Assembly: GCA_023212695.1 (NCBI GenBank)
Contig: JALCCG010000028.1
Location: forward strand, 1-64,000
DNA length: 64,000 bases
Source of the DNA: Sporisorium sorghi
Taxonomy: Eukaryota; Basidiomycota; Ustilaginomycetes; Ustilaginales; Ustilaginaceae
Reading direction: 5' to 3'
Part shown: positions 1 to 64,000 of the stretch, one piece after another
How the letters are laid out: each line of letters starts with the position of its first letter
Numbering within the stretch: the first letter of the stretch is position 1
Program-made: the position numbers and the translations under genes
The notes under the pieces: generated by a model
Databases searched by the model: none
What the model saw: only the letters and a program-made list of their open reading frames with translations
Told to the model about the DNA's origin: nothing

Positions 1-325
1 CAAGGGCTTCTAAACCGCCTGTCTCCATCTTTCTCTGCCAGGAATACAACATGGAGAAGTCCGGAAGCTTAAACAAAACAGCGGTATCCATGAGAGAAGC
101 GTCTGATTGAGCCATATGACTGAGTACGTCCAGTTTAAAGCTTGCCGGATAATTTGTATAGCCGTTAGTAAAGACAGTCTCACCATGCATCTCATAGAGC
201 TTCAACCAATATTGGAATTGAGACTTGGTAACGCCCACTTGATTTGCGTATTCGGTCTGAGATAGAAGATCAGAGTCATACCCTTGAATTAATGCCAATT
301 TGCTATCCTTAGTAAATTTAGTCAT
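1..325 (-). CDS. IS3-family transposase OrfA (helix-turn-helix), partial
   Basis: An open frame starts at ATG 325 on the minus strand and continues past the window edge, giving 108 codons. The N-terminus (MTKFTKDSKLALIQGY) and the later QTEYANQVGVTKSQFQYWL segment are typical of the helix-turn-helix protein of IS150-like elements, which binds the terminal inverted repeats. A second HTH begins near residue 66 (YPASFKLDVLSHM). The OrfB DDE integrase would lie to the left, outside the window. Confidence 0.75.
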   Translation of the reverse strand, partial: MTKFTKDSKLALIQGYDSDLLSQTEYANQVGVTKSQFQYWLKLYEMHGETVFTNGYTNYPASFKLDVLSHMAQSDASLMDTAVLFKLPDFSMLYSWQRKMETGGLEAL

Positions 326-379
326 AAAAAAACTGCACCTCCAACTATTAGATGTGTCTAACAATTGGGGTGCAGTTCA
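1..379 (-). mobile_element. Partial IS3-family (IS150-like) insertion sequence, left end
   Basis: The element runs off the left edge of the window. Read on the minus strand it starts with the terminal sequence TGAACTGCACCCCAATTG at 379, followed by a partly self-complementary leader (AACTGCACC / GGTGCAGTT) and then an orfA-type transposase start. The TG terminus and the orfA position fit the IS150 group of IS3. Only this end is visible, so completeness and target duplication cannot be judged. Confidence 0.75.
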
Positions 380-475
380 GTCCATCAAACCGACAAGCTT
401 TTTTTATGGCTAACACGTTAAATCTGATGGGATTCTTTGAGCAGGATGAGGCGGAGTTTTGAAAGGGGAATAAAT

Positions 476-520
476 ACAGCGGCTAACTGAGATGTCAAAA
501 CCCAAGTTTGCCGCTGTTTT
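476..520 (+). terminator. Hairpin, probable terminator
   Basis: ACAGCGGC (476-483) pairs with GCCGCTGT (510-517), extended inward by AACT/AGTT, and is followed by TTTT on the plus strand. It lies between the IS end and the cupin gene and may end a transcript that the IS has since interrupted. Confidence 0.5.
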
Positions 521-532
521 AATTTAATGTTA

Positions 533-1093
533 CTATCCTTTATTGTACCTAGCATACATGGCATCTGCTTTTGTTTCATGAACCGTGCCATATGGATGCT
601 CAGGAGGAGCATAGATCACGTATACTTTTAGTGGTACATTACCCATATTGGTTACATTGTGCCATTTTCCAGCCGGTATCATGATCGCATAATCATCATA
701 GGCCATTTTTTGAAAATCCAGATTATCTTTACTATCACCCATTTGAACAAGTCCCTGACCTTGTTCAATTCGTATGAATTGATCAGTTGTTGGATGAACT
801 TCTAAACCAATGTCATCTCCAACATTAATGCTCATTAGTGTCACTTGTAAGTGCTTCCCTGTCCATAAAGCGGTTCGGTAAGTATTGTTTTGTTTAGTTG
901 CTTGATCAATATTCAACACAAGCGGTCTTTGCCCATAATCTGTTAATTTCAAATTTTCATTATAACGACTCCAGTTGGTATTGTTCCAACTTGAATAATG
1001 AGGATTCAAATAATTGCTCCAGTTTTGGTTATTACAGTAGTTATGCGTAGGATTATGCCCTTGATAAGGGTGGCATGGATGATAGCGATACAT
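533..1093 (-). CDS. Cupin-domain protein
   Basis: A 186-aa protein with an Asn/Tyr/His-rich N-terminal tail of about 45 residues and then one cupin domain. Cupin motif 1 is visible as GLEVHPTTDQFIRIEQGQG; the usual HxH is reduced to a single His. Motif 2 is PAGKWHNVTN. The family folds as a small beta-barrel, often metal-binding, with varied roles such as isomerase, dioxygenase or sugar binding; none can be assigned here. ATG 1093 is chosen because GAGGAG lies 7 nt upstream; ATG 1099 is almost on top of it. The low-complexity N-terminus resembles spore-surface proteins, but that is only an impression. The gene stands alone. Confidence 0.75.
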   Translation of the reverse strand: MYRYHPCHPYQGHNPTHNYCNNQNWSNYLNPHYSSWNNTNWSRYNENLKLTDYGQRPLVLNIDQATKQNNTYRTALWTGKHLQVTLMSINVGDDIGLEVHPTTDQFIRIEQGQGLVQMGDSKDNLDFQKMAYDDYAIMIPAGKWHNVTNMGNVPLKVYVIYAPPEHPYGTVHETKADAMYARYNKG

Positions 1094-1282
1094 ATTCATT
1101 CTCCTCTTTATGGTTTCGTAATTTTCTTTTCATCCTATGCAGTTGCCTATTTAAACGATTCGAAAATGGGCTGGAGCCTATGACTTAAGAATGAAGGTGG
1201 TTAATCGTAAGGCGAAAACTTTGAAGTTAATGAGGTTTTTGAAGAAGCGTTATCAGTTTGATTAAGTACTTAAAGATTAAAA

Positions 1283-1320
1283 AAACATGCCCTATGCTTT
1301 TGACATAGGTCATGTTTAAT
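1283..1320. terminator. Terminator hairpin after uspA-like gene
   Basis: AAACATGCCCTATG pairs with CATAGGTCATGTTT around a short loop just beyond the stop codon of the universal stress gene on the minus strand. A-rich sequence on the left side gives a U-tract in the minus-strand transcript. Confidence 0.65.
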
Positions 1321-1328
1321 TATTTGTT

Positions 1329-1748
1329 CTACTTTACCACCATAACAGGGCACTGAGCTCTCTTGACTACTTTATGGCTGACACTTCCTAAAACAAATTC
1401 TTGAAATGAATTAAGGCCTCGACTACCTATAATGATAAGATCAACACTTTCCTTTTTCGAGTAATCAACAATTGTGGGGCCCGGATCACCAATGACTATT
1501 GTGATTTGATGATTCACGCTTTTGTTTCCCAGTTCTTCTGTAACTGGTAATAGTTTTTGCTTCCGTTTTAATTCAATTTCTTCATGGTTTTGTGAATGGA
1601 GCACCTCTTCTTTTATTTTTGTTGGATCTACAGCGTACAGAACTTCTACTGTTGCACCTTCAGCAAGAGATGCTAACCGAGCTGCTTCAGCTGCAGCGCG
1701 AACGGAGTTCTTTGAACCGTCCGCAGCAAGTAAAATATGTTGATACAT
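1329..1748 (-). CDS. Universal stress protein UspA family
   Basis: A 139-aa single-domain Usp protein. The N-terminal strand (MYQHILLAADGSKNS) and the nucleotide-binding signature G-x2-G-x9-G-S are present (GSRGLNSFQEFVLGSVS), so it should be of the ATP-binding class. It is cytoplasmic and its precise role is unknown. ATG 1748 is preferred because AGGAG sits 6-7 nt upstream; the in-frame GTG at 1757 overlaps that ribosome site. It follows the SulP transporter gene by 16 nt on the same strand, so the two very likely form one operon. Pairing of UspA with SulP is a common arrangement. Confidence 0.9.
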   Translation of the reverse strand: MYQHILLAADGSKNSVRAAAEAARLASLAEGATVEVLYAVDPTKIKEEVLHSQNHEEIELKRKQKLLPVTEELGNKSVNHQITIVIGDPGPTIVDYSKKESVDLIIIGSRGLNSFQEFVLGSVSHKVVKRAQCPVMVVK

Positions 1749-1764
1749 GGATATCACTCCTGTT

Positions 1765-3228
1765 CTAATGAGATTTTAATTGCGCGTTAGAATCGTGGTA
1801 TACAGCTAATCTATTTACAATTTTTTCACTTGATGCATTGAGTCCTTTAATGGTGACACGATTATGATTAGCACGGTACTTAATTACAACTTTATCTACG
1901 GCGCCGACCCCTGAGTCATCCCAAATGTGCGCATTCGAAAAGTCGAGAACAATGTCTTTGTCTGTGACGTTGTAATCAAATGCGTTGACGAATCCTTCTA
2001 CAGATGCAAAAAAGAGTTGGCCAGAGATCTTGAACGTTGTTTTATTCCCCCTGATTTCGCTTGTAACACTTACCTTTGATATTTTAGAAGCAAAGAATAT
2101 GGCACTTAAGATGATTCCTAAGAGAACCCCAATTGCAAGGTTGTCCGTAACAACGACAACAATGACAGTAGCCAGCATGACAAAAGCATCACTTTTAGGG
2201 GCTTTTCTTACATAGGAGAATGATGACCAGTCAAAAGTACCTATTGATACCATGATCATGATCCCAGCCAAGACAGGCATTGGAATTTGTACCACAACTC
2301 CACCTAGAACAATAATCAGAAACATCAGAAACACACCAGCTACAAATGTCGACAACCTAGTACGACCGCCCGATTTTACATTGATGACAGACTGTCCGAT
2401 CATCGCGCAGCCAGCCATGCCACCGAAGAAACCCGTAATGATGTTTGCGATGCCTTGTCCACGAGCTTCCTTATTTTTGTTACTCTCTGTTTCGGTCATA
2501 TCATCTACAATCGAAGAGGTTAGAAGAGATTCAACCAAACCCACAACGGCTAGGGAAATCGAGTAAGGGAAGATGATTTGTAACGTTTCAAGATTAAATG
2601 GGATGTTAGGGATTAGAAAAGAGGGTAAGGATTGAGTGATGACTCCCAATTCACCGACAGTTCCCAAATCTAGATTGCCCCATATTGCTGCGGCAGTGAG
2701 CACAACAATAGCGATAAGAGGCGCAGGAATAGCTTTGAAGAAGCGGGGTAATACATATACAATAATGAGAGTAACAGCCACGAATATATAGGTCAGAGTT
2801 GAAATTCCTACAAAATGCGGTACCTGAGCCATAAATATTAGAATAGCAAGAGCATTAACAAAACCAATCATGACAGCTCTCGGTATGAATTTCATGAGTT
2901 TGCCGATTTTGAATATTCCAAACAGCAATTGGATGATGCCCGTGAGGACAGTTGCCGCCAATAAATACTGAATGCCATGTTCCTTTACGAGCGGAACCAT
3001 AAGTAAGGCCATTGCTCCGGTAGCAGCGGAAATCATCCCTGGCCGACCACCTATAAAAGATATAATTACAGCGATACAAAATGAAGCATATAGTCCTACC
3101 ATTGGATCAACACCAGCGATAATTGAAAATGCAATCGCTTCTGGAATAAGAGCCAAAGCTACCACGATACCAGCTAAGATATCGCTTTTGGTGTTAGAAA
3201 ACCATTCTTGTTTAATCCGTTCAATCAC
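1765..3228 (-). CDS. SulP-family anion transporter with STAS domain
   Basis: About 487 residues with the SulP membrane core, including the conserved opening ([21 protein letters not shown]) and many hydrophobic segments, followed by a C-terminal STAS domain from about residue 390 ([20 protein letters not shown]). SulP carriers move sulfate, bicarbonate or other anions across the cytoplasmic membrane; the substrate is not evident. Start is uncertain: GTG 3240 overlaps the AAGGAG ribosome site, whereas GTG 3228 is 11 nt after it and gives the family-like N-terminus IERIKQEWF. It is first in an operon with the UspA gene. Confidence 0.88.
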
Positions 3229-3255
3229 TTGTACTTCCACTCCTTATCATTTGCT

Positions 3256-3278
3256 ATGACTTTTACTTTTAAAGTCAT
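3256..3278. promoter_or_regulatory. Inverted repeat ATGACTTT / AAAGTCAT in divergent promoter region
   Basis: ATGACTTT (3256-3263) and AAAGTCAT (3271-3278) are perfect complements 7 nt apart, lying just upstream of the SulP gene. A third copy, AAAGTCAT, is at 3361-3368 just before the recombinase-like gene. They are candidate operator sites shared by the two divergent genes. Confidence 0.45.
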
Positions 3279-3388
3279 GACCGGTTCTAGTACATTGATA
3301 TTATCACGGATTGCACCAAAATGGAACCTTTTTGGTCCCTTATATGTGTTATAATTTTATAAAGTCATACGTGATTAGGAGTTTTAAT

Positions 3389-3931
3389 ATGATATTTGGT
3401 TACATGAGACCCTCTCAGGATGATCCACATTGTCAAAATCAACTAGAAATTTTAAAAAGAAAGTCCTGCGATCACTTATTTAAAGAAGAACACTCATCTG
3501 CGAAAAAGAGAACTCAATTAGAATTGATGTTGGATCGACTCATGCCTGGAGATACAATAGTTGTGACCAGACTATTTTCGCTCGCTGACTCGACGAGGCA
3601 TCTTAGTGAATTATTGGATCAATTTCAAATCCGACAAGTCCATTTGTATTCATTGAATGAAAACCTAAACACCCGAGAAGATTCCGGTCGTTTATTCCAT
3701 AAACATGTGGAAACTATCCTAGAATTTCAAGGGGATTTAATTAGTGAAAGTACCAAAAAAGGGCTGGATGAGGCTAAGGAAAAAGGTACGAAGTTAGGAC
3801 GTCCACGCAAGCTTGATGAGAACGTGATGAAGGCGATCCAGATGTATGAAAGCAATAAATATACACTTGCACAAATACGTGAAGAAACAGGGATTAGTAA
3901 AACAACCTTGTATCGATACCTCGAAAATTAA
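3389..3931 (+). CDS. Serine recombinase (resolvase/invertase) family protein with altered catalytic positions
   Basis: A 180-aa protein with the resolvase N-terminal fold (MIFGYMRPSQ; candidate nucleophile Ser9 after Arg7) and a C-terminal helix-turn-helix after the usual GTKLGRPRK linker (YTLAQIREETGISKTTLYRYL). The segment that normally reads D-R-L-x-R around residues 63-67 reads FSLAD, so two catalytic arginines appear to be lost. It may bind DNA without recombining it, for example as a regulator of the divergent SulP gene; this is inference. ATG 3389 is chosen because TAGGAG lies 7 nt upstream; an earlier TTG has no ribosome site. Confidence 0.8.
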   Translation: MIFGYMRPSQDDPHCQNQLEILKRKSCDHLFKEEHSSAKKRTQLELMLDRLMPGDTIVVTRLFSLADSTRHLSELLDQFQIRQVHLYSLNENLNTREDSGRLFHKHVETILEFQGDLISESTKKGLDEAKEKGTKLGRPRKLDENVMKAIQMYESNKYTLAQIREETGISKTTLYRYLEN

Positions 3932-4433
3932 ACGTAATTTAATCAACGGGGCGATAGTTATTTATTCGTTGCTGTTACTTGGAAACCACTACTTATTGTT
4001 TGCTTTAGGATTTGTGAATAAGGTGGAGATTGTGAGACGCGGTTAGGTTTGACAGTAAAATGAACACGAACTGACCGTAAGTTGACTCTATGTTGAACAC
4101 CACATGACGGTTTGCCCGTGACAGTATGTAACCATAGAAAAGGCGAGAATGACACGCACGGCTGCATGAATGCGGCAAATGACCGGGGCGTAACTCTTCT
4201 CGCTTTTTCTGTTGTTGAGAAACCAATAAACAACACGCGTTTTAATACGCCCTTAGATTGAGTTTTAACGAATTTTATGTAGATAATCGTATACGGGGAT
4301 GTATTCGGGGGTTTAATGGTCTTTTAAACCTATTTAAATAGCTCTCATGCCTATATTGACCTAGGATTTTGAGTAGATTATATTTATCCAGAACGCGTTC
4401 GAATACGAGTTAAAGACAGAGGGAGAAGATAGG
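3932..4433. other. Intergenic stretch with spaced TGAC-N-GT repeats
   Basis: No supported gene is present in this 502-bp gap. Between 4050 and 4130 the heptamer TGACNGT occurs at least four times in the same orientation (4050, 4070, 4105 and 4119 approximately), followed by two further TGAC words. The minus-strand open frames here have no ribosome site. The origin of the repeats is unknown; a remnant transposon end is one possibility. Confidence 0.4.
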
Positions 4434-5603
4434 ATGGAATTTGTTTGGTATTTAGTTCTTATTTTGCTTTTCACTAAACTAGCTGGAGACTTATCAGTAC
4501 GTTTAGGTCAACCAGCTGTACTTGGAAAACTAATTGTCGGGATACTTCTAGGTCCTGCCGTACTTGGTTGGATAGATAGTAATGAATTTATCCATTACGT
4601 ATCAGAGATAGGAGTATTGCTGCTTATGTTTATTGCTGGTTTGGAAACAGATGTAGAACAACTGAAGAAGAATTGGAAATCAGCAGTCGCTGTTGCTGTT
4701 GGTGGAATTATACTACCTTTCATCGGAGGGTATGGAGTTGCAGAGTTATTTGGTTTTTCAGTTAATTACGCCCTTTTCATGGGAGTGTTGTTTAGCGCAA
4801 CTTCCGTAAGCATTTCTGTTCAAGTATTAAAAGATCTGGATCGTCTTGGTTCGAAAGAAGGAACGACTATCCTTGGGGCAGCTGTAGTAGATGATATTTT
4901 GGTCGTCATTCTACTCGCTTTCATGATGAGTTTCCTGGGCACGGGTCAGGAAATATCCATGGGCCTTCTTATAGGTAAGAAGGTGTTATTTTTCGTCGGT
5001 GTTATTATTGCAGGATGGCTTATTGTTCCTCATGTCTTGAAGTGGCTCTCCAGTTTAAAGGTTACAGAGCCTGTGATTTCAATTGCACTTGTCGTGTGTT
5101 TTGGATTTTCTTATTTCGCAGATTTGATGGGGATGGCCGGTATAATTGGTGCATTTGCTGCGGGAATAGCTATCTCACAAACGGCCTTAAAGCACACCGT
5201 TGAACAAAAAATCGAGCCCATCGCGTATTCGATTTTTGTCCCTGTCTTTTTTGTAAGCATTGGGCTCAATGTATCCTTTCAAGGAGTTAGTCAACAAGTA
5301 GGCTTCATTGTAGTATTGACCATAGCCGCAGTTCTGACCAAATTGCTGGGAGGTGCTCTTGGAGCGAGAATTACAGGTTTTAATAACTTATCATCATTTG
5401 CTGTCGGAGCTGGCATGGTATCAAGAGGGGAAGTTGCATTAATCATTGCTTCCACAGGCCTACAAGCAGGACTTCTACTACCAGAATATTTCACATCTGT
5501 TGTCATTGTGGTTATTCTGACGACATTAATTGCTCCACCGTTGTTGAAGATCCTTTTTCAACCACAAAGTAAATTGAATAGCTCCAAAGAAATCGGGCTA
5601 TAG
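4434..5603 (+). CDS. CPA2-family cation:proton antiporter
   Basis: A 389-aa integral membrane protein with about 12 predicted segments. Typical family stretches are LGQPAVLGKLIVGILLGPAVLGW near the N-terminus, GVLFSATSVSISVQVL, and VVDDILVVILLAF, whose Asp pair corresponds to the ion-binding aspartates of NapA/GerN-type exchangers. It lacks the C-terminal RCK domain of Kef channels. It should exchange Na+ or K+ for protons across the cytoplasmic membrane. AGGGAGAAG lies 5-10 nt before the ATG. It appears monocistronic or followed by the small degenerate gene at 5627. Confidence 0.9.
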   Translation: MEFVWYLVLILLFTKLAGDLSVRLGQPAVLGKLIVGILLGPAVLGWIDSNEFIHYVSEIGVLLLMFIAGLETDVEQLKKNWKSAVAVAVGGIILPFIGGYGVAELFGFSVNYALFMGVLFSATSVSISVQVLKDLDRLGSKEGTTILGAAVVDDILVVILLAFMMSFLGTGQEISMGLLIGKKVLFFVGVIIAGWLIVPHVLKWLSSLKVTEPVISIALVVCFGFSYFADLMGMAGIIGAFAAGIAISQTALKHTVEQKIEPIAYSIFVPVFFVSIGLNVSFQGVSQQVGFIVVLTIAAVLTKLLGGALGARITGFNNLSSFAVGAGMVSRGEVALIIASTGLQAGLLLPEYFTSVVIVVILTTLIAPPLLKILFQPQSKLNSSKEIGL

Positions 5604-5626
5604 TGGACTATAAGGGGTTGATTTAA

Positions 5627-5905
5627 ATATCGAAGCTCTATCTGTTTTCATATAAGCCAAAGAACGAAGGTTGGACCGAAGATTGCGTTAATTTTCATCT
5701 GGATAGTTTGTATGACATCAAACATCTTCATGATCGTGTATACCTTATCAAGACGGATGATGATGTTGATTTATTAGATAAGTATCTCCTTGAATGTTTT
5801 AGGAACAACGATAGTTACTTTCTGTTGCAAATTAGCGAAATGCCTATTAGGCACCGTCATCAAGGTCTCATTTCTGAGGATATTTCCACGTGGTTGCAGC
5901 TATAA
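5627..5905 (+). pseudogene. Small protein of possible Cas2/SinR-like ferredoxin fold, no canonical start codon
   Basis: A continuous 92-codon frame reads SKLYLFSYKPKNEGWTE at its beginning, then a VYLIKTDDDVDLLD segment and ends GLISEDISTWLQL. The pattern (LYxxSY start, a central vYxIkT strand, a terminal WL) resembles small hypothetical proteins annotated as SinR family or Cas2-like; I am not certain. AAGGGG is placed 10 nt before an ATA codon at 5627, exactly where ATG would be expected, and no ATG lies in the first 80 codons in frame. It is either read from ATA, from TTG 5708, or is dead. It follows the antiporter by 23 nt. Confidence 0.45.
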
Positions 5906-5915
5906 AGGAGGAAAG

Positions 5916-5947
5916 AAAAGCGAACTATCCTCTGATAGTTCGCTTTT
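5916..5947 (+). terminator. Strong Rho-independent terminator
   Basis: A perfect 14-bp stem, AAAAGCGAACTATC with GATAGTTCGCTTTT, around a CTCT loop, ending in TTTT. It closes the antiporter/small-protein unit. Confidence 0.9.
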
Positions 5948-6136
5948 CTATTGCAATAATGAGGAAATCAGAGAATGCTTGCGAAACACTATAATTGATA
6001 TTGTTATATCGAATTCGTTCAATGTAGAATATAGCCGAAATAATACAAAAAAATATACTTTCATTTATAATTGTAGGTATACTAAGGTCATCATATTCGA
6101 AAGTACTGTTAAGCACTAATCCGAAATAATAGTAAA

Positions 6137-6664
6137 TTAACACTGGAGGAACGCTTTAGGTTTTTTTATATTTATTAATTTCTCCATGATCTTAACATCC
6201 ACATATCTCCCATCCAAGACCCCTTGCTTTTCAAATACCCCCACATCACGGTAACCAAGTTTATGATATAAGCCTTGACCATTTTGATTAAATGGAAAGG
6301 TGAACAACACGATTTTATAAAAGTCTTTTTCTTTAGCAATCTCCTCAAGACGCTGGAGAAGTATACTTCCAATTCCTTTACCTCTGAAGGCTCGATCGAT
6401 GTATATGGATAGGTCGGCAACACCGTCATAAGCACATCGTTGAGAAAAAGGGTTAAGGGAAGCCCAGCCGATTACGACATCTTCGTACTCAGCTACAATG
6501 ACTGCATAACGATTTTGGTGTTGTTGAAACCAGTTATTCATGTATGCAATATCTTTTTGATCAACTTCTAGCGTAGCTATACGATCCTCGATTCCTTGAT
6601 TATAAATGTTCAATATTCGTTCCACATCATCAGTGACTGCTGCTCTAATCGAAGTGGTTTTCAT
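6137..6664 (-). CDS. arsN1: ArsN1-type arsinothricin N-acetyltransferase (GNAT)
   Basis: A 175-aa GNAT protein. The acetyl-CoA loop is RGKGIG near residue 95, and the family blocks IYNQGIEDRIATLE, VIGWASLNPFSQR and IVLFTFPFNQNGQGLY match the phosphinothricin/arsinothricin acetyltransferase group called ArsN1. Such enzymes acetylate the amino group of the organoarsenical antibiotic arsinothricin and can act on phosphinothricin. GGAGG lies 8 nt before ATG 6664. It is the last gene of a minus-strand unit with a MarR regulator and a 54-aa Cys-tailed peptide, and the arsenic surroundings support the arsinothricin reading over herbicide resistance. Confidence 0.82.
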   Translation of the reverse strand: MKTTSIRAAVTDDVERILNIYNQGIEDRIATLEVDQKDIAYMNNWFQQHQNRYAVIVAEYEDVVIGWASLNPFSQRCAYDGVADLSIYIDRAFRGKGIGSILLQRLEEIAKEKDFYKIVLFTFPFNQNGQGLYHKLGYRDVGVFEKQGVLDGRYVDVKIMEKLINIKKPKAFLQC

Positions 6665-6695
6665 AATCAGTTCCTCCTATGTAGGAAATTTAAGC

Positions 6696-6860
6696 TTAGC
6701 AGCAGGAAACACAGCAGGCATTCCTGCGCGGTTGCCTTGAAAATGAGAATGAAATACGAGATTTTTTTCTATTGAGTTCTTTATTGGTTATCTCTCGGCT
6801 TTTTTGAATGTGAAGGTCACTTTTCATTAAATACTCTGCAACGTAAGAATGGAGCAGCAT
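6696..6860 (-). CDS. 54-aa basic peptide ending in CCVSCC
   Basis: This small frame begins MLLHSYVAEYLMKSD, continues through a very basic middle (KELNRKKSR, FSRQPRRNA) and ends in CCVSCC, a likely soft-metal or arsenite ligand set. AGGAG lies 10 nt before the ATG. It starts 29 nt after the MarR stop and ends 31 nt before the ArsN1 start, with its own ribosome site, so it fits as the middle gene of a three-gene operon. I do not recognise the family. It could be an arsenite-binding peptide or a regulatory leader. Its reality rests on context and the Cys tail. Confidence 0.55.
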   Translation of the reverse strand: MLLHSYVAEYLMKSDLHIQKSREITNKELNRKKSRISFSFSRQPRRNACCVSCC

Positions 6861-6889
6861 CGTAATTCATCTCCTATATAATAAATTTA

Positions 6890-7339
6890 TTATTCAGATA
6901 ATGGGCCGCAGCATTTATTGGATTTCGCCATCGCGTCGTTAAAAATTTTAACGGAATGAAGAACTGTTTCTTTTTCGAAATCGGTCATATAAGAGAATAC
7001 TTCGTTAAGATAGTCATTCATCTGCATATCAATTGTTGTTGCTACAAATTTACCCTCCGTCGTAAGGGCAAGTGTGTGAACTCTTCGGTCCTGCGGATCT
7101 GGTGTTTTTTTAACTAAATTCATTTTGATTAGGGATTGGACCTGCCGGCTAAATGTCGTAATATCGGTTCCTAGTGTTTCAGCAATCTGTTGCATCGAAG
7201 GATTGTGCTGCCGGTCCACTTCGTATAAGATGTGGCTTTGAACTAAAGAAACGTCGTTTCCTCCGATACTGCAGCAGTTTTTATTAAGTAGACCAAACCT
7301 TCGGGTCATGATTTGAAACAACTCACGAGCATTTTCCAT
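6890..7339 (-). CDS. MarR-family regulator with Cys pairs
   Basis: A 149-aa winged-helix regulator; the central segment (SMQQIAETLGTDITTFSRQVQSL) and the wing (DPQDRRVHTLALTTEG) are MarR-like. Two vicinal Cys pairs stand out: Cys22-Cys23 in the first helix and Cys143-Cys144 near the C-terminus. Together they could bind arsenite or antimonite, which is inference. ATG 7339 is preferred (AGAGGTGAT 6 nt upstream) over an upstream extension without a ribosome site. It heads the operon with the Cys-tailed peptide and arsN1 and probably represses it through the palindrome at 7378-7390. Confidence 0.82.
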   Translation of the reverse strand: MENARELFQIMTRRFGLLNKNCCSIGGNDVSLVQSHILYEVDRQHNPSMQQIAETLGTDITTFSRQVQSLIKMNLVKKTPDPQDRRVHTLALTTEGKFVATTIDMQMNDYLNEVFSYMTDFEKETVLHSVKIFNDAMAKSNKCCGPLSE

Positions 7340-7377
7340 TTTCGAATCACCTCTTGTCATAGTTATACAACATATAT

Positions 7378-7390
7378 TTGCAACATGCAA
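7378..7390 (-). promoter_or_regulatory. MarR operator candidate within the marR-arsN1 promoter
   Basis: TTGCAACATGCAA is a 13-bp near-perfect palindrome. On the minus strand it overlaps a promoter with -35 TTGCAT and -10 TATAAC 17 nt apart, upstream of the MarR gene. Autoregulation is inferred from position. Confidence 0.5.
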
Positions 7391-7463
7391 GTAATACAAT
7401 TCTATGGCTTGTGATCAGTTCTTTTGTATATTGGAGTTTGATTTTGAATATACTCCAATATAA

Positions 7464-7532
7464 ATCAAAAAAAATTGATGCTTGACGTGTTTAATGCGAC
7501 TTGCTACAATGGCCACATCAAAATAATTTGAT
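7464..7532 (+). promoter_or_regulatory. arsR1 promoter with two ArsR operators
   Basis: ATCAAAAAAAATTGAT (7464-7479) and ATCAAAATAATTTGAT (7517-7532) are 16-bp palindromes of the ATCAA-N6-TTGAT type used by Gram-positive ArsR repressors. Between them are -35 TTGACG (7482-7487) and -10 TACAAT (7505-7510), 17 nt apart. The repressor bound at both sites would flank the promoter. Confidence 0.8.
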
Positions 7533-7551
7533 GGAAAGATGAGGTGACAAC

Positions 7552-7866
7552 ATGAAGGTCTCCCTTATACAAGAAGACGTTTTGAGCCTATACGAACAAA
7601 AGTTTAAAGCCCTATCTGATAAAAATCGGCTGAGAATCATTTATGAACTAAATCAACGAGGTAAAGTATGTGTTTGTGACCTAACTGACATGCTGGAACT
7701 GCCTCAATCAAAACTGTCTTACCATCTAAAAATGTTGCTAGATGCAAATATTATATTGATGGAACGCATCGGAAAATGGAACTATTATCAATTAAACGAT
7801 GAAGAAATCAAAGGATTATTATCCGAAAAGCTATGCTGTGTTTTCTATCCTAATACAAAAACATAA
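7552..7866 (+). CDS. arsR: ArsR-family arsenite-responsive repressor 1
   Basis: A 104-aa ArsR/SmtB winged-helix protein. The alpha-3 metal motif is present as KVCVCDL (Cys40, Cys42), and a further Cys pair occurs near the C-terminus (SEKLCCVF). The recognition helix segment is LPQSKLSYHLKML. It should repress in the absence of As(III)/Sb(III) and release DNA when the Cys residues bind metal. A ribosome site (GATGAGGTG) precedes the ATG. It sits between two operators upstream and one downstream, heading the flavoprotein-trxB genes. Confidence 0.92.
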   Translation: MKVSLIQEDVLSLYEQKFKALSDKNRLRIIYELNQRGKVCVCDLTDMLELPQSKLSYHLKMLLDANIILMERIGKWNYYQLNDEEIKGLLSEKLCCVFYPNTKT

Positions 7867-7882
7867 TTTTTTTATCTCATAC

Positions 7883-7898
7883 ATCAAAAAAAGTTGAT
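7883..7898 (+). promoter_or_regulatory. Third ArsR operator, before the flavoprotein gene
   Basis: ATCAAAAAAAGTTGAT repeats the 16-bp operator pattern seen at 7464 and 7517, placed 17 nt after the arsR1 stop and 28 nt before the next start. It may act as a roadblock or serve an internal promoter. Confidence 0.65.
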
Positions 7899-7926
7899 GA
7901 ATCAAAAACATAAGGAGGGTTTCTGT

Positions 7927-9333
7927 ATGAAGAACATTGAATTTAAGGTAGCCTCATCTTCTTGTTGTACTCCCCAAGTACCGTCAAACACTAAGGAAGC
8001 TGTAAAGGAGGAGCATGCGTCCTACAACTCTAACCTGCCGGTCGCGATTATCGGTGCCGGCCCTATTGGTTTGGCAGCAGCAGCTCACTTGGTGGAGAGA
8101 GGGCAAAAATTTATCCTTTTTGAAGCCGGATCCAGCATTGGTCAGAACATTCTACAATGGGGACATGTACGTCTTTTTTCACCATGGCAATATAACATCG
8201 ATAAAGCCGCTGAGCGTCTTTTACGTAAGCATGGATGGCAGCCACCCGTCCTAACGGAATTACCTTTCGGTCAAGAGATCGTTCATCAATATTTGAGACC
8301 TTTGGCGAAGGTGCCTGAACTGGAGCCCTATATCCTGTTGAATTCCAGAGTGGTTTCCATCTCGAAAAAAAACACAGATAAAATGAAATCGGCTAAGCGT
8401 GAAGCTGCGCCATTCGTACTTTATGTTGAAACGAATAACTCCACGGAACGCTTTGAAGCCAGGGCAGTCATTGATGCGTCCGGAACCTGGGGACAGTCGA
8501 ATCCGCTGCATGCAGACGGGATTTGGACACGTGAAGAGCGTGATTTGAAAGAACACATTTATTATGGAATTCCGGATTTATCGGCAGAACAAAAGCAGAA
8601 GTACACAGGGAAACGCATTGCAGTCGTAGGAGGCGGGCACTCTGCGATCAACACATTACTAGATCTAGCCAAGCTGAAAGAAACAGATCCGAGCACGGAA
8701 ATTATTTGGGTGATGAGAAAGAAATCGGTTGAAGAAGCTTACGGTGGTGAAGAGAATGACCAGTTAGAGGCTCGAGGAGCACTTGGAAGCCACATTCACC
8801 AGTTGATTGATGCCGGCCAAGTCCAGGTGGTTACTCCATTTATGATCGAGAAGGTTTCCCAAAACGATGGAAGGATTCATATCCAAGGGACTGCAAATGG
8901 TGAAAGCAAGGCGATACAAGAAATCGATGAGATTATCGTAAATACAGGAAGCCGGCCGGATTTCTCATTCTTGAGTGAGATTAGACTTAGCATTGATCCT
9001 GCAACGGAGAGTGTTGAAGCACTTGCGCCCCTTATCGATCCCAATGTACACAGCTGCGGAACCGTAAGACCTCATGGTGAAAAAGAGCTGCGCCATGTAG
9101 ACAAGAACTTTTATCTCGTTGGAATGAAGAGTTATGGCCGAGCGCCAACCTTTCTTATGGCAACGGGCTACGAACAGGTCAGATCTATTGCAGCATACCT
9201 GGATGGCGATCTGGAAGCTGCATCGAAGGTTGAATTAGAGCTGCCAGAGACTGGCGTATGTGGTATTAGCAGTGCGCCGAATGCCAACGATTGTTGCATG
9301 CCAGTTTCATCTGCTAAAACGAGCTGCAATTAA
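7927..9333 (+). CDS. FAD/NAD(P)-binding oxidoreductase of the ars operon
   Basis: A 468-aa flavoprotein with two dinucleotide-binding motifs: GAGPIGLAAAAHL near residue 41 (FAD) and GGGHSAINTLLDL near residue 237 (NADPH). It resembles flavin-dependent monooxygenase-like proteins often placed between arsR and a thioredoxin reductase gene in Firmicutes and Actinobacteria. The exact substrate is not known; arsenical oxidation or thiol redox is likely. Cys pairs are found at both ends (SSSCCTPQ; NDCCMPVSSAKTSCN), which is unusual and may bind arsenic. ATG 7927 has AAGGAGGG 7-8 nt upstream; the earlier TTG lies in the operator. Confidence 0.8.
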   Translation: MKNIEFKVASSSCCTPQVPSNTKEAVKEEHASYNSNLPVAIIGAGPIGLAAAAHLVERGQKFILFEAGSSIGQNILQWGHVRLFSPWQYNIDKAAERLLRKHGWQPPVLTELPFGQEIVHQYLRPLAKVPELEPYILLNSRVVSISKKNTDKMKSAKREAAPFVLYVETNNSTERFEARAVIDASGTWGQSNPLHADGIWTREERDLKEHIYYGIPDLSAEQKQKYTGKRIAVVGGGHSAINTLLDLAKLKETDPSTEIIWVMRKKSVEEAYGGEENDQLEARGALGSHIHQLIDAGQVQVVTPFMIEKVSQNDGRIHIQGTANGESKAIQEIDEIIVNTGSRPDFSFLSEIRLSIDPATESVEALAPLIDPNVHSCGTVRPHGEKELRHVDKNFYLVGMKSYGRAPTFLMATGYEQVRSIAAYLDGDLEAASKVELELPETGVCGISSAPNANDCCMPVSSAKTSCN

Positions 9334-9346
9334 TAATTAGAGAAGG

Positions 9347-9373
9347 GGGAGAATCGAAAGACAGGATTCTCCC
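9347..9373 (+). other. Hairpin between flavoprotein and trxB genes
   Basis: GGGAGAATC (9347-9355) pairs perfectly with GATTCTCCC (9365-9373) around a 9-nt loop. No U-tract follows, so it is more likely an RNA processing or stability element than a terminator. Confidence 0.5.
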
Positions 9374-9402
9374 TGTACAAACAAACGAAGGAGTGAAGAG
9401 TT

Positions 9403-10365
9403 ATGTACAAATCCATCATTATAGGAACGGGTCCAGCAGGTTTAACAGCAGCTATTTATTTAGCTAGAGCTAATTTGAATCCGCTTGTTATTGAAGGACC
9501 ACAACCGGGTGGCCAATTGACATTAACTACAGAAGTTGAGAATTTCCCTGGATTTGTTGATGGAATCATGGGACCTGAGCTCATGGATAATATGAGAAAA
9601 CAAGCGATTCGATTCGGTGCTGAGTTTAGGAATGGTTGGGTGCATGAAGTGGATTTCTCTTCACGTCCGTTTCGATTGTCCGTTGAGGGGCTGGGTCAAT
9701 TGGAAGCTGAAACGATCATTCTCTCCACGGGAGCATCAGCGAATTTACTTGGCGGTATACCAGGCGAGAAGGAGAATATCGGCCGTGGCGTAAGCACATG
9801 CGCGACATGTGATGGTTTCTTTTTTCGAAATAAAGAAGTGCTGGTCGTGGGCGGGGGAGATTCTGCCATGGAAGAAGCCAATTTCCTTACGAAGTTCGCT
9901 TCTAAGGTAACGATTGTCCATCGTCGTGATGAACTGCGTGCTTCGAAGATTATGCAGGAACGTGCAAGACAAAATCCTAAAATAAGCTGGGCTCTTAGCA
10001 AAGAATCCACTGAAATTATCGCAGATGATCGCGGAGTTACCGGACTGCGAGTCAAGGATATAAAAACAGGAAATGAAGAAATCATCGAGACCAACGGAAT
10101 TTTTATTGCGACGGGTCATACGCCCAATACAGCATTTTTAAAAGGACAGATCGATACCGATCCAGTTGGGTATATTCGTGTGAAACCTGGTACGACCGAA
10201 ACGAACATTCCCGGGGTTTTTGCTTGCGGAGACGTACAAGATCCGAAGTACCGTCAGGCGATTACAGCTGCAGGTACAGGATGTATGGCTGCTCTTGACA
10301 GCGAAAGATTTTTAGAAGTAGAATCCGCGTTTATAAAATCAGTCACAGATTCGGCTGAAATATAA
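9403..10365 (+). CDS. trxB: Thioredoxin reductase (ArsT-type)
   Basis: A 320-aa flavoprotein of normal TrxB length. The FAD motif is GTGPAGLTAAIYLARA at the N-terminus, the redox centre is CATC (Cys133, Cys136), the NADPH motif is GGGDSAMEEANFLTKF, and the C-terminal FAD block is GVFACGDVQD. It reduces thioredoxin with NADPH. Because ArsC here is the thioredoxin-coupled type, an arsenic-induced reductase makes sense and is often called ArsT. AAGGAG lies 10 nt upstream. It is followed by a terminator at 10467. Confidence 0.92.
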   Translation: MYKSIIIGTGPAGLTAAIYLARANLNPLVIEGPQPGGQLTLTTEVENFPGFVDGIMGPELMDNMRKQAIRFGAEFRNGWVHEVDFSSRPFRLSVEGLGQLEAETIILSTGASANLLGGIPGEKENIGRGVSTCATCDGFFFRNKEVLVVGGGDSAMEEANFLTKFASKVTIVHRRDELRASKIMQERARQNPKISWALSKESTEIIADDRGVTGLRVKDIKTGNEEIIETNGIFIATGHTPNTAFLKGQIDTDPVGYIRVKPGTTETNIPGVFACGDVQDPKYRQAITAAGTGCMAALDSERFLEVESAFIKSVTDSAEI

Positions 10366-10466
10366 GCGTATGCTTATGTATGAATTAGATTTCACTTAAA
10401 AAGACAACAAAGCAAATTCGAAAAGAAAACGATACGGCACAACTTAATTCAGTAACAGGCTTTCGC

Positions 10467-10489
10467 CCCGACCCTTGCGGTCGGGTTTT
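10467..10489 (+). terminator. Terminator after trxB
   Basis: CCCGACC (10467-10473), loop CTTGC, GGTCGGG (10479-10485), then TTTT. It separates arsR1-flavoprotein-trxB from the MATE-gshF pair. Confidence 0.85.
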
Positions 10490-10524
10490 ACCTTAACATG
10501 AGAGCAAGAAGGAGCAACTAGATC

Positions 10525-11868
10525 ATGAAGGGCACGAATGATTTAACCCAAGGTCCTATTATGTCTACTTTAATGAAATTGACGATTCCCATCATTGCAA
10601 CCAATTTTATATCTACAACCTACGGTCTTGTGGATATGATTTGGGTTGGAGGACTAGGAAGTGGACCGGTTGCTGCAATTGGCACAGCAAGCTTCTTCAT
10701 TAATTTAGCGATTGCGTTATCGACCATGATAACGATTGGTACTGGCATCAAGGTCTCACATTGTATGGGGGCCGGTCAGGGAGAACAAGCTAAGTCTTAT
10801 GTAAAAAACGGATTTATCATGTCTATTGTATTAGGGCTGCTCTACATGGTTTTTATCATATTGACCCAGGACCAGCTGATCGGTTTCTTCGATCTGGGAA
10901 GTGAAAAAGTTGAGCAGATGGCGAAGCAATTTCTATTGATTTCGATAGTAGGTACCCTATTTTCAATTCTGAACACCTTATATGCAACCATTTTGAATGC
11001 GATGGGAAACAGTAAACAACCATTTTATATTTTTTCAATGGGTCTCATTTTAAATATTATTCTTGATCCATTTCTAATCTATGGAGTTGGCAGTTTTGAA
11101 GGTTGGGGAGTTGCAGGGGCCGCTATTGCTACATTAACGGCCAATGTATTAGTAACTTTGCTGTTTATCATGAAAACGAAAAACTTAGAAATGATCTCTA
11201 AGCAATCGGTCTGGAACAATCGTCTCATGAAAGAAGTTATCCGATTGGGAGTTCCGATTACGATTCAACGGGTCACCTTTACGATCATTTCGATCATTAT
11301 TGCTAAAATTATTGTAAGGTGGGGGGCTGATGCCATTGCGGTTCAAAAAGTTGGCATTCAAATTGAATCGATCTCCTATATGACGATCGGTGGTCTACAA
11401 GGGGCTATCGCGGCCTTTTTTGGACAAAATTACGGAGCACGTCGATTGGATCGAATTCAGCAGGGTTATCGAAAAGCGTTGCTGTTGACCTCCATATTTG
11501 GCACTTTCATTTCGCTCATATTCATTTTGTTCCCTCAGCAACTCTTTTCGCTGTTTCTATCTGATGATACGAGTATGAAGCTCGGAGAAGATTATATGCG
11601 AATTATCGGCTTCTCCCAATTATTTATGTGCATGGAACTGATGACCGTAGGTGCGTTTAACGGTATTGGTAAAACACATATTCCGCCGATCTTCAGCATT
11701 TTATTTACGGCGCTAAGAATACCCTTGGCTTTGCTCTTATCTGAACCGTTTGGTTTAAATGGGGTGTGGATGTCGATTGCGCTAAGTAGTGTTTTTAAGG
11801 GTATCATTTTGGTCATCTGGTTTAGAAAGTCTTTGCGCAGTATTCATAAATCGTTTGCCACTTCTTAA
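10525..11868 (+). CDS. MATE-family efflux transporter
   Basis: A 447-aa protein with about 12 membrane segments in two similar halves, starting with the conserved block DLTQGPIMSTLMKLTIPIIA and including GLVDMIWVGGLGSGPVAAIG. MATE proteins export drugs in exchange for Na+ or H+. A MATE protein named ArsK exports arsenite, antimonite and trivalent organoarsenicals in Agrobacterium; the position between ars genes and next to gshF makes an arsenical or thiol-conjugate substrate plausible here, but sequence alone does not prove it. AAGGAG lies 10 nt upstream. gshF follows after 28 nt. Confidence 0.85.
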   Translation: MKGTNDLTQGPIMSTLMKLTIPIIATNFISTTYGLVDMIWVGGLGSGPVAAIGTASFFINLAIALSTMITIGTGIKVSHCMGAGQGEQAKSYVKNGFIMSIVLGLLYMVFIILTQDQLIGFFDLGSEKVEQMAKQFLLISIVGTLFSILNTLYATILNAMGNSKQPFYIFSMGLILNIILDPFLIYGVGSFEGWGVAGAAIATLTANVLVTLLFIMKTKNLEMISKQSVWNNRLMKEVIRLGVPITIQRVTFTIISIIIAKIIVRWGADAIAVQKVGIQIESISYMTIGGLQGAIAAFFGQNYGARRLDRIQQGYRKALLLTSIFGTFISLIFILFPQQLFSLFLSDDTSMKLGEDYMRIIGFSQLFMCMELMTVGAFNGIGKTHIPPIFSILFTALRIPLALLLSEPFGLNGVWMSIALSSVFKGIILVIWFRKSLRSIHKSFATS

Positions 11869-11896
11869 TGAACAAGGATAAAGGACGGTCATAAAC

Positions 11897-14224
11897 ATGA
11901 AATTGTTGAATCGTGAACTTATAGAGGTTGTAATAGACCATGCACTTCAAAATGATCTGCTTCGAGGTCATTTCGGTTTAGAAAAAGAAAATGTACGGGT
12001 CGATCAAGATGGAAAGCTTGCACTGACACCTCACCCAAAGGCTTTTGGAAGCAAGACGGAAAACCCTTATATTCAAACTGATTTCTCAGAAAGTCAAATT
12101 GAGATGATCACTCCAGCCTTCAAGTCGATTGAAGAGACTTATCATTTCATGGAAGCCTTGCAAGACATTGTTTCTGTGGAATTGGAAGGAGAGTATTTGT
12201 GGCCTAGTAGCAATCCTCCCATGCTTCCTGAAGAGAATGAAATACCTATTGCCAAAATGAGCGATCCCATCGCAGACGACTATCGAAATGAATTGGCGGA
12301 TAAGTATGGTCGTAAAAGACAATTGTTAAGCGGAATTCATTATAATTTCTCGTTTGATGAGAAATTTCTTACAAAGCTATATGATACCCAGGGACGGCAT
12401 AAAGACTTTAAGGAGTTCAAAGATGCGATTTATTTTAAAGTAGCCCGTAACTTGATGAGGTATCGATGGCTGCTCATTTATCTAACAGGAGCAAGTCCTG
12501 TTTTTGATAATACCTATATTGAGCAATGTGTTAACTTGGCGGATTCCCATGATAATAAAAGTTATTATTTTCCGATTATGAACTCACTTCGGAACAGTAT
12601 GTGTGGCTATCGGAACGAAAAATCGTATTATGTTTCTTTTCATTCGGCCAAAGAGTATGTTCATGACTTAAACAGGCTGATTCAACAGAATGAATTACTG
12701 AGCGTAAAGGAATTTTACAGCCCCGTTCGCTTAAAAACCGCTAAGGGGATCAATCCGTGCCAAGAGCTTGTGGAAGATGGAGTAGCATACTTAGAGCTTC
12801 GATTTATGGATATTAATCCACTTCATAAGATTGGAATAAGTAAAGAAATGATGCACTTTATACATTTGTTTATTCTCTTTATGCTGCTTAAAGTAGATGA
12901 ATCCTTCCATGAGGAAGACCAAAGGATAGCTGATGTAAACCAAGATCAGGTGATTATGGAGGGTATAAAAGGCTATTTAAACGAGCCTGAATATAGTCAT
13001 TTCACGATGGAGGAAATGGCACTCGCTGTTATCGATGAGATGAAGGATATGGTGCAGCTTTTATTTCCTAAGAATGAGGATTATCAGCACATTCTGGACA
13101 GTGAAAAGCAAAAGATTCTTCATACTGAGTTGAATGTTGCATCTAGAGTGAAGTCCGAGATTCAAAAATCATCCTATCTGACATACCATTTGGAAAAAGC
13201 GAAAACATACGCTCAGAACAGTATTCAAAATGGATACCGTTTTGCAGGGTATGAGGATCTCGAATTATCAACTCAACTTCTCTTAAAGGCAGCGGTGAAA
13301 CGAGGCATACGCTTTAAGTGGATGGATCGGGATGAGAATTTTGTATTACTATCAAAAGGTAATCATCAAGAGTATGTGAAGCAAGCAACGAAAACTTCCT
13401 TGGATTCCTATAGTACGGTGTTAATTATGGAAAATAAGGTGGTTACGAAAGAAGTTCTCAAACAACATGGAATTCGTGTACCGTCAGGGGAAGCGTTTCA
13501 GAGCTTGGATGAAGCAATGTCCACCTATGAAACATATCGCGGTACTCCCATTGTGATAAAGCCCAAATCAACCAATTTTGGGTTGGGCATTACGATCTTC
13601 AATCAAGATTATTCGAGAGAGGATATGAAAAAAGCGTTTGAAATCGCCTTTTCGCATGATCAAACGGTTCTTCTTGAAGAATTTATGACAGGAAAGGAAT
13701 ATCGCTTTCTGGTCATGGGGGATCAGGTTGTAGGGGTACTGCATCGTGTCCCTGCAAATGTCGTCGGTGACGGTATCCACACGATCGAACAGCTTGTTCA
13801 TGAGAAGAATAAAGACCCACTTCGAGGTAAAGGGTATAAGACTCCCCTTGAGAAAATTCAGTTAGGGGAAGCAGAAGAGATGTTTTTGAAGAACCGAGGT
13901 ATGAGTTGGAACGATATACCCCAGCTAGGGGAAGTTATCTATCTAAGAGAAAATTCGAACATTAGTACAGGTGGAGACAGTATCGATTTTACGGATGAAA
14001 TGCCAAACAGCTATAAGGAACTTGCCATTCAATCAGCTAAAGCTGCAGGAGCGACTATATGTGGTGTGGATATGATGATTGATTCCTTAGAGGAAGAAGC
14101 AACCGATACCAATTACAGCATTATAGAAATCAACTTCAATCCAGCGATTCATATCCACTGCTACCCTTACATCGGAAAGAATAGAAAGGCAAATGAAAAG
14201 ATTCTGGATTTACTGTTTGGTTAG
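11897..14224 (+). CDS. gshF: Bifunctional glutamate-cysteine ligase/glutathione synthetase
   Basis: A 775-aa fusion. The N-terminal half has glutamate-cysteine ligase features (HFGLEKENVRV, QTDFSESQIEMITP, LLSGIHYNFSF) and the C-terminal half, from about residue 515, is an ATP-grasp ligase (TPIVIKPKSTNFGLGITIF, EEFMTGKEYRFLVMGD, IIEINFNPAIH). The protein should make glutathione from Glu, Cys and Gly in the cytoplasm. Most Bacillales rely on bacillithiol, so a gshF in the arsenic region hints at acquired thiol supply for As(III) conjugation or ArsC-type chemistry. AAGGACGG precedes the ATG. It is co-directional with the MATE gene. Confidence 0.93.
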   Translation: MKLLNRELIEVVIDHALQNDLLRGHFGLEKENVRVDQDGKLALTPHPKAFGSKTENPYIQTDFSESQIEMITPAFKSIEETYHFMEALQDIVSVELEGEYLWPSSNPPMLPEENEIPIAKMSDPIADDYRNELADKYGRKRQLLSGIHYNFSFDEKFLTKLYDTQGRHKDFKEFKDAIYFKVARNLMRYRWLLIYLTGASPVFDNTYIEQCVNLADSHDNKSYYFPIMNSLRNSMCGYRNEKSYYVSFHSAKEYVHDLNRLIQQNELLSVKEFYSPVRLKTAKGINPCQELVEDGVAYLELRFMDINPLHKIGISKEMMHFIHLFILFMLLKVDESFHEEDQRIADVNQDQVIMEGIKGYLNEPEYSHFTMEEMALAVIDEMKDMVQLLFPKNEDYQHILDSEKQKILHTELNVASRVKSEIQKSSYLTYHLEKAKTYAQNSIQNGYRFAGYEDLELSTQLLLKAAVKRGIRFKWMDRDENFVLLSKGNHQEYVKQATKTSLDSYSTVLIMENKVVTKEVLKQHGIRVPSGEAFQSLDEAMSTYETYRGTPIVIKPKSTNFGLGITIFNQDYSREDMKKAFEIAFSHDQTVLLEEFMTGKEYRFLVMGDQVVGVLHRVPANVVGDGIHTIEQLVHEKNKDPLRGKGYKTPLEKIQLGEAEEMFLKNRGMSWNDIPQLGEVIYLRENSNISTGGDSIDFTDEMPNSYKELAIQSAKAAGATICGVDMMIDSLEEEATDTNYSIIEINFNPAIHIHCYPYIGKNRKANEKILDLLFG

Positions 14225-14628
14225 TTCGATTACGGCTGTGTAAGTTGATTCCATCGGGGAAGGTGTCGCAGTAAACCAGGATGCTTAGACAAATCAAATG
14301 AATTGAATTGTGATTGACACAAGGTGATGATGAAAGAAGGGCGGGGGGAGACCTGCCCCCCCAAGAGAGGGCGGGATTCGGATATATAATTTGCTGATAT
14401 AAGCGATAATGCATAAAGATTTTATAACCACATTCGTAGAAAACCTACTTGCGGTAAGAACCGAAGTATCGTTCAAGCCATCCCCACTGCAAGTAGGATG
14501 TGGTGTTGCTTAATGGGAAATTTTTGGAAGTTGCGTCTACACACTTGAAATCAAGCGCTCTTTCGATTAATATATAAGCATTAAATTATATGGTTATGAT
14601 TTAACTTACAAGAATGGGGTGAATCATA
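14225..14628. other. Intergenic region with G/C hairpin and long imperfect inverted repeat
   Basis: No gene is supported here. GGGGGG/CCCCCC tracts form a hairpin around 14342-14363. Further on, ACCACAT (14427-14433) and CCTACTTGC (14444-14452) pair with GCAAGTAGGATGTGGT (14489-14504), giving a 16-bp stem with a 10-nt bulge and a 36-nt apical part. A GATATAAGCGATAAT word near 14396 resembles the arsR2 operator region. The function is unknown. Confidence 0.45.
14571..14593 (+). promoter_or_regulatory. arsR2 promoter/operator region
   Basis: TATATAAGCATTAAATTATA and the following GGTTATGAT lie 36-58 nt before the arsR2 start. The same TATATAAGCAT word recurs at 15004 before arsB, suggesting a shared ArsR2 site. 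Confidence 0.55.
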
Positions 14629-14952
14629 TTGGAGCAAATGAACGAAATTGCCGAAAAGCTAAAACTGCTTGGAGATAAAACAAGGCTTACTATGTTAACG
14701 CTTCTTAAACAAAAAGAATGGTGTGTTTGCGAATTCGTTGATATTTTCGACATGTCCCAGCCAGCGATTAGCCAGCACTTAAGAAAGCTTAAGTCTCAGG
14801 GGATTGTAAATGAAGCCCGTCGTGGCCAATGGGTTTTTTATTCCTTGAATGTTGATGATAAGCCATATATCCAAGCCGTGTTAAATGAGATGCCAAGTGC
14901 TCAAGAAGTACTCTCATCCATGAATAAGGAAGTTAACTGTGCTTGTGATTAA
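14629..14952 (+). CDS. arsR: ArsR-family arsenite-responsive repressor 2
   Basis: A 107-aa ArsR protein with the alpha-3 motif EWCVCEF (Cys32, Cys34) and recognition helix MSQPAISQHLRKL. Its C-terminus ends CACD, adding two more possible ligands. TTG 14629 is taken as the start because GGGGTG lies 8 nt upstream; ATG 14638 is too far. It differs clearly from the repressor at 7552 and matches the B. subtilis/S. aureus type that controls arsB-arsC. It heads the main ars gene set, though arsB follows after 120 nt with its own repeat of the operator word. Confidence 0.92.
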   Translation: MEQMNEIAEKLKLLGDKTRLTMLTLLKQKEWCVCEFVDIFDMSQPAISQHLRKLKSQGIVNEARRGQWVFYSLNVDDKPYIQAVLNEMPSAQEVLSSMNKEVNCACD

Positions 14953-15003
14953 CAGGAATATTTAGCAAATGGTTGAGTGATGCTAAAAATGATCTCTGTT
15001 TTT

Positions 15004-15028
15004 TATATAAGCATATAGTTATATATTG
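15004..15028 (+). promoter_or_regulatory. Second ArsR2-type operator upstream of arsB
   Basis: TATATAAGCATATAGTTATA, continuing TATTG, repeats the first 11 bases of the element before arsR2. It lies about 45 nt before the arsB start. Confidence 0.5.
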
Positions 15029-15072
15029 ATTCTTGCTGTACTTAAGTCATCGCATAATTGGAGGTTTGAACA

Positions 15073-16368
15073 TTGGTTTCTGTTGTCCTGGCTAGCATCA
15101 TTTTTCTTGTTACCTTAGTTTTTGTCATTTGGCAGCCTAAAAATCTATCCATTGGATGGTCTGCCTGCGGTGGTGCTGTACTTGCACTGCTCGTTGGAGT
15201 CGTTGACTTTCAGGATGTATGGGATGTCACCCAAATCGTATGGAATGCAACGCTCGCCTTTGTCGCGATCATTATCATTTCATTGATCTTGGATAAAATC
15301 GGTTTGTTCGAGTGGGCCGCCTTACATATGGCGAATGCAGCTCGAGGAAACGGTATCCGGATGTTTGTGTATGTATCCGTTCTTGGAGCTGTTGTCGCTG
15401 CTTTTTTCGCAAACGACGGTGCGGCTCTAATCTTAACTCCGATTGTGCTTGCCATGGTACGAGCGCTGAATTTTGACGAGAAGAAGGTATTCCCTTTTAT
15501 CATCGCAAGTGGTTTTATTGCGGACACAACTTCGCTGCCACTTGTAGTCAGCAACCTGGTGAATATCGTATCGGCCGATTTCTTCGGCATTACGTTTATC
15601 GAATACGCCAGTCGCATGTTGGTTCCCAATCTGTTCTCTTTAGTAGCCAGTATCTTTGTGCTTTATTTGTTTTTCCGCAAGAGCATCCCGCGTAAGTTCG
15701 ATGGGACGCAGCTTAAACAACCCTCAACGGCAATACAAGATCCTAAGATGTTCCGTTTATCATGGATCGTATTAAGTGTGCTGCTGATCGGTTACTTTGT
15801 GTGTGAATTTGTGGGTATCCCCGTTTCGATCGTAGCTGGCGTTATCGCGATATTCTTCCTGCTGATGGCGAGAAAAAGTCCGGCTGTGCAAACCAAAGAA
15901 GTACTCAAAGGGGCTCCGTGGGCCATCGTATTTTTCTCGATCGGTATGTATGTTGTGGTCTATGGCTTACGTAACGCCGGTCTTACGGACCTTTTGGCAA
16001 GTGTCATACAGAGCGTAGCGGATCAAGGTCTGTTTGCTGCAACCATGGGGATGGGCTTCATTGCTGCGATTATTTCTTCCATCATGAACAATATGCCGAC
16101 CGTCATGATTGATGCACTCGCCATCGATGCGACAAACACGTCGGCTGCCATTAAAGAGGCCTTAATTTATGCGAATGTGATTGGTTCCGATTTAGGTCCC
16201 AAAATTACACCGATTGGTTCACTAGCCACCTTGCTTTGGCTGCATGTCCTTTCGACCAAAGGCGTGAAGATCAGCTGGGGGACTTACTTTAAGACAGGGA
16301 TTATATTGACCATCCCAACGTTATTTATAACCCTTTTAGGATTATATATCTGGCTAACCATACTTTAA
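15073..16368 (+). CDS. arsB: ArsB arsenite efflux permease
   Basis: A 431-aa membrane protein with about 12 segments and typical ArsB stretches ([50 protein letters not shown]). It exports As(III)/Sb(III), alone as a proton antiporter or as the channel of an ArsA-driven pump. TTG 15073 is chosen because GGAGG is 8 nt upstream. arsA and arsD follow in the same unit, so an ATP-driven pump is likely. An Acr3-type permease at 20567 is a second, unrelated exporter. Confidence 0.95.
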
Positions 16369-16395
16369 TTCAAGTGATAAGGGAGAGAAACGATT

Positions 16396-16815
16396 ATGGA
16401 AAAAAAGACACTTTACTTCTTGTGCACAGGCAACTCTTGCCGCAGCCAAATGGCGGAAGGTTGGGCCAAAAAACATCTGGGTGATGATTGGAATGTCTAC
16501 AGCGCCGGCATCGAAGCTCATGGCCTAAACCCGAATGCGGTCAAAGCAATGAACGAGGTAGGGATCGATATTTCGAACCAAACTTCGGATATCATTGATC
16601 CGGTGTTGTTGAATCAATCCGATTTGGTGGTCACCCTATGCGGTGATGCTGCCGATCGTTGTCCGATGACACCTCCTCATGTTCGCCGCGAGCACTGGGG
16701 ATTTGACGATCCTGCCAAGGCTCAGGGTACCGACGAAGAAAAATGGGCTGTTTTTCAGCGCGTTCGCGATCAAATCGGCGAGCGTATTCAAAAGTTCGCT
16801 GAAACCGGCGAGTAA
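16396..16815 (+). CDS. arsC: ArsC arsenate reductase, thioredoxin-coupled
   Basis: A 139-aa low-molecular-weight-phosphatase-type reductase. The nucleophile loop is CTGNSCRS (Cys10), and the relay cysteines are Cys82 and Cys89 ([10 protein letters not shown]), exactly as in pI258 ArsC. It converts As(V) to As(III) and is recycled by thioredoxin, matching the trxB gene at 9403. GGGAGAG precedes the ATG. It lies 27 nt after arsB. Confidence 0.96.
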
Positions 16816-16878
16816 TCAAATAGAACGTAGGAGCCGGGAACTTTTCTCGGCTTCCTTTATTACAGGAGGGAAACGACC

Positions 16879-17238
16879 ATGATATCCATTGAAATTTATG
16901 ATCCGGCCATGTGTTGTTCTACAGGAGTATGTGGGCCAAGCGTGGACCCTGAATTGATTCGCGTATCAACCGTTGTCCACAATCTAAAAAGCAAGGACAT
17001 CGATGTTGCTCGTTATAACCTAGCAAGTGAGCCAGATGCATTTCTTACGAAACGTGTTGTCAATCAGCTGCTTACTGAACAAGGTCCGGAAGTTTTGCCG
17101 GTAGTTTTGTTAAACGGTCAGGTAACGAAAATCCAAGGCTATCCCTCAATGGAGGAATGGTGTGCTTGGACTGGATTGGCAGAGACGGACTTGGTGAAAA
17201 AACCGAAGTTGCGTATTGAGCTCAAAACGAAGCAATGA
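16879..17238 (+). CDS. arsD: ArsD arsenite metallochaperone
   Basis: A 119-aa ArsD with the As(III) ligands Cys12, Cys13 and Cys18 (DPAMCCSTGVCGPSVDPEL). It has no later vicinal Cys pairs, as in many Gram-positive ArsD. It passes As(III) to ArsA. CAGGAGGG lies upstream. Its stop overlaps an ATG in the arsA frame (ATGA), implying coupling. Confidence 0.94.
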   Translation: MISIEIYDPAMCCSTGVCGPSVDPELIRVSTVVHNLKSKDIDVARYNLASEPDAFLTKRVVNQLLTEQGPEVLPVVLLNGQVTKIQGYPSMEEWCAWTGLAETDLVKKPKLRIELKTKQ

Positions 17239-17258
17239 CAGAAGGAAGTAGGTGCACA

Positions 17259-19025
17259 ATGATGAGTAGATCATTTCATCCAAATGATATTCCACTAACG
17301 CCGTATCTCTTTTTTACGGGCAAAGGCGGAGTAGGAAAGACCTCTACCGCGAGCGCGACAGCCATATCCCTTGCAGATGCGGGTAAGCGAGTTTTGCTAG
17401 TCAGCACAGACCCGGCGTCGAATCTGCAAGACGTTTTCGGTATGACGTTATCCAATCATCCTGTTCAGATTCAAGGAGCGCCTAACCTGTATGTCGCCAA
17501 TTTAGATCCGGAGACGGCAGCAAGTAAATATAAAGCACAGGTCGTTGATCCGTACCGCGGCAAACTTCCGGATACCGTGATTGCTTCGATGGAGGAACAA
17601 CTTTCAGGTGCTTGTACGGTTGAAATTGCCGCCTTCAATGAGTTCTCCACCCTTTTGACCAATCAAGAGCTGAAAGCCGGCTTTGACCATATTCTTTTTG
17701 ACACAGCGCCAACGGGGCATACGCTTCGGTTGTTGCAACTTCCTACCGCTTGGAGCGGATTTTTAGATGAAAGTACACACGGTGCTTCATGCTTAGGTCC
17801 ATTAGCAGGATTGGAGTCGAAGAAGGAACTATATAGCAACGCACTGGCAACGCTGAATGACGAACAACAAACAACACTCGTGTTGGTGACGCGTCCAGAT
17901 CGTTCACCGCTGTTGGAGGCTGCCCGTGCTTCATCCGAATTAAGAGAGACGGGAATGAATAATCAGATTCTTGTTATGAACGGCACTTTTGTTCTTCATT
18001 CAAACCCGGATCCCATTTCAGAAGCATTCTATAAACGCCAACAAATCGCGTTAGATGCGATGCCGGAGAACCTAAAGACCATTCTCCATTATGAGATACC
18101 TTTAGTTCCATATAACCTAACGGGACTAACCCATTTGCGTCAACTATTTTCACTCATAGAACAATCATTAAGCTCTGAAAACGTGGAACAGATTTCAGCA
18201 CCACCATTAAGCACTCTCATTCGTGATATAGCATCATCCGGAGTACGTATTGTATTTACGATGGGAAAAGGGGGTGTCGGAAAGACAACCATCGCATCAG
18301 CTATTGCGGTTGGCTTAGCTGAACAGGGGCATCGAGTACATCTGAGTACAACCGATCCTGCCGCACATCTTAACCACATTTTAGATGAGGAAGGAAACAA
18401 ACATTTATCGGTGAGTCGAGTCGACCCAAGAGTCGAACTGGAAAAGTACCGTAATGAAGTATTGAGCCAAAATGCCGATTCCTTAGATGAAGATGGTCTT
18501 GCTTATTTGGAAGAAGACTTACGATCTCCTTGTACAGAGGAGATTGCTGTCTTCAGAGCTTTTGCAGACTTGGTTGAGCGTTCACAGGATGAGATTGTCG
18601 TGATTGATACGGCTCCAACCGGACATACGCTGCTGCTTTTGGACGCAACTCAAGAGTACCATAAGGAAATTGAACGTTCTTCTGGAGAGATTCCTAATTC
18701 GGTGAAGCATCTTCTGCCGCGCCTGCGAAATCCTGAGGAGACCAGCGTAGTTATAGTTACTCTGGCAGAGGCCACGCCTTTTTACGAGGCTTCCCGATTG
18801 AACGAGGACTTGAAGCGAGCAAATATCCCTACAAAATGGTGGGCGATCAATCAGAGCTTCGCTGCAACGCAGACAACGGATCCGGTGTTACAAGGCCGAG
18901 CGAGTTCGGAGGCACAATGGATCTCACAAATCAAAGAAGCATCGGCAAACCACAGCGTGATTATTCCGTGGGAACCGGAGGAGATTAAGGGATACGATCG
19001 GCTCAAAAAACTGACGGAGAAGTAA
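17259..19025 (+). CDS. arsA: ArsA arsenite-stimulated ATPase
   Basis: About 588 aa in two homologous halves. Each half has a deviant Walker A (GKGGVGKT near residue 21 and again near 335) and a DTAPTGHT signature. The metal-site cysteines are visible as SGACTVEIAAF, THGASCLGP and RSPCTEEIAVF. It energises ArsB at the membrane. ATG 17259 is chosen because AGGTG is 5 nt and GGAAG about 11 nt upstream; an ATG at 17235 overlapping the arsD stop is a possible coupled start. Confidence 0.94.
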   Translation: MMSRSFHPNDIPLTPYLFFTGKGGVGKTSTASATAISLADAGKRVLLVSTDPASNLQDVFGMTLSNHPVQIQGAPNLYVANLDPETAASKYKAQVVDPYRGKLPDTVIASMEEQLSGACTVEIAAFNEFSTLLTNQELKAGFDHILFDTAPTGHTLRLLQLPTAWSGFLDESTHGASCLGPLAGLESKKELYSNALATLNDEQQTTLVLVTRPDRSPLLEAARASSELRETGMNNQILVMNGTFVLHSNPDPISEAFYKRQQIALDAMPENLKTILHYEIPLVPYNLTGLTHLRQLFSLIEQSLSSENVEQISAPPLSTLIRDIASSGVRIVFTMGKGGVGKTTIASAIAVGLAEQGHRVHLSTTDPAAHLNHILDEEGNKHLSVSRVDPRVELEKYRNEVLSQNADSLDEDGLAYLEEDLRSPCTEEIAVFRAFADLVERSQDEIVVIDTAPTGHTLLLLDATQEYHKEIERSSGEIPNSVKHLLPRLRNPEETSVVIVTLAEATPFYEASRLNEDLKRANIPTKWWAINQSFAATQTTDPVLQGRASSEAQWISQIKEASANHSVIIPWEPEEIKGYDRLKKLTEK

Positions 19026-19061
19026 TGACAGGTAAGATTCTACTTATAAGGAGTGATCATC

Positions 19062-19346
19062 ATGATCATTACGGATGAGGCTAAAGCATACATCGAAGAG
19101 ATGATGAAAGAAGCTGAGACAACAACGTTAAGATTCTTTAATGCAGGTGCTGGGTGTTGCGGACCAAGTTATCAGCTGACGCTGGATAAAGCTCAGGAAA
19201 ATGACATTGTCGAGCGTATAAATCATATAGAAGTGGCTTTCGATCCAACGATTGCGGACCTCGTACGGAATGTTATATTGGATATTGACCTAGATGAAGA
19301 AGGTCCTGCATTAATCGTCAGTGGCGGCAGTAGCAGCTGCTGCTAA
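19062..19346 (+). CDS. HesB/IscA-like small protein with CC ends
   Basis: A 94-aa protein of the HesB/IscA-like group (MIITDEAKAYIEEMMKEA; RFFNAGAGCCGPSYQLTL) ending in SSSCC. IscA proteins carry iron or Fe-S clusters through three Cys; here the central pair is adjacent and the last pair is at the C-terminus, a layout that could also bind As(III). ATG 19062 has AAGGAG 8 nt upstream. It sits between arsA and a phosphatase gene in the ars unit, an arrangement seen in other Bacillales ars operons as far as I recall. Confidence 0.75.
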   Translation: MIITDEAKAYIEEMMKEAETTTLRFFNAGAGCCGPSYQLTLDKAQENDIVERINHIEVAFDPTIADLVRNVILDIDLDEEGPALIVSGGSSSCC

Positions 19347-19372
19347 TTCGAAAATAGGAGGCAACGAAGAAC

Positions 19373-19807
19373 ATGGAGAAGAAATACCATGCACTACATG
19401 AAGATAAGATCTATATGGGCGGAGCCGCTGATGTCGAAGAAATGGTAAAACAAGAAGGTGTCCAAGTCGTGGTGGACCTTCGAGAAGAAGCCACGGAGTG
19501 CGCATCAACAGATGCCAACGTGAAATGGATTAAGATCCCCTTGGGCGACAATGCAACGGAGAGCGAGGAAGTTTTATTTAAAAAGGCGATCGATGAAGTA
19601 GTTAGTGCCTATCACAATGGCCAAAAAGTTGCTTTTCATTGTGGGGGAGGTAAAGGAAGGACAGGAACCGTTGCCATTGGAACCTTGCTAGCCCTAGGAG
19701 AGGCCCAAACCATTGCCGAAGCTGAGGAAAAGGCCCAGAGCATTCGCAACATTATTCAAATAAAGCCGACCCAAAGAGAATCCCTCGAAAAGATATTTGA
19801 AGCATAG
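19373..19807 (+). CDS. Dual-specificity/tyrosine phosphatase-like protein in the ars operon
   Basis: A 144-aa protein with the PTP loop HCGGGKGRTG (Cys90, Arg96) and the preceding VDLREEATE and WIKIPLGDN segments; the Asp in the latter may be the general acid. The family dephosphorylates proteins or small phosphates through a Cys nucleophile. The PTP loop is chemically akin to the ArsC site and can bind arsenate, so a role in arsenate or arseno-ester chemistry is conceivable but unproven. AGGAGG lies upstream. It is the last gene of the ars unit. Confidence 0.8.
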   Translation: MEKKYHALHEDKIYMGGAADVEEMVKQEGVQVVVDLREEATECASTDANVKWIKIPLGDNATESEEVLFKKAIDEVVSAYHNGQKVAFHCGGGKGRTGTVAIGTLLALGEAQTIAEAEEKAQSIRNIIQIKPTQRESLEKIFEA

Positions 19808-20050
19808 TTTCAAGAATGAGGACTTTAGATTCTACACGCAGATCAAATAAGTGGGCTGGGATGAAGAAATAAATAAAATACTACGGTTATGAGGTTTCTT
19901 AATATCTTCTAAAGGGATGGGACTGGGAAGTCCCTCCTTATAAAAGATAATGCATTGAATGAACATGGTGAGAGTAGATCTTTTATGAAGTTGTTATCAG
20001 GAAGGGCTGTTAACTTATAAAGAAATAACCTGCGAAAACAGTTTTTATAC
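19808..20050. other. Region after ars operon, weak hairpin
   Basis: No gene is visible. GGGACT (about 19920) and AGTCCC pair around GGGA, extended by AAGGGA/TCCTT, at 19914-19941; there is no U-tract. It may protect the 3' end of the ars transcript. Confidence 0.35.
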
Positions 20051-20515
20051 TTAGCGAGGATTACTTCCTGAAAGACTCCCTATATAAATGTTCACGTTTC
20101 CTAGACAGCAAGAACCTTGGGGGTTGTTTACCTCGCAACCACAACGACCCGCCTGAACATGTGATTTAATTTGTTTGGTAGGTTGTTCGTCGGTACCCGC
20201 CGCTTGAAGAAGTCGATCCCTAGTCCAATCGAAGCAGTAACACACGGGCACATTCATACTCGGGTTCTTTTGGTACACAGGTACCTTCAGGTCGCTTACA
20301 ACGAATGTTTGCGAATGGTCGGTGCTGAAATAGACAGTAGGACAAGTAGAGCTTGAGCAAAAAAGGAAAGAGTTCTTAGGCTCAATGTTTTCAAGAGCAG
20401 AAGCCTTTAACAATGATTTAAGCGTAATGAGCTGTACGCTCTTACCCTTTTCCCTACAGGAAGGACAATCAGTTCTAACGGCTACTATATGGTTGGATGA
20501 GTTGCAGCAATCCAT
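20051..20515 (-). CDS. CopZ N-terminal-like iron-sulfur/zinc metallochaperone
   Basis: A 154-aa Cys-rich protein: MDCCNSSN and DCPSCREKGK at the start, FCSSSTCPTVYF in the middle, CYCFDWTRDRL near residue 93 and HVQAGRCGCEVNNPQGSCCLG near the end. The order matches the N-terminal domain of Archaeoglobus CopZ, which carries a [2Fe-2S] cluster and zinc. No heavy-metal-associated domain follows. The protein likely handles Cu or As by redox or delivery. AAGGAG lies 9-10 nt upstream. It lies 51 nt downstream of the Acr3-like gene on the same strand. Confidence 0.8.
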   Translation of the reverse strand: MDCCNSSNHIVAVRTDCPSCREKGKSVQLITLKSLLKASALENIEPKNSFLFCSSSTCPTVYFSTDHSQTFVVSDLKVPVYQKNPSMNVPVCYCFDWTRDRLLQAAGTDEQPTKQIKSHVQAGRCGCEVNNPQGSCCLGNVNIYIGSLSGSNPR

Positions 20516-20566
20516 TTTAACAACACTCCTTATGTGATTTGAATGAGCGCAAGGGTGAGACCATAG

Positions 20567-21553
20567 CTATTTTGTAAACTTCTTTTCATCGCTTTCTCGT
20601 AAAAGGACCTTTGGAACAAGATGAATATAAATCAATTCCCCAATAAGTTCTACTATTGTCTGAGTTACGATTACTGCTGCCACTAACCCGTTCAGAGGCT
20701 CAGGTAGAGCTAAAGCAAAAGGAAGAACAACTAGTGAGTTACGCGTCCCCGCGCTAAAAATAAGTGCCCGTCCTGCTCCGGTATCCAATCGGAATATACG
20801 AGAAACGATACGAGCGATCATTGGAGTAATGACCATATATACTACATAGACTGGAATCACTTGGCTAATAATGTCAAATGAAGTGTATAGTTTACTGATT
20901 TGCGATGCAACAACAACAAAAAGAGTCAGTGCCATAAAAGGCACAGGGAGCCATGCTGTAGCATCAAGAAAACGTTCTCCCGTTTGCTGTTTTCTTGCCC
21001 ACCATTGTGTAAGCAGTGCAAGTACTAAAGGAACTACAATAAGACCTAGGAATGCTTCGAGAAACGGTCCAACACTCACAATTTCGGCTGCCTGTGTGCC
21101 CATAAAAAGCCATAGATAAATAGGCAATAAAAGCATTTGGGTAACAAAGAGTAAGGGGGTTGAAACTAAAACAAGCTTCTCGTTCCCACGACCAAGGTGT
21201 GTGAAGACAATGACATAGTCAATACACGGAGTAAGCAAAACAAGAAATACACCCAATAGCAAAGAGGGATCAGCAGGAAGAAACCGTGTTAATCCCCAGA
21301 CTAGGATAGGTACAACTATATAATTCATCATAAGTAGTGCGTAAATAAACTGTCGATTTGATAGTGCTTCTTTTAAGCGGAAAAAAGGGATTTGCGTAAA
21401 CATTCCGTACATTAATATGGTAAGTACAATTGAAATCACATGATCAAAACTTGCGCTTGTTTCAGGCCAAAATAACCCAATGCCAGTAGCAAGAATTAAT
21501 ACCAGAGCATAAAGCCATACTTGATTCCTTTCTAACTGTTCTCTTGAGACCAT
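20567..21553 (-). CDS. Acr3-like arsenic resistance permease (BASS superfamily)
   Basis: About 328 aa with ten predicted membrane segments. The blocks FLVLLTPCIDYVIVFTHLG (Cys in a hydrophobic helix) and LIFSAGTRNSLVVLPFALALP match the arsenite exporters of the Acr3/bile-acid-transporter superfamily. It should export As(III) by proton exchange. ATG 21553 has TGAGGA 6 nt upstream; ATG 21565 has no clear site. It is upstream of the metallochaperone gene and downstream of the small CCPF protein, all on the minus strand. Confidence 0.8.
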   Translation of the reverse strand: MVSREQLERNQVWLYALVLILATGIGLFWPETSASFDHVISIVLTILMYGMFTQIPFFRLKEALSNRQFIYALLMMNYIVVPILVWGLTRFLPADPSLLLGVFLVLLTPCIDYVIVFTHLGRGNEKLVLVSTPLLFVTQMLLLPIYLWLFMGTQAAEIVSVGPFLEAFLGLIVVPLVLALLTQWWARKQQTGERFLDATAWLPVPFMALTLFVVVASQISKLYTSFDIISQVIPVYVVYMVITPMIARIVSRIFRLDTGAGRALIFSAGTRNSLVVLPFALALPEPLNGLVAAVIVTQTIVELIGELIYIHLVPKVLLRESDEKKFTK

Positions 21554-21738
21554 TTCAATCCTCATTTCACTTGTGCTTGATTATCGCAACAAAATAACGT
21601 TAAACTTCACAACTGTTCTTGATGCCTATATTAAAGGCGAAAGTATCATGTCTACTCTGACTAGTCAAGAATTAAAAGCTCAACAAAGACGATCGGTAAT
21701 GAGGAATAGGGTTAACAGGCGCTATTCGTTTTTTGGCT

Positions 21739-22074
21739 TTACGTAGTAAGTACATTTATATTTTCGTCAATTTCATTTCGTAAGAATGCTTTTACTTCCT
21801 CGTTCCCAGTTAATTGAAGCTTGATCGTTTTATCTTCATTGTTTGTGATCACCGTAAAAGTTAAAAAAGGACAGCATCTTCTCTCCAAGCCAATCCATTC
21901 ATTCAAAAGCCGTAGTGTTTCTGAATCACCAGGGAATAGGTGTTGGTATCCTTTTTCAATCTCCGTAATACTGATCCTTCTTAGTTCTAATCCTCTCCAA
22001 ATATTTTTGTATTCAAATCGTTCCTCCTTTGTAAAGACTGTATAGCAACATGAAATAGGTATTTCTTTAGTCAT
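21739..22074 (-). CDS. Small conserved protein with CCPFL motif
   Basis: A 111-aa soluble protein. It has an early Cys pair (PISCCYTVFTKEE), the segment GLERRCCPFLTFTV and an ending LQLTGNEEVKAFLRNEI. Similar proteins with CCxFL and LTGPxGxKAFL patterns occur near metal-resistance genes; no function is known to me. ATG 22074 has AAAGGGG 7 nt upstream, favoured over TTG 22092. It is read away from the MerR gene at 22358. Two Cys pairs suggest metal or As binding. Confidence 0.65.
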   Translation of the reverse strand: MTKEIPISCCYTVFTKEERFEYKNIWRGLELRRISITEIEKGYQHLFPGDSETLRLLNEWIGLERRCCPFLTFTVITNNEDKTIKLQLTGNEEVKAFLRNEIDENINVLTT

Positions 22075-22323
22075 ATTATTTGCCCCTTTCAATTAGCATA
22101 AGAATTACAACTGCTTCTTTTATACGAATTGATTTAGTTGCCCTTATGGCGGCGGTGATGAAATAACTGCACCGATATTTCAAAAAGGAGAGCTAACACA
22201 CAGCTACTCATAAGGTTCAAAAATGTGCAATGCTCTAGGCTGCTCCACCCTCGAGTTAAGTTTCGTGTTAGCCTAAGATTTTATTAATTCACTATCCAGA
22301 ATGAGTTATAATTAAATCATAAA

Positions 22324-22343
22324 ACTTAAAGGTAACTTTAAGT
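22324..22343 (+). promoter_or_regulatory. MerR-type operator before the merR-like gene
   Basis: ACTTAAAG-GTAA-CTTTAAGT is a perfect 8-bp inverted repeat with a 4-bp centre, typical in form for MerR-family sites. A TATAAT lies at about 22309 and the gene starts at 22358, so it probably serves autoregulation and perhaps divergent control. Confidence 0.65.
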
Positions 22344-22357
22344 CAAGGGGGGATTTA

Positions 22358-22753
22358 ATGACAAAGCTTAGCATTGGTCAGTTGGCGGCAAAGGCTGGTA
22401 TGAATGCATCAACTTTGCGCTATTATGAATCGGTCGGTTTGCTGCCTGCTCCTGAACGGAGAAGCGGCCAACGCCGCTATGATGAGAGCCTACTTGACCG
22501 TATAAGTTTTATTAAAGTCGCTCAGGAGACAGGATTTAAGATACAGGAAATTATCATTTTATTAGAAGGTTTTGAAGTGGATGATTCACTTTCAGATCGA
22601 TGGGAGCACATGGCGAAGTTGAAACGCTCTCAACTTGAGGAAAAGAAGAAACTAATTAATTCCATGATAAAGATTCTAGATAACGGCTTAAACTGCAAAT
22701 GCCTAACTTGGTCGGAATGTTTAATGAAAATTCAAAATAACGGATCGTGCTAG
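22358..22753 (+). CDS. MerR-family regulator with Cys-rich tail
   Basis: A 131-aa protein with the MerR DNA-binding domain (SIGQLAAKAGMNASTLRYYESVGLLPAPERR), a dimerisation helix around residues 80-110 and a C-terminal effector tail NCKCLTWSECLMKIQNNGSC. The CKC-x5-C spacing suggests metal or redox sensing. The inducer is unknown; arsenic or copper is plausible by position. AGGGGGGA lies before the ATG. A terminator follows at 22777, so it is monocistronic. Confidence 0.88.
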   Translation: MTKLSIGQLAAKAGMNASTLRYYESVGLLPAPERRSGQRRYDESLLDRISFIKVAQETGFKIQEIIILLEGFEVDDSLSDRWEHMAKLKRSQLEEKKKLINSMIKILDNGLNCKCLTWSECLMKIQNNGSC

Positions 22754-22776
22754 ATGTATGTAATGCATAATACGTG

Positions 22777-22806
22777 ATAGCCACCAGTAGAACAGGTGGC
22801 TATTTA
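22777..22806 (+). terminator. Terminator after merR-like gene
   Basis: ATAGCCACC (22777-22785) pairs with GGTGGCTAT (22795-22803) around AGTAGAACA. The T-run after it is short. Confidence 0.7.
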
Positions 22807-22872
22807 AAATGGACTCATTTTAAAATAAAAACTTGCAAAATACAAATATTCGAGTTATAACTGATCTAAGGC

Positions 22873-22963
22873 TTGATACATGTAATGCGACTGGTTTTAA
22901 TTATTATGCACATGGAAGTGAACTAAGGGGCCTATTATATGAGTTATTACTTGTAATTTACAA
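22873..22963 (+). promoter_or_regulatory. Candidate promoter and palindrome before MFS-arsO
   Basis: TTGATA (about 22873) and TTTAAT are 17 nt apart. TTGTAATTTACAA (22951-22963) is a perfect 13-bp palindrome just before the ribosome site and may be an operator. Confidence 0.4.
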
Positions 22964-22981
22964 ATAATTTGGAGGTTGATT

Positions 22982-24226
22982 ATGATTCGGAGCACGGCTG
23001 AGAAAAACATGATCATTGCCGCCTTCATCACAGCAGTTAGTTTATTTGGAGACGCCATGTTATATGCCGTGTTGCCGGTAAACAGTGAGGAATTCGGGTT
23101 AACAGCCCTTTGGCAGATTGGGGTTTTATTATCGATCAATCGGTTTGTTCGTATACCGATACATCCACTCATTGGCTGGTTCTATACACGATATCCGGTT
23201 CGAAATGGTCTATTCATCGCCATCTGCCTAACGATCGTTTCTACATTTGCTTATGGTTACTTTAATGAATTTATCGCGCTCTTGATCGCTAGATGTGTGT
23301 GGGGAGTGGCATGGGCTTTCATTAAGCAAGCCGGGCAGTTATTAGTGGTTGAAGCTGTTACGGAGAGCAAGCAGCCAGGGAAACTAACAGGTTTGTTTAA
23401 TGGGATTGCCGGTGCTGGTGTCGTTATCGGAATGGTTGTAGGTTCCTTATTATCTGAAAGCTTTGATACTTCGTCGGTGTTAATCGGTTTCGCGATCCTC
23501 AGTGCTTTAACTTTTCCGCTTTTGTTAGCTATCAAAACAAGCAGTCGAGGTGTAGTGCAGCATGTAGAGAACAAAAATTCGAAAGCACTGCTGTTCATGG
23601 TTAAGGATCGACGTTTCATTGTACTTCTACTAACCGGATTTGTGATTTCTTTATTATTCCAAGGGTACGTGAAATCGACACTAAGCTACTGGATAGAAAT
23701 GCGGGATTTTAGTGCTTTATCTTTATTAAGTTCGATTAGTGCTGCAACGTTAACAGGAATATTACTCACCCTCAAATTAGCTGCGGATCCTTTCCTTGGT
23801 TATTGGGTTGGAAGGTTTAGTGATATCAGGCAGTCGAGAACAGAATGGTTAACGGGAAGTATCATGGCGGTGGGTATTCTTTTTGTTATCATCGCATTCC
23901 ATCTCCAAACTGTTGTGTGGCTCTCAACGCTGATCTTATTACTTCTCGTATCTTCAATCGTAACTACATTATTAGATGCTGATGCCGCTCAATATGCAGC
24001 TGATTCATCCAATAAACATTACGTCGTATCTTCGTATTCCATGACGGTTGATATAGGTGCTGCGCTAGGTCCATTTCTGGGTTTCACATTGCTCTCTGTA
24101 ATTGGAGATACCTTCTTGAATGTTGGAGCTGCTCTATTGTTAGTATTGTGTGGATTCGTATTGCTTCGAGTGAAGAAGAGGAATCGAAAAAATGAAATCC
24201 TAATTGATGTTGATAATCATACATAA
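22982..24226 (+). CDS. MFS transporter in arsO operon
   Basis: About 414 aa with 12 predicted membrane segments (SLFGDAMLYAVLPVNSEEFG near the start). MFS proteins next to arsenic flavoproteins may export organic or pentavalent arsenicals; ArsJ is the known example but is normally paired with a GAPDH gene, which is not present here. ATG 22982 has GGAGG 6-7 nt upstream. arsO follows after about 20 nt, so they share a transcript. Substrate unassigned. Confidence 0.8.
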   Translation: MIRSTAEKNMIIAAFITAVSLFGDAMLYAVLPVNSEEFGLTALWQIGVLLSINRFVRIPIHPLIGWFYTRYPVRNGLFIAICLTIVSTFAYGYFNEFIALLIARCVWGVAWAFIKQAGQLLVVEAVTESKQPGKLTGLFNGIAGAGVVIGMVVGSLLSESFDTSSVLIGFAILSALTFPLLLAIKTSSRGVVQHVENKNSKALLFMVKDRRFIVLLLTGFVISLLFQGYVKSTLSYWIEMRDFSALSLLSSISAATLTGILLTLKLAADPFLGYWVGRFSDIRQSRTEWLTGSIMAVGILFVIIAFHLQTVVWLSTLILLLLVSSIVTTLLDADAAQYAADSSNKHYVVSSYSMTVDIGAALGPFLGFTLLSVIGDTFLNVGAALLLVLCGFVLLRVKKRNRKNEILIDVDNHT

Positions 24227-24246
24227 CGTGAGAGGAGAGAATGACA

Positions 24247-25311
24247 ATGAATCATGTTTTAGATGTCCTAGTCATTGGTGGCGGGCAATCGGGATTAGCA
24301 TCAGGGTATCACCTGAAACAAAGAGGTTTATCCTTTTTAATTTTGGAAGCAAGTGGGGAAGCTGCAGGGTCGTGGCCGAATTACTACGATAGTTTAAAGC
24401 TGTTTTCGCCGGCTAAATATTCATCCTTACCGGGACTATCCATACCGTCTCCAGGTGACCGATATCCTAATCGAGATGAGGTTGTTCAATACCTAAAAAA
24501 CTATGCGTCTCACTTTCAGTTACCGATTGCCTTTCATCAACGTGTTGAGCAAGTTTCTAAAGAATCAGGTGTTTTTCAAGTTCGTACGACTTCGGGAGAA
24601 ACCTATACTGCACGCAACGTGATTTGCGCTACCGGTTCTTTTAACAAGCCATATATTCCATCGATACCTGGACAAGAAGATTTCAAAGGTACAATCATAC
24701 ATTCCGCGGTGTATAAGACACCTGATGCCTTCAGGGATCAATCTGTTATCGTTGTCGGCAGGGGAAACTCAGCTGTACAAATCGCGATGGAGTTAGCAGA
24801 TAAAGCCCATACCACGTTAGCTGTTCGCGAGCAGGTCTCGCTTGTGCCGCAGCGTTTTCTAGGAAAGGACATTCATTTTTGGTTTATTATCACCGGTATC
24901 GATTCCCACTGGCGGATAGGGAAGTCATTAGCCAACGCATCTTCCGTTATGGACCTGGATGGGTACAAACAAAGGTTGAAGGATGGCAACCCAAAGCAAA
25001 AGATCATGTTTACTTCGTTTTATGAAGATGGGGTGATTTGGCCAGATGGTTCTAAAGAGAAGGTGGATAGCGTTATTTTTGCAACTGGGTTTCATTCCAA
25101 TCTTTCCTTTATTAAGGACCTGGGAGGGCTAGATGCTAAGGGAGATCCATTACAAGACCGCGGCGTCAGTACGGTTGTACTCGGTTTATACTTTGTGGGC
25201 CTATCCGGGCAGCGATCCTTTGCCTCAGCGACCCTCCGCGGTGTTGGTTCGGATGCAAAGTATGCTGTGAAACATATTCAGAAGAATACAATTGTTCCTT
25301 ATGCGGAGTAA
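24247..25311 (+). CDS. arsO: ArsO-type flavin monooxygenase
   Basis: A 354-aa flavin-dependent monooxygenase-like protein. FAD motif GGGQSGLASGYHLKQRGL, the WPNYYDSLKLFSPAKYSSLPG block, an NADPH motif VVGRGNSAVQIAMELA and ATGFHSNLSF are typical of ArsO found in ars operons. It is thought to act in arsenical redox metabolism; the substrate is not firmly established. ATG 24247 is preferred (AGGAG 9 nt upstream) over ATG 24241 at 3 nt. It follows the MFS gene. The next gene is a dead oxidoreductase. Confidence 0.85.
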   Translation: MNHVLDVLVIGGGQSGLASGYHLKQRGLSFLILEASGEAAGSWPNYYDSLKLFSPAKYSSLPGLSIPSPGDRYPNRDEVVQYLKNYASHFQLPIAFHQRVEQVSKESGVFQVRTTSGETYTARNVICATGSFNKPYIPSIPGQEDFKGTIIHSAVYKTPDAFRDQSVIVVGRGNSAVQIAMELADKAHTTLAVREQVSLVPQRFLGKDIHFWFIITGIDSHWRIGKSLANASSVMDLDGYKQRLKDGNPKQKIMFTSFYEDGVIWPDGSKEKVDSVIFATGFHSNLSFIKDLGGLDAKGDPLQDRGVSTVVLGLYFVGLSGQRSFASATLRGVGSDAKYAVKHIQKNTIVPYAE

Positions 25312-25352
25312 TGGCTAGTTAAAATGCAACATGAGGAGAGAAGGGGATCCCA

Positions 25353-25516
25353 ATGAAAATTCTCTTGTGCTTATTGCTCATCCCTAAATTCAGCATTCAA
25401 AAATCAACAAGCGTTGGAATGAAGAACTGGAAGGCAAGGATCATATAATAGTTAATGATCTTTATGAGCAATATCCGGATGAACGCATTCTTGTCTCATC
25501 AGAAATATCTCCATAA
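25353..25516 (+). pseudogene. Remnant of an NAD(P)H oxidoreductase (flavodoxin-fold)
   Basis: GAGGAGAGAAGGGG and ATG 25353 begin a reading frame that shifts after five codons into VLIAHP, then an in-frame TAA at 25385, then NKRWNEELEGKDHIIVNDLYEQYPDE before another stop. These pieces match the first 60 residues of MdaB/YwrO-type quinone reductases in the right order. The rest of the gene is missing. It probably formed the third gene of the MFS-arsO transcript. Confidence 0.75.
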
Positions 25517-25585
25517 CCCAAATGCCCCGTCAAACCCTGCAACAAGAGCGATTAGATACAAAATTTCATCCAGGCAGGTGCTCCC

Positions 25586-25837
25586 TTATTTCACGTAATG
25601 GATGACTTTTCTCATTCGCAAATATTCATCGTCATTAATTTCGCCTCTAACGTACCGTTCTTTCAGCATCATCAAGGGGCGATCCACAACACGGCTTTTC
25701 ATCATCAGCAATCGAGCAACAACGTAAACGGTCGCTCCAACAATCAGTATAAAGATAAGCGCCCCGATACACATCATAGCACACATCAAAATCATCATCG
25801 AACGATCGATCATCATTCCATCTATCAGTGTGAACAC
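25586..25837 (-). CDS. Small SHOCT-domain membrane protein
   Basis: Up to 83 aa. One strong membrane helix (ILMCAMMCIGALIFILIVGATVYVV) is followed by a short C-terminal SHOCT domain (LKERYVRGEINDDEYLRMRKVI). It is Met-rich at the start. A very similar layout occurs at 58510. SHOCT proteins of this kind often accompany copper genes. The start is uncertain: GTG 25837 overlaps the GGGAGG site, CTG 25828 is 8 nt away and ATG 25816 is about 20 nt away. Confidence 0.7.
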   Translation of the reverse strand: MFTLIDGMMIDRSMMILMCAMMCIGALIFILIVGATVYVVARLLMMKSRVVDRPLMMLKERYVRGEINDDEYLRMRKVIHYVK

Positions 25838-25968
25838 CTCCCAGTCTAAGGATTCTTAAATTTTGAAAAATTTATTCGTTCACTTGTTATTCATTTTTAA
25901 ATCTTAAAAAAAGTGAAGGGCCTTTTGCATAAATTTTTTATGTGTAGAAAATGGTGTGCAGGTTTTGC

Positions 25969-25998
25969 TTGACAATATAGGGTGGGGGGCTATATATT
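25969..25998 (+). promoter_or_regulatory. CsoR box and promoter upstream of csoR (site 1)
   Basis: -35 TTGACA (25969-25974) and -10 TATATT (25993-25998) flank ATATAGGGTGGGGGGCTATA, a CsoR-type operator centred on a G-rich core. Repressor binding would cover the spacer. No gene starts directly after it; csoR begins at 26131. Confidence 0.75.
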
Positions 25999-26087
25999 CG
26001 GAGTATCAAGTAAATATTGTATTAGGAATTTCACAGCAACAATCTCAGTTTCAAATTCCTTATCAAAGTGAATACCGTTTATTTTTG

Positions 26088-26106
26088 TATAGGGTGGGAG
26101 AGTATA
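26088..26106 (+). promoter_or_regulatory. CsoR box site 2, before csoR
   Basis: TATAGGGTGGGAGAGTATA lies 25 nt before the csoR start. It resembles the boxes at 25975, 26573 and 55001 and suggests autorepression. Confidence 0.75.
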
Positions 26107-26130
26107 TTAACATGAAGGAGGAGAGATTAA

Positions 26131-26478
26131 ATGAGCATTAACATGGAACTGGTAGATCAATCGAGTGTACAATCTAGCCACTGTTCAACTGAGGATTGTG
26201 GGCGTAAGAGCCATCACTCAGATAAAGTGAAAAACAGCATAGTTTCTCGTTTGAACCGGATCGAGGGGCAAGTAAGAGGCATTAAGGGCTTAATTGATAA
26301 AGACACTTATTGTGACGATGTATTAAATCAGATTGCCTCGGTCCAATCAGCTCTAAACGGCGTCGGGAAGCTTTTGCTTGAACATCACATGAGAAGTTGT
26401 GTTATCGATCGAATACAAGAAGGCGATACAGAAGTATTAACGGAGCTGTTAACGACCATGAACAAATTAATGAAATAA
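26131..26478 (+). CDS. csoR: CsoR copper-sensing repressor
   Basis: A 115-aa CsoR/RcnR-family protein with a Cys/His-bearing N-terminal extension of about 30 residues. The Cu(I) ligands Cys61, His86 and Cys90 are present with the exact 25- and 4-residue spacings of known CsoR (TYCDDVL; EHHMRSC). The DNA-binding helix is RLNRIEGQVRGIKGLI. It represses copper genes and releases on Cu(I). AAGGAGGAG lies 7-9 nt upstream. A terminator follows, and copZ-copA starts from a separate CsoR-box promoter. Confidence 0.95.
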   Translation: MSINMELVDQSSVQSSHCSTEDCGRKSHHSDKVKNSIVSRLNRIEGQVRGIKGLIDKDTYCDDVLNQIASVQSALNGVGKLLLEHHMRSCVIDRIQEGDTEVLTELLTTMNKLMK

Positions 26479-26488
26479 CAATTCTTAG

Positions 26489-26512
26489 AAGCAGCAGTGA
26501 TGCTGCTTTTTT
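26489..26512 (+). terminator. Terminator after csoR
   Basis: AAGCAGCA, loop GTGA, TGCTGCTT followed by a run of T. Confidence 0.88.
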
Positions 26513-26564
26513 CTTATCAATCTTTAATTGGCTGGGGAATATAAAAAATAAAATTAAAAAGGTG

Positions 26565-26594
26565 TTGACTAAATATAGGGTACGGGGGTATACT
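26565..26594 (+). promoter_or_regulatory. copZ-copA promoter with CsoR box (site 3)
   Basis: TTGACT (26565-26570) and TATACT (26589-26594) are 18 nt apart and the spacer holds ATATAGGGTACGGGGGTATA, very close to the known copZA operator of Bacillus. Confidence 0.85.
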
Positions 26595-26696
26595 AAGTTC
26601 AAGAAATGACATTGGCAATTAATGTTAGATCACGATGTAACATGTAGTAATAAAAAGATAATTTAAACAATTAAAAACAACCAATGAAGGGATGTA

Positions 26697-26906
26697 ATGA
26701 TGAAAATGAAAAACATGACATTAGAAGTAGAAGGAATGAGCTGCCAGCATTGCGTCAATACGATTGAAGGGGCACTCAAGGAAATTGGTGTGAAGGGAAA
26801 AGTTGATCTCAAAAACAATACGGTAGATGTGTCGTTCGACGAGAGTCATATCAAGATTGAACAAATTAAAGAAACCATTGAAGAACAGGGATACGACGTA
26901 AAATAA
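26697..26906 (+). CDS. copZ: CopZ copper chaperone
   Basis: A 69-aa heavy-metal-associated domain with the Cu(I) site GMSCQHC. Normal length for CopZ. It delivers Cu(I) to CopA and CsoR in the cytoplasm. GAAGGG is 5-6 nt before ATG 26697. First gene of the copper operon; copA begins 33 nt later. Confidence 0.94.
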   Translation: MMKMKNMTLEVEGMSCQHCVNTIEGALKEIGVKGKVDLKNNTVDVSFDESHIKIEQIKETIEEQGYDVK

Positions 26907-26939
26907 ATCCAATGTGTAAAGTGAAGGTGGGAACCATTT

Positions 26940-29378
26940 ATGGAAGCAGTAGCAACGAACCAAAAAAAACAATCAACTTTGCAAATCACTGGGATGACTT
27001 GTGCGGCGTGTGCCAATCGAATTGAAAAAGGATTAAATAAATTGGAGGGTGTGGATACGGCTAACGTAAATTTCGCCCTCGAAAAAGCTAGTATATCGTA
27101 CGATCCAACAAAAGTTGATACTGACATTCTGGAAGAGACAATTAAGAAATTGGGCTACGGTACGGCTAAGGAAGTTGCTCAATTTAAACTGGAAGGTATG
27201 ACCTGTGCAGCATGTGCGAATCGAATCGAGAAAAGCTTAAGCAAGCTGCCAGGCGTTACGAATGCTACGGTCAACTTTGCAATGGAAACAGCACGGGTAG
27301 AATACTCACCTGGAGAAGTATCCATCACCGAGATGCAAAACAAGGTTAAACAAATTGGATATAAAGCAATTTCGAAAGAAGATCATGCGAACACAGGTGA
27401 TCGTCGTGAAAAAGAATTACGCCAGCAGAAACAGAAATTACTTATCTCAGCCTTACTTTCATTACCGCTTTTATGGACGATGGTTGCTCATTTTTCATTC
27501 ACTTCATGGATTTATACACCAGAGATTTTCATGAATCCATGGTTTCAGTTGATCTTGGCGACCCCTGTTCAGTTCTATATCGGTAAACCTTTTTATGTAG
27601 GTGCTTATAAAGCACTACGTAATCGCAGCGCAAATATGGACGTATTGATATCGCTCGGGACTTCAGCTGCATATTTTTACAGTTTGTATCTTACGATTGA
27701 ATGGTTCATTAACGGCGCGGGCATGCACCATGGACCATCACTGTACTTCGAAACAAGTGCAGTTCTGATCACACTGGTTATCACAGGGAAATTATTTGAA
27801 TCACTAGCAAAAGGCCGAACCTCTGAAGCCATTAAATCATTGATGGGATTGCAAGCCAAGACGGCATTAGTTGTTCGTGACGGTCAAGAGCTTTCCATTC
27901 CGGTAGATGAGGTAATTGTAGGAGATGTGGTGCTTGTACGTCCTGGTGATAAGGTGCCGGTGGATGGTCAGGTGCTGGAAGGTCTATCGTCCGTGGATGA
28001 ATCCATGTTAACTGGTGAGAGTCTCCCAGTTGAGAAAAGAGAAGGCGACATGGTCATCGGAGCAACGATTAACAAAAATGGCATGTTGCGAATTAAAGCA
28101 ACAAAAGTTGGTAAGGAAACAGCGCTTGCACAGATCATTAAGGTTGTAGAAGAAGCACAGGGCTCGAAAGCTCCGATTCAACGGGTGGCGGATGTGATCT
28201 CAGGAATTTTTGTCCCAATTGTTGTTGGCATAGCGGTTGTGGCCTTCTTGATTTGGTACTTCTTCGTGACCCCAGGCGATTTTGCAGAAGCATTAGAAAA
28301 AGCGATTGCAATTCTTGTCATTGCTTGCCCATGTGCACTCGGTTTAGCTACGCCGACATCGATTATGGCTGGATCCGGTCGCGCTGCAGAACTAGGCATT
28401 TTGTTTAAAGGTGGCGAGCATCTGGAACAAACCCATAAGATCGACGCCATCATACTTGACAAGACCGGTACGGTTACGAAAGGTAAGCCAGAGCTCACGG
28501 ATGTTTTATCCGATAGAGATGAGACAACATTTTTACGGCTGGTCGGTGCAGCAGAGAAAAATTCGGAGCACCCTTTAGCAGAAGCAATTGTTGCAGGAAT
28601 ACAGGATAAAAATATTGAGTTGCCTGGTACAGATTCTTTTGAAGCCATCCCTGGATTTGGAATTAAGGCCGTCGTAGAAGGGAATCAACTTCTTATCGGT
28701 ACTCGCAGGTTGATGGACAAATATGGGGTGGATGCTAAGCATGCATATGATACGATGGCTCGCTTGGAGGAAGCCGGAAAAACAGCCATGCTTGTTGCGA
28801 TCAATAACCAATATGAAGGTATGGTTGCTGTAGCGGATACGATTAAAGAAACATCAAAGGCAGCAGTTCACCGTTTGAAAGAAATGGGTATCCAAGTGAT
28901 TATGATTACGGGCGACAATGAACGGACGGCAAATGCTATTGCAGCGCAGGTCGGCATTGATCATGTTCGAGCAGAAGTTTTGCCTGAAGGAAAAGCAGAA
29001 GAAGTGAAGAAATTGCAAGCCCAAGGCAAGACAGTAGCTATGGTAGGTGATGGAATCAATGATGCGCCTGCTTTGGCGACAGCTGACATCGGGATGGCAA
29101 TTGGAACGGGTACAGATGTAGCGATGGAAGCTGCAGATGTAACGCTCATGCGGGGAGATCTCTCCAGCATTCCGGATGCAATCTATATGAGTCGCAAAAC
29201 GATGAGTAATATTAAACAAAACTTATTCTGGGCTCTTGGTTACAACACACTTGGAATTCCAATCGCAGCGATCGGTTTATTGGCACCTTGGGTGGCAGGA
29301 GCTGCAATGGCACTGAGCTCCGTATCCGTTGTTCTCAACGCGCTCCGGCTGCAACGTGTAAAAGTGCGTAATCAATAA
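26940..29378 (+). CDS. copA: CopA copper-exporting P1B-type ATPase
   Basis: An 812-aa ATPase. Two N-terminal metal domains each carry [13 protein letters not shown]. Then follow TGES (actuator), the membrane Cu site [13 protein letters not shown], the phosphorylation motif [12 protein letters not shown], and [16 protein letters not shown]. It exports Cu(I) from the cytoplasm. The ribosome site is weak (AAGGTGGG 8 nt upstream). Second gene of the copZ operon. A different ATPase of the CPH type, CopB, is at 33363. Confidence 0.96.
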
Positions 29379-29405
29379 TAAATATCTCTTTTAATGGAGG
29401 TTGTC

Positions 29406-30023
29406 ATGGGAGAAAGAGTGAGGATTGCGATTAGCCCCAGCATCCAAATAGGAGGAAATATCTTTACTCCTGAGCAGTTTTCCAAAATAGGGAGCATCGG
29501 GGGGGATGACGTCAAAATTGAAATGACGCCGTTCCGGCAACTTTATATGGATATTCCTATTGACCAGAAAGATCGTATTGAAGAGGAATTAAAGAAAATT
29601 GGCCTTGAAGTGTATCCTGCAGGCTCTGTTACCAAAAGTTTGATCGTCTGCAATTTTTGTAAAGGGGCAGAAACAGCGGGGTTAGAAACGGCTCGTGCCC
29701 TAAATGAAGTTATATCGGGGATAAATACACCAACACCTTTGAAGATTGGTTATGCGGGTTGCGCCCTGGGTACGAGTGAACCTTTGCTCAAAGATATTGG
29801 CATCGTAAAAATGCGGGATAAGTTCGATATTTACGTCGGCGGTGAGCCCAAGGGCCTTAAAACTAGGATTGCCAAACTTTTAATATCCGGACTCACAGAA
29901 GATCGCCTTGCACCTGTTATAACAGCGATTATTGATTATTATAAAGCAAATGCAAAAGCAAAAGAAAAATTCAGCAGATTCATTGATCGTGTCACGATCG
30001 AACAACTGCAAAAACTCGCATAG
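29406..30023 (+). CDS. Sulfite/nitrite-reductase ferredoxin-like domain protein
   Basis: About 205 aa. The N-terminal part (SPSIQIGGNIFTPEQFSKI; MTPFRQLYMDIP) looks like the ferredoxin-like half-domain of siroheme sulfite/nitrite reductases, and the next part has VCNFCKGAE and KIGYAGCALGTSEPLLKDIGI. The Cys set is CxxC plus one Cys, not the usual CX5C and CX3C for siroheme/4Fe-4S, so catalysis is doubtful. It may hold another cluster or bind copper. GGAGG lies 5 nt before ATG 29406. It is cotranscribed with copA, an arrangement I cannot assign to a known pathway. Confidence 0.65.
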   Translation: MGERVRIAISPSIQIGGNIFTPEQFSKIGSIGGDDVKIEMTPFRQLYMDIPIDQKDRIEEELKKIGLEVYPAGSVTKSLIVCNFCKGAETAGLETARALNEVISGINTPTPLKIGYAGCALGTSEPLLKDIGIVKMRDKFDIYVGGEPKGLKTRIAKLLISGLTEDRLAPVITAIIDYYKANAKAKEKFSRFIDRVTIEQLQKLA

Positions 30024-30049
30024 TAAAAACGTGAAAGGAGGTGAAAAAA

Positions 30050-30253
30050 ATGCAAGAAGCAAAAATAAAAGTTGATGGAATGACATGTCGTTCCTGTGTC
30101 AAATCTATAGAAGGCTCCCTTGATCAGATCGGTGTTGAAGGCAAAGTCGATTTTGATGAAGGTACTGTCCACGTTCAATATGATGAGTCGAAATTACAGT
30201 TGAACGATATTCAGGAAGTTATCCGGAGTAAGGGCTATGAAGTAACGAATTAA
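30050..30253 (+). CDS. Second CopZ-like HMA protein
   Basis: A 67-aa HMA domain with GMTCRSC and the same EGSLDQIGVEGKVDFDEGTV style as CopZ at 26697; the two clearly share ancestry. AGGAGGTG lies 6 nt before ATG 30050. It sits between the sulfite-reductase-like gene and a glutaredoxin-like gene, so it may be a partner specific for them. Confidence 0.9.
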   Translation: MQEAKIKVDGMTCRSCVKSIEGSLDQIGVEGKVDFDEGTVHVQYDESKLQLNDIQEVIRSKGYEVTN

Positions 30254-30274
30254 GGAAAACAAGGAGTGAGAACG

Positions 30275-30514
30275 ATGACGGAACCGATCAAAGTCTATAC
30301 GATACCGACATGTAGCGACTGCAATTATGCAAAACGATACTTTACTGAACAAAATGTGCCTTATACAGAATACAATTGTGCAGAGAATGCAAAGTATGCC
30401 GAGGAAGTTAAAGACTTAACGGGGAAACAAATCGTTCCAACGATTGTCATAGATAATAAGGTCTTTATCGGGTTTGCGGAAAATTTAAAGGAAATAAGTG
30501 AAATCATAAAATAA
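30275..30514 (+). CDS. Glutaredoxin/NrdH-like protein
   Basis: A 79-aa thioredoxin-fold protein with the redox motif CSDC (PTCSDCNYAKRYF) and the family IVPTIVIDNKVFIGF block. It would reduce disulfides, possibly those of the copper proteins in the same operon. AAGGAG is 9 nt before ATG 30275; the GTG upstream overlaps it. Last gene of the copper operon before an IS-split terminator. Confidence 0.88.
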   Translation: MTEPIKVYTIPTCSDCNYAKRYFTEQNVPYTEYNCAENAKYAEEVKDLTGKQIVPTIVIDNKVFIGFAENLKEISEIIK

Positions 30515-30524
30515 ACGTCAAATA

Positions 30525-30549
30525 AAGCCGATCATTATGGTCATAACCC
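30525..30549 (+). terminator. Left half of a terminator split by the IS
   Basis: AAAGCCGATCATTATGGT (from 30527) is nearly complementary to ACCATTAGACCGGCTTT at 31827-31843, which is followed by A and seven T. The IS3 element lies between the arms. The original hairpin would have ended the copper operon. Confidence 0.55.
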
Positions 30550-30580
30550 TGTCAAGTAGACAGTACAAAAAAGACATGAT

Positions 30581-31447
30581 TTAAGCTGCGGCCGTTTCCC
30601 GGTATTCTACCGGGGAACGGTCGTTTAATTTTTTCTGGAATCGGTTCTGGTTGTAGAACAGAATGTATTCGCTCACTTGCTGTTCAACCTCCGCTTTGTT
30701 TGCTGCCTTATTCAAGTATATTTTCTCGGTCTTTAAATGAGAGAAGAAAGACTCGATACAAGCATTGTCCAGGCAATTTCCTCGCCTAGAGTGACTGCCT
30801 AGCATGCCGAGTTGTTTCAGTTTACGGTTAAATGGTTTTGACGTGTATTGAAATCCTTGATCCGAGTGTAGGATTACGCCACTCAAATCCACGTGCTGAC
30901 GGAGTCTATCCAGCGTTTCATGAACCAAAGCAAGGTCATTTCGTTCCGAAAGATGCCAAGCTACAATCTCGTTATTGTATAAATCCTGAATGACAGACAG
31001 GTACACAAATTGTTCTCCAGCACGAATATAAGTAATATCTGTGACCAGTTTAGTTCGTGGCGTGTCCGCCTTAAACTGGCGCTGAAGCCGATTCGGATTC
31101 ACCACGGAAGCTTGTTTTCCAAAGAATCGACGCTTCTTTCGAATGACAGAACAGATTCCTAATTGTTTCATTAATCGGTACACCTTTTTGTGGTTGACCC
31201 TAATGCCTTCCCTCCGTAAAGCTACCGTCATTCGAAGATAACCAAAGTAGGGATGAATGCGATGGATGGCAAGCAGATGCGATTCCAATTCATGCTGCTT
31301 TTGTCTACGTTCTTTTGCCGCTTGCAAGCTTTTTCTCCACTTGTAATAGCCTGAACGGGAAACCGCGGCTAACTTCAAGAGCCAAACAAGACGATGGTGT
31401 ACTCGCAAGTCCTCTATGATCTGAAATCTAGCTGCTTTACTCGTCAC
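30581..31447 (-). CDS. IS3-family transposase OrfB (DDE integrase)
   Basis: A 288-aa rve-type integrase. DDE residues are visible in LVTDITYIRAGEQF, VILHSDQGFQYTS and NACIESFFSHLKTE. An HTH_21-type region (IHRIHPYFGYLRMTVALRREG) precedes it. Its GTG start overlaps the orfA stop (GTGA), fitting translational coupling or frameshifting that makes the fused OrfAB transposase. It appears intact. Confidence 0.93.
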   Translation of the reverse strand: MTSKAARFQIIEDLRVHHRLVWLLKLAAVSRSGYYKWRKSLQAAKERRQKQHELESHLLAIHRIHPYFGYLRMTVALRREGIRVNHKKVYRLMKQLGICSVIRKKRRFFGKQASVVNPNRLQRQFKADTPRTKLVTDITYIRAGEQFVYLSVIQDLYNNEIVAWHLSERNDLALVHETLDRLRQHVDLSGVILHSDQGFQYTSKPFNRKLKQLGMLGSHSRRGNCLDNACIESFFSHLKTEKIYLNKAANKAEVEQQVSEYILFYNQNRFQKKLNDRSPVEYRETAAA

Positions 31448-31743
31448 TCCTTGTGTAGATTTGGATACTGCTTTTTTAAATATTCAATCTCCGCTCGCAA
31501 GTATGCCATCTCTTCTTCCATACTGGAAAACTTCGTTCTGGGGCGTCCCCGTTTGGATGTGGCAGGTTCTAGGCTCATTCCACGTTTCGTTTTCGCCGCC
31601 CATACTTGTACTTGAGATTTATTTTGAATATCTAAACGTTTTGCTACTTCACGAATACTCATATGTTCTTCGTTGACCAGCCGGGCCGCCTCCAATTTTA
31701 ATTCCAAGGAGTACCGTCGGTAAGCTTGTCCTTTTTTAGCCAT
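31444..31743 (-). CDS. IS3-family transposase OrfA
   Basis: A 99-aa helix-turn-helix protein (MAKKGQAYRRYSLELKLEAA; HMSIREVAKRLDI) with a C-terminal leucine-zipper-like helix (MEEEMAYLRAEIEYLKKQY). It recognises the IS ends. ATG 31743 has GAAGGGGA about 6 nt upstream. Confidence 0.9.
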   Translation of the reverse strand: MAKKGQAYRRYSLELKLEAARLVNEEHMSIREVAKRLDIQNKSQVQVWAAKTKRGMSLEPATSKRGRPRTKFSSMEEEMAYLRAEIEYLKKQYPNLHKE

Positions 31744-31826
31744 GAAAAAATCCCCTTCGTTAGGCAAGATTAAGTCCATCTTAACAGATGTCTTTTTTCT
31801 CTTGTCTACTAAAAGGGGATAATACC

Positions 31827-31851
31827 ATTAGACCGGCTTTATTTTTTTGTT
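31827..31851 (+). terminator. Right half of the IS-split terminator
   Basis: ACCATTAGACCGGCTTT followed by ATTTTTTTG pairs with sequence left of the IS at 30527. It retains the U-tract. Confidence 0.5.
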
Positions 31852-31867
31852 TGTTTGTGTTGATTTT

Positions 31868-31909
31868 AAATGACATGTCATCTATCAAATAAAAGGTGAC
31901 GTGTCATTT
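31868..31909 (+). promoter_or_regulatory. Paired palindromes before the lactonase-MarR genes
   Basis: AAATGACATGTCAT (31868-31881), containing the perfect palindrome ATGACATGTCAT, and GTGACGTGTCATTT (31896-31909) are about 26 bp apart centre to centre. They are probable operators for the MarR protein encoded downstream. Confidence 0.6.
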
Positions 31910-31929
31910 AATTTGAATTGAGAGGATGT

Positions 31930-32781
31930 ATGATATTGGAAACGCCAACATTTCGAATACATCGAATACAAACCGGAGCAGTTCGAGTTCACCCTCAGCA
32001 GGTGGGAGGAAGTAAATTCAATCGCTCGATCTGGATTCTTACTTCCAGGAAGTGGACTGAGTGGCTTCCCATTAATACATATTTAATAGAACACCCGGAA
32101 GGTCTGGTACTCTTTGATACTGGAGAAGATCCGTCAGTTAATGAACCGAATTTTTACCCATGGTGGGCTCCTCAATATCGGAAGATGTGTCAATTTAATA
32201 TCCGTGAATCACAATCGGTAACTGAGGGGATCCTGCGCCTCGGATATTCTCCTGATGATGTCAGATATGTGATACTAAGCCACTTGCATTCAGATCATGT
32301 TGGAGGGATTGCTCGATTAACTAAATCGGAATTTGTCATTAGTGAGCGTGAATGGGCAGATGGCCAACGCTTTGGAGCAACGTTCATGCATGGATATCAA
32401 AAACATAGATTTTATAATCCTGATTATAAATATCAAATTATTCATCATGAAAAGATGAATCAAGCAGGTGCATTTATAAATGGATATGACTTAATCGGGG
32501 ATGGTTCCCTTGTGATTGTTCCGACTCCAGGGCATACATTTGGTCATCAATCGTTGTTGGTAAATGGAAGACTGCCGGTTTGCTTAGCCGGGGATGCAAT
32601 CTACACACAACCACAATTCGAGCGAGAGGTAGTAGATGGTGTTGCAGATGATAAAAAGGCTGCTGTAACATCGATGACCCAACTTAGGGAATGGTCAAAA
32701 ACAAATGGTGGTGCACCAATCTTATCCACCCATGATCCGGACGCTGGAGTTTTACTTTCGAGGCGTAATGGTATGATATAA
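31930..32781 (+). CDS. MBL-fold hydrolase, AHL-lactonase-like
   Basis: A 283-aa metallo-beta-lactamase-fold protein. The zinc motif is HLHSDHVGG, with further ligands in PTPGHTFGHQSL and CLAGDAIYT, and the later STHDPD. The opening INTYLIEHPEGLVLFDTG matches the N-acyl-homoserine lactonase group (AiiA/AttM), though many relatives hydrolyse other lactones or esters. ATG 31930 has AGAGG 5 nt upstream. It forms a pair with the MarR gene at 32798. Confidence 0.8.
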   Translation: MILETPTFRIHRIQTGAVRVHPQQVGGSKFNRSIWILTSRKWTEWLPINTYLIEHPEGLVLFDTGEDPSVNEPNFYPWWAPQYRKMCQFNIRESQSVTEGILRLGYSPDDVRYVILSHLHSDHVGGIARLTKSEFVISEREWADGQRFGATFMHGYQKHRFYNPDYKYQIIHHEKMNQAGAFINGYDLIGDGSLVIVPTPGHTFGHQSLLVNGRLPVCLAGDAIYTQPQFEREVVDGVADDKKAAVTSMTQLREWSKTNGGAPILSTHDPDAGVLLSRRNGMI

Positions 32782-32797
32782 TTTCTACGTATCAAGT

Positions 32798-33289
32798 ATG
32801 CTACGGAGAATGGTGATTAACTTGAAAAAAAATATAGAACTTGCTGAACAATTACGTTATCTAATCCTTGCTGCCGAAAGACAGGGTGGACGTATGTTGC
32901 AGTCCGCATTGAGTAAAGAAAGTATTACCGGATCACAGGCTGAGGTGTTACGGGTTCTTGAAGAGAGAGGACCACTTTCATTGAAGGAGCTCGGCTTTCT
33001 GTTAATATGTGAAGGTGGCAGTCCATCAAGGCTCGTTAACACGCTTGTTCAGGAAGGATACATTATTCGTGATACCCACCCTAAAGATTCCAGAGCGGTT
33101 ATATTACGTTTATCCGATAAAGGTGTGGAAAAATCAAAAAGAGTAACTTTGGTAGAACAAGAACTATACACGATGATATCTCGAAAAATCGATAAAGATA
33201 AGTTAGAATCGATCAACCAAATCCTTTGCGAACTGTTGTCGGAAGAACCCATTGCGAGCAGCCTGCAGGCTAGGGGGTTCATGAAATAA
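32798..33289 (+). CDS. MarR-family regulator
   Basis: Up to 163 aa with a MarR winged helix (SLKELGFLLICEGGSPSRLVNTLVQEGYI; HPKDSRAVILRLSDKG). It probably represses the lactonase-like gene and itself via the palindromes at 31868-31909. The start is uncertain: GGAG at 32805 suits GTG 32813 (4 nt) or TTG 32822 (13 nt) better than ATG 32798, which has no ribosome site. It begins 16 nt after the lactonase stop. Confidence 0.82.
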   Translation: MLRRMVINLKKNIELAEQLRYLILAAERQGGRMLQSALSKESITGSQAEVLRVLEERGPLSLKELGFLLICEGGSPSRLVNTLVQEGYIIRDTHPKDSRAVILRLSDKGVEKSKRVTLVEQELYTMISRKIDKDKLESINQILCELLSEEPIASSLQARGFMK

Positions 33290-33312
33290 TGGGATGCCTC
33301 GCTTTGCCCAAA

Positions 33313-33342
33313 GAAAAAAGAGGCTCGTATGAGCCTCTTGCA
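33313..33342. terminator. Bidirectional terminator between marR and copB
   Basis: AAGAGGCTC, loop GTAT, GAGCCTCTT, preceded on the left by AAAAAA, which becomes a U-tract for the minus-strand copB transcript. Confidence 0.88.
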
Positions 33343-33362
33343 GTAAATATTTCACACTTGGG

Positions 33363-35468
33363 CTATGCCCTAAGAAGTTTGGCGTTAATTGCTACGACAA
33401 TAGTACTCAGAGACATCAGTATGGCTCCAATCGCAGGGTCTAGGACAATTCCAGCGCCATATAATATACCGGCAGCAAGTGGAATGGCAATAATATTATA
33501 ACCACTGGCCCACCAAAGATTTTGAATCATTTTATTGTAAGCTTTCCTAGATAAGTCGAGAATCGAAACGACATCATTAGGATCACTTCTTACAAGAACA
33601 ATATCTGCTGTTTCAATTGCGACATCCGTTCCAGCGCCAATAGCAATGCCGAGATCTGCTTTCGCCAAGGCTGGAGCATCATTCACTCCATCCCCGGTCA
33701 TGGCAACCATATAACCCTCTTTTTGAATTTCAGTTATTTTATCAGCCTTTTGATGGGGTAGGACTTCTGCATGTATCTCATCTAAATGCAAGCTTTCGCC
33801 AACCCATTGGGCAACTTTCTTGTTATCCCCCGTCAACATCATGGATTTGATTCCTAATGATTTTAAATTTTCTACAGCGTTCTTTGCACTTTCACGGACT
33901 TTATCTGCAAGGCCAATTAGACCGGCATATTGGTTATCTACAACGGCAAAGACAACCGTTTTTCCTTGTGATGCCAGCTTATTATACTCCGAAATAGGAT
34001 AATCTATTTTTTGATCCTCCATAAAGCCAGGGCTAACAACCAAAACATCCTTACCGTTAACTTTCCCCTTAAGACCTTTCCCCGTCAGTGCTTCAAATGA
34101 CTCTGGTTCTGGTATTTTTATTTCACGGTTCTTCACTTCTTCTACTACACCTTTAGAGATAGGATGTTCGGATTGAGCTTCAAGGGCACCAACGAGGGTT
34201 AAAATTTCCGTCTCTGTATATCCCGATGCAGGTAGAATATCGGTAATTCCAAATTTACCTTGAGTAAGCGTTCCGGTTTTATCAAATACGACCGCGTTCA
34301 ATTTTCGAGCTTCTTCAAAAGCAGTGCGGTTTCGTATCAATAACCCTTTTTTCGCTGCTATCGAGGTAGTGGTTGATACAACAAGAGGTACAGCCAAACC
34401 CAAAGCGTGTGGACACGCAATAATCATCACAGTCACCATTCGCTGTATCGCGAAGTTAAAGCCGTAACCCAAAGAGAGCCATACGAGTAGGGTTATTAAG
34501 CCTGCACCTAAAGCTACATAAAATAACCATTTTGCCGCACGATCGGATAAGTTTTGAGTTTTAGATTTAGATTCTTGAGCTTCTTTAACTAGTGAAATAA
34601 CTTGGGATAAGTAACCCTTTTCACCACTATTGGTAACCGTTACGGTTAATGCTCCTTCACCGTTGACAGCTCCTCCAATGAGTTTATCTCCAGGATTCTT
34701 GATGACCGGGACGGATTCCCCCGTAAGCATGGATTCATCGAGTGATGATTGTCCTTTCACAATGATTCCATCTACAGGGATTCGCTCTCCTGGTTTAATT
34801 AAAATCGTTTGCTCTGGGCTTAATTCTGACACGCTTACCTCTTTGATATCTCCATTTTCCATAATAAGATGTGCTTCAGAAGGGATTAGTTTGACCAGTT
34901 CTTCTAGGGCATTAGATGCACCTAAAATAGACTTCATTTCTAGCCAGTGACCTAGCAGCATAATGACAATAAGGGTTGCCAGTTCCCAAAAGAAGTCTAC
35001 ATCCGTCAATCCTATGACAATTAATGAACTATATACGTAAGCAACAACGATAGCAAGTGATATTAACGTCATCATGCCAGGGCTCTTTTGATTTAGTTCT
35101 CGATATGCACCAACTAGAAAAGGCTTACCTCCATAAAAGAAGACAAATGTGGAGAGTAGAAACAGTAAAACGGTGTCATATGGAAACCGCCAATGTACCC
35201 CAATGAACATCTGAATCATTGGCGAAAGAGCCATGATTGGAATTGTAATAATTAAACAAATATAAAAGCGTTTTTTAAAGTCATCTACATGATGACCGGC
35301 ATGTTTATCCCCGCCGCTATGTTGGTGCCCGGTACTATGATGTGATCCGGAATGGTCATGGTCGTGTTTCATCCCTTGATGCTGCTGCTCACTTTCGTGT
35401 TTGGGCATATGATTGTTCGTGAATTGATGTTTCACGCTCTTTTTGGAGTTTTTATACATTGAATTCAC
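33363..35468 (-). CDS. copB: CopB-type P1B ATPase (CPH motif)
   Basis: A 701-aa ATPase. The N-terminus is His/Met-rich (about 60 residues, e.g. [20 protein letters not shown]) with no HMA domain. The membrane metal motif is [11 protein letters not shown], with [16 protein letters not shown] and [16 protein letters not shown] in order. CPH-type pumps move Cu(I), Cu(II) or Ag(I). AAGAGGTG is 6 nt before ATG 35468. It is divergent from the Csp-like gene at 35803. Confidence 0.94.
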
Positions 35469-35638
35469 CTCTTCATAAGATTATTTAGTCTAATGCCGTA
35501 ATAAGAAAAGATTGTTAGGACTACATCACGTAGTATTGTTACCCATTAATACTAATTTAAACCTAAAAGAGTAAAGTAATCACGGATTCAAAGCTCAGTC
35601 TTCATGTACAATCATCATTTTCAAATTTGTCCAGTTTC

Positions 35639-35692
35639 CTCACAAAATCTACATAACTTCGGGTTATATAATAGTCAACCTAACAATAGGTT
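35639..35692. promoter_or_regulatory. Divergent copB/csp control region
   Basis: CTCACAAAATCTACA (35639-35653) is repeated exactly at 39349-39363 before another gene. TATAAT lies at 35667-35672 on the plus strand. AACCTA-ACAA-TAGGTT (35677-35692) is a perfect inverted repeat; on the minus strand it abuts -35 TTGACT, which is 17 nt from TATGTA, a likely copB promoter. Confidence 0.55.
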
Positions 35693-35802
35693 ACAAATCG
35701 TATGTAAAGCGAGGTGATTACATTATTTGATTTTTTGAATCAAATAAAAAGTGTTGTGCATCCTAAATTCTTGAATCGTAAATTCGAAAGGAGATATTGA
35801 CT

Positions 35803-36132
35803 ATGTCACATGAACAATACCAAAAGTGTATCGAGGAATGCATACGTTGTATGATGGTATGTAATCATTGTTACAACGCTTGTCTTGATGAAGAGAATGT
35901 AGCTATGATGACAAAATGTATTCGTTTGGATCGACAATGTGCTGATATTTGTGCTTTTGCTGCGCATGCAATGTCAACGAACAGTGTTTATGCGCGTGAG
36001 ATCTGTAGTATCTGTGCCGACGTTTGTGAAGAATGTGGCACAGAATGTAAAATGCATGATGTAAAACACTGTCAAGAATGTGCAGAAGCTTGTTTTAGAT
36101 GTGCAGAGGCTTGTAGAGCAATGGCAGCGTAG
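35803..36132 (+). CDS. Four-helix-bundle copper-storage protein (Csp3/DUF326-like)
   Basis: A 109-aa Cys-rich helical protein with repeated CxxxC and CxxC patterns (KCIEECIRCMMVCNHCYNAC; CADVCEECGTECKMH; HCQECAEACFRCAEACR). This is the copper-storage protein pattern in which a four-helix bundle binds many Cu(I) ions through Cys lining its core. No signal peptide, so cytosolic storage (Csp3 type). ATG 35803 has AAAGGAG 8 nt upstream. A paralogue lies at 44214. Confidence 0.92.
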   Translation: MSHEQYQKCIEECIRCMMVCNHCYNACLDEENVAMMTKCIRLDRQCADICAFAAHAMSTNSVYAREICSICADVCEECGTECKMHDVKHCQECAEACFRCAEACRAMAA

Positions 36133-36142
36133 AACAGACTCA

Positions 36143-36190
36143 ATAATCAATAACCCTCCTTGTGAGAAAGGAGGGTTTATTGATTATAAG
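36143..36190 (+). terminator. Terminator after csp gene
   Basis: ATAATCAATAACCCTCCTT pairs with AAGGAGGGTTTATTGATTAT around GTGAGA, a stem of about 19 bp. Confidence 0.85.
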
Positions 36191-36223
36191 TTATAACTAA
36201 AATTATATATAAATTGGAGATAG

Positions 36224-36261
36224 CTGTTAGAGCAGATCAACGTCTGCTGGAACAGTTTTTT
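36224..36261 (+). terminator. Second terminator-like hairpin without an upstream gene
   Basis: CTGTT-AG-AGCAGA, loop TCAACG, TCTGCT-GG-AACAG followed by six T. No gene lies between it and the preceding terminator, so it may end a small RNA or catch readthrough. Confidence 0.5.
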
Positions 36262-36443
36262 CTGCTTATGCTGAAAAAGAAGTGGTTACAAAAATGTATT
36301 TAATAATTAACTTAGAAGAAGTCGGTGTTCATATAAGAATAATACAATAAGAGCGGAACTTCTCCTTATATTTGTACTTTATAGGGTGAATTTGAACGAA
36401 ACTCGACTTTTAATAAAAAAAATGATGGATTTAGAGGATGGGA

Positions 36444-36480
36444 TTGACAACATACACGAAAATGTACTACATTATGTAGG
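36444..36480 (+). promoter_or_regulatory. Promoter with BlaI-type box A
   Basis: -35 TTGACA (36444-36449), 18-nt spacer, -10 TACATT (36468-36473). The box ACTACATTATGTAGG (36466-36480) covers the -10. It drives the c-di-AMP riboswitch and NlpC/P60 gene. Confidence 0.7.
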
Positions 36481-36501
36481 GTTACAAAAAATTAATTTTT
36501 A

Positions 36502-36622
36502 ATGCCGAGTTTCATTTTTGAAAACGGGGGAACCATTCCGGGTGAATTATTCTTGATTGAAAAGGAATAAAGGGCGCCTTCTACCGAACCCTTAGCTAAC
36601 TCCGTAGGCATCCGAAGGGAGA
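36502..36622 (+). promoter_or_regulatory. Cyclic di-AMP riboswitch (ydaO/yuaA type)
   Basis: The conserved blocks occur in order: CGGGGGAACCATTCCGGGTG, later GGGCGCCTTCTACCGAACCC, then AGCTAACTCCGTAGGCAT and the closing GAAGGGAGAG. These are the hallmark segments of the c-di-AMP riboswitch, which usually turns off cell-wall hydrolase and K+ transport genes when c-di-AMP is high. The following gene, an NlpC/P60 hydrolase, is a classic target. The ribosome site of that gene overlaps the 3' edge. Confidence 0.88.
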
Positions 36623-36630
36623 GCATGTGT

Positions 36631-37110
36631 TTGAAGAAATTCATGATTTCATTAATAGGGTCTGCAGTTATTTTGTCAGCTGGTGCGACTAATGCGTTTG
36701 CTGATGATCAATCCAAATTGCGTACAGAAGTAAGTCAAGTTGTTGGTACACCTTACAAGTGGGGGGGAACTTCTGTATCGAGTGGATTTGATTGTTCTGG
36801 TTTTATTTTGTATATCTTTGATAAGTTTAATTTGGAGCTGCCACGGACATCAAATGCTCAGGCAAAAACAGGTACCCCAGTTGCAAAGAAAAATCTCAAA
36901 CCTGGAGATTTGGTCTTCTTTAATACAAGTGGTGCTGGTATATCTCATGCAGGGATTTATATCGGTAATGGGCAATTTGCTCATTCTTCCAGTAGTAAAG
37001 GAGTAAGGATTAGTAATTTATCGGAATCATACTATAAGGATCGATACGTTACAGCAAGACGTACAATCTCTAAACAAAGTTATACAAAAATGGTTAGTGG
37101 ATTGCACTAG
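36631..37110 (+). CDS. Secreted NlpC/P60 peptidoglycan hydrolase 1
   Basis: About 159 aa: a Sec signal peptide (MKKFMISLIGSAVILSAGATNAFA) and a single NlpC/P60 domain with catalytic Cys in GFDCSGFILYIF, His in ISHAGIYIG and the third polar residue in the FAHSSSSKGV strand. It cleaves the stem peptide of peptidoglycan outside the cell. TTG 36631 is chosen (AGGGAG 9 nt upstream, family-like MKKF start); ATG 36625 is too close. It is controlled by both a BlaI-type box and a c-di-AMP riboswitch. Confidence 0.88.
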   Translation: MKKFMISLIGSAVILSAGATNAFADDQSKLRTEVSQVVGTPYKWGGTSVSSGFDCSGFILYIFDKFNLELPRTSNAQAKTGTPVAKKNLKPGDLVFFNTSGAGISHAGIYIGNGQFAHSSSSKGVRISNLSESYYKDRYVTARRTISKQSYTKMVSGLH

Positions 37111-37127
37111 TACTTATTTGTAATTAG

Positions 37128-37163
37128 ACAAGCCCTGGTAAAAACCACGGGTTTGTTTTTTTG
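37128..37163 (+). terminator. Terminator after NlpC/P60 gene 1
   Basis: ACAAGCCC and GGGTTTGT arms around a GGTAAAAACC-containing loop, followed by a run of T. Confidence 0.8.
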
Positions 37164-37246
37164 TATCGCAGGTGAATTAAATCTTGTTAAGAATTTAATC
37201 TAACATAATTCATTAATCTTCAATGGAAATACCATAAAATGAAAAA

Positions 37247-37358
37247 TTGACTAGTTAAATTAAATAAACTACAATTCGTAGTATATAATATATTATTGAT
37301 TTCTTGATGTTTTTAAACAAGGATCAATTTTTTTATCAAAAACACTACACTGCGTAGT
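37247..37358 (+). promoter_or_regulatory. asnB promoter with BlaI-type boxes B and C
   Basis: -35 TTGACT (37247-37252), 17-nt spacer, -10 TACAAT (37270-37275). Box B ACTACAATTCGTAGT (37268-37282) lies over the -10. Box C ACTACACTGCGTAGT (37344-37358) is 28 nt before the asnB start. Confidence 0.75.
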
Positions 37359-37386
37359 TAATAATCCGGAAGGGAAGACTTTTTCT

Positions 37387-39258
37387 ATGTGTGGGATTAC
37401 AGGGCTTTTGATGTTTGAAAACAATTCGCTGCCAACGACGGTAGCAATTAGAAAAATGACCGATGCAATCAAACATCGTGGTCCCGATCAAACGGGCATT
37501 AGGGTGGTAGATCGGATTGCTTTAGGATTTACCCGTTTGTCGATCCTTGATTTGGAACACGGCAGCCAGCCTATTTCCAACGAAGATCAGAGCCTTTGGC
37601 TAGTTTTTAACGGTGAGATTTATAATTATCAATCATTAAAAAGAGAACTTGAAGACCTTGGTCATACGTTTAAAACGAACACAGATTCTGAAGTCATCAT
37701 ACATTTATATGAGGAGTATCAGGAACATTGTTTAGAAAAACTGCGTGGAATGTTTGGATTTGCAATATGGGATCGGAGGAAAAAACAATTATTTGCTGCT
37801 CGTGATCATTTCGGAATAAAACCATTCTATTACTATACGGATAACACTCAATTTGCCTTTGGCTCCGAAATTAAAAGTATCCTTTCTTTAGATGGTCTGA
37901 AACCCGCCGTTAACTCAAAAAGTCTGTTCCATTATCTAACATTACAATATGTGCCCCAACCAGATACAATGTTTGCTGGAATAAAAAAGCTTGAACCGGG
38001 TCACTATTTGATTGTCGATCAATGGGGAAATATAAAGAATCAAACATATTGGGAAACTAAGTTCGAACCGGAACATCGGCCAATTGAAACATTTATTGAA
38101 GAGATCCGGTATAAACTTAATGAATCTGTGAATCTTCATACCCAGAGTGATGTGCCGATTGGGAGTTTTTTATCTGGGGGAATAGACTCAACATCGATTG
38201 CCAGTTATCTTAGCAAGAGAGGGCCTGTAAAAACCTTCTCGGTAGGATTTGAAGGCGAGCATAATGAAAATATATATGCTAAAAAGACGGCAACTGAACT
38301 GGGTATAGATCATTTTGATGAAGTGATATCGGTTGATCGTTTTTTTGAGGATACGATTAAGGCTGTGTGGCATATGGATGAGCCCATAGCAGATCCGTCT
38401 GCAATTGCGATCTATCGACTTTCCCAAGTGGCAAGAGAGCATATTACTGTCGCATTATCAGGTGAAGGTGCAGACGAGCTGTTTGGAGGATATCGTATTT
38501 ATAGAGAGCCCTCCTCACTTAAACCATTATCGTGGATTCCTACGAACCTAAAACGGAACATTAAGCAATTTATAGACGAAATTCCGTTCAATTTTTATGG
38601 CAAAAACTATTTGAAAAGAGGCTTAACTCCTTTAGAAGAACGATTTTTGGGGAATGCTAAGATCTTTAACGAACAAGAAAAGAGACTTGTCTTGTCTTCA
38701 ATGGTAAATTTGAAAACGAATTGGGAACCTACAACAGCACTAACCAGTAAAATATATGAGACTTCGAAAGACCTTGATGATATTAGCAGAATGCAATTAA
38801 TCGATCTTAACTTCTGGTTACCTGGCGATATTCTAATGAAGGCTGACAAAATGAGCATGGCACATTCCTTAGAGGTTCGTGTGCCATTTCTAGACAAAGA
38901 AGTGTTTGAAATAGCTCGTAAAATACCATCATCATACCGTGTAACAAATAAAACAACGAAATATGTACTTCGTAAAGCGATGGAGGACATAGTACCTAAT
39001 CATGTACTGAATCGTCCCAAGCTAGGTTTTCCAGTACCTTTAAAGAAATGGCTTATGGGATCTATCGGAGATATCATGATCGAACAAATCATTATAAGTG
39101 GTATTGAAGAATGGATTCAAATAGATCATGTTGTTGGTCTATTAAAGGAACACCGTAATGGGAAAGTCGACAACTCAAGAAAAATATGGACCATTTATAT
39201 TTTTGCCTTGTGGCACTCGGTTTTTATACATGAAAATTCAGTTAGACTCGTGATATAA
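37387..39258 (+). CDS. asnB: Glutamine-hydrolysing asparagine synthetase (AsnB type)
   Basis: A 623-aa class II amidotransferase. After Met, Cys2 (MCGITGLLMF) is the glutaminase nucleophile. The synthetase half has the PP-motif SGGIDSTSIASYL near residue 265. In Bacillus subtilis one AsnB paralogue amidates meso-diaminopimelate in peptidoglycan precursors rather than making free asparagine. Given BlaI-type boxes B and C and the cell-wall neighbours, envelope amidation is a reasonable guess. GGAAGGGAAGA precedes the ATG. Monocistronic. Confidence 0.9.
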   Translation: MCGITGLLMFENNSLPTTVAIRKMTDAIKHRGPDQTGIRVVDRIALGFTRLSILDLEHGSQPISNEDQSLWLVFNGEIYNYQSLKRELEDLGHTFKTNTDSEVIIHLYEEYQEHCLEKLRGMFGFAIWDRRKKQLFAARDHFGIKPFYYYTDNTQFAFGSEIKSILSLDGLKPAVNSKSLFHYLTLQYVPQPDTMFAGIKKLEPGHYLIVDQWGNIKNQTYWETKFEPEHRPIETFIEEIRYKLNESVNLHTQSDVPIGSFLSGGIDSTSIASYLSKRGPVKTFSVGFEGEHNENIYAKKTATELGIDHFDEVISVDRFFEDTIKAVWHMDEPIADPSAIAIYRLSQVAREHITVALSGEGADELFGGYRIYREPSSLKPLSWIPTNLKRNIKQFIDEIPFNFYGKNYLKRGLTPLEERFLGNAKIFNEQEKRLVLSSMVNLKTNWEPTTALTSKIYETSKDLDDISRMQLIDLNFWLPGDILMKADKMSMAHSLEVRVPFLDKEVFEIARKIPSSYRVTNKTTKYVLRKAMEDIVPNHVLNRPKLGFPVPLKKWLMGSIGDIMIEQIIISGIEEWIQIDHVVGLLKEHRNGKVDNSRKIWTIYIFALWHSVFIHENSVRLVI

Positions 39259-39271
39259 ATTAGTTGTTAAT

Positions 39272-39297
39272 TGAGGGGTAGACCTCTCATTTTTTAC
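39272..39297 (+). terminator. Weak terminator after asnB
   Basis: TGAGGG and CCTCTCA form an imperfect short stem followed by six T. Confidence 0.5.
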
Positions 39298-39348
39298 TTT
39301 CTAAGTTGATGGGTTAAACCTTGGCTTAAATGGTCTGAGAGAATGAGG

Positions 39349-39380
39349 CTCACAAAATCTACACATTTACCAACTATAAT
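39349..39380 (+). promoter_or_regulatory. Promoter with CTCACAAAATCTACA element
   Basis: CTCACAAAATCTACA (39349-39363) is identical to the element at 35639 before csp. TATAAT follows at 39375-39380. The half-repeats CTCACAAAATC and TACACATTTAC are 11 bp apart, as in OmpR-family sites. Confidence 0.5.
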
Positions 39381-39415
39381 AGGAGTTATTCTATACTCAA
39401 GTTAGGAGAATGATG

Positions 39416-40336
39416 ATGACGGATAAGAAATCAAAGAAAAAAAGGAAGGGAATATCGTTAGGTATCGGATCATTATTTTCTGTGGTTATGATTGTCTTGA
39501 TTGGTTTTGCTATTTGGGGAAATGTGAAAAAATCGAATGATACCACTCTTGATACACTGAATGCCGACTCTAACACTCATCCACATATATTTAGCTACTC
39601 GCCTAGTAATGATACGGTCTGGGTAGGGACACATACAGGTGTTTATGAGCTGAAAGACGATATATTTCAAAGAACACTCCCAGAACTCCGTACGAATGAT
39701 ATCATGGGGCTTGAAATTGATCCGTTTGATCCAACAAGGATATTTGTATCAGGACATGGATTTGTCAAACGTTCCGTTGATGGTGGGGAAACTTGGCAGA
39801 CAATTGAAAACGGACTCCCTAATGCAGCAAAACCCGATGAGCCCGATGCCCATTATTTAACGATGGACCCGGATGATCCGAATCATCTATTTACATTGTT
39901 AGCAGGTGAGGGTGATAACCTGTATGAAACGAGGGATGGCGGGAACACGTGGACGAATGTAACAAGTTTACCTGCCGGTGCATATTCTATTACAATGATG
40001 ACTGGATCGCCATCATCCATTTTGGCTGGAACGGAAACGGGACTTGTACGGTATGATATACAAAATGGAACTGTTCAAGAAAACAAACTGACCAATGATC
40101 CGGTTTATCAAGTCATAACTTTGCCTAACAAAGAAGTAGTTACTATGACGGAAAGCGGATTCCAAAAATCAATGGATTTGAAAACATGGACGGCGATGGA
40201 CATAGAATTGAATGGGGAAATTCCACTTGGTATTAAAGCATCTAAACAAGACAGCAACCGTCTCGTTATTATAACAGATCGTTATTCTGTTTATGAAAGT
40301 AGTAACGGCGGAGAGAAATGGACAAGAACGAAATAA
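39416..40336 (+). CDS. Membrane-anchored BNR-repeat beta-propeller protein (F510_1955-like)
   Basis: About 306 aa. A Lys-rich N-terminus and one membrane helix (LGIGSLFSVVMIVLIGFAIWG) precede an extracytoplasmic beta-propeller with BNR/Asp-box repeats (SVDGGETWQ, TRDGGNTWT, SSNGGEKWT). Annotation pipelines call such proteins F510_1955 family glycosylhydrolase, but no enzymatic activity is known to me. ATG 39416 has AGGAG 7 nt upstream. It lies between asnB and the BlaI-like gene but shares its 15-bp promoter element with the csp gene, not the BlaI box. Confidence 0.8.
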   Translation: MTDKKSKKKRKGISLGIGSLFSVVMIVLIGFAIWGNVKKSNDTTLDTLNADSNTHPHIFSYSPSNDTVWVGTHTGVYELKDDIFQRTLPELRTNDIMGLEIDPFDPTRIFVSGHGFVKRSVDGGETWQTIENGLPNAAKPDEPDAHYLTMDPDDPNHLFTLLAGEGDNLYETRDGGNTWTNVTSLPAGAYSITMMTGSPSSILAGTETGLVRYDIQNGTVQENKLTNDPVYQVITLPNKEVVTMTESGFQKSMDLKTWTAMDIELNGEIPLGIKASKQDSNRLVIITDRYSVYESSNGGEKWTRTK

Positions 40337-40354
40337 GTAATTCGCCTTCTACAA

Positions 40355-40390
40355 TTGACAGTGCTACTAATTGTTACTACAATTTGTAGT
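40355..40390 (+). promoter_or_regulatory. Promoter of the BlaI-M56 pair with box D
   Basis: -35 TTGACA (40355-40360), 17-nt spacer, -10 TACAAT (40378-40383). Box D ACTACAATTTGTAGT (40376-40390) is a perfect palindrome about its centre and covers the -10, indicating autorepression. Confidence 0.8.
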
Positions 40391-40406
40391 TACAGAGGTG
40401 AGGAAA

Positions 40407-40838
40407 TTGAAAATTAAAAAGTTTAACATGCATGAACAAGGTCTAAATCAATTCTTTGGTCCGCTGGAAGCGAAAATTATGGAAATTCTATGGGCATCAA
40501 AAAAAACAACGATTCGTGATGTACAAACCATTGTAAGTGAAGAAGAACCACTCTCATTTAATACCGTAATGACTGTTATGAATCGATTGATTGAGAAAGG
40601 ACTGCTGAAAAAAACTTCCAAGGGTAGCGGTAGAGCAAGATTAACGTTTTTTGAACCTATACAAACCAAAGAACAATTCTTATCAGAACAAACTAAAGAG
40701 GTTACACAAGGACTAATCCGCGAATTTGGAGAGTTAGTTGTTGGTCATATGATCGATGCATTGGATGATGCAGATCCTAAATTAATCTCTAAACTTCAAG
40801 ATAAACTGAACCAAATGAATCACGGGAGTTCATCATGA
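40407..40838 (+). CDS. BlaI/MecI/CopY-family repressor
   Basis: A 143-aa regulator with the BlaI winged helix (FFGPLEAKIMEILWASKKTTIRDVQ; SFNTVMTVMNRLIEKGLLKK). It lacks the C-terminal CxCx4CxC copper motif of CopY, so inactivation by proteolysis by the adjacent M56 protein is more likely. TTG 40407 has GAGGTG 6 nt upstream and an additional AGG. Its stop overlaps the M56 gene start by 4 nt. It is the presumed owner of the ACTACA-N3-TGTAGT boxes found from 36466 to 52354. Confidence 0.92.
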   Translation: MKIKKFNMHEQGLNQFFGPLEAKIMEILWASKKTTIRDVQTIVSEEEPLSFNTVMTVMNRLIEKGLLKKTSKGSGRARLTFFEPIQTKEQFLSEQTKEVTQGLIREFGELVVGHMIDALDDADPKLISKLQDKLNQMNHGSSS

Positions 40839-41692
40839 AATCGGCTGTGAAAACAAATCTGATTTTGTTAATCATGTTACTCACGGGCTCATTTGTGTTG
40901 ATCCAAATGGGTTGGTATGTCGCGCATCAAGTACTAGGTGTGCCACTCAATTGGAATATAATACAATACTGCTTAACCGCTATACAGGAAGACACTTTGG
41001 GGCATGACATCATTAAAGTTTTATTTAATCTTGTCATTTTGTATACAGTGGTGCGATTAGTTGGCAGATCAGGTAGGCAATTATTCTTGACTTGGAAATG
41101 GATGCGGACGTTTAGAAATAATACGGATCATCAGCAAACGTTATACCTAAACAAGGTATACCAGGATTGGAATACAGAAATTATAGTTGTTAGAGATGAC
41201 GCATTTATTGCTTTGGCAATGGGGATTTGGCATCCACGTATCGTTATTTCTACTGCAGTTATGAACCTGTTCAACGAAGAGGAAGTCAGGGCAATATTAC
41301 TCCATGAATGGTATCACTGCAGGGGACGCGATCCGCTTCAAATGTTCCTGGTCGTTTTACTGACAGAGAGCATGGGGTATATTCCATTATTAAAAACATT
41401 GAGCAATCAGTTTGCAACTAGGAAGGAACTTCTTGCGGATCGTTTTGCTTTAAGACATATGAAATCGGAATATCACTTAGGTAATGTATTATTGAAGTTG
41501 TCCACTTTGGTAAATAATCGGCATATAACCGTAGCTGTGCCCTTTGCAAATACAGCAATAAATTACCGAATATTACAAGTGCTTCAGCCGGATCAACCGC
41601 TTCATATTCCCTTTTCCTACGGCAAGTCTCTTCTGTCAACCATTATTATTTTTGGCATCATGATTGGTTTGATATCGGGCGGATGTTCATGA
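40835..41692 (+). CDS. M56-family membrane metalloprotease (BlaR1/MecR1 core without sensor)
   Basis: A 285-aa membrane protein. The zinc motif is HEWYH at 157-161, with the third ligand likely in RKELLADRFA (Glu198/Asp202). Hydrophobic helices are at 7-29, 60-78 and near the C-terminus. Unlike BlaR1/MecR1 it has no extracellular penicillin-binding sensor; it ends GLISGGCS. It should cleave, or cause cleavage of, the BlaI-like repressor on sensing an unknown envelope signal. ATGA overlap with the repressor gene signals coupling. Confidence 0.9.
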   Translation: MKSAVKTNLILLIMLLTGSFVLIQMGWYVAHQVLGVPLNWNIIQYCLTAIQEDTLGHDIIKVLFNLVILYTVVRLVGRSGRQLFLTWKWMRTFRNNTDHQQTLYLNKVYQDWNTEIIVVRDDAFIALAMGIWHPRIVISTAVMNLFNEEEVRAILLHEWYHCRGRDPLQMFLVVLLTESMGYIPLLKTLSNQFATRKELLADRFALRHMKSEYHLGNVLLKLSTLVNNRHITVAVPFANTAINYRILQVLQPDQPLHIPFSYGKSLLSTIIIFGIMIGLISGGCS

Positions 41693-41712
41693 GCCCTTTT
41701 TTTATTCTAAAC

Positions 41713-41727
41713 ACTACTACGTGTAGT
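41713..41727 (+). promoter_or_regulatory. BlaI-type box E
   Basis: ACTACTACGTGTAGT is a 15-bp variant palindrome, 37 nt before the CcdA-like gene at 41765. No good -35 is seen, so it may act as an internal roadblock. Confidence 0.6.
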
Positions 41728-41764
41728 TTTTACGGTAAGATTATTGCTGAGGTGATTTAAGGAC

Positions 41765-42502
41765 GTGTATGAAATATTCAACTGGATAACCAACGTTGTT
41801 GCTAGTCCATTAACTGAGGTAGCGTACTCTTCGAATATAGCACTTCTTTCTGTTATGTTTTTGGGGTTTGTCGGTTCAGTGGCACCGTGTCAAATTTCAG
41901 CAAACATAGGTGCCATGATGTATTTTAGTAACCGCCAAGTTCAGCGAAGATTATCATGGATCGAAATCAGTATGTACTTGCTCGGGAAAATTTCAGTATT
42001 TAGTATATTGGGTGCTGTGTTTTGGCTATTTGGACAAAGTGTATCCCAAGATATGATTCCATTTTTCGTATTCGCACGTAAAATGTTAGGTCCACTGCTG
42101 ATTATCATGGGGCTGTTCTTTTTAGGTTTGTTGAAATTACCGGGTAGTTTCGGCTTTCAATTATCTTCATATCTAAAAAATCTATCTGGACGTATCGGTG
42201 GGAAATGGGGGGCGTTTGTACTAGGAGCTTCCTTTTCCTTCGGTTTTTGTCCAACGATGGTTTGGCTGTTTTTCGGCTTAGTTATGCCGTTGGTATTTCA
42301 ATCTTCTTATGGATTCATTCTACCTCCAATATTTGCAATAGGAACAGCGATGCCGTTTCTATTGTTTGTGGGATTAAGCATCGTACTGGGGTTCGATACA
42401 GCTATGATAAAAAAGTCGCGTCAATGGGGGAAATGGATGCAGAGAGTCGTAGGTGTGTTATTTCTATTATTAGGGGTCGCCGATACGATAACTTATTGGT
42501 AA
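41765..42502 (+). CDS. CcdA/DsbD-like thiol membrane transporter 1
   Basis: A 245-aa protein with about six membrane helices and two conserved proline-linked cysteines, in SVAPCQISANIG and GFCPTMVWLFFG. These fit the CcdA/DsbD-beta family that carries reducing power from cytoplasmic thioredoxin across the membrane. Extra N-terminal length and sequence resemble the TauE/SafE-like UreH-2 group. GTG 41765 has AAGG 2 nt and GAGGTG about 10 nt upstream. Lgt follows after 50 nt. A second CcdA lies at 47698. Confidence 0.8.
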   Translation: MYEIFNWITNVVASPLTEVAYSSNIALLSVMFLGFVGSVAPCQISANIGAMMYFSNRQVQRRLSWIEISMYLLGKISVFSILGAVFWLFGQSVSQDMIPFFVFARKMLGPLLIIMGLFFLGLLKLPGSFGFQLSSYLKNLSGRIGGKWGAFVLGASFSFGFCPTMVWLFFGLVMPLVFQSSYGFILPPIFAIGTAMPFLLFVGLSIVLGFDTAMIKKSRQWGKWMQRVVGVLFLLLGVADTITYW

Positions 42503-42552
42503 TAAGGTGACTACATGCTGTTATATATTTGAGATGAGAGGGAAATGATGAG

Positions 42553-43347
42553 ATGAAGGTTATACTCTTTTCCATTGGCGGTATTGATATTCGTTCTTAT
42601 GGCGTAATTGTAGCTTTTGCAATTTTACTTGCCATAGGAGTTGCTTATTACCTTTCGAGAGGGAGCGAGTACCAGAAGCATATTCCGAACTTAATGACCT
42701 ATGTGATTTTTGGCGCAATTATAATGGCCAGAGTTTGGCACGTTTTCTTTTTTCAGTGGAACTATTACTCATCCAATCTAAGTGAAATATTTGCCATTTG
42801 GAATGGGGGAATATCAATTCAAGGAGCATTAGTGGGTGGTTTTATAGTGGCAGCTATCTATACTAGGATACATCGCCTTTCATTTTGGGAATTGGCGGAT
42901 GTCCTGGCACCTGCAATTATTTTAGGACAAGCTATTGGCAGAGTTGCTTGCTTTCTTAATGGTGATGCTTTTGGTTCTCCGACAGGTTCAAACTTTGGGA
43001 TTGTATACCCTCCAGGAACAATGGCATTTGATGTTTATGGTTCGCAGCCGCTTTGGCCAGCCGAGGTATGGGAAGGGCAGTGGGATCTGATTGTATTTGC
43101 CATTTTACTCATATTGAGAACGAGAACTTTGCCTAGAGGGGTATTGTTCCTTTGGTATAACATTCTTTACGCAGTTGGAAGATTTATGTTGGAATTTCTG
43201 CGTGGGGATTCCCTTCGCTACTTGCTGGACTGGACCGCGGGTCAATGGACTAGCGTTGTCGTTATCCTCGTAAGTATTGGTTTGATTCTGTATTTCTCAT
43301 TTCAGAATAAACAGAAACAGCAGGAGATATTACTGCAAGATAAATAG
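42553..43347 (+). CDS. lgt: Accessory prolipoprotein diacylglyceryl transferase
   Basis: A 264-aa seven-helix membrane enzyme. The Lgt blocks are YGVIVAFAILLAIGVAYYLS, WNGGISIQGALVGGF and the signature GRVACFLNGDAFGSPT, where the usual GNF is ACF. It attaches diacylglycerol to the lipobox Cys of prelipoproteins. Chromosomal lgt is normally next to hprK; here it is in the BlaI-type regulon beside thiol genes, so it is an extra copy. Copper is known to interfere with lipobox cysteines, which gives a reason. ATG 42553 has GAGAGGG upstream. Confidence 0.9.
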   Translation: MKVILFSIGGIDIRSYGVIVAFAILLAIGVAYYLSRGSEYQKHIPNLMTYVIFGAIIMARVWHVFFFQWNYYSSNLSEIFAIWNGGISIQGALVGGFIVAAIYTRIHRLSFWELADVLAPAIILGQAIGRVACFLNGDAFGSPTGSNFGIVYPPGTMAFDVYGSQPLWPAEVWEGQWDLIVFAILLILRTRTLPRGVLFLWYNILYAVGRFMLEFLRGDSLRYLLDWTAGQWTSVVVILVSIGLILYFSFQNKQKQQEILLQDK

Positions 43348-43410
43348 GCGTGCCTTACACCATTACTTTTGGTGTTATCTCGGAGAAGGCTCTTGGAATT
43401 GGTATAGCTA

Positions 43411-43443
43411 ATGGACCCAGTTATTCACTGGGTCCATTTTTAA
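43411..43443. terminator. Terminator between lgt and NlpC/P60 gene 2
   Basis: Perfect 10-bp stem ATGGACCCAG / CTGGGTCCAT with loop TTATTCA and a TTTTTAATTT tail. Confidence 0.9.
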
Positions 43444-43447
43444 TTTA

Positions 43448-43462
43448 ACTACAATTTGTAGT
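43448..43462. promoter_or_regulatory. BlaI-type box F in a convergent gap
   Basis: ACTACAATTTGTAGT, identical to boxes D and I, but it lies between two gene 3' ends and has no -35 in either direction. Confidence 0.6.
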
Positions 43463-43464
43463 GT

Positions 43465-44022
43465 TTATTTCAAAAAACTTCCACCAAAGAGAAATCTCTT
43501 TTCCCAATGTGTGTTATCAATTGAATCGATTCGGACACCGCCGGATGTTTTAGAATAAGTATGCAAAATCTTTCCATTCCCGAGATATATTCCATTATGC
43601 GTAATACGTGCCTTACTTTTGTCAATACCTCTATAGCTCGAGTCTTTATTCCCCTTATAAGACATGAAAAACATGATATCCCCAGGTTTTAATCGTCTCC
43701 AATCCTTTGTTACAGTTCCATTTTGCTTGATATAGGCCCCTTGCGTTCTTGAATTTGCTGGGATTAATACACCGGATCCCTCCCAATAAGCTTGCCGAAC
43801 AAAATCAGAACAATCAAAGGTATTTGTATTCGAGCGGCTAGAACCAAATTCATAGGGGGTACCTAAATATTTCATACCACTATTTATGACGTTTTGTCTG
43901 ATTGAAGAAGAGTTGTCCTGCTGATATAAGGTCTTTTGAGGAGCAGCCAATACTTGTCCTTGCTCTGGGACAACTGAAAATGATAGAGCAGTCAACAACC
44001 CCAATGCGATGATTTTTTTCAA
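43465..44022 (-). CDS. Secreted NlpC/P60 peptidoglycan hydrolase 2
   Basis: A 185-aa protein with a signal peptide (MKKIIALGLLTALSFSVVPEQGQVLA) and an NlpC/P60 domain: Cys in NTFDCSDFVRQAYWEG, His in ARITHNGIYLG, third residue His in KILHTYSKTSGG. The domain differs from gene 1 in the insertion KGNKDSSYRGIDKSKAR. TTG 44022 has AGGAGGGA 6 nt upstream. It cleaves stem peptides outside the cell. It is the only plus/minus-inverted gene of this block and ends 3 nt from box F. Confidence 0.88.
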   Translation of the reverse strand: MKKIIALGLLTALSFSVVPEQGQVLAAPQKTLYQQDNSSSIRQNVINSGMKYLGTPYEFGSSRSNTNTFDCSDFVRQAYWEGSGVLIPANSRTQGAYIKQNGTVTKDWRRLKPGDIMFFMSYKGNKDSSYRGIDKSKARITHNGIYLGNGKILHTYSKTSGGVRIDSIDNTHWEKRFLFGGSFLK

Positions 44023-44213
44023 AATAATCCCTCCTGATCGTGATGATTAATGTCTTGCATCTCAAATCTATCACAACCCATGAAGGAGCATTGGATGGAA
44101 TATTTACCATCCCTCTTGGGGTACACATTATTCAAATGAATTAGGCAAATACCTACTACACCGGACAAAAGTCATATGCATAAGCTGTATGAACAAAATA
44201 TTAGGAGGCTCTA

Positions 44214-44567
44214 ATGTTGAATCAGACTATGAAGCATCACACTGCCATGATGTTTCCTCGTGTACTCAAAATCGTACAAGAATGTGGGGCAATGTGTGAA
44301 CATATGGTTTCTCATTTTCTTTGTATGCCTGACGCACGCTCTAGAATCCACCAAATCCAATTACTCCGTGATTGTGCCACTATTTGTGAAACGCTCTCTT
44401 GTTACATTGCTCGCCGTAGTGTTTTTGCAAAAGCAGCTGCTAATCTGTGTGCATATATTTGCGAGGCCTGCGGCAATGAATGTGCGAAGTTTGCTGATCA
44501 GGAATCCCAAATGTGCAGTCGAATGTGCTTGAAATGCGCTCAAGAATGCCGTACCTTCGCTGCATAA
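44214..44567 (+). CDS. Four-helix-bundle copper-storage protein 2
   Basis: A 117-aa Csp/DUF326-like protein with Cys spacing typical of copper-lined helices (VQECGAMCEHMVSHFLCM; RDCATICETLSCYIA; NLCAYICEACGNECAKF; MCSRMCLKCAQECR). It also has a Met/His-bearing N-terminus (MKHHTAMMF). No signal peptide, so cytosolic copper storage. TAGGAGG lies 6-7 nt upstream. A 60-aa cationic heptad-repeat protein follows 21 nt later in the same direction. Confidence 0.9.
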   Translation: MLNQTMKHHTAMMFPRVLKIVQECGAMCEHMVSHFLCMPDARSRIHQIQLLRDCATICETLSCYIARRSVFAKAAANLCAYICEACGNECAKFADQESQMCSRMCLKCAQECRTFAA

Positions 44568-44588
44568 AAAAGATCAATAGGAGCTAAG

Positions 44589-44771
44589 ATGGACTTATTT
44601 AGCATTGGAAGGTTACTGAAGTTCAGCAGGAAGTTGGCAAAGGCAGAGAGGCGACTGGCAAAGGCTCAGAGAAGGATAGCGAGAGTAGAGAGGCGGAGAG
44701 CAAAAGCAGAGCGACGGAAAGCAAGAACAGTAAGAAGAATTGCTAAACGAATACGGAAGGGGCTGCTTTAA
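44589..44771 (+). CDS. 60-aa cationic protein of tandem 7-residue repeats
   Basis: After MDLFSIGRLLKFSRKLA come five heptads: KAERRLA, KAQRRIA, RVERRRA, KAERRKA, RTVRRIA, then KRIRKGLL. About 40 percent of the residues are Arg or Lys. The pattern predicts a single long amphipathic helix or coiled coil. ATAGGAG is 7 nt before the ATG and 8 nt after the csp2 stop, so it is probably cotranscribed. I do not recognise it; nucleic-acid or membrane binding are possibilities. Confidence 0.7.
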   Translation: MDLFSIGRLLKFSRKLAKAERRLAKAQRRIARVERRRAKAERRKARTVRRIAKRIRKGLL

Positions 44772-44816
44772 GATCTAATATATATTTAAAAAACATATGT
44801 TACAAATTAAAAAACC

Positions 44817-44861
44817 CACAAAACTCCCAAACGATGTATTCCATCTGTAGGAGTTTGTGAT
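44817..44861 (-). terminator. Terminator of the multicopper oxidase remnant
   Basis: CACAAAACTCC and GGAGTTTGTG arms, with a U-tract on the minus strand (GGGTTTTTTAAT). It resembles the hairpin after the intact oxidase gene at 60582. Confidence 0.65.
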
Positions 44862-44872
44862 TGTTCTATCTT

Positions 44873-44974
44873 CTACTCAGCTTTATTATCTACATTCGGA
44901 TCGGAAGTGTAATTAGTTTGATAATCTGAATACTTATATTTCACCTCCGTTACCATGCCGGACGATGCGTGATG
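44873..44974 (-). pseudogene. 3' remnant of a multicopper oxidase gene
   Basis: Read on the minus strand this encodes HHASSGMVTEVKYKY, then SDYQTNYTSDPNVDNKAE and a stop. It aligns with the last 34 residues of the intact oxidase at 58873 (HHASAGMVTDVMYNGYNS...), so a second oxidase once stood here. The 5' part is deleted exactly where a histidine-kinase remnant begins. Confidence 0.85.
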
Positions 44975-45216
44975 TTGGAATGGTTTGCATATCGATAGAG
45001 GATACAGGGCCAGGTATACCTGAAGATGAAATTCCTTGTTGGTTTGAGCGATTCTATCGTGTTGAAAAGTCCAGATCAAGGGAACATGGCGGGTCTGGAC
45101 TCGGGCTCGCAATTGCCAAAAAAATAGTGGAGCTCCATAACGGCAAAATTCAAGTATTCAGTGAATATGGACAGGGCACAACATTTGAAGTTCATTTACA
45201 AAAATTCGAATCTTAA
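44975..45216 (+). pseudogene. 3' remnant of a sensor histidine kinase gene
   Basis: About 80 codons encode the C-terminal ATPase part: ISIEDTGPGIPEDEIP, FERFYRVEKSRSR, GGSGLGLAIAKKIVEL and the terminal TTFEVHLQKFES. This matches the end of the intact kinase at 62031 (YRVEKSRSRQTGGTGLGL) without being identical. The gene is cut at its 5' side against the oxidase remnant on the opposite strand. Confidence 0.85.
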
Positions 45217-45240
45217 AAATAAAAAATGTAATTATTCATT

Positions 45241-45279
45241 AAGTGCCTATCGCTGACTGCGACAATGGCACTTTTTATT
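45241..45279 (+). terminator. Terminator after kinase remnant
   Basis: AAGTGCC ... CGC TGACT GCG ... GGCACTT then TTTATTTTT. Confidence 0.8.
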
Positions 45280-45380
45280 TTTAATATGTTAAATGATAAA
45301 TGGACTAAGGCAGGTTTGAAATAAGAATGATGAGAGCAGACTGAATTACATATAAGAGATAAATTGGGAAGGGGATTTTC

Positions 45381-47582
45381 ATGGTGATAAGGGATATTCA
45401 GAGGGATGCGATTCTAACATTCGCAGCTGCTTTCTCTTTCATCGTTTACGAAGTTTTTCTTTCTCGATTCTTTGCAGTTATCTCGGATAATAATTACGTG
45501 TTTTTAACCATTTCATTAGCTACGCTAGGTATTGGACTTGGTGGATTTATGGCCTATAAAACTGCCGGACGTGTTTACCAATTTCGCAATGTATGTCTCG
45601 GCTTGTTTGCACTTTTTCTAATCGTATCCGTCTTTGTCATGTATGTCTTTCCGTATCAAGGGATATGGTTTTATTCACCAGTCGCTCTGCTCCCTTTCTT
45701 TACTGGAGGTGCTTTACTCGCTGCCATTATGCAACAACATAAACAACAAATTCGCCTCATTTATTGTGCTGATTTGGCTGGCGCAGGGATTGGAGCCGTT
45801 TCATCCATCGTATTGATGAGTATATTCGATCCCATCACAACAATATCACTGTTAGCTGCCATATTGTTTGGAATAAGCGTTAGTATGGACTTTAATCGTT
45901 CGCGAACCCAGCGGAAATTCGTATATCTCTTGATTTTTACGCTTCTGCTTGTCAACACGGTCTTACCATTCTCACAATACATCCCCTTTCTGGCATTCGA
46001 AACGAGTCCATCAAATGTGTTCCAAGGAAACACGAAATCAAAAGTTATGTATACGGAATGGAATTCATTCTCTCGTACTGATGTATACGACGATGCAAAC
46101 GGGGAGCTGTTATATATTACTATCGATGGGGGTGCTGTTTCTCCCATATCAAAATATACGGGGGACTTAGAGGAGGTAGACTATTTACGATCAACAACCA
46201 GTTTTCTTGCTTTTGAAGATATCTTAGATAAAAAACGGGCACTCATTATTGGAGCAGGCGGTGGCCAAGAGGTTTTAGCCGCCCAACTTGCAGGCTTTAA
46301 GGAAATTGAAGCGGTCGATATCAATCCTGGGAGCTTTCGAGCTGTACAGACAGTTTCTTCATTCTCGGGCGATGTATTTAATCAACCGGGGGTGAAAGCA
46401 ATCGTTTCTGATGGAAGGAATTATATACGTCAAACACAAAATCAGTATGACTTGATCTATTTGTCCCTTGTAAAAAAAGAATCGGAGAATGGCTTAGGCC
46501 TTGCTTTGACTGAAAATTATATCTTCACAGAAGAAGCCATCCGAGAATATCTAAACAAGCTGAAGCCGGGGGGGAGGCTTGCATTTTTACTCCATGATGA
46601 GTCGGAGCTCATGAAGGTGTTGAACGCAGCAGAGGAATCACTACGATTTGAAGGGATTCATCATAATCAATTACAGAATCATCTGGCAGTGATTGGCACA
46701 TATCAGCATCTTGGTCATGTCGTGTGGGGATTCAATGGGAGTCGTATTACCAGGCCGTTGGTGATTGTGACGAAAGCCCCCTTTACTTTAGAGTCCGCAC
46801 AACATCTTAAAGTGGAAGCTGAAAAGAAACAACAGATACCTGTTCACATCCCAAAGATATATGATCGCTATGCTGATTTATATCGTACTTTTTCGATTTC
46901 ACAAAACCAATTACTTTCTAATCGTGACGATATGCCCTACTTTTACAATAAGGCAAATGGGGTTCCTGTCCAACTTGTCATTCTTACGATAGGTACGATA
47001 TTGATTACTTTAATATTAGCTGTAAGAACAAAGTACTCATTAGGTCGTACCGCGTACTTTTCTGGGTTGGGGATCGGATTTATTGTGATTGAAACAACAC
47101 TTATACAGAGGTTAATCCTACCGTTAGGACATCCAACGTTATCTTTTGTATTGGTGCTTGGTGTATTGTTAGTTTCTGGTGGTGTTGGCAGCCTGTTTTT
47201 TGGTAAATGGTTTTCTTTCGACAAGAATAGATACACGCCTTTGTTGTGGATTTGTGTTTTAACATTGTGTGTGAATGGAGTTATATCATGGTATAACGAA
47301 CAATCATTTTCTTTATCTTTAACCTATCGGGTTATAGCAGCGGGGCTAATACTCATCCCATTAGGTTTATTTATGGGTATGCCGTTTCCGTTTGGTTTGA
47401 CGAAGACTCCTGAGCGGAAGATAGCATTAAGTTGGGCAATTAATGGTCTGATGACCGTCACTGGTTCGCTTCTTGCCACCATGATCTCTTTAACCCTAGG
47501 CTTTACTGCTGCTATGACGATAGGAGCTCTGTTATACGGGTTGTTATATATTTTGCAACCGAAATTAAATTTAAGTAAGTAA
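45381..47582 (+). CDS. Membrane-fused spermidine-synthase-like protein
   Basis: A 733-aa protein. About seven N-terminal membrane helices (residues 1-200) are followed by a spermidine-synthase-type Rossmann domain (ALIIGAGGGQEVLAAQLAGF; IEAVDINPGSF; VSDGRNYIR; PGGRLAFLLHD) and a second set of about seven helices from residue 530. Such fused proteins are widespread; their substrate is not established and polyamine synthesis is only one option. GGGAAGGGG lies 5-7 nt before the ATG. No BlaI-type box precedes it. It is monocistronic. Confidence 0.8.
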   Translation: MVIRDIQRDAILTFAAAFSFIVYEVFLSRFFAVISDNNYVFLTISLATLGIGLGGFMAYKTAGRVYQFRNVCLGLFALFLIVSVFVMYVFPYQGIWFYSPVALLPFFTGGALLAAIMQQHKQQIRLIYCADLAGAGIGAVSSIVLMSIFDPITTISLLAAILFGISVSMDFNRSRTQRKFVYLLIFTLLLVNTVLPFSQYIPFLAFETSPSNVFQGNTKSKVMYTEWNSFSRTDVYDDANGELLYITIDGGAVSPISKYTGDLEEVDYLRSTTSFLAFEDILDKKRALIIGAGGGQEVLAAQLAGFKEIEAVDINPGSFRAVQTVSSFSGDVFNQPGVKAIVSDGRNYIRQTQNQYDLIYLSLVKKESENGLGLALTENYIFTEEAIREYLNKLKPGGRLAFLLHDESELMKVLNAAEESLRFEGIHHNQLQNHLAVIGTYQHLGHVVWGFNGSRITRPLVIVTKAPFTLESAQHLKVEAEKKQQIPVHIPKIYDRYADLYRTFSISQNQLLSNRDDMPYFYNKANGVPVQLVILTIGTILITLILAVRTKYSLGRTAYFSGLGIGFIVIETTLIQRLILPLGHPTLSFVLVLGVLLVSGGVGSLFFGKWFSFDKNRYTPLLWICVLTLCVNGVISWYNEQSFSLSLTYRVIAAGLILIPLGLFMGMPFPFGLTKTPERKIALSWAINGLMTVTGSLLATMISLTLGFTAAMTIGALLYGLLYILQPKLNLSK

Positions 47583-47616
47583 TATAAAAAATTCCGCTAT
47601 TAATTTTTCATTGGAA

Positions 47617-47680
47617 TTGACATCGTCTATTCTTTGATACTACAATACGTAGTGTAAGTCTAATCACTACTTACTGTAGT
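47617..47680 (+). promoter_or_regulatory. ccdA operon promoter with BlaI-type boxes G and H
   Basis: -35 TTGACA (47617-47622), 18-nt spacer, -10 TACAAT (47641-47646). Box G ACTACAATACGTAGT (47639-47653) covers the -10. Box H ACTACTTACTGTAGT (47666-47680) ends just before the ribosome site. Confidence 0.78.
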
Positions 47681-47697
47681 TTAAGGAGAAAAGTAGC

Positions 47698-48411
47698 ATG
47701 TTCAACGCTGATTTAACGGTCTGGATTGTTTTTGCAGCAGGATTTCTGTCATTTATCTCACCATGCTGCCTTCCGCTGTACCCCTCGTATTTATCTTATA
47801 TAACAGGGGTATCCGTGAAAGATTTACAGGAAGGCAGAGGGGCTTTTCGAACAAGAACATTGTTTCATACTGTTTTTTTTATTTTTGGGTTTTCTATTAT
47901 ATTTTTCGCTCTAGGTCTGTCTGCTAGTTTCATAGGAAATCTGTTTACTGGTAATCAAGAGTTAATTCGCAAAATAGGCGGTGTGATGATTGTTGTGATG
48001 GGTTTGATGATGGTGGGGTTATTTAAACCTTCAATCCTAATGAAAGATTTGCGATTTGAATGGAATAAAAGGCCTGTCGGTTATCTGGGTTCCGTATTAG
48101 TCGGAGTTACATATGCGGCAGGGTGGACACCCTGTGTTGGCCCTATACTCACAGCGGTGTTAGCTTTAGGTTTTACCAATCCCTCTGAGGCGTTGATATA
48201 TACCTTTTCTTACACTTTAGGCTTCGCTATTCCGTTTTTTATCATGGCCTTCTTCCTTGGGCGAACGAAATGGATCCTAAAACATTCTAATCGACTCATG
48301 AAAATCGGAGGAGCATTAATGGTGTTGACAGGTGTCTTGCTCTATACGGATCAAATGACAAAAATCACTATTTTTTTCATTGAATTATACGGTGGATTTA
48401 CTGGTTTTTAA
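47698..48411 (+). CDS. ccdA: CcdA-type thiol transporter 2
   Basis: A 237-aa protein with six membrane helices and the two active cysteines in FISPCCLPLYPSYLSYITG and AAGWTPCVGPILTAVL, the standard CcdA signature. It moves electrons from cytoplasmic thioredoxin to outer thiol-disulfide proteins. AAGGAG lies about 9 nt upstream. The next gene is a membrane-anchored TlpA/ResA-like thioredoxin, its likely partner. Confidence 0.93.
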   Translation: MFNADLTVWIVFAAGFLSFISPCCLPLYPSYLSYITGVSVKDLQEGRGAFRTRTLFHTVFFIFGFSIIFFALGLSASFIGNLFTGNQELIRKIGGVMIVVMGLMMVGLFKPSILMKDLRFEWNKRPVGYLGSVLVGVTYAAGWTPCVGPILTAVLALGFTNPSEALIYTFSYTLGFAIPFFIMAFFLGRTKWILKHSNRLMKIGGALMVLTGVLLYTDQMTKITIFFIELYGGFTGF

Positions 48412-48426
48412 GGGGGCGAGTTTGTA

Positions 48427-48939
48427 GTGAAAAAACAATGGTGGATACTTTCGACAATTATTGTTCTCGCTATCATCGCTATTATACAATCGACGTCTGT
48501 AAGAACAGAAGAACTGCCCAAAACGGGTTATCAAGCCCCGAACTTTTCACTACAAGCACTTGATGGACAGACTTATTCACTCCAAAGTTTGAACGGCAAA
48601 CCTGTCGTAATTAATTTTTGGGCTTCGTGGTGCGGCCCATGCAAAATTGAGGCACCTGAATTGGTACGGCTCTACGATAAATATAAAGCTCGTATAGAAA
48701 TCTATGCGGTGAATGTAACAGCTAGTGATTCAATTGAAGGGGCTAAAGCTTTTGCACAAGATTTTGGTTTTCAGTTTCCCGTTCTGATTGATGAAAAAGG
48801 TGAAGTAGCTCAAAAATATGCGATTCGCCCCATACCAACTACGTTATTTGTCAATAGTGAAGGCATTATTATCGAACAGGTCATTGGTTTGGTTGATCCA
48901 CAAACCATGGAATCCAAGTTTCGGCGGTTGTTACCTTAG
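48427..48939 (+). CDS. ResA/TlpA-like thiol-disulfide oxidoreductase
   Basis: A 170-aa protein with an N-terminal membrane anchor (WWILSTIIVLAIIAIIQS) and an extracytoplasmic thioredoxin fold. The redox site is WASWCGPCKIEAPEL and the cis-Pro loop is RPIPTTLFV. It likely reduces disulfides or copper-oxidised thiols outside the membrane, fed by CcdA. GTG 48427 has AGGGGGCGAG upstream. Part of the box-G operon. Confidence 0.92.
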   Translation: MKKQWWILSTIIVLAIIAIIQSTSVRTEELPKTGYQAPNFSLQALDGQTYSLQSLNGKPVVINFWASWCGPCKIEAPELVRLYDKYKARIEIYAVNVTASDSIEGAKAFAQDFGFQFPVLIDEKGEVAQKYAIRPIPTTLFVNSEGIIIEQVIGLVDPQTMESKFRRLLP

Positions 48940-48961
48940 GGCATAATAGGGGGATGATATT

Positions 48962-49807
48962 TTGCAGTTTGGCCCGTTTGTAATCAGGATAGATTGGTTG
49001 ACAATAGCGGTGTCTGGATTCGCTGGATTTATAGCCATGCAATGGTTGTGTAAACGATACGGTAATCGAGATCAGCCAATACTAGACCCCGTTGCCAATG
49101 CTTTGTTATGGATATTGATCATATGGAAATTTAGCCCGCTGGTTAGTACACCATCATTGTTGAGTAACCATCCGCTTCTTTGGTTGACGATGCCCGGAAC
49201 CATGATGGGATGGTGGGTCGGTTTGATAGTTGGTTCGATTTATTTATACCGTGCCTGGTATCGTCTTGAAGTTTCTTGGTGGTTAATTGGCGATTTGTTC
49301 ACCTTTGGAGGGGGGGTTATGTATGTAACATACAGCATGCTTGCTTGGCAATACGGAAGTCTGACAACCCTTCCATGGGGAATTTCAATTCATAATCCTG
49401 AATTCCATTATCACCCAATCAACGTATACCGGTTAATCATTCTTTTACCGATGCTAGTCTGGATCTGGAAAAACGCTGGGCTTATTGGAAGCGGTAAGTG
49501 GCTAACAACTGCGTTAAAATTTCCCGTGATGGGTCTAATGATTGTGTCATTATTTGATTCAAAACCCAAATGGCTTATCCCGTTATCCTTCGAACAAATG
49601 GTGTATCTCATATTAATGTTGTTAGGAATTGGATTATCATTACGTAATGCTAGAAGAGATCAGACAAATCTATCGAGTGAAACGATTATAGAGGAGGGAC
49701 AAAATGAAGTATCAGGGATATTACAATCTCATTCAAGAAATCTTGATATTGACCCGATCAGACCTAAAGATTCGAGGAAAGAAAAAGGGTCATTTTTATC
49801 AGATTAG
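48962..49807 (+). CDS. Divergent Lgt-like multi-helix membrane protein
   Basis: A 281-aa protein with about seven membrane helices. The order LTMPGTMMGWWVGLIVGSIY, a WELAD-like WWLIGDLFTFGGG, and HPINVYRLIILLPMLVWIW recalls Lgt (compare HPxQLYE), but the catalytic Arg/Asn signature GRxGNFxNGE is not seen. It may be a lipoprotein-modifying or electron-transfer partner of the preceding TlpA protein. TTG 48962 has AGGGGGATG upstream. Its last 104 nt overlap the next gene in another frame. Confidence 0.55.
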   Translation: MQFGPFVIRIDWLTIAVSGFAGFIAMQWLCKRYGNRDQPILDPVANALLWILIIWKFSPLVSTPSLLSNHPLLWLTMPGTMMGWWVGLIVGSIYLYRAWYRLEVSWWLIGDLFTFGGGVMYVTYSMLAWQYGSLTTLPWGISIHNPEFHYHPINVYRLIILLPMLVWIWKNAGLIGSGKWLTTALKFPVMGLMIVSLFDSKPKWLIPLSFEQMVYLILMLLGIGLSLRNARRDQTNLSSETIIEEGQNEVSGILQSHSRNLDIDPIRPKDSRKEKGSFLSD

Positions 49808-49952
49808 ACAAGATGCAATTGCATTCATTCATACAGATTGGTTTGATTCATTGTGTTATTCAGTGAATTTGGAGCCTGATGCGGTGCGTGTATCATTTCT
49901 TGATGATACCATTCAACACTCGAGAAAATATAGGGCAACTAACAATTTGTAG
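49704..49952 (+). CDS. 82-aa hypothetical protein overlapping the previous gene
   Basis: GAGGAGGG lies 5-6 nt before ATG 49704, a very strong site inside the upstream gene. The protein is soluble, begins MKYQGYYNLIQEILILTRSD and contains DWFDSLCYSVNLEPDAVRVSFLDD. No family is recognised. Ends before the D,D-carboxypeptidase gene. The 104-nt out-of-frame overlap is unusual and supports tight coupling, or a shifted end of the upstream gene. Confidence 0.6.
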   Translation: MKYQGYYNLIQEILILTRSDLKIRGKKKGHFYQIRQDAIAFIHTDWFDSLCYSVNLEPDAVRVSFLDDTIQHSRKYRATNNL

Positions 49953-50024
49953 AGAAAATAACCATCCATAATTTATACACATTTTTAGAATGCATTATTG
50001 CCTTCAGAAAAGGATACGGCATCT

Positions 50025-51212
50025 ATGAAAAAATTCTACAAGGCTTTTCTAATCCTATTCACTTTGCAGTTCAGTCTTCAGAATCTGACATTTGCAATGG
50101 AAGATAAGGATCACTTTTCACTCAATAGCGAGGCAGCTATATTGATTGACGGAACAACAGGTTCCATTTTGTTTCATAAAGAAAGTGATCGTTTGATGTA
50201 TCCAGCAAGTATCACAAAAATTGTAACAGGAATCATTGCGATTGAAGAAGGGAATTTAGACGACATTGTAACCGTCAGCAAAGCGGCTAGATCTATCGAT
50301 GGTACTAGGGTTTATTTACTTGAGGGTGAACGGGTTCCTCTGTTGAAGCTGGTACAAGGGCTTCTTATTAATTCAGGTAATGATGCGGCTACAGCGGTTG
50401 CGGAGTACTTTGATGAAAGTGAAGCCCAGTTTGCTGAACGAATGAATGAATTTGTGAGTGAAACGATTGGTGTTAAAAACACGACCTTTCAGAACCCGCA
50501 CGGGCTATTTGATCAAAAGCACCAAACAACCGCTTATGATATGGCAAGGATTACACAATATGCAATGAAAAATCCTTTGTTTCGATCCATAGTAAGTACA
50601 AAGGAAATGGAATGGGTTGGAGAAGGTTGGGAAACGACTCTCTATAATCATAACAAGCTTCTTTGGCGTTACGAGGGAACGACGGGTGTGAAAAATGGAT
50701 TCGTAGATCAATCCGGCTATACATTGGTTGCTTCTGCAAAGAGAGGAAGCTCAGAATGGATCGCTGTAACGTTAAAATCGGATTCATCAGAACTAGCTTA
50801 TAGTGATATGGTAAATTTATTTGATTATGGATTCGAACATTATGAAACCTACTCGATCTCGGTAGATGCAACATCCTTCCAAAGTTATAAAGATCGGTTT
50901 GTAATCCCCAAGACATTGGTGTTTACAGGCACAAAAGACATAGATTTTAAAGTTGAGATCGATCAATCTGACGGTCAGATCGTTGTTATTGATTCAGCTG
51001 GGCAAATTATATATAAGGAAAAATTGGTACCTATCGTTCAAAGCCTTCAAAAAACTACAACAACAACCGATCAAGTTATAAAAACAGAAAGTGAGTCCTA
51101 TCGTACATCAATACCTAAAATCATTATCTTGGCAGTAACCACGTTGTTCACGCTACTGCTTATTAGAAAACAATGGATAAAGAAAAAGCGACGATATTTG
51201 AGTAATGATTGA
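50025..51212 (+). CDS. D-alanyl-D-alanine carboxypeptidase (PBP5/DacF-like)
   Basis: A 395-aa protein: signal peptide (FLILFTLQFSLQNLTFA), peptidase S11 domain with SITK (Ser62, Lys65), SGN (117-119) and the third motif GVKNGF in place of KTG, then the PBP5 C-terminal beta domain and a terminal membrane anchor (IIILAVTTLFTLLLI) with a basic tail. It trims the terminal D-Ala from stem peptides outside the membrane. ATG 50025 has AAAGGA about 10 nt upstream. It follows the 82-aa gene by 72 nt. Confidence 0.9.
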   Translation: MKKFYKAFLILFTLQFSLQNLTFAMEDKDHFSLNSEAAILIDGTTGSILFHKESDRLMYPASITKIVTGIIAIEEGNLDDIVTVSKAARSIDGTRVYLLEGERVPLLKLVQGLLINSGNDAATAVAEYFDESEAQFAERMNEFVSETIGVKNTTFQNPHGLFDQKHQTTAYDMARITQYAMKNPLFRSIVSTKEMEWVGEGWETTLYNHNKLLWRYEGTTGVKNGFVDQSGYTLVASAKRGSSEWIAVTLKSDSSELAYSDMVNLFDYGFEHYETYSISVDATSFQSYKDRFVIPKTLVFTGTKDIDFKVEIDQSDGQIVVIDSAGQIIYKEKLVPIVQSLQKTTTTTDQVIKTESESYRTSIPKIIILAVTTLFTLLLIRKQWIKKKRRYLSND

Positions 51213-51247
51213 AAAATCGAATATTTTCGCTTAATTCGTTGATCAAA

Positions 51248-52180
51248 TCATGTATTAATTAAATCGTTATCTTCTAACCAGATCTCCTGAATAACTTCAG
51301 CTAGTACAGTTATGGTACGATAACTTTCTTCAAGATTATTTTCGACTCCTCCGATCTCTATAAGTGCACTATTGGTCGATAGGGCTTGGTTGTAATCACC
51401 ATCTCCACTGGCGGAGTCTTTTGTATATATTCCTTTTGAAAGATCAGGTACTTTATCATTTAGTCCCTTTTGAATGCGTTCATCGAATTTCATATTCTTT
51501 TCCCAATTCGGATTATTTGTTCCAACAACAAAATACACTTGAGCATAATTCAAGTTATTATGTTGAACGGTGGTTTTATCTCGTCCCTGTGAGTCACGAT
51601 GGATATCAATCAGATACTCAATATTATCATGCATGGTACGTTCCTGTTTTATTGTATTCTTTGAATAGGTGTAGGAATAGGCATAATTAAAACTGTCGAC
51701 AAATGAAGGATAATCTTTTTTGAATGAAAAACAGGGATGTCATACGATTTCATTTTTTTTATTAGATAATCACCTAATAAGGTAACATTTGTTTTAGAGT
51801 CAAAGGCTTCATTTGCTGTTTGGACATTGCTTAATTCGGGTAACCATGATTCACGATTGTGCGAATGATAGATGAGGATTTGAGGCATAGAACGTTTGGC
51901 TTTTACTTTTTTCTTTAAAGGATTCGTTTGTGCCTCGGTTGATGTTTTTTCTTTATTTTTTAATGGTGCCGGTTGTTTTGATTTGTGCTTTGAAGATTCT
52001 GTTGTTAAGGGGGAACCTAGAGAGGTTACTTTAACAAATTGTACCGGTTGGGGATCCGATTTCGTTATTATTTGAGGTGAAGCGAATTTCGTGTGATATA
52101 TGTGAACTCCTATCGTTGTATAGAAAGTTAACGAAAAAAACCAATCCAAATACTTTGATATATTTGCGTTTATTACTCAT
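51248..52180 (-). pseudogene. SpoIIP-like amidase gene with two frameshifts
   Basis: AGGAGGGATAATTC and ATG 52180 begin an N-terminal membrane anchor (MSNKRKYIKVFGLV) that loses frame at a T7 tract (plus 52134-52140). The next frame holds SMPQILIYHSHNRESWLP and SKTNVTLLGDYLIKKMKSYDI, and loses frame at an A6 tract (plus 51717-51722). The last frame holds MHDNIEYLIDIHRDSQGRD and TNSALIEIGGVENNLEES. These are SpoIIP (N-acetylmuramoyl-L-alanine amidase, Zn-dependent) segments in the right order. Both breaks are at homopolymers, the second at an A-AAA-AAG slippery heptamer. It is convergent with the carboxypeptidase gene. Confidence 0.85.
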
Positions 52181-52317
52181 GAATTATCCCTCCTGGATCT
52201 CTCTGAATCTAGCGTTCATTTACTAGTAGATTATGAGTGGAGTAGGAGAAGTAGAACCAATAGATAGAATTAGTGATAAGAATAACATCGATAATTAGGG
52301 TAAGAATTCCTATAAGA

Positions 52318-52354
52318 TTGAAAAAGGCACACTTAAAACACTACAATTTGTAGT
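52318..52354 (+). promoter_or_regulatory. murE-like gene promoter with BlaI-type box I
   Basis: -35 TTGAAA (52318-52323), 18-nt spacer, -10 TACAAT (52342-52347). Box I ACTACAATTTGTAGT (52340-52354) is identical to box D and covers the -10. Confidence 0.75.
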
Positions 52355-52402
52355 TTGTGTGGATCAATCAAATTTGATAACTAACATGCCAAAGGAGCTC
52401 AC

Positions 52403-53854
52403 ATGAATCTACACACAGCTTTGAAACCATTTGTGCAGGATTATACGACAATGGCAAACATGAACATTACAGGTGTTCAATTTCATTCGGGTAAGATACA
52501 ACAGGGGGATGTATTTGTGGCCATCAACGGGACCAAAGAAGATGGTCATCATTATATCCAAAGTGCGATAAAGGCGGGTGCTTCAGCCGTTGTTGGTGAA
52601 TATGAAATAACGGACTTACCTGTTCCATATTATCGTGTTTCAAATACACGGAGGGCCTTAGCTGCTCTTGTTGGTCACTTATACGATTTCCCTTCTCAGC
52701 ATCATGTAATGATCGGTATTACAGGTACAAACGGCAAAACCACCACTGCCCATATGCTTAAGCATATATTGGAATTTGCTGGCGTTACATGTACGCTCTT
52801 AGGCACTGTATTTCAAGAAATTAATGGACAAAAGGTGATATCGACACAAACAACACCAGATTCACTACAACTGAATAAATGGTTGAATCAAAGCGATGAC
52901 CAAGTGGTCATCATGGAAGTATCTTCACATGGAATTGATCAGGAGCGTATAGCCTTCATCGAATATGATTATGCGGTATTTACGAACCTTAGTCATGATC
53001 ACTTAGACTATCATAAGACTCTTGAAGATTACTTTGGAACTAAAGCTCGTTTATTTACTCAAATAAAGCAGAGCGGAGAATCCATTATATCGAGTCACAA
53101 TGATTGGGGTAAAAGGCTTATTGATCTTCTGGCTACTCAAAAAATGAGAGTACATACCTTTGGAAAAAGTGGTAACGACGATGTGCAGCTCACTAATATT
53201 GAATCAGAATTCCCTTTGACGTTTGAATTGAAACAAAGAGGTACGCACTATAGACTGGTTTTACCCATCCCAGGAATATACAATGCTTGGAACGCCGTAG
53301 CTGCTTGGTTAACAGCAAGTCGAATGGGGGTCGAGCCTGAAGTCATACAAAAGGCACTCTGTACATTCGCTGGTGTTCCTGGGCGCTTTGAAATTTTTAA
53401 ACATCCTTCAGGGGCAGAACTTATAGTTGACTATGCCCACACTCCTGACGGATTTCTCCAATTCCTCAGAACGATACATTCGCGTACAAATAACAGAGTC
53501 ATTCACATTTTCGGTTTTCGAGGGAATGGAGATCCAACAAAAAGAAAGGAGATGATCCGGATTTCTGTTGAAAACAACGATATGATTGTTTTAACTCTAG
53601 ATGATTTAAAGGGTGCAAATAAAAAAGAAATGTTGATGGAAATGAGAAGTTTAGTTAGTAATTACGGGAAAAGTAAATGCTTAATCATTGACGATCGTAC
53701 GGAGGCGATCGAATATGTTTGGAAAAAAGCCAAGAAAGATGATGTTGTTATAATTACCGGTAAGGGGCGAGAGTGTTATGAACAAAGATTCGCAATACCA
53801 AGTAAATCTGATATTGAAACGATTGAATATTTGTTAAAATCCACTGCCCCCTGA
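52403..53854 (+). CDS. murE: MurE-like UDP-MurNAc-tripeptide ligase paralogue
   Basis: A 483-aa Mur ligase with the three expected domains. GTNGKTT is at 108-114, the metal/substrate block VSSHGIDQERI follows, the carbamylated Lys lies in YFGTKARLF (Lys214), and VDYAHTPDG is at 343-350. The residue set that selects the third amino acid, DNPR in diaminopimelate enzymes, reads DDLKGANK (from residue 400), so substrate choice is unusual. It adds an amino acid to UDP-MurNAc-L-Ala-D-Glu or a related compound. AAAGGAG precedes the ATG. It is a single-gene unit and clearly an extra, regulated copy. Confidence 0.85.
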   Translation: MNLHTALKPFVQDYTTMANMNITGVQFHSGKIQQGDVFVAINGTKEDGHHYIQSAIKAGASAVVGEYEITDLPVPYYRVSNTRRALAALVGHLYDFPSQHHVMIGITGTNGKTTTAHMLKHILEFAGVTCTLLGTVFQEINGQKVISTQTTPDSLQLNKWLNQSDDQVVIMEVSSHGIDQERIAFIEYDYAVFTNLSHDHLDYHKTLEDYFGTKARLFTQIKQSGESIISSHNDWGKRLIDLLATQKMRVHTFGKSGNDDVQLTNIESEFPLTFELKQRGTHYRLVLPIPGIYNAWNAVAAWLTASRMGVEPEVIQKALCTFAGVPGRFEIFKHPSGAELIVDYAHTPDGFLQFLRTIHSRTNNRVIHIFGFRGNGDPTKRKEMIRISVENNDMIVLTLDDLKGANKKEMLMEMRSLVSNYGKSKCLIIDDRTEAIEYVWKKAKKDDVVIITGKGRECYEQRFAIPSKSDIETIEYLLKSTAP

Positions 53855-53900
53855 TGATTCTATATAAATGCCATAGAACTATGAAAATACGGGGAATTTG

Positions 53901-53940
53901 AACTCAATAGCACTATAATTCATAGTGTTATTGAGTTTTG
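53901..53940 (+). terminator. Terminator after murE-like gene
   Basis: AACTCAATA-G-CACTAT, loop AATTC, ATAGTG-T-TATTGAGTT followed by TTG/TTG. Its core happens to read ACTATAATTCATAGT. Confidence 0.85.
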
Positions 53941-53942
53941 TG

Positions 53943-53998
53943 TTGTCATAACCCGCTAATCTTACTATGTAATTTCATAGCTAATACCAATTTGTAGA
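53943..53998 (+). promoter_or_regulatory. Promoter of MotB-like gene with degenerate box
   Basis: -35 TTGTCA (53943-53948), 17-nt spacer, -10 TATGTA (53966-53971). CTATGTAATTTCATAG overlaps the -10, and ATACCAATTTGTAGA (53984-53998) matches the right half of the BlaI-type box. Confidence 0.45.
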
Positions 53999-54012
53999 TG
54001 GGAGGAACAAAC

Positions 54013-54795
54013 TTGATTAAAAAAAAACGCTATAATGAACACGAGGAACATGTTAATGAAGGTTGGTTGATTCCTTATGCCGATTTGTTAACCTTGTTGC
54101 TAGCACTATTTATTGTGTTGTATGCAATGAGTTCAATAGATGCGAAGAAATATGAAGAGATGAGTAAAGCATTCAGTACATATTTTAGTTCTGGTTCGGG
54201 GGTATTGTCACAGTCTGGAATTATAGAATCTGATATGAGAATGGATAGTACAGTAAACGTTAAGCAAACTATCGATAGAAGTATTACCAAGCAAATAAAC
54301 ACATTAGTCAATTTAGAGCAGATAGATCTTGAAAAGATACAGAAGAAGATCGATTCATTCATACAAACAAGTGGTTTTGAAACTAAGATTCGAACGAGTT
54401 TGACTAAAACGGAATTAACTATAATGATTAGTGATACTACATTGTATAATTCTGGTGAATCTGTTATAAAACCTGAATCACGGGCCATTGTTATGGCTAT
54501 ATCCATGATTTTAGAAGAAACTGAAGATTATAATATAATCGTCGCAGGACATACCGATAATGTGCCGATTAGTAATAGCGAATTTGATTCAAATTGGGAA
54601 TTAAGTCAGAAGCGAGCGCTTCGATTCATGGATATTTTGCTTCAAAATAATAAAATGGATCCGGAAAGATTTCAGATTGTTGGCTTTGGAGAATTTCGTC
54701 CAAAAACCACAAACACTACCTCTGAGGGGAGGGCAATGAATCGGCGTGTGGAGGTATCCCTTGTACGAAGATTCGTTATAGATAAACAACTTTAA
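54013..54795 (+). CDS. Solo MotB/OmpA-type peptidoglycan-binding membrane protein
   Basis: A 260-aa protein: one membrane helix with a channel-type Asp (WLIPYADLLTLLLALFIVLYAMSS, Asp near residue 24), a linker and a C-terminal OmpA domain (VAGHTDNVPISNSEFDSNWELSQKRA; GFGEFRPKTTNTTSEGRAMNRRVEV). It would anchor to peptidoglycan. MotB normally pairs with MotA, but no motA is next to it; here the protein may work as a wall anchor or stress channel. TTG 54013 has GGAGG about 7 nt upstream. Confidence 0.88.
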   Translation: MIKKKRYNEHEEHVNEGWLIPYADLLTLLLALFIVLYAMSSIDAKKYEEMSKAFSTYFSSGSGVLSQSGIIESDMRMDSTVNVKQTIDRSITKQINTLVNLEQIDLEKIQKKIDSFIQTSGFETKIRTSLTKTELTIMISDTTLYNSGESVIKPESRAIVMAISMILEETEDYNIIVAGHTDNVPISNSEFDSNWELSQKRALRFMDILLQNNKMDPERFQIVGFGEFRPKTTNTTSEGRAMNRRVEVSLVRRFVIDKQL

Positions 54796-54894
54796 TTTCT
54801 ATTGATCAAAGAAGGCTAGAATGGCCTTATGTTTTAAATAATGGTACCGTAAAAAAATTCATTTAGACCAAAGCTAAATCTATAACACTAATTT

Positions 54895-54928
54895 AAACGC
54901 TCAAGATATTAAAAATCTGAGCGTTTTT
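54895..54928 (+). terminator. Terminator after MotB-like gene
   Basis: AAACGCTCA (54895-54903) and TGAGCGTTT (54918-54926) with TTT after. Confidence 0.85.
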
Positions 54929-54994
54929 GTTATTTGCTGTGAAACCGTTTGATTATGAGCAGGGAATCAAAGTCAAATAAAAAATAAAAATATG

Positions 54995-55022
54995 TTGACA
55001 ATATAGGGTAGGGGGCTATACT
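54995..55022 (+). promoter_or_regulatory. CsoR box and promoter (site 4) before the MFS pump
   Basis: -35 TTGACA (54995-55000), ATATAGGGTAGGGGGCTATA (55001-55020), -10 TATACT (55017-55022), 16-nt spacer. It nearly repeats the csoR and copZ sites, so the pump should be induced by copper. Confidence 0.8.
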
Positions 55023-55146
55023 ATAAAAGCAGTCAATCTCCGGTAAATTATGGCATATAATTAACTTCACTTTTTGACGGCCGTCGAAAGCGTTAATTTT
55101 GGATTGATGAAATCCGGAGATATGTAGCTAAAGGAGGATAAAACAA

Positions 55147-56595
55147 ATGTCTAAACAAGGACAGAGTCTTTCGCAAGCAGATCCAAGACGATGGATGGCA
55201 CTAGCATTATTATGTCTTGCGAATTTTATGGTGATTATGGATACTTCGATTATCGGAGTTGCGTTACCGGCAATTCAAGAAGCGCTAGGATATACACAGG
55301 AAAGTTTACAGTGGGTATTTAATGCCTATGTAATATTCTTCGGAGGGTTATTACTACTAGGTGGTCGTTTATCCGACCTCTTTGGACAAAGACGCATGTT
55401 CATGTGGGGATTTTTGATTCTTACATTAGCATCTTTACTTGCGGGCTTTGCTTGGAACGATGATTCACTAAACATCGGTCGTGCACTGCAAGGATTCGGT
55501 TCCGCGTTAATAGCACCTTCGGCTCTCACCATTGTGATGATGCTTTTTAGCGGTAATCCTAAGGAATTGGGCAAGGCACTGGGCTTCTGGGGAGCTTCCG
55601 CAGCTGCTGGAGGATCCGCTGGTGTATTTTTGGGTGGTGTTATTACAGAGTGGCTGAGTTGGCAATGGACATTTCTAATTAACGTACCAGTTGGTATCCT
55701 TGCATTAATTTTATCTCCCGGTCTTCTAGCGAAAGGTACACGAAGAAAAGGAAGTATTGACATTGCAGGCTCCATCTCTGTAACAGCATCTTTGGTTCTG
55801 ATCGTGTATGGAATTGTAACTGCAGAACATAATGGATGGGGTGCACCAATCACCATATGGACCCTTATCGCTGGGCTGATATTGTTCGTTCTTTTTCTAA
55901 TCATTCAGTTAAACAAAAAGGAACCACTGGTTCCGCTTGGAATCTTTAAAGCACCAAACCTGGCTGCTGGCAATATTGCGCTTATCATGCTGTCAGGTGG
56001 TTGGATTCCATTATGGTACTTCCTGAACTTGTACATGCAGCAAATATTAAAGTTTTCCGCTTTCGCGGGTGGGGTTGGACTGCTTCCGATGACCATTTTG
56101 ATTGCCATCTTCATGATCGTTATTACAGGCAAGTTGATTGGGAAATTTGGTATAAAAGCAAACATTGTGATTGGGTTGACGGCCCTTGGCGGTTCGATGC
56201 TCATGTTCTCAAGTAATACGCCTGTAGACGGCAGTTTCCTTATCAATGTACTTCCAGCTTCGCTTTTGGGTGCTCTCGGGATGTCTCTAGCCTACATTCC
56301 TTCTATGATGGCCGCGATGTCGGGAGCGAAGCCAGAAGAAGCCGGTCTTGCATCCGGCCTAGCGAATACAAGCTATCAGATAGGTTCTGCTATTAGCCTA
56401 GCAATCATGGTTGCCATTGCCGCATCAGCTACTTCTTCCACGACGGGTGCCAACCCTGTAGAAGCACTAAATGATGGTTTTCAACAAGCATTCTTTTGGT
56501 CAGGTATGGTTGCTTTTGCGGGTGCGATATTAGCTTTGATGTTTATCCGCTCGCCTAAACAGGCGGATTCGTCGAACGTACCGAAAGCTATGTAA
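55147..56595 (+). CDS. DHA2-family MFS efflux pump
   Basis: A 482-aa transporter with 14 predicted helices. Motif A is LGGRLSDLFGQRRMF and the start is WMALALLCLANFMVIMDTSIIGVALP, as in EmrB/QacA drug pumps. Export of a drug, siderophore-like or copper-binding compound is possible. AAAGGAGG lies 7-8 nt upstream. Unlike most of its family no TetR gene is adjacent; instead it sits behind a CsoR box. Confidence 0.9.
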   Translation: MSKQGQSLSQADPRRWMALALLCLANFMVIMDTSIIGVALPAIQEALGYTQESLQWVFNAYVIFFGGLLLLGGRLSDLFGQRRMFMWGFLILTLASLLAGFAWNDDSLNIGRALQGFGSALIAPSALTIVMMLFSGNPKELGKALGFWGASAAAGGSAGVFLGGVITEWLSWQWTFLINVPVGILALILSPGLLAKGTRRKGSIDIAGSISVTASLVLIVYGIVTAEHNGWGAPITIWTLIAGLILFVLFLIIQLNKKEPLVPLGIFKAPNLAAGNIALIMLSGGWIPLWYFLNLYMQQILKFSAFAGGVGLLPMTILIAIFMIVITGKLIGKFGIKANIVIGLTALGGSMLMFSSNTPVDGSFLINVLPASLLGALGMSLAYIPSMMAAMSGAKPEEAGLASGLANTSYQIGSAISLAIMVAIAASATSSTTGANPVEALNDGFQQAFFWSGMVAFAGAILALMFIRSPKQADSSNVPKAM

Positions 56596-56739
56596 TTGTT
56601 GCTCTAACTGATCTCGATAATGAATATATTTTTTACAGAGAGGGTAAACCAATAATAATGTCACTGTTAAGGTTAAGGATATATTTTCAATGACTTTGTA
56701 CTAAACAGGGCAAAATTCTTTACATGAAGGGAGTTAATT

Positions 56740-57315
56740 ATGTTGAAGAAGAGAATTAGACCAATGGCTGTATTATTAATATTCATGTCCCTTTTATTAG
56801 TATTGGGGGCCTGCGGCAACGCTAATAATAATGACCCCGAAAGTCCAGATAATGCGGGGGAAATGGATCATGGTAACATGGAACACACTGGCTCTGGAGA
56901 AGTGCCTAAAGGTTTGAAAGAAGCAAAGAATCCAACCTATGGAATCGGAACACAAGCGATTATTGAATCAGATCACATGGCTGGTATGAAAGGGGCAACG
57001 GCAAAGATTGTGGGAGCATATGATACCACGGTGTACACTATTTCTTATACACCAACGAATGGTGGTGAAGTAGTGAAGAATCACAAATGGGTCATCCATG
57101 AAGAATTACAAAATGCAGGCGAGGCTCCATTAAAACCAGGAACTGAAGTGGTTGTAAATGCAGATCATATGGAGGGTATGAAAGGAGCAACGGCTGAAAT
57201 TGATTCGGCTGAGAAAACGACAGTATATATGGTGGATTTCACTCCTACTACCGGTGGAGAAGAAGTTAAAAATCATCAATGGGTAACAGAAAGTGAGCTA
57301 TCCCCTGTTAAATAA
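56740..57315 (+). CDS. ydhK: YdhK-like copper-binding lipoprotein (two DUF1541 domains)
   Basis: A 191-aa lipoprotein. The signal peptide ends in the lipobox LGAC (about residue 25). A Met/His linker (EMDHGNMEHTG) precedes two similar domains, each with DHMxGMKGATA and a KNHKWV or KNHQWV end. It is probably tethered outside the membrane and binds copper through Met/His. ATG 56740 has GAAGGGAG upstream. It is followed by a terminator. An extra Lgt copy in the window could act on it. Confidence 0.9.
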   Translation: MLKKRIRPMAVLLIFMSLLLVLGACGNANNNDPESPDNAGEMDHGNMEHTGSGEVPKGLKEAKNPTYGIGTQAIIESDHMAGMKGATAKIVGAYDTTVYTISYTPTNGGEVVKNHKWVIHEELQNAGEAPLKPGTEVVVNADHMEGMKGATAEIDSAEKTTVYMVDFTPTTGGEEVKNHQWVTESELSPVK

Positions 57316-57326
57316 TGTTAAACATA

Positions 57327-57364
57327 AGGAGAGCTTAATCATAATTGATTGAGCTCTCTTTTAT
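57327..57364 (+). terminator. Terminator after ydhK-like gene
   Basis: GGAGAGCTTAATCA and TGATTGAGCTCTCTT arms, then TTTATT. Confidence 0.8.
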
Positions 57365-58075
57365 TGCTGATTTTATTTCGATGATTTATTTCTTTCTCGA
57401 TATTCGAAAGTGATATAGAGGGTTCCTTAGTACAGGTCATTCAAACATATCTTTTATGCCTAATTTTAACTACTAGTTCTCCGCCGAAGGACACTTAAGA
57501 TGATAAGTAAGAGCGCAATAATTCCAATAAATGCGGACAAAATGCATCTACCTCCTACAATAATCCATATTTCAAAGACTTCTCCTTTTAAAGATGAAGC
57601 ATTTGAACGAATCAAGGATAATAATTCATATGATTACTTTTCATTTCAGTTAACACTACGGTATGTCAATGTAGCATATTCTGCTCTTTCTTGAATGTGC
57701 GGAAAATCAGCAAAATCAAGTTGGGGTGGAACATACGCCATGCCCACTATGGGTGAACTGCTGCTTTTTCTGCCGTGGCTGTTCACGGTGTCATTGCTAA
57801 AGAGGTATACATAATGGATGAAGAGAACGATCCTCGCCTATGTTTGAAGAATATGTCGGAGGACAAGAACATATATGGATATGAAGTCGCGGAAGTGGCT
57901 TTTTTGTGGGGCTCGTCACTTACAGTCAAAGCAGCAAAAATCCGGGGCTAATTAAAATTAGTCCCGGAAAGGGTTGAGGGCTGCGGGTCGGTGAGTAGTG
58001 TCATACCATTTATCATTAAGGCGTAAGATACAGTCAAAGAGACGCGTTCTAGGTATATCCTTCTGAATCCTTTCG
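57365..58075. other. Long non-coding or degraded stretch
   Basis: No gene is well supported. A frame without a start (57757-57952) reads AAFSAVAVHGVIAKEVYIMD and ENDPRLCLKNMSEDKNIYG, ending at a stop inside an inverted repeat CCGGGGCTAAT/ATTAGTCCCGG (57942-57967). It looks like the 3' end of a lost gene with its terminator; I do not recognise the family. A 64-aa frame at 57500 has no ribosome site. Confidence 0.4.
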
Positions 58076-58303
58076 TTAAGATTTACCTTTCATCATTTCT
58101 TCCATTCGTCTACATCTTTCTTCAATACTGTCTACGGTACGTTTAATTTCATTTGTCGTCATCATATGCTGCTTCATCATGTTCATCATTTCCTTCATAG
58201 GTTCAGACATCATCATATTTTCTGCTGCCATCATCTCCTGACGCATGGGTGGTACGGATCGAGACGGCGGATAATACCAGGTATTGGGATACACATAATA
58301 CAC
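58076..58303 (-). CDS. Met-rich small protein
   Basis: About 75 aa. AAGGAGAG lies 9 nt before GTG 58303, giving a protein that starts YYVYPNTWYYPPSRSVPP and continues MRQEMMAAENMMMSEPMKEM, then NMMKQHMMTTNEIKRTVD. About a fifth of the residues are Met. Met-rich soluble peptides can bind Cu(I). An open extension upstream (to 58366) lacks a better start. The gene is divergent from the SHOCT gene at 58510 and lies within the copper cluster. No family recognised. Confidence 0.6.
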   Translation of the reverse strand: MYYVYPNTWYYPPSRSVPPMRQEMMAAENMMMSEPMKEMMNMMKQHMMTTNEIKRTVDSIEERCRRMEEMMKGKS

Positions 58304-58509
58304 TTTTCTGATCTCTCCTTTTTTGATTTCTTCACCATTGTATGACCACGACAAGGCAAATGCCATTGATGAAAAAGCCCAATCTAGGAAAAACCATTCA
58401 TGTAAAAAAATTCAGTGCCTCCCTGGAGTAAGGACATTGATGGGGCTTTTGTGGAAATACTGAACTTTGTAAACCATGCAAGGAAATTTTTTTCGAGGTG
58501 AAAAATAAC

Positions 58510-58740
58510 ATGATGATAAATATGAATAACTCGTTCATGATGATGTGTATGTTGCTCATGTTTTTAGGTGTGCTTATACTGATTGTTGCAGTAGGCGTGG
58601 CGGTTTATTGGGTAGTTGCTTCACTGACAAGAAATAACAGGACGAAGAACTACCCCATAATGATCCTAGCGGAGCGGTATGCAAAAGGTGAAATCACGGA
58701 AGAAGAATTTAAACAACGAAAAACGATCATCGAAGAGTAG
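58510..58740 (+). CDS. Small SHOCT-domain membrane protein 2
   Basis: A 76-aa protein with a Met/Asn-rich start (MMINMNNSFMMMCMLL), one membrane helix and a C-terminal SHOCT motif (LAERYAKGEITEEEFKQRKTI). It parallels the gene at 25586 in layout and length, suggesting a recurrent copper-associated accessory protein. ATG 58510 has GAGGTG about 9 nt upstream. A terminator follows. Confidence 0.8.
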   Translation: MMINMNNSFMMMCMLLMFLGVLILIVAVGVAVYWVVASLTRNNRTKNYPIMILAERYAKGEITEEEFKQRKTIIEE

Positions 58741-58749
58741 ACATCAACA

Positions 58750-58781
58750 GACCAGCTGATAAACCATCCAGCTGGTCTTTT
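58750..58781 (+). terminator. Terminator after SHOCT gene
   Basis: GACCAGCTG (58750-58758) and CAGCTGGTC (58769-58777) followed by TTTTC. Confidence 0.88.
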
Positions 58782-58872
58782 CATTATTTCTAATTTCAAA
58801 AAGTTTTTCTTCATAAATTCAACACAAATTTTAGATATATTGATGAAGAGAAAAATCAAAAGGAGGTTCATG

Positions 58873-60576
58873 ATGAAGGGTAAACTAAAATTATTCCTCG
58901 CTGTTGGTGCAATTAGTGTCATCGTGGCGGGTTGTGCAAATGCAAATAGTCAAAATGGGATGAAAGGTACAGATCAACCCAAGATGAACATGGGGGATTC
59001 TCAACAAAATACGAGTCAAAACAAAGAGCAGTCAGGGGACATGAAATTGACGCAAGCGACTCCTGTTGCAGATGGGAAGGAATTTACGATTACCGCACAA
59101 GCGAGCAACTTGAAAGTATCGGATGATGTGACCTTGCCTGTTTGGACGTTTAACAATTCGGTACCTGGCCCACAGATTCGTGTGAAGGTTGGGGACACCG
59201 TAAAAGTTAAATTGAAGAATGAATTGGAGGAGCCTGTTTCAATACACTGGCATGGCTACCCGGTTCCAAATAATATGGACGGTATTCCAGGCGTAACGCA
59301 AGATGCAGTGGCTGCAGGTAAGGAATTCACATATGAATTTAAAGCAACGGTCCCAGGAACCTACTGGTATCATTCGCACCAAGATAGCGTAAATCAGCTG
59401 GATAAGGGCTTGTATGGTACGTTAATCGTGGAAGATCCCAGCGAGAGTTATGACCGTGATTATACGATTGTACTCGATGAATGGATGAGCTCAGGTGAGA
59501 TGGATATGAGCAACAACGAAGACATGGAAGGTATGGATCATAGCCAAATGGATATGGGCGATACGAGCAACAATGAAGACATGCAGGGAATGGATCACAG
59601 TCAGATGGATATGGGCAATACGAGCAACAATGAAGACATGGAGGGGATGGATCACAGCCAAATGGACATGGGCGATACCAGCAACATGACAGAGATGGCT
59701 GGGCATGATATGAGCATGTATGATGTGTATACCATGAATGGGAAAACAGGTGATGCAATCGACAAGCTCACCGTAAAGAAAGGGGATAAAGTCCGTATTC
59801 GATTGGTCAATGCGGGTTACATTACGCACACGATACATTTACATGGGCATGAGTTCAAAGTCATTGCATCTGATGGACAGCCTGTTAATAGTCCAGCCGT
59901 GATCACCGATCAAGGCATTGCAATCGCGCCTGGCGAACGCTATGATCTCGAATTTACTGCTAATAACCCAGGATCATGGCTATTAGAAGAACATGGAAAA
60001 GAGGACCGCGTGAAGAACATGCGTGCAGTCATTGAGTATGAAGGAGTACCCGACAGACCCGACGCTTCGAACGCAAACGAAGAGCTGCCGACCTTTGATC
60101 TAACCAAATACGGTCAGCAAGCAAGAACCAATTTTTCTTTGGATCAGAAATTTGATCAAGACGTGAAGCTAGATCTGAACACGGAAATGAAAGCCGGAGA
60201 AATGGTTTACACCATTAATGGAAAGCTATTTCCTGATACCGATCCAATTAAAGTAGATAAAGGGGATAAGGTGAAAGTAACCTTCGTGAATAACTCGAAG
60301 ACCGATGATCATCCGATGCACTTGCACGGGCACTTCTTCCAAGTGTTAAGCAAGAACGGAAAACCGCTCGAAGGAACACCAGTTATCAAAGACACGCTGA
60401 ATGTAAAGCCTGGCGAAGAATATGTGGTCGCATTTGAAGCCGATAATCCTGGGGATTGGATGTTCCACTGCCATGATCTGCATCATGCGTCCGCAGGTAT
60501 GGTTACGGACGTCATGTACAATGGATACAATAGCAATTACACACCTGACCCTACCGTAGGAAATAAGCCTGAATAA
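58873..60576 (+). CDS. Multicopper oxidase lipoprotein with Met/His repeats
   Basis: A 567-aa protein. Signal peptide with lipobox VAGC (about residue 22). Copper ligands: HWHG and WYHSHQ in domain 1, then HPMHLHGHFF and WMFHCHDLHHASAGM near the end (type 1 site His-Cys-His-Met). Between domains 1 and 2, three 19-residue repeats (NNEDMEGMDHSQMDMGDTS type) add Met/His copper ligands. It likely oxidises Cu(I) outside the membrane, as CueO/CopA-type enzymes do. AGGAGG is 6 nt before ATG 58873. Terminator follows. Confidence 0.93.
   Translation: MKGKLKLFLAVGAISVIVAGCANANSQNGMKGTDQPKMNMGDSQQNTSQNKEQSGDMKLTQATPVADGKEFTITAQASNLKVSDDVTLPVWTFNNSVPGPQIRVKVGDTVKVKLKNELEEPVSIHWHGYPVPNNMDGIPGVTQDAVAAGKEFTYEFKATVPGTYWYHSHQDSVNQLDKGLYGTLIVEDPSESYDRDYTIVLDEWMSSGEMDMSNNEDMEGMDHSQMDMGDTSNNEDMQGMDHSQMDMGNTSNNEDMEGMDHSQMDMGDTSNMTEMAGHDMSMYDVYTMNGKTGDAIDKLTVKKGDKVRIRLVNAGYITHTIHLHGHEFKVIASDGQPVNSPAVITDQGIAIAPGERYDLEFTANNPGSWLLEEHGKEDRVKNMRAVIEYEGVPDRPDASNANEELPTFDLTKYGQQARTNFSLDQKFDQDVKLDLNTEMKAGEMVYTINGKLFPDTDPIKVDKGDKVKVTFVNNSKTDDHPMHLHGHFFQVLSKNGKPLEGTPVIKDTLNVKPGEEYVVAFEADNPGDWMFHCHDLHHASAGMVTDVMYNGYNSNYTPDPTVGNKPE
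59509..59679 (+). repeat. Three tandem 57-bp repeats inside the oxidase gene
   Basis: Units begin at about 59509, 59566 and 59623, each opening GAGCAACAA and containing GAAGACATG and ATGGATCA. Each encodes 19 residues rich in Met, His and Asp. A fourth partial copy begins at about 59680 (CAGCAACATGACAGAGATGG). Confidence 0.9.
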
Positions 60577-60581
60577 TCAAT

Positions 60582-60620
60582 AAAACTCCTGCATCGATCA
60601 GCCGTTGTAGGAGTTTTTTT
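60582..60620 (+). terminator. Terminator after multicopper oxidase
   Basis: AAAACTCCT and AGGAGTTTT arms around an 18-nt loop, then T-run. Confidence 0.88.
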
Positions 60621-60654
60621 TGATTTGATTCATGGTCACATCAATCCTCCATCA

Positions 60655-60690
60655 TTTCAACACGATTTCCACACATTCTTCTTCTACAAT
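60655..60690 (+). promoter_or_regulatory. Promoter with 11-bp direct repeats
   Basis: TTTCAACACGA (60655-60665) and TTTCCACACAT (60666-60676) match at 8 of 11 bases in tandem, the usual layout for OmpR-family sites. TACAAT follows at 60685-60690. Confidence 0.5.
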
Positions 60691-60722
60691 AGAGTTACAT
60701 CACCAGATAGGAGGAGTTAGAG

Positions 60723-60947
60723 ATGGACTGGACATGGTTATTGGTATTGGTTTGCCCGATCATGATGATCTTGATGATGTTGGGTATGCGTGGTGGTCAC
60801 GGTAACGGGCATGAAAAACAAGGACATGGGACGAGTGAAGAAACTCAAAGAATGCAGAAAGAACTGGACGAGTTAAAGGCCCAAAACGAAAAAATGCGAA
60901 ATGATCTTCAGAATGTAACCAAGTCATACCATTTAAAGGAGGAATGA
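60723..60947 (+). CDS. Small membrane protein with coiled coil
   Basis: A 74-aa protein: a Met/Cys-bearing membrane helix (WTWLLVLVCPIMMILMMLGM), a Gly/His linker (GGHGNGHEKQGHG) and a helical coiled-coil tail (ETQRMQKELDELKAQNEKMRNDLQNV). GGAGGAG lies 6-9 nt upstream. Its stop overlaps the next start region (TGAATG). His/Met content suggests copper handling. Function unknown. Confidence 0.75.
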   Translation: MDWTWLLVLVCPIMMILMMLGMRGGHGNGHEKQGHGTSEETQRMQKELDELKAQNEKMRNDLQNVTKSYHLKEE

Positions 60948-61214
60948 ATGTTGAGTTGTTGTGGAGGGCATCATCAAGAAAACAGCCATCAGTCTCAATC
61001 TTCTTATCATGCTTCAAAGTGGCATCATTGGATCATGACATTATGCTGCGCGTTGCCGATTGTAGTCGTCGTTCTCATGGTCTTGATTCGTGCCTTTCAA
61101 GGAGAACCAACCAATAATATTCTAATAGGCATCTTACTGATATGCCCATTATTCCATATGATTTTCATGCCATTGATGAACAAGATTCATCACAGGAGAA
61201 CATCCAAAGAATGA
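60948..61214 (+). CDS. Small Cys/His-rich membrane protein (DUF2933-like)
   Basis: An 88-aa protein with CCGGHHQENSHQ at the start, two hydrophobic helices (MTLCCALPIVVVVLMVLI; ILIGILLICPLFHMIFMPLM) and a basic end (HHRRTSKE). The length, two helices and PLxHxxM pattern resemble DUF2933 proteins found near copper oxidases. AAGGAGG lies 7 nt upstream within the end of the previous gene. Translationally coupled. Confidence 0.75.
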   Translation: MLSCCGGHHQENSHQSQSSYHASKWHHWIMTLCCALPIVVVVLMVLIRAFQGEPTNNILIGILLICPLFHMIFMPLMNKIHHRRTSKE

Positions 61215-61326
61215 ATCAATTGCCTTTGCTTCAGCAGAATGCTGACAAAGTTTCTTTATCTTGCATTTGACGCTATGAATCGTTTACATTTTGGGTAGGA
61301 TTTACACATTGAAGAAGGTGGATACA

Positions 61327-62034
61327 ATGTCAAAGATTCATGTACTTGTGGTCGATGATGAGTGGAACATGCGGAATCTACTTCGCCTATATCTTGTGAA
61401 AGAGGGATTTGTGGTGAAGGAAGCTTCCACTGGCTATGAGGCGCTGTCGATGCTTAAGCAGCACTCTTTTGACCTTCTAATCTTGGATGTGATGATGCCT
61501 GGAATGGATGGTTGGCAGGTGTGCAAAACCGTTCGAGAAACGGAGATAATTCCCATCCTCATGCTCACCGCGCGTACGGAGACAAAGGATAAAGTTCATG
61601 GGCTCGGTATTGGAGCGGATGATTATTTAACCAAGCCATTCGAACCCGAGGAATTGGTAGCCCGGGTATTTTCGCTGCTAAGACGATCTATGATCAATCA
61701 AGCCCAAAAACCTCAAGATACGACGTTGGTTTTTAATAACCTCAAAATCAACGCAGATGCTCGAGAAGTTTACATTCATGAAGAAAGCATTGATTTTACG
61801 CCCAAAGAATTTGATTTACTTCACTTTCTTGCTGAGCATAGTCAACGTACATTTTCGCGTGATGACTTGGTTGAACGATTATGGGGGTATGAGTATACGG
61901 GAGACGCTCGAGTCGTCGATACCCACGTCAAAAATATTCGAGAGAAGATGAATCGTGCAGGACTTGGATACGAGGCAATTCACACGGTTTGGGGAGTAGG
62001 CTATAAGTTTATTGCGCAGGGAGAAGAAAGATGA
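61327..62034 (+). CDS. OmpR-family response regulator
   Basis: A 235-aa regulator with receiver domain (phospho-acceptor Asp54 in LILDVMMPGMDGW, conserved Lys in LTKPFEPEE) and a winged-helix effector (TPKEFDLLHFLAEHSQRTFSRDDLVERLWGYEYTGDARVVDTHV). ATG 61327 has GAAGGTGG 5 nt upstream. The sensor kinase gene overlaps by 4 nt. By location it should control copper genes; TTTACA words at 61283 and 61301 may be autoregulatory. Confidence 0.94.
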   Translation: MSKIHVLVVDDEWNMRNLLRLYLVKEGFVVKEASTGYEALSMLKQHSFDLLILDVMMPGMDGWQVCKTVRETEIIPILMLTARTETKDKVHGLGIGADDYLTKPFEPEELVARVFSLLRRSMINQAQKPQDTTLVFNNLKINADAREVYIHEESIDFTPKEFDLLHFLAEHSQRTFSRDDLVERLWGYEYTGDARVVDTHVKNIREKMNRAGLGYEAIHTVWGVGYKFIAQGEER

Positions 62035-63434
62035 GAAGTAATCGAATTGGGATGAAACTGGGGCTGATCATAGCTGCGATTTTTTTTATTGTTCTCCTCT
62101 TCCTTGGTGTCAGTCTATATCAAATGTTTTCAAGCTTTTACCATTCAGAAATGAAAACAGAGATCACGGAAATGACTTCTCATGTCTCGACCATGGCCGA
62201 GACCACAGAAGCATCTTCGGAAGAAATGATGCTGACTTTCGCCGATTTTTCGAATGTCAGCATGTTTTATATTAATGCAGCAGGAGACATTACTTTTCAT
62301 ACAGGGGAACATAATCCCGCCGATCGTACATTTATTCGTAAAGAGGATTTGAAGCAAATCTTCTCAGGAAACGCGATCAACTTAGAGCATGAAGATCCAT
62401 TAGGCCATCGCTATATGGTGATTGGTCAACCGATCTATAAAGATCATCAGATTACCTCAGCTATTTATGTGATGGCTTCTATGCAAAGCATGGATAAGTC
62501 GCTTACAGCCATACGTAATTTGTTGATTCTATCCGGAGTAGGTGCATTTTTGCTTGCAATGGGCATTACATGGATTATGGCATTGCTTTTCTCACGACCA
62601 CTCATTATGATGCAAAAAGCGACGAAAAAAATCGCCGTCGGCGAGTTAGAAACCCGGTTGGACATCCATAGCAAAGATGAAATCGGCGATTTGGCGGCAG
62701 CAATTAATAATTTGGCCGCAGATCTTCAGCGATACCGGGATACACGACAGGAGTTCTTTGCGAATATTTCACATGAGCTTCGAACACCGATCACCTATTT
62801 GGAGGGATATGCCAAGGTTGTAAAGAACCATATGTATGAGACGGAGGAAGAGAAAGACCGTTATTTAGATATTATTTATCAAGAAGGAGTTCGAATCCAG
62901 CATTTGGTGGATGATCTATTTGAGCTTGCCAAAATGGAAGAAGGAAAGATCAGTCTATCCATGGAATGGATTGATTTGAGGTATGTTATCCATCAGTCAG
63001 TCCAAAAGGTATCGTTAAAAGCAAAGGAAAAAGGGTTGGAGTTGGTTGTCCATCCCACCAAGTCTGTTCCATTCATTCGAGGAGATGGCATGCGTTTAGA
63101 GCAAATTGCCCTCAATCTTTTGGAGAACGCTATACGATATACCGATGAAGGGCGTATTGATGTATATCTTCACCATTCATCTACCATGCTGACACTATCC
63201 ATTCAAGACACGGGGATCGGAATTCCTGACGACGAGCTCCCCTATATCTTCGACCGTTTCTATCGTGTCGAGAAGTCCAGATCACGGCAAACGGGCGGGA
63301 CAGGGCTCGGTTTGTCGATTGTCAAAAAATTAGTGAAGCTGCAAGGAGGTTCAATCCATGTTACCAGCAGGGTTGGGAAAGGCACCTGTGTTAGCGTTCA
63401 ATTCGTCCTTCCGATGATGCAGGAGGATCAATAA
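62031..63434 (+). CDS. Sensor histidine kinase
   Basis: A 467-aa membrane kinase: helices at about 10-30 and 160-185 border an extracytoplasmic sensor of about 130 residues, then HAMP (SRPLIMMQKATKKIAVGELETRL), HisKA (FFANISHELRTPITYLEGY) and HATPase with NLLENAIRYTDEG, DTGIGIPDDELP and GGTGLGLSIVKKL. The sensor domain has Met/His (MSSHVSTMAETTEASSEEMM-like) but no clear copper motif. ATGA overlap with the regulator gene. A truncated second kinase is at 44975. Confidence 0.93.
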   Translation: MRSNRIGMKLGLIIAAIFFIVLLFLGVSLYQMFSSFYHSEMKTEITEMTSHVSTMAETTEASSEEMMLTFADFSNVSMFYINAAGDITFHTGEHNPADRTFIRKEDLKQIFSGNAINLEHEDPLGHRYMVIGQPIYKDHQITSAIYVMASMQSMDKSLTAIRNLLILSGVGAFLLAMGITWIMALLFSRPLIMMQKATKKIAVGELETRLDIHSKDEIGDLAAAINNLAADLQRYRDTRQEFFANISHELRTPITYLEGYAKVVKNHMYETEEEKDRYLDIIYQEGVRIQHLVDDLFELAKMEEGKISLSMEWIDLRYVIHQSVQKVSLKAKEKGLELVVHPTKSVPFIRGDGMRLEQIALNLLENAIRYTDEGRIDVYLHHSSTMLTLSIQDTGIGIPDDELPYIFDRFYRVEKSRSRQTGGTGLGLSIVKKLVKLQGGSIHVTSRVGKGTCVSVQFVLPMMQEDQ

Positions 63435-63435
63435 G

Positions 63436-63642
63436 ATGAAGAAAACAGATTGGTTTATTGCTTTATTTTTCATGGCACTCGGGTTGATGTGTTTAATGTT
63501 TTCGGCCTCATATTACCGAATGGGTTCGTTTATAAGTGAGGTTGGCATATTCAGATTGGCATGCATTGGAATGGCGGTTGTAGGTGCGGCCATCTATCTT
63601 ATCTATCGCTTGATTCGTTTCAAACAAGGAAAAGGCAAGTAA
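63436..63642 (+). CDS. Small two-helix membrane protein
   Basis: A 68-aa protein with two hydrophobic helices (FIALFFMALGLMCLMFSASY; IGMAVVGAAIYLIYRLI) and a Lys-rich tail. AGGAGG lies 9 nt upstream, at the end of the kinase gene, so it is cotranscribed. Small proteins next to kinases may tune them; function unknown. Confidence 0.75.
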   Translation: MKKTDWFIALFFMALGLMCLMFSASYYRMGSFISEVGIFRLACIGMAVVGAAIYLIYRLIRFKQGKGK

Positions 63643-63645
63643 AGG

Positions 63646-63674
63646 GTGACTTCCATAGGGAGTCACTTTTTTTA
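63646..63674 (+). terminator. Terminator after the two-component operon
   Basis: GTGACTTCC and GGAGTCAC arms around ATAG, then seven T. The group II intron begins 7 nt later. Confidence 0.88.
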
Positions 63675-63680
63675 CACAGC

Positions 63681-64000
63681 GTGCCCAGCATCTTCTAGCC
63701 GGTGAAAGTCCGATCACGGGAGGGGCCAAGCCCCCGTGAGCTAAGATACCTGCGTATGGCGAAATCTGTGCGTAGAAGCGTATTGACGAAAGTACCTGTC
63801 GGAGACAGGGCGAGCAACATACCAGGCCGTAACATAAAGTGAATCCTGCGCGTCGTCAAAAAGACCTCGCAAGAGGGAATAGAGAAGCCGAAACTTGTTG
63901 CGTATGGATGAAGGCAACGGAAGCTGCTTGGAACTTTTGAACGGCAGCGAAGAATCCTCTGGTGTAAGGGGATCGGCAAGGTATGGTAGCCTTTTAAGGT
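63681..64000 (+). mobile_element. Group II intron, 5' part (continues past window)
   Basis: The sequence opens GTGCCCAGCATCTTCTAGCC, followed by GGTGAAAGTCCGATCACGGG and a perfectly paired GGGGCCAAGCCCC-type stem, then GC-rich structured RNA with no long open frame, as expected for domain I of a bacterial group II intron. The reverse-transcriptase gene would lie to the right of the window. Insertion right after a terminator stem is typical of terminator-homing (class C-like) introns. Confidence 0.75.

Follow-up and report, generated by a model that had tools for sequence, protein, structure and literature searches.

Genes and putative operator boxes of the locus

The window, that is, the entire 64,000-nucleotide stretch of DNA analysed here, contains genes for copper export, thiol chemistry, lipoprotein lipidation and peptidoglycan metabolism, a blaI gene that overlaps an M56 metalloprotease gene by 4 bases, and ten copies of the palindrome ACTACA-N3-TGTAGT (Table 1). 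Nine of these boxes had been listed in an earlier note, and all nine are present at the given coordinates with matching letters; the tenth, which had been overlooked, lies ahead of the gene for the copper P-type ATPase (copA), at a distance of 52 bp. Contig C211 (127 kb), to which the window belongs, has two additional boxes past the window end: box 74770 precedes a further NlpC/P60 gene, and box 79798 a gene for an oxidase subunit II. The boxes precede the genes that the note had assigned to them, with the exception of box 43448, which precedes no gene since it is flanked by the 3' ends of the convergent lgt and NlpC/P60 genes.

Table 1. Coordinates of genes and putative operator boxes in the window.
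Feature	Position	Strand	Remarks
Copper-translocating P-type ATPase	33363..35468	-	TIGR01511 622.6 bits, cutoff 397
Operator box ACTACATCACGTAGT, copA side	35520..35534	.	Conserved in P. lautus plasmid
Cys-rich DUF326 protein, weakly Csp1-like (under Csp1 cutoff)	35797..36132	+	
Operator box ACTACATTATGTAGG before NlpC/P60	36466..36480	.	TTGACA 18 nt before TACATT
NlpC/P60 peptidase	36625..37110	+	PF00877
Operator box before asnB	37268..37282	.	TTGACT 17 nt before TACAAT
Operator box, second before asnB	37344..37358	.	29 bp to start codon
AsnB, glutamine-hydrolysing asparagine synthase	37387..39258	+	TIGR01536, above cutoff
BNR/YCF48-like protein, hydrophobic stretch at N-terminus	39410..40336	+	PF15902
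Operator box before blaI	40376..40390	.	TTGACA 17 nt before TACAAT
BlaI/MecI/CopY-family repressor	40398..40838	+	PF03965 77.5 bits
M56 membrane metalloprotease without sensor domain	40835..41692	+	PF05569; best PDB match BlaR1
Operator box between M56 and DsbD_2/CcdA-like gene	41713..41727	.	
DsbD_2/CcdA-like membrane protein	41765..42502	+	PF13386
Second lgt (prolipoprotein diacylglyceryl transferase), own clade	42553..43347	+	PF01790
Operator box; the convergent lgt and NlpC/P60 genes end on either side	43448..43462	.	Arms kept in P. lautus
Operator box before ccdA, tlpA, Lgt-like, dacA run	47639..47653	.	TTGACA 18 nt before TACAAT
Operator box, second before ccdA	47666..47680	.	
CcdA-like membrane protein	47698..48411	+	PF02683
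TlpA/ResA-like thioredoxin-fold protein	48427..48939	+	PF00578
Lgt-fold protein (probable), Lgt signature absent (alignment)	48962..49807	+	Structure model
D-Ala-D-Ala carboxypeptidase (DacA-like)	49998..51212	+	PF00768
Operator box between spoIIP-like (-) and murE-like (+)	52340..52354	.	TTGAAA 18 nt before TACAAT
MurE-like ligase	52403..53854	+	NF001126 406 bits, cutoff 373

The window has ten sites with at most one mismatch, whereas 300 first-order Markov sequences gave 0.12 on average and never more than 2. With the same arms and threshold, spacers of 1, 2, 4, 5, 6 and 7 bp gave no site in the window and a spacer of 0 gave a single site. Since the excess at three mismatches is small (37 sites versus a mean of 23.0 expected), tight sites alone were counted.

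Among the gene products, the P. lautus counterpart of the DUF326 protein is annotated as a four-helix bundle copper-binding protein, and the second lgt product matches the LGT profile with 209.3 bits (cutoff 24.9). The product of 48962-49807 did not match the LGT profile or any Pfam family at E ≤ 0.001, and its structure model (mean pLDDT 71.0, built from 7 sequences) has E. coli Lgt (5azb) as best match (E 4.4e-4, TM-score 0.50); it thus probably resembles Lgt in predicted fold only.

Promoter register and conservation of the site in relatives

As the earlier note had claimed, a -10 box lies within the palindrome at five sites (36466, 37268, 40376, 47639 and 52340), at 17-18 nt from TTGACA, TTGACT or TTGAAA, but the hexamer, TACAAT or TACATT, corresponds to box positions 3-8 and not to the left half alone. 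No good -35 hexamer was found at the usual distance from boxes 35520, 37344, 41713, 43448 and 47666. Across 114 nonredundant boxes, a -35-like hexamer (5 or 6 of 6 matches) preceded the TACAAT position of the box by 17 nt in 23 cases and by 18 nt in 21 (44 in total), as compared to 5 cases at ten other spacings combined. Because the -10 hexamer overlaps the box at 17-18 nt after TTGACA, promoter occlusion is the simple reading. T-rich runs are present ahead of many boxes.

The note had proposed a scan of related genomes for the 15-mer near BlaI/M56 pairs. In Paenibacillaceae and near kin, a site with a 3-bp spacer was identified beside the pair at 88 of 111 distinct M56 loci (36 of 44 in the first locus set), typically immediately upstream of blaI and immediately downstream of the M56 gene, and a 2-bp-spacer site at none of the 111. 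Spacer 0 was above expectation yet far below spacer 3, with 6 sites in 6 of the 44 loci (about 1.85 expected) and occurrence at 8 of the 111. The site is absent from the remaining 23 loci, two of which (L020, L022) have the same thiol genes. Sensor-less M56 relatives were present in 72 of the 104 genomes of the group (E ≤ 1e-30). At five Bacillales loci (L054, L056, L057, L066 and L067), the sequence within 1.5 kb of the M56 match has sites of the 2-bp type and none of the 3-bp type.

In nine whole genomes searched with the M56 protein from the window, 39 of 50 exact ACTACN5GTAGT sites were within 20 kb of an M56 gene (hand tally). A lone box proves nothing, since within single genomes exact copies of the motif are outnumbered by those of its reversed control (2-14 versus 9-33 in nine genomes; 3 of each in G210), and lone boxes elsewhere in the genomes were left out of the evidence. 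In the window's own assembly, the corresponding numbers at up to two mismatches are 308 and 1033. A P. lautus plasmid, 94.6% identical across the matching 28 kb, has kept 10/10 window boxes, with changes at 0 of 100 arm positions and 8 of 50 spacer positions. The 3-bp-spacer site is also present at 26 of the 30 M56 loci from Parcubacteria-class genomes (30 genomes with an M56 relative, 0.7-1.3 Mb).

We also compared the genes behind the boxes. In relatives, these include copA, CopC/CopD, CopD, DsbA, DsbD/CcdA, a second lgt, asnB, NlpC/P60 and DacA; multicopper-oxidase genes neighbour boxes, and M23 and C39 peptidase genes also adjoin them. Many of the retrieved loci have flanks of only about 1.5 kb, and target counts at those loci are therefore low. 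In Parcubacteria, genes for HMA-DsbD_2, DsbA, GILT-like and cupredoxin proteins were found behind boxes. The site, its spacing, the promoter overlap, the conservation, the target kinds and the protease kinship were all established computationally.

These patterns indicate that the palindrome very probably serves as operator for the BlaI/M56 pair, with a single 3-bp-spacer design as originally suggested. Since boxes precede the same kinds of genes in relatives, the proposal of one predicted regulon for peptidoglycan, lipoprotein and thiol genes is supported. The note had placed this regulon within a copper island; judged from sequence, copper genes are predicted to belong inside the regulon and not merely around it, given the box at copA, the copper genes behind boxes in relatives and the cupredoxin gene in a Parcubacterium. 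The earlier reading of an envelope regulon thus holds in part and is widened. The suggestion that the 3-bp spacing is special to one subfamily fails, because this spacing also occurs at the Parcubacteria pairs and at a 25%-identical BlaI paralogue, and for BlaI_0696 of Clostridium thermocellum inverted half-sites that stand 5 nt apart have been described (PMC8457756).

The BlaI/M56 pair and known systems

The repressor matches the Pfam Penicillinase_R profile above the gathering cutoff of 22.6 bits but is below the CopY/TcrY equivalog cutoff (38.7 versus 121.95 bits). It has no cysteine in its 146 residues, and hence no C-terminal Cys-X-Cys metal site. Its start codon is uncertain, with the P. 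lautus annotation pointing to 40407 instead of 40398. The M56 protein has HExxH and ExxxD motifs and helices around the protease domain, which identify it as a BlaR1-type gluzincin; in the structure model (mean pLDDT 80.8), TM-scores to BlaR1 are only 0.43-0.50. With 285 amino acids versus 602 in BlaR1, it terminates after the last helix, and neither profile search nor structure comparison identified a C-terminal beta-lactam sensor or penicillin-binding domain, for which reason a simple beta-lactam regulon was rejected. Cys46 is located in a predicted outer loop and Cys284 at the C-terminus, at the end of the last membrane helix.

Among the 111 M56 relatives, 16 have both outer-loop and tail cysteines, 49 only the former and 16 only the latter; strict pairing, hinted at by the first 28 sequences, is thereby ruled out. 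The site was found for just 3 of the 16 tail-only proteins. Tails in the window's class mostly have GGC or a similar sequence where the last helix reaches the outer side, and are lipobox-like. Of 24 relatives whose outer loop is short, 21 have lgt within two genes after the pair, and none has a thiol gene among the next four genes. These proteins end in GGDS, GGDT, GGSS or alike (one GGCS) and yet are followed by lgt in 21 cases, which led us to reject the lipobox sensor as a rule for the whole set.

PetR/PetP of Synechocystis PCC 6803, a BlaI-family regulator and a BlaR1-family membrane protease that is proposed to be activated by copper and to degrade the regulator, switches plastocyanin and cytochrome c6 (PMC7896320, PMC13421787, PMC12292863). 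The window has the same gene arrangement and protein-family pairing, likened by description, and PetR/PetP may by analogy serve as a copper-sensing precedent; unlike what is proposed for the window, the passages covered describe no regulon of envelope, lgt or Dsb genes. The pair also resembles BlaI-BlaR1 of Staphylococcus aureus in its winged-helix repressor and M56 protease with HExxH/ExxxD, and signalling by BlaR1 involves its outer loop EL1 together with the last membrane helix (PMC9834060), but BlaR1 has the beta-lactam sensor domain that is missing here. CopY/CopR share the repressor superfamily, the TACA/TGTA half-sites and the copper genes, whereas their operator RNYKACANNYGTMRNY has a 2-bp spacer and CopY has Cys-X-Cys motifs (PMC7253601); as for the 2-bp operator type TACANNTGTA, the window has no spacer-2 site with ACTACA/TGTAGT arms and at most one mismatch, and none of the 111 loci has a spacer-2 site. 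The BlaI_0696 operator has the same odd-centred geometry, but its half-site is GTCTAT, as compared to ACTAC here, and its regulon is small (PMC8457756). Mobile elements of Listeria and Enterococcus carry a copper-induced lit2/lgt2 operon (PMC8275575, PMC7387801), so that there, too, an additional lgt on mobile DNA is regulated together with copper resistance; the passages covered do not describe its regulator and operator. Plasmid-encoded Lgt proteins from these genera are 37-40% identical to the second Lgt, among the 30 of 492 matches listed. In the literature covered, mostly open-access papers, the 15-mer was not found in three spellings and no such regulon is described among the matches listed.

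Mechanism, signal and alternative explanations

In the mechanism that we consider probable, BlaI dimers would occupy ACTACA-N3-TGTAGT on or adjoining the -10 box and so keep RNA polymerase off the blaI-M56 promoter and off others, about six in the window and two farther along the contig. Copper export, extracytoplasmic thiol reduction, the second Lgt, peptidoglycan tailoring and a terminal oxidase would thereby be repressed. The M56 protein would act as a BlaR1-like antirepressor, in which copper, or thiol oxidation caused by copper, activates the cytoplasmic protease that cleaves BlaI and derepresses the regulon. BlaI binding and cleavage, the nature of the signal, the topology of M56 in the membrane and the part played by the cysteines are what we infer here. 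The copper or thiol state would be the likeliest signal, because the protease lacks a beta-lactam sensor domain and two cysteines, one in the first outer loop and the other where the last membrane helix ends at the C-terminus, are predicted to point outward.

A cell-wall or lipoprotein-processing stress signal acting on the same operator and switch, with the copper genes having joined via a plasmid copper island, seems rather unlikely to us, although murE, dacA, asnB and NlpC/P60 are among the window targets, M23 and C39 peptidases adjoin boxes, and the short-loop relatives combine lgt with an absence of nearby thiol genes. Against this, the protease has no penicillin-binding domain, copper and thiol genes recur by boxes in both relatives and Parcubacteria, and the outer-loop cysteines are kept in two big classes (16/111 and 49/111). 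That another regulator reads the boxes and the local BlaI is a bystander is very improbable. One candidate is the 25%-identical BlaI paralogue on contig C331 of the same assembly; since its gene has two boxes of the same 3-bp-spacer kind and a relative (L100) has four box-like sites, cross-binding is possible, but the boxes follow the local blaI-M56 type at 88/111 loci, typically just 5' of blaI and 3' of M56. Non-regulatory repeats or weak terminators would fit boxes 41713 and 43448, close after genes, and the T-rich runs, but are scarcely credible in view of the fixed spacing, the -35/-10 register, the conservation of arms while spacers vary, and the recurrence of the box in another phylum.

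Returning to the copper- or thiol-responsive switch, we tentatively extend it to a cross-phylum class of envelope switches in Paenibacillaceae and Parcubacteria, in which sensor-less BlaI/M56 pairs use a 3-bp-spacer operator. By binding Cu(I) or by forming a disulfide, outward cysteines of the outer loop and C-terminal tail might report the copper and thiol state outside. Since the GGC-type tails in the window's class resemble a lipobox, Lgt could modify the sensor cysteine, so that the second lgt, as a co-regulated gene, would come under feedback.

We know of no established signal for most sensor-less M56 relatives. The shared operator would make their regulons readable from sequence and ties these proteins to copper, disulfide chemistry, lipoprotein lipidation and cell-wall tailoring, with Cys46 and Cys284 as a direct mutational handle on M56 sensing. 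If the mechanism is correct, the locus would be a natural example of a dedicated second Lgt controlled by a proteolytic repressor, and a transcription circuit is predicted for the 30 small Parcubacteria-class genomes.

Palindromic boxes in the window and on its contig

The earlier note had listed nine palindromes of the type ACTACA-N3-TGTAGT, all of which are correct in the window sequence, and a tenth was identified (see table of features). With at most one mismatch, 10 sites with the half-sites 3 bp apart (spacer-3) were found in the window, as compared to a mean of 0.12 and a maximum of 2 in 300 first-order Markov sequences, along with one spacer-0 site and none at spacers 1, 2 and 4-7. These boxes are very probably operators of BlaI.

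Features in the window, its assembly and related loci (C, contigs; L, compared loci, of which L006 and L007 are other parts of the same assembly)
Feature	Location	Strand	Remark
Tenth site	35520
blaI	40398-40838	+
M56 metalloprotease gene	40835-41692	+
lgt	42553-43347	+
Box	43448-43462		Between 3' ends of convergent genes; P. lautus retains it with changed central bases
spoIIP-like gene	51248-52149	-	Two reading-frame pieces, versus one annotated gene in P. lautus
Two sites beyond the window, same contig	C211:74770, C211:79798
More distant lgt in the assembly	C32; C211:73660
Another lgt	L006 1639-2544		Further along the contig of the window
Oxidase subunit II-like gene (COX2_TM)	L006 7798-8860		Further along C211; box 107 bp upstream
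Two same-type boxes	C331:89595, C331:89621		5' of another blaI
Second, distant blaI and its M56	L007 4596-6492 (C331:89595 onward)		blaI 25% identical; M56 as two overlapping frames
Box 5' of copA	L008
Box 5' of CopC/CopD	L090
Box 5' of CopD	L029
Box 5' of rhodanese	L089		Rhodanese divergent from multicopper oxidase
Box 5' of DacA	L096
Box 5' of asnB	L109

The contig (C211; 127,199 bases) belongs to an assembly of 23 Mb and 469 contigs, some of them Paenibacillus-like, which is probably mixed, with bacterial DNA inside a eukaryote assembly. The nearest M56 is from Paenibacillus lautus (97% identity). Judging from sequence similarity, C211 is probably a plasmid, since the gene order of the window recurs on the 226-kb P. 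lautus plasmid pAZOPL1 (NZ_CP032413.1), with 94.6% identity across a 28-kb match. One study reports a Paenibacillus with the fungus Thamnidium (PMC7928374). Between the window and P. lautus, 0 of 100 arm positions and 8 of 50 spacer positions have changed (Fisher p = 0.0001), with boxes first chosen in the window and the spacer taken as the five central bases.

Spread and spacing of the site

One scan yielded 63 loci, 44 of which (L008-L051) were treated as the near set; their record titles give Paenibacillus, Cohnella, Gorillibacterium or Paenibacillaceae, the exceptions being L042 (Anoxybacillus) and L037 (under Bacillus sp.). These 44 loci contain 77 spacer-3 sites, distributed over 36 loci, and no spacer-2 site, while spacers 0, 1, 4 and 8 yielded 6, 1, 1 and 3 sites (about 1.85 expected for each). 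Two group searches, in which 17 of 100 and 72 of 104 genomes matched, supplied additional M56 genes, as did further stretches and a plasmid locus (L122); from the second search, ten internal-stop matches and one each in G165 and G143 were left out. After removal of duplicates and of lengths outside 240-320 aa, 111 distinct M56 genes remained. Of these genes, 88 have a spacer-3 site no more than 620 bp away on the 5' side or 250 bp away on the 3' side. The sites are usually found immediately 5' of blaI and immediately 3' of M56, ahead of the following gene. The counts for spacers 0, 4 and 6 were 8, 1 and 2, and no gene had a site at spacers 1, 2 or 5 within these flanks.

In nine genomes, exact matches to ACTACN5GTAGT (2-14 per genome) are rarer than those to the reversed control (9-33). 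By hand tally, 39 of the 50 exact sites are at most 20 kb from an M56 gene matched by the window query, and three of the remaining 11 adjoin a different blaI (L100); one genome (G005) has eleven inside a single 61-kb stretch.

The other 19 loci (L052-L070; 350 kb in all) were scored over their full length. Spacer-2 sites without spacer-3 sites were found in eight, at most 1.5 kb from the M56 match in five Bacillales loci and at least 6 kb away in three Lachnoclostridium loci, where they may be due to chance; ten loci had neither type. Only a Parcubacteria metagenome-assembled genome (L052) had spacer-3 sites and no spacer-2 site, with one box 5' of blaI and one 5' of a DsbA-like gene, and the third exact site in this genome precedes a cupredoxin gene. 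Grouped with its blaI-M56 pair are a copper-type ATPase gene, identified by Pfam, and genes that look by eye like VKOR, CcdA and cupredoxin genes. M56 relatives were identified in 30 of 380 sampled genomes of this class, L052's own included, with 34 spacer-3 sites in 26 loci, a spacer-2 site in one, and three spacer-6 matches, each overlapping spacer-3 sites. Pfam domains were searched in 20 neighbour or target proteins, 7 of which had no match; the genes directly 3' of boxes include those for HMA-DsbD_2 fusions (L211, L213), GILT-like proteins (L209, L215), DsbA (L052, L224), a cupredoxin (L227) and an alpha/beta hydrolase (L214).

Many boxes overlap with putative promoters. Among 125 gene-oriented boxes from the window and relatives with a gene of at least 100 aa nearby (114 after removal of near-duplicates), a TTGACA-like hexamer (5 or 6 of 6) lies 17 nt before the in-box TACAAT position in 23 and 18 nt before it in 21, as compared to 5 hexamers at ten other -35 spacings combined; five boxes in the window have this register. 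The AAT favoured in the spacer is therefore partly the -10 box. Conservation extends to an A (-2) and a T (+16), which suggests that the full site measures about 19 bp.

Probable target genes, protease and candidate signal

Further box-preceded genes in relatives encode several NlpC/P60 proteins, CcdA, DsbA, DoxX, YceI, DUF2231 and Lgt. A downstream site follows 74 M56 genes, and the same-strand next gene, identified for 57, is lgt in 21, CcdA/DsbD_2 in 8, DsbA in 3, others in 7 and the DoxX, YceI and DUF2231 clusters, each named from one Pfam-checked member, in 8, 5 and 5. The DoxX-like cluster (L166, L182, L184 and five more loci), with its one checked member, may be a further output of these blaI-M56 modules. 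A more distant lgt, 30-41% identical to that of the window, is present in all ten assemblies compared, and G003, G005 and G006 also carry copies of 52-72% identity. In the alignment, GRWGNYINQE of the L006 copy corresponds to GRVACFLNGD in the window's lgt product.

The window M56 retains HExxH and ExxxD, and its top PDB match, both by profile and by model fold, is Staphylococcus aureus BlaR1, with TM-scores, normalised to the model, of only 0.43-0.50. It has 285 aa and ends after the last helix, whereas BlaR1 has 602. In BlaR1, the outer loop EL1 and the membrane helices participate in signalling (PMC9834060). By position, Cys46 would lie in the loop matching EL1, and Cys284 where the last helix ends on the outer side. 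Since the cysteine classes follow kinship, the co-occurrence of cysteines and thiol genes does not count as an independent line of evidence.

Cysteine classes of the 111 M56 proteins (thiol gene, among the next four genes; many loci have short flanks)
Class	M56	With site	With thiol gene	With lgt
Both cysteines	16	12	12
Loop Cys only	49	46	8
Tail Cys only	16	3	2
Short loop	24	24	0	21
Other	6	3	0

In the Parcubacteria class, at least one cysteine is present in residues 26-75, a stretch that includes the outer-loop region, in 28 of 30 proteins (CxC spacing in 15) and in the last 60 residues in all 30, as tallied by hand on called frames, two of which seem incomplete.

The main rival for the signal is cell-wall stress. 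Our best inference is copper or thiol state, on the strength of the targets, the cysteines and the precedent of PetR/PetP, a proposed BlaI-family/BlaR1-family copper switch in Synechocystis PCC 6803 (PMC7896320). The repressor-protease principle is already known; new are the operator class and its spread, and a probable joint regulon of copper, thiol, lipoprotein and wall genes.
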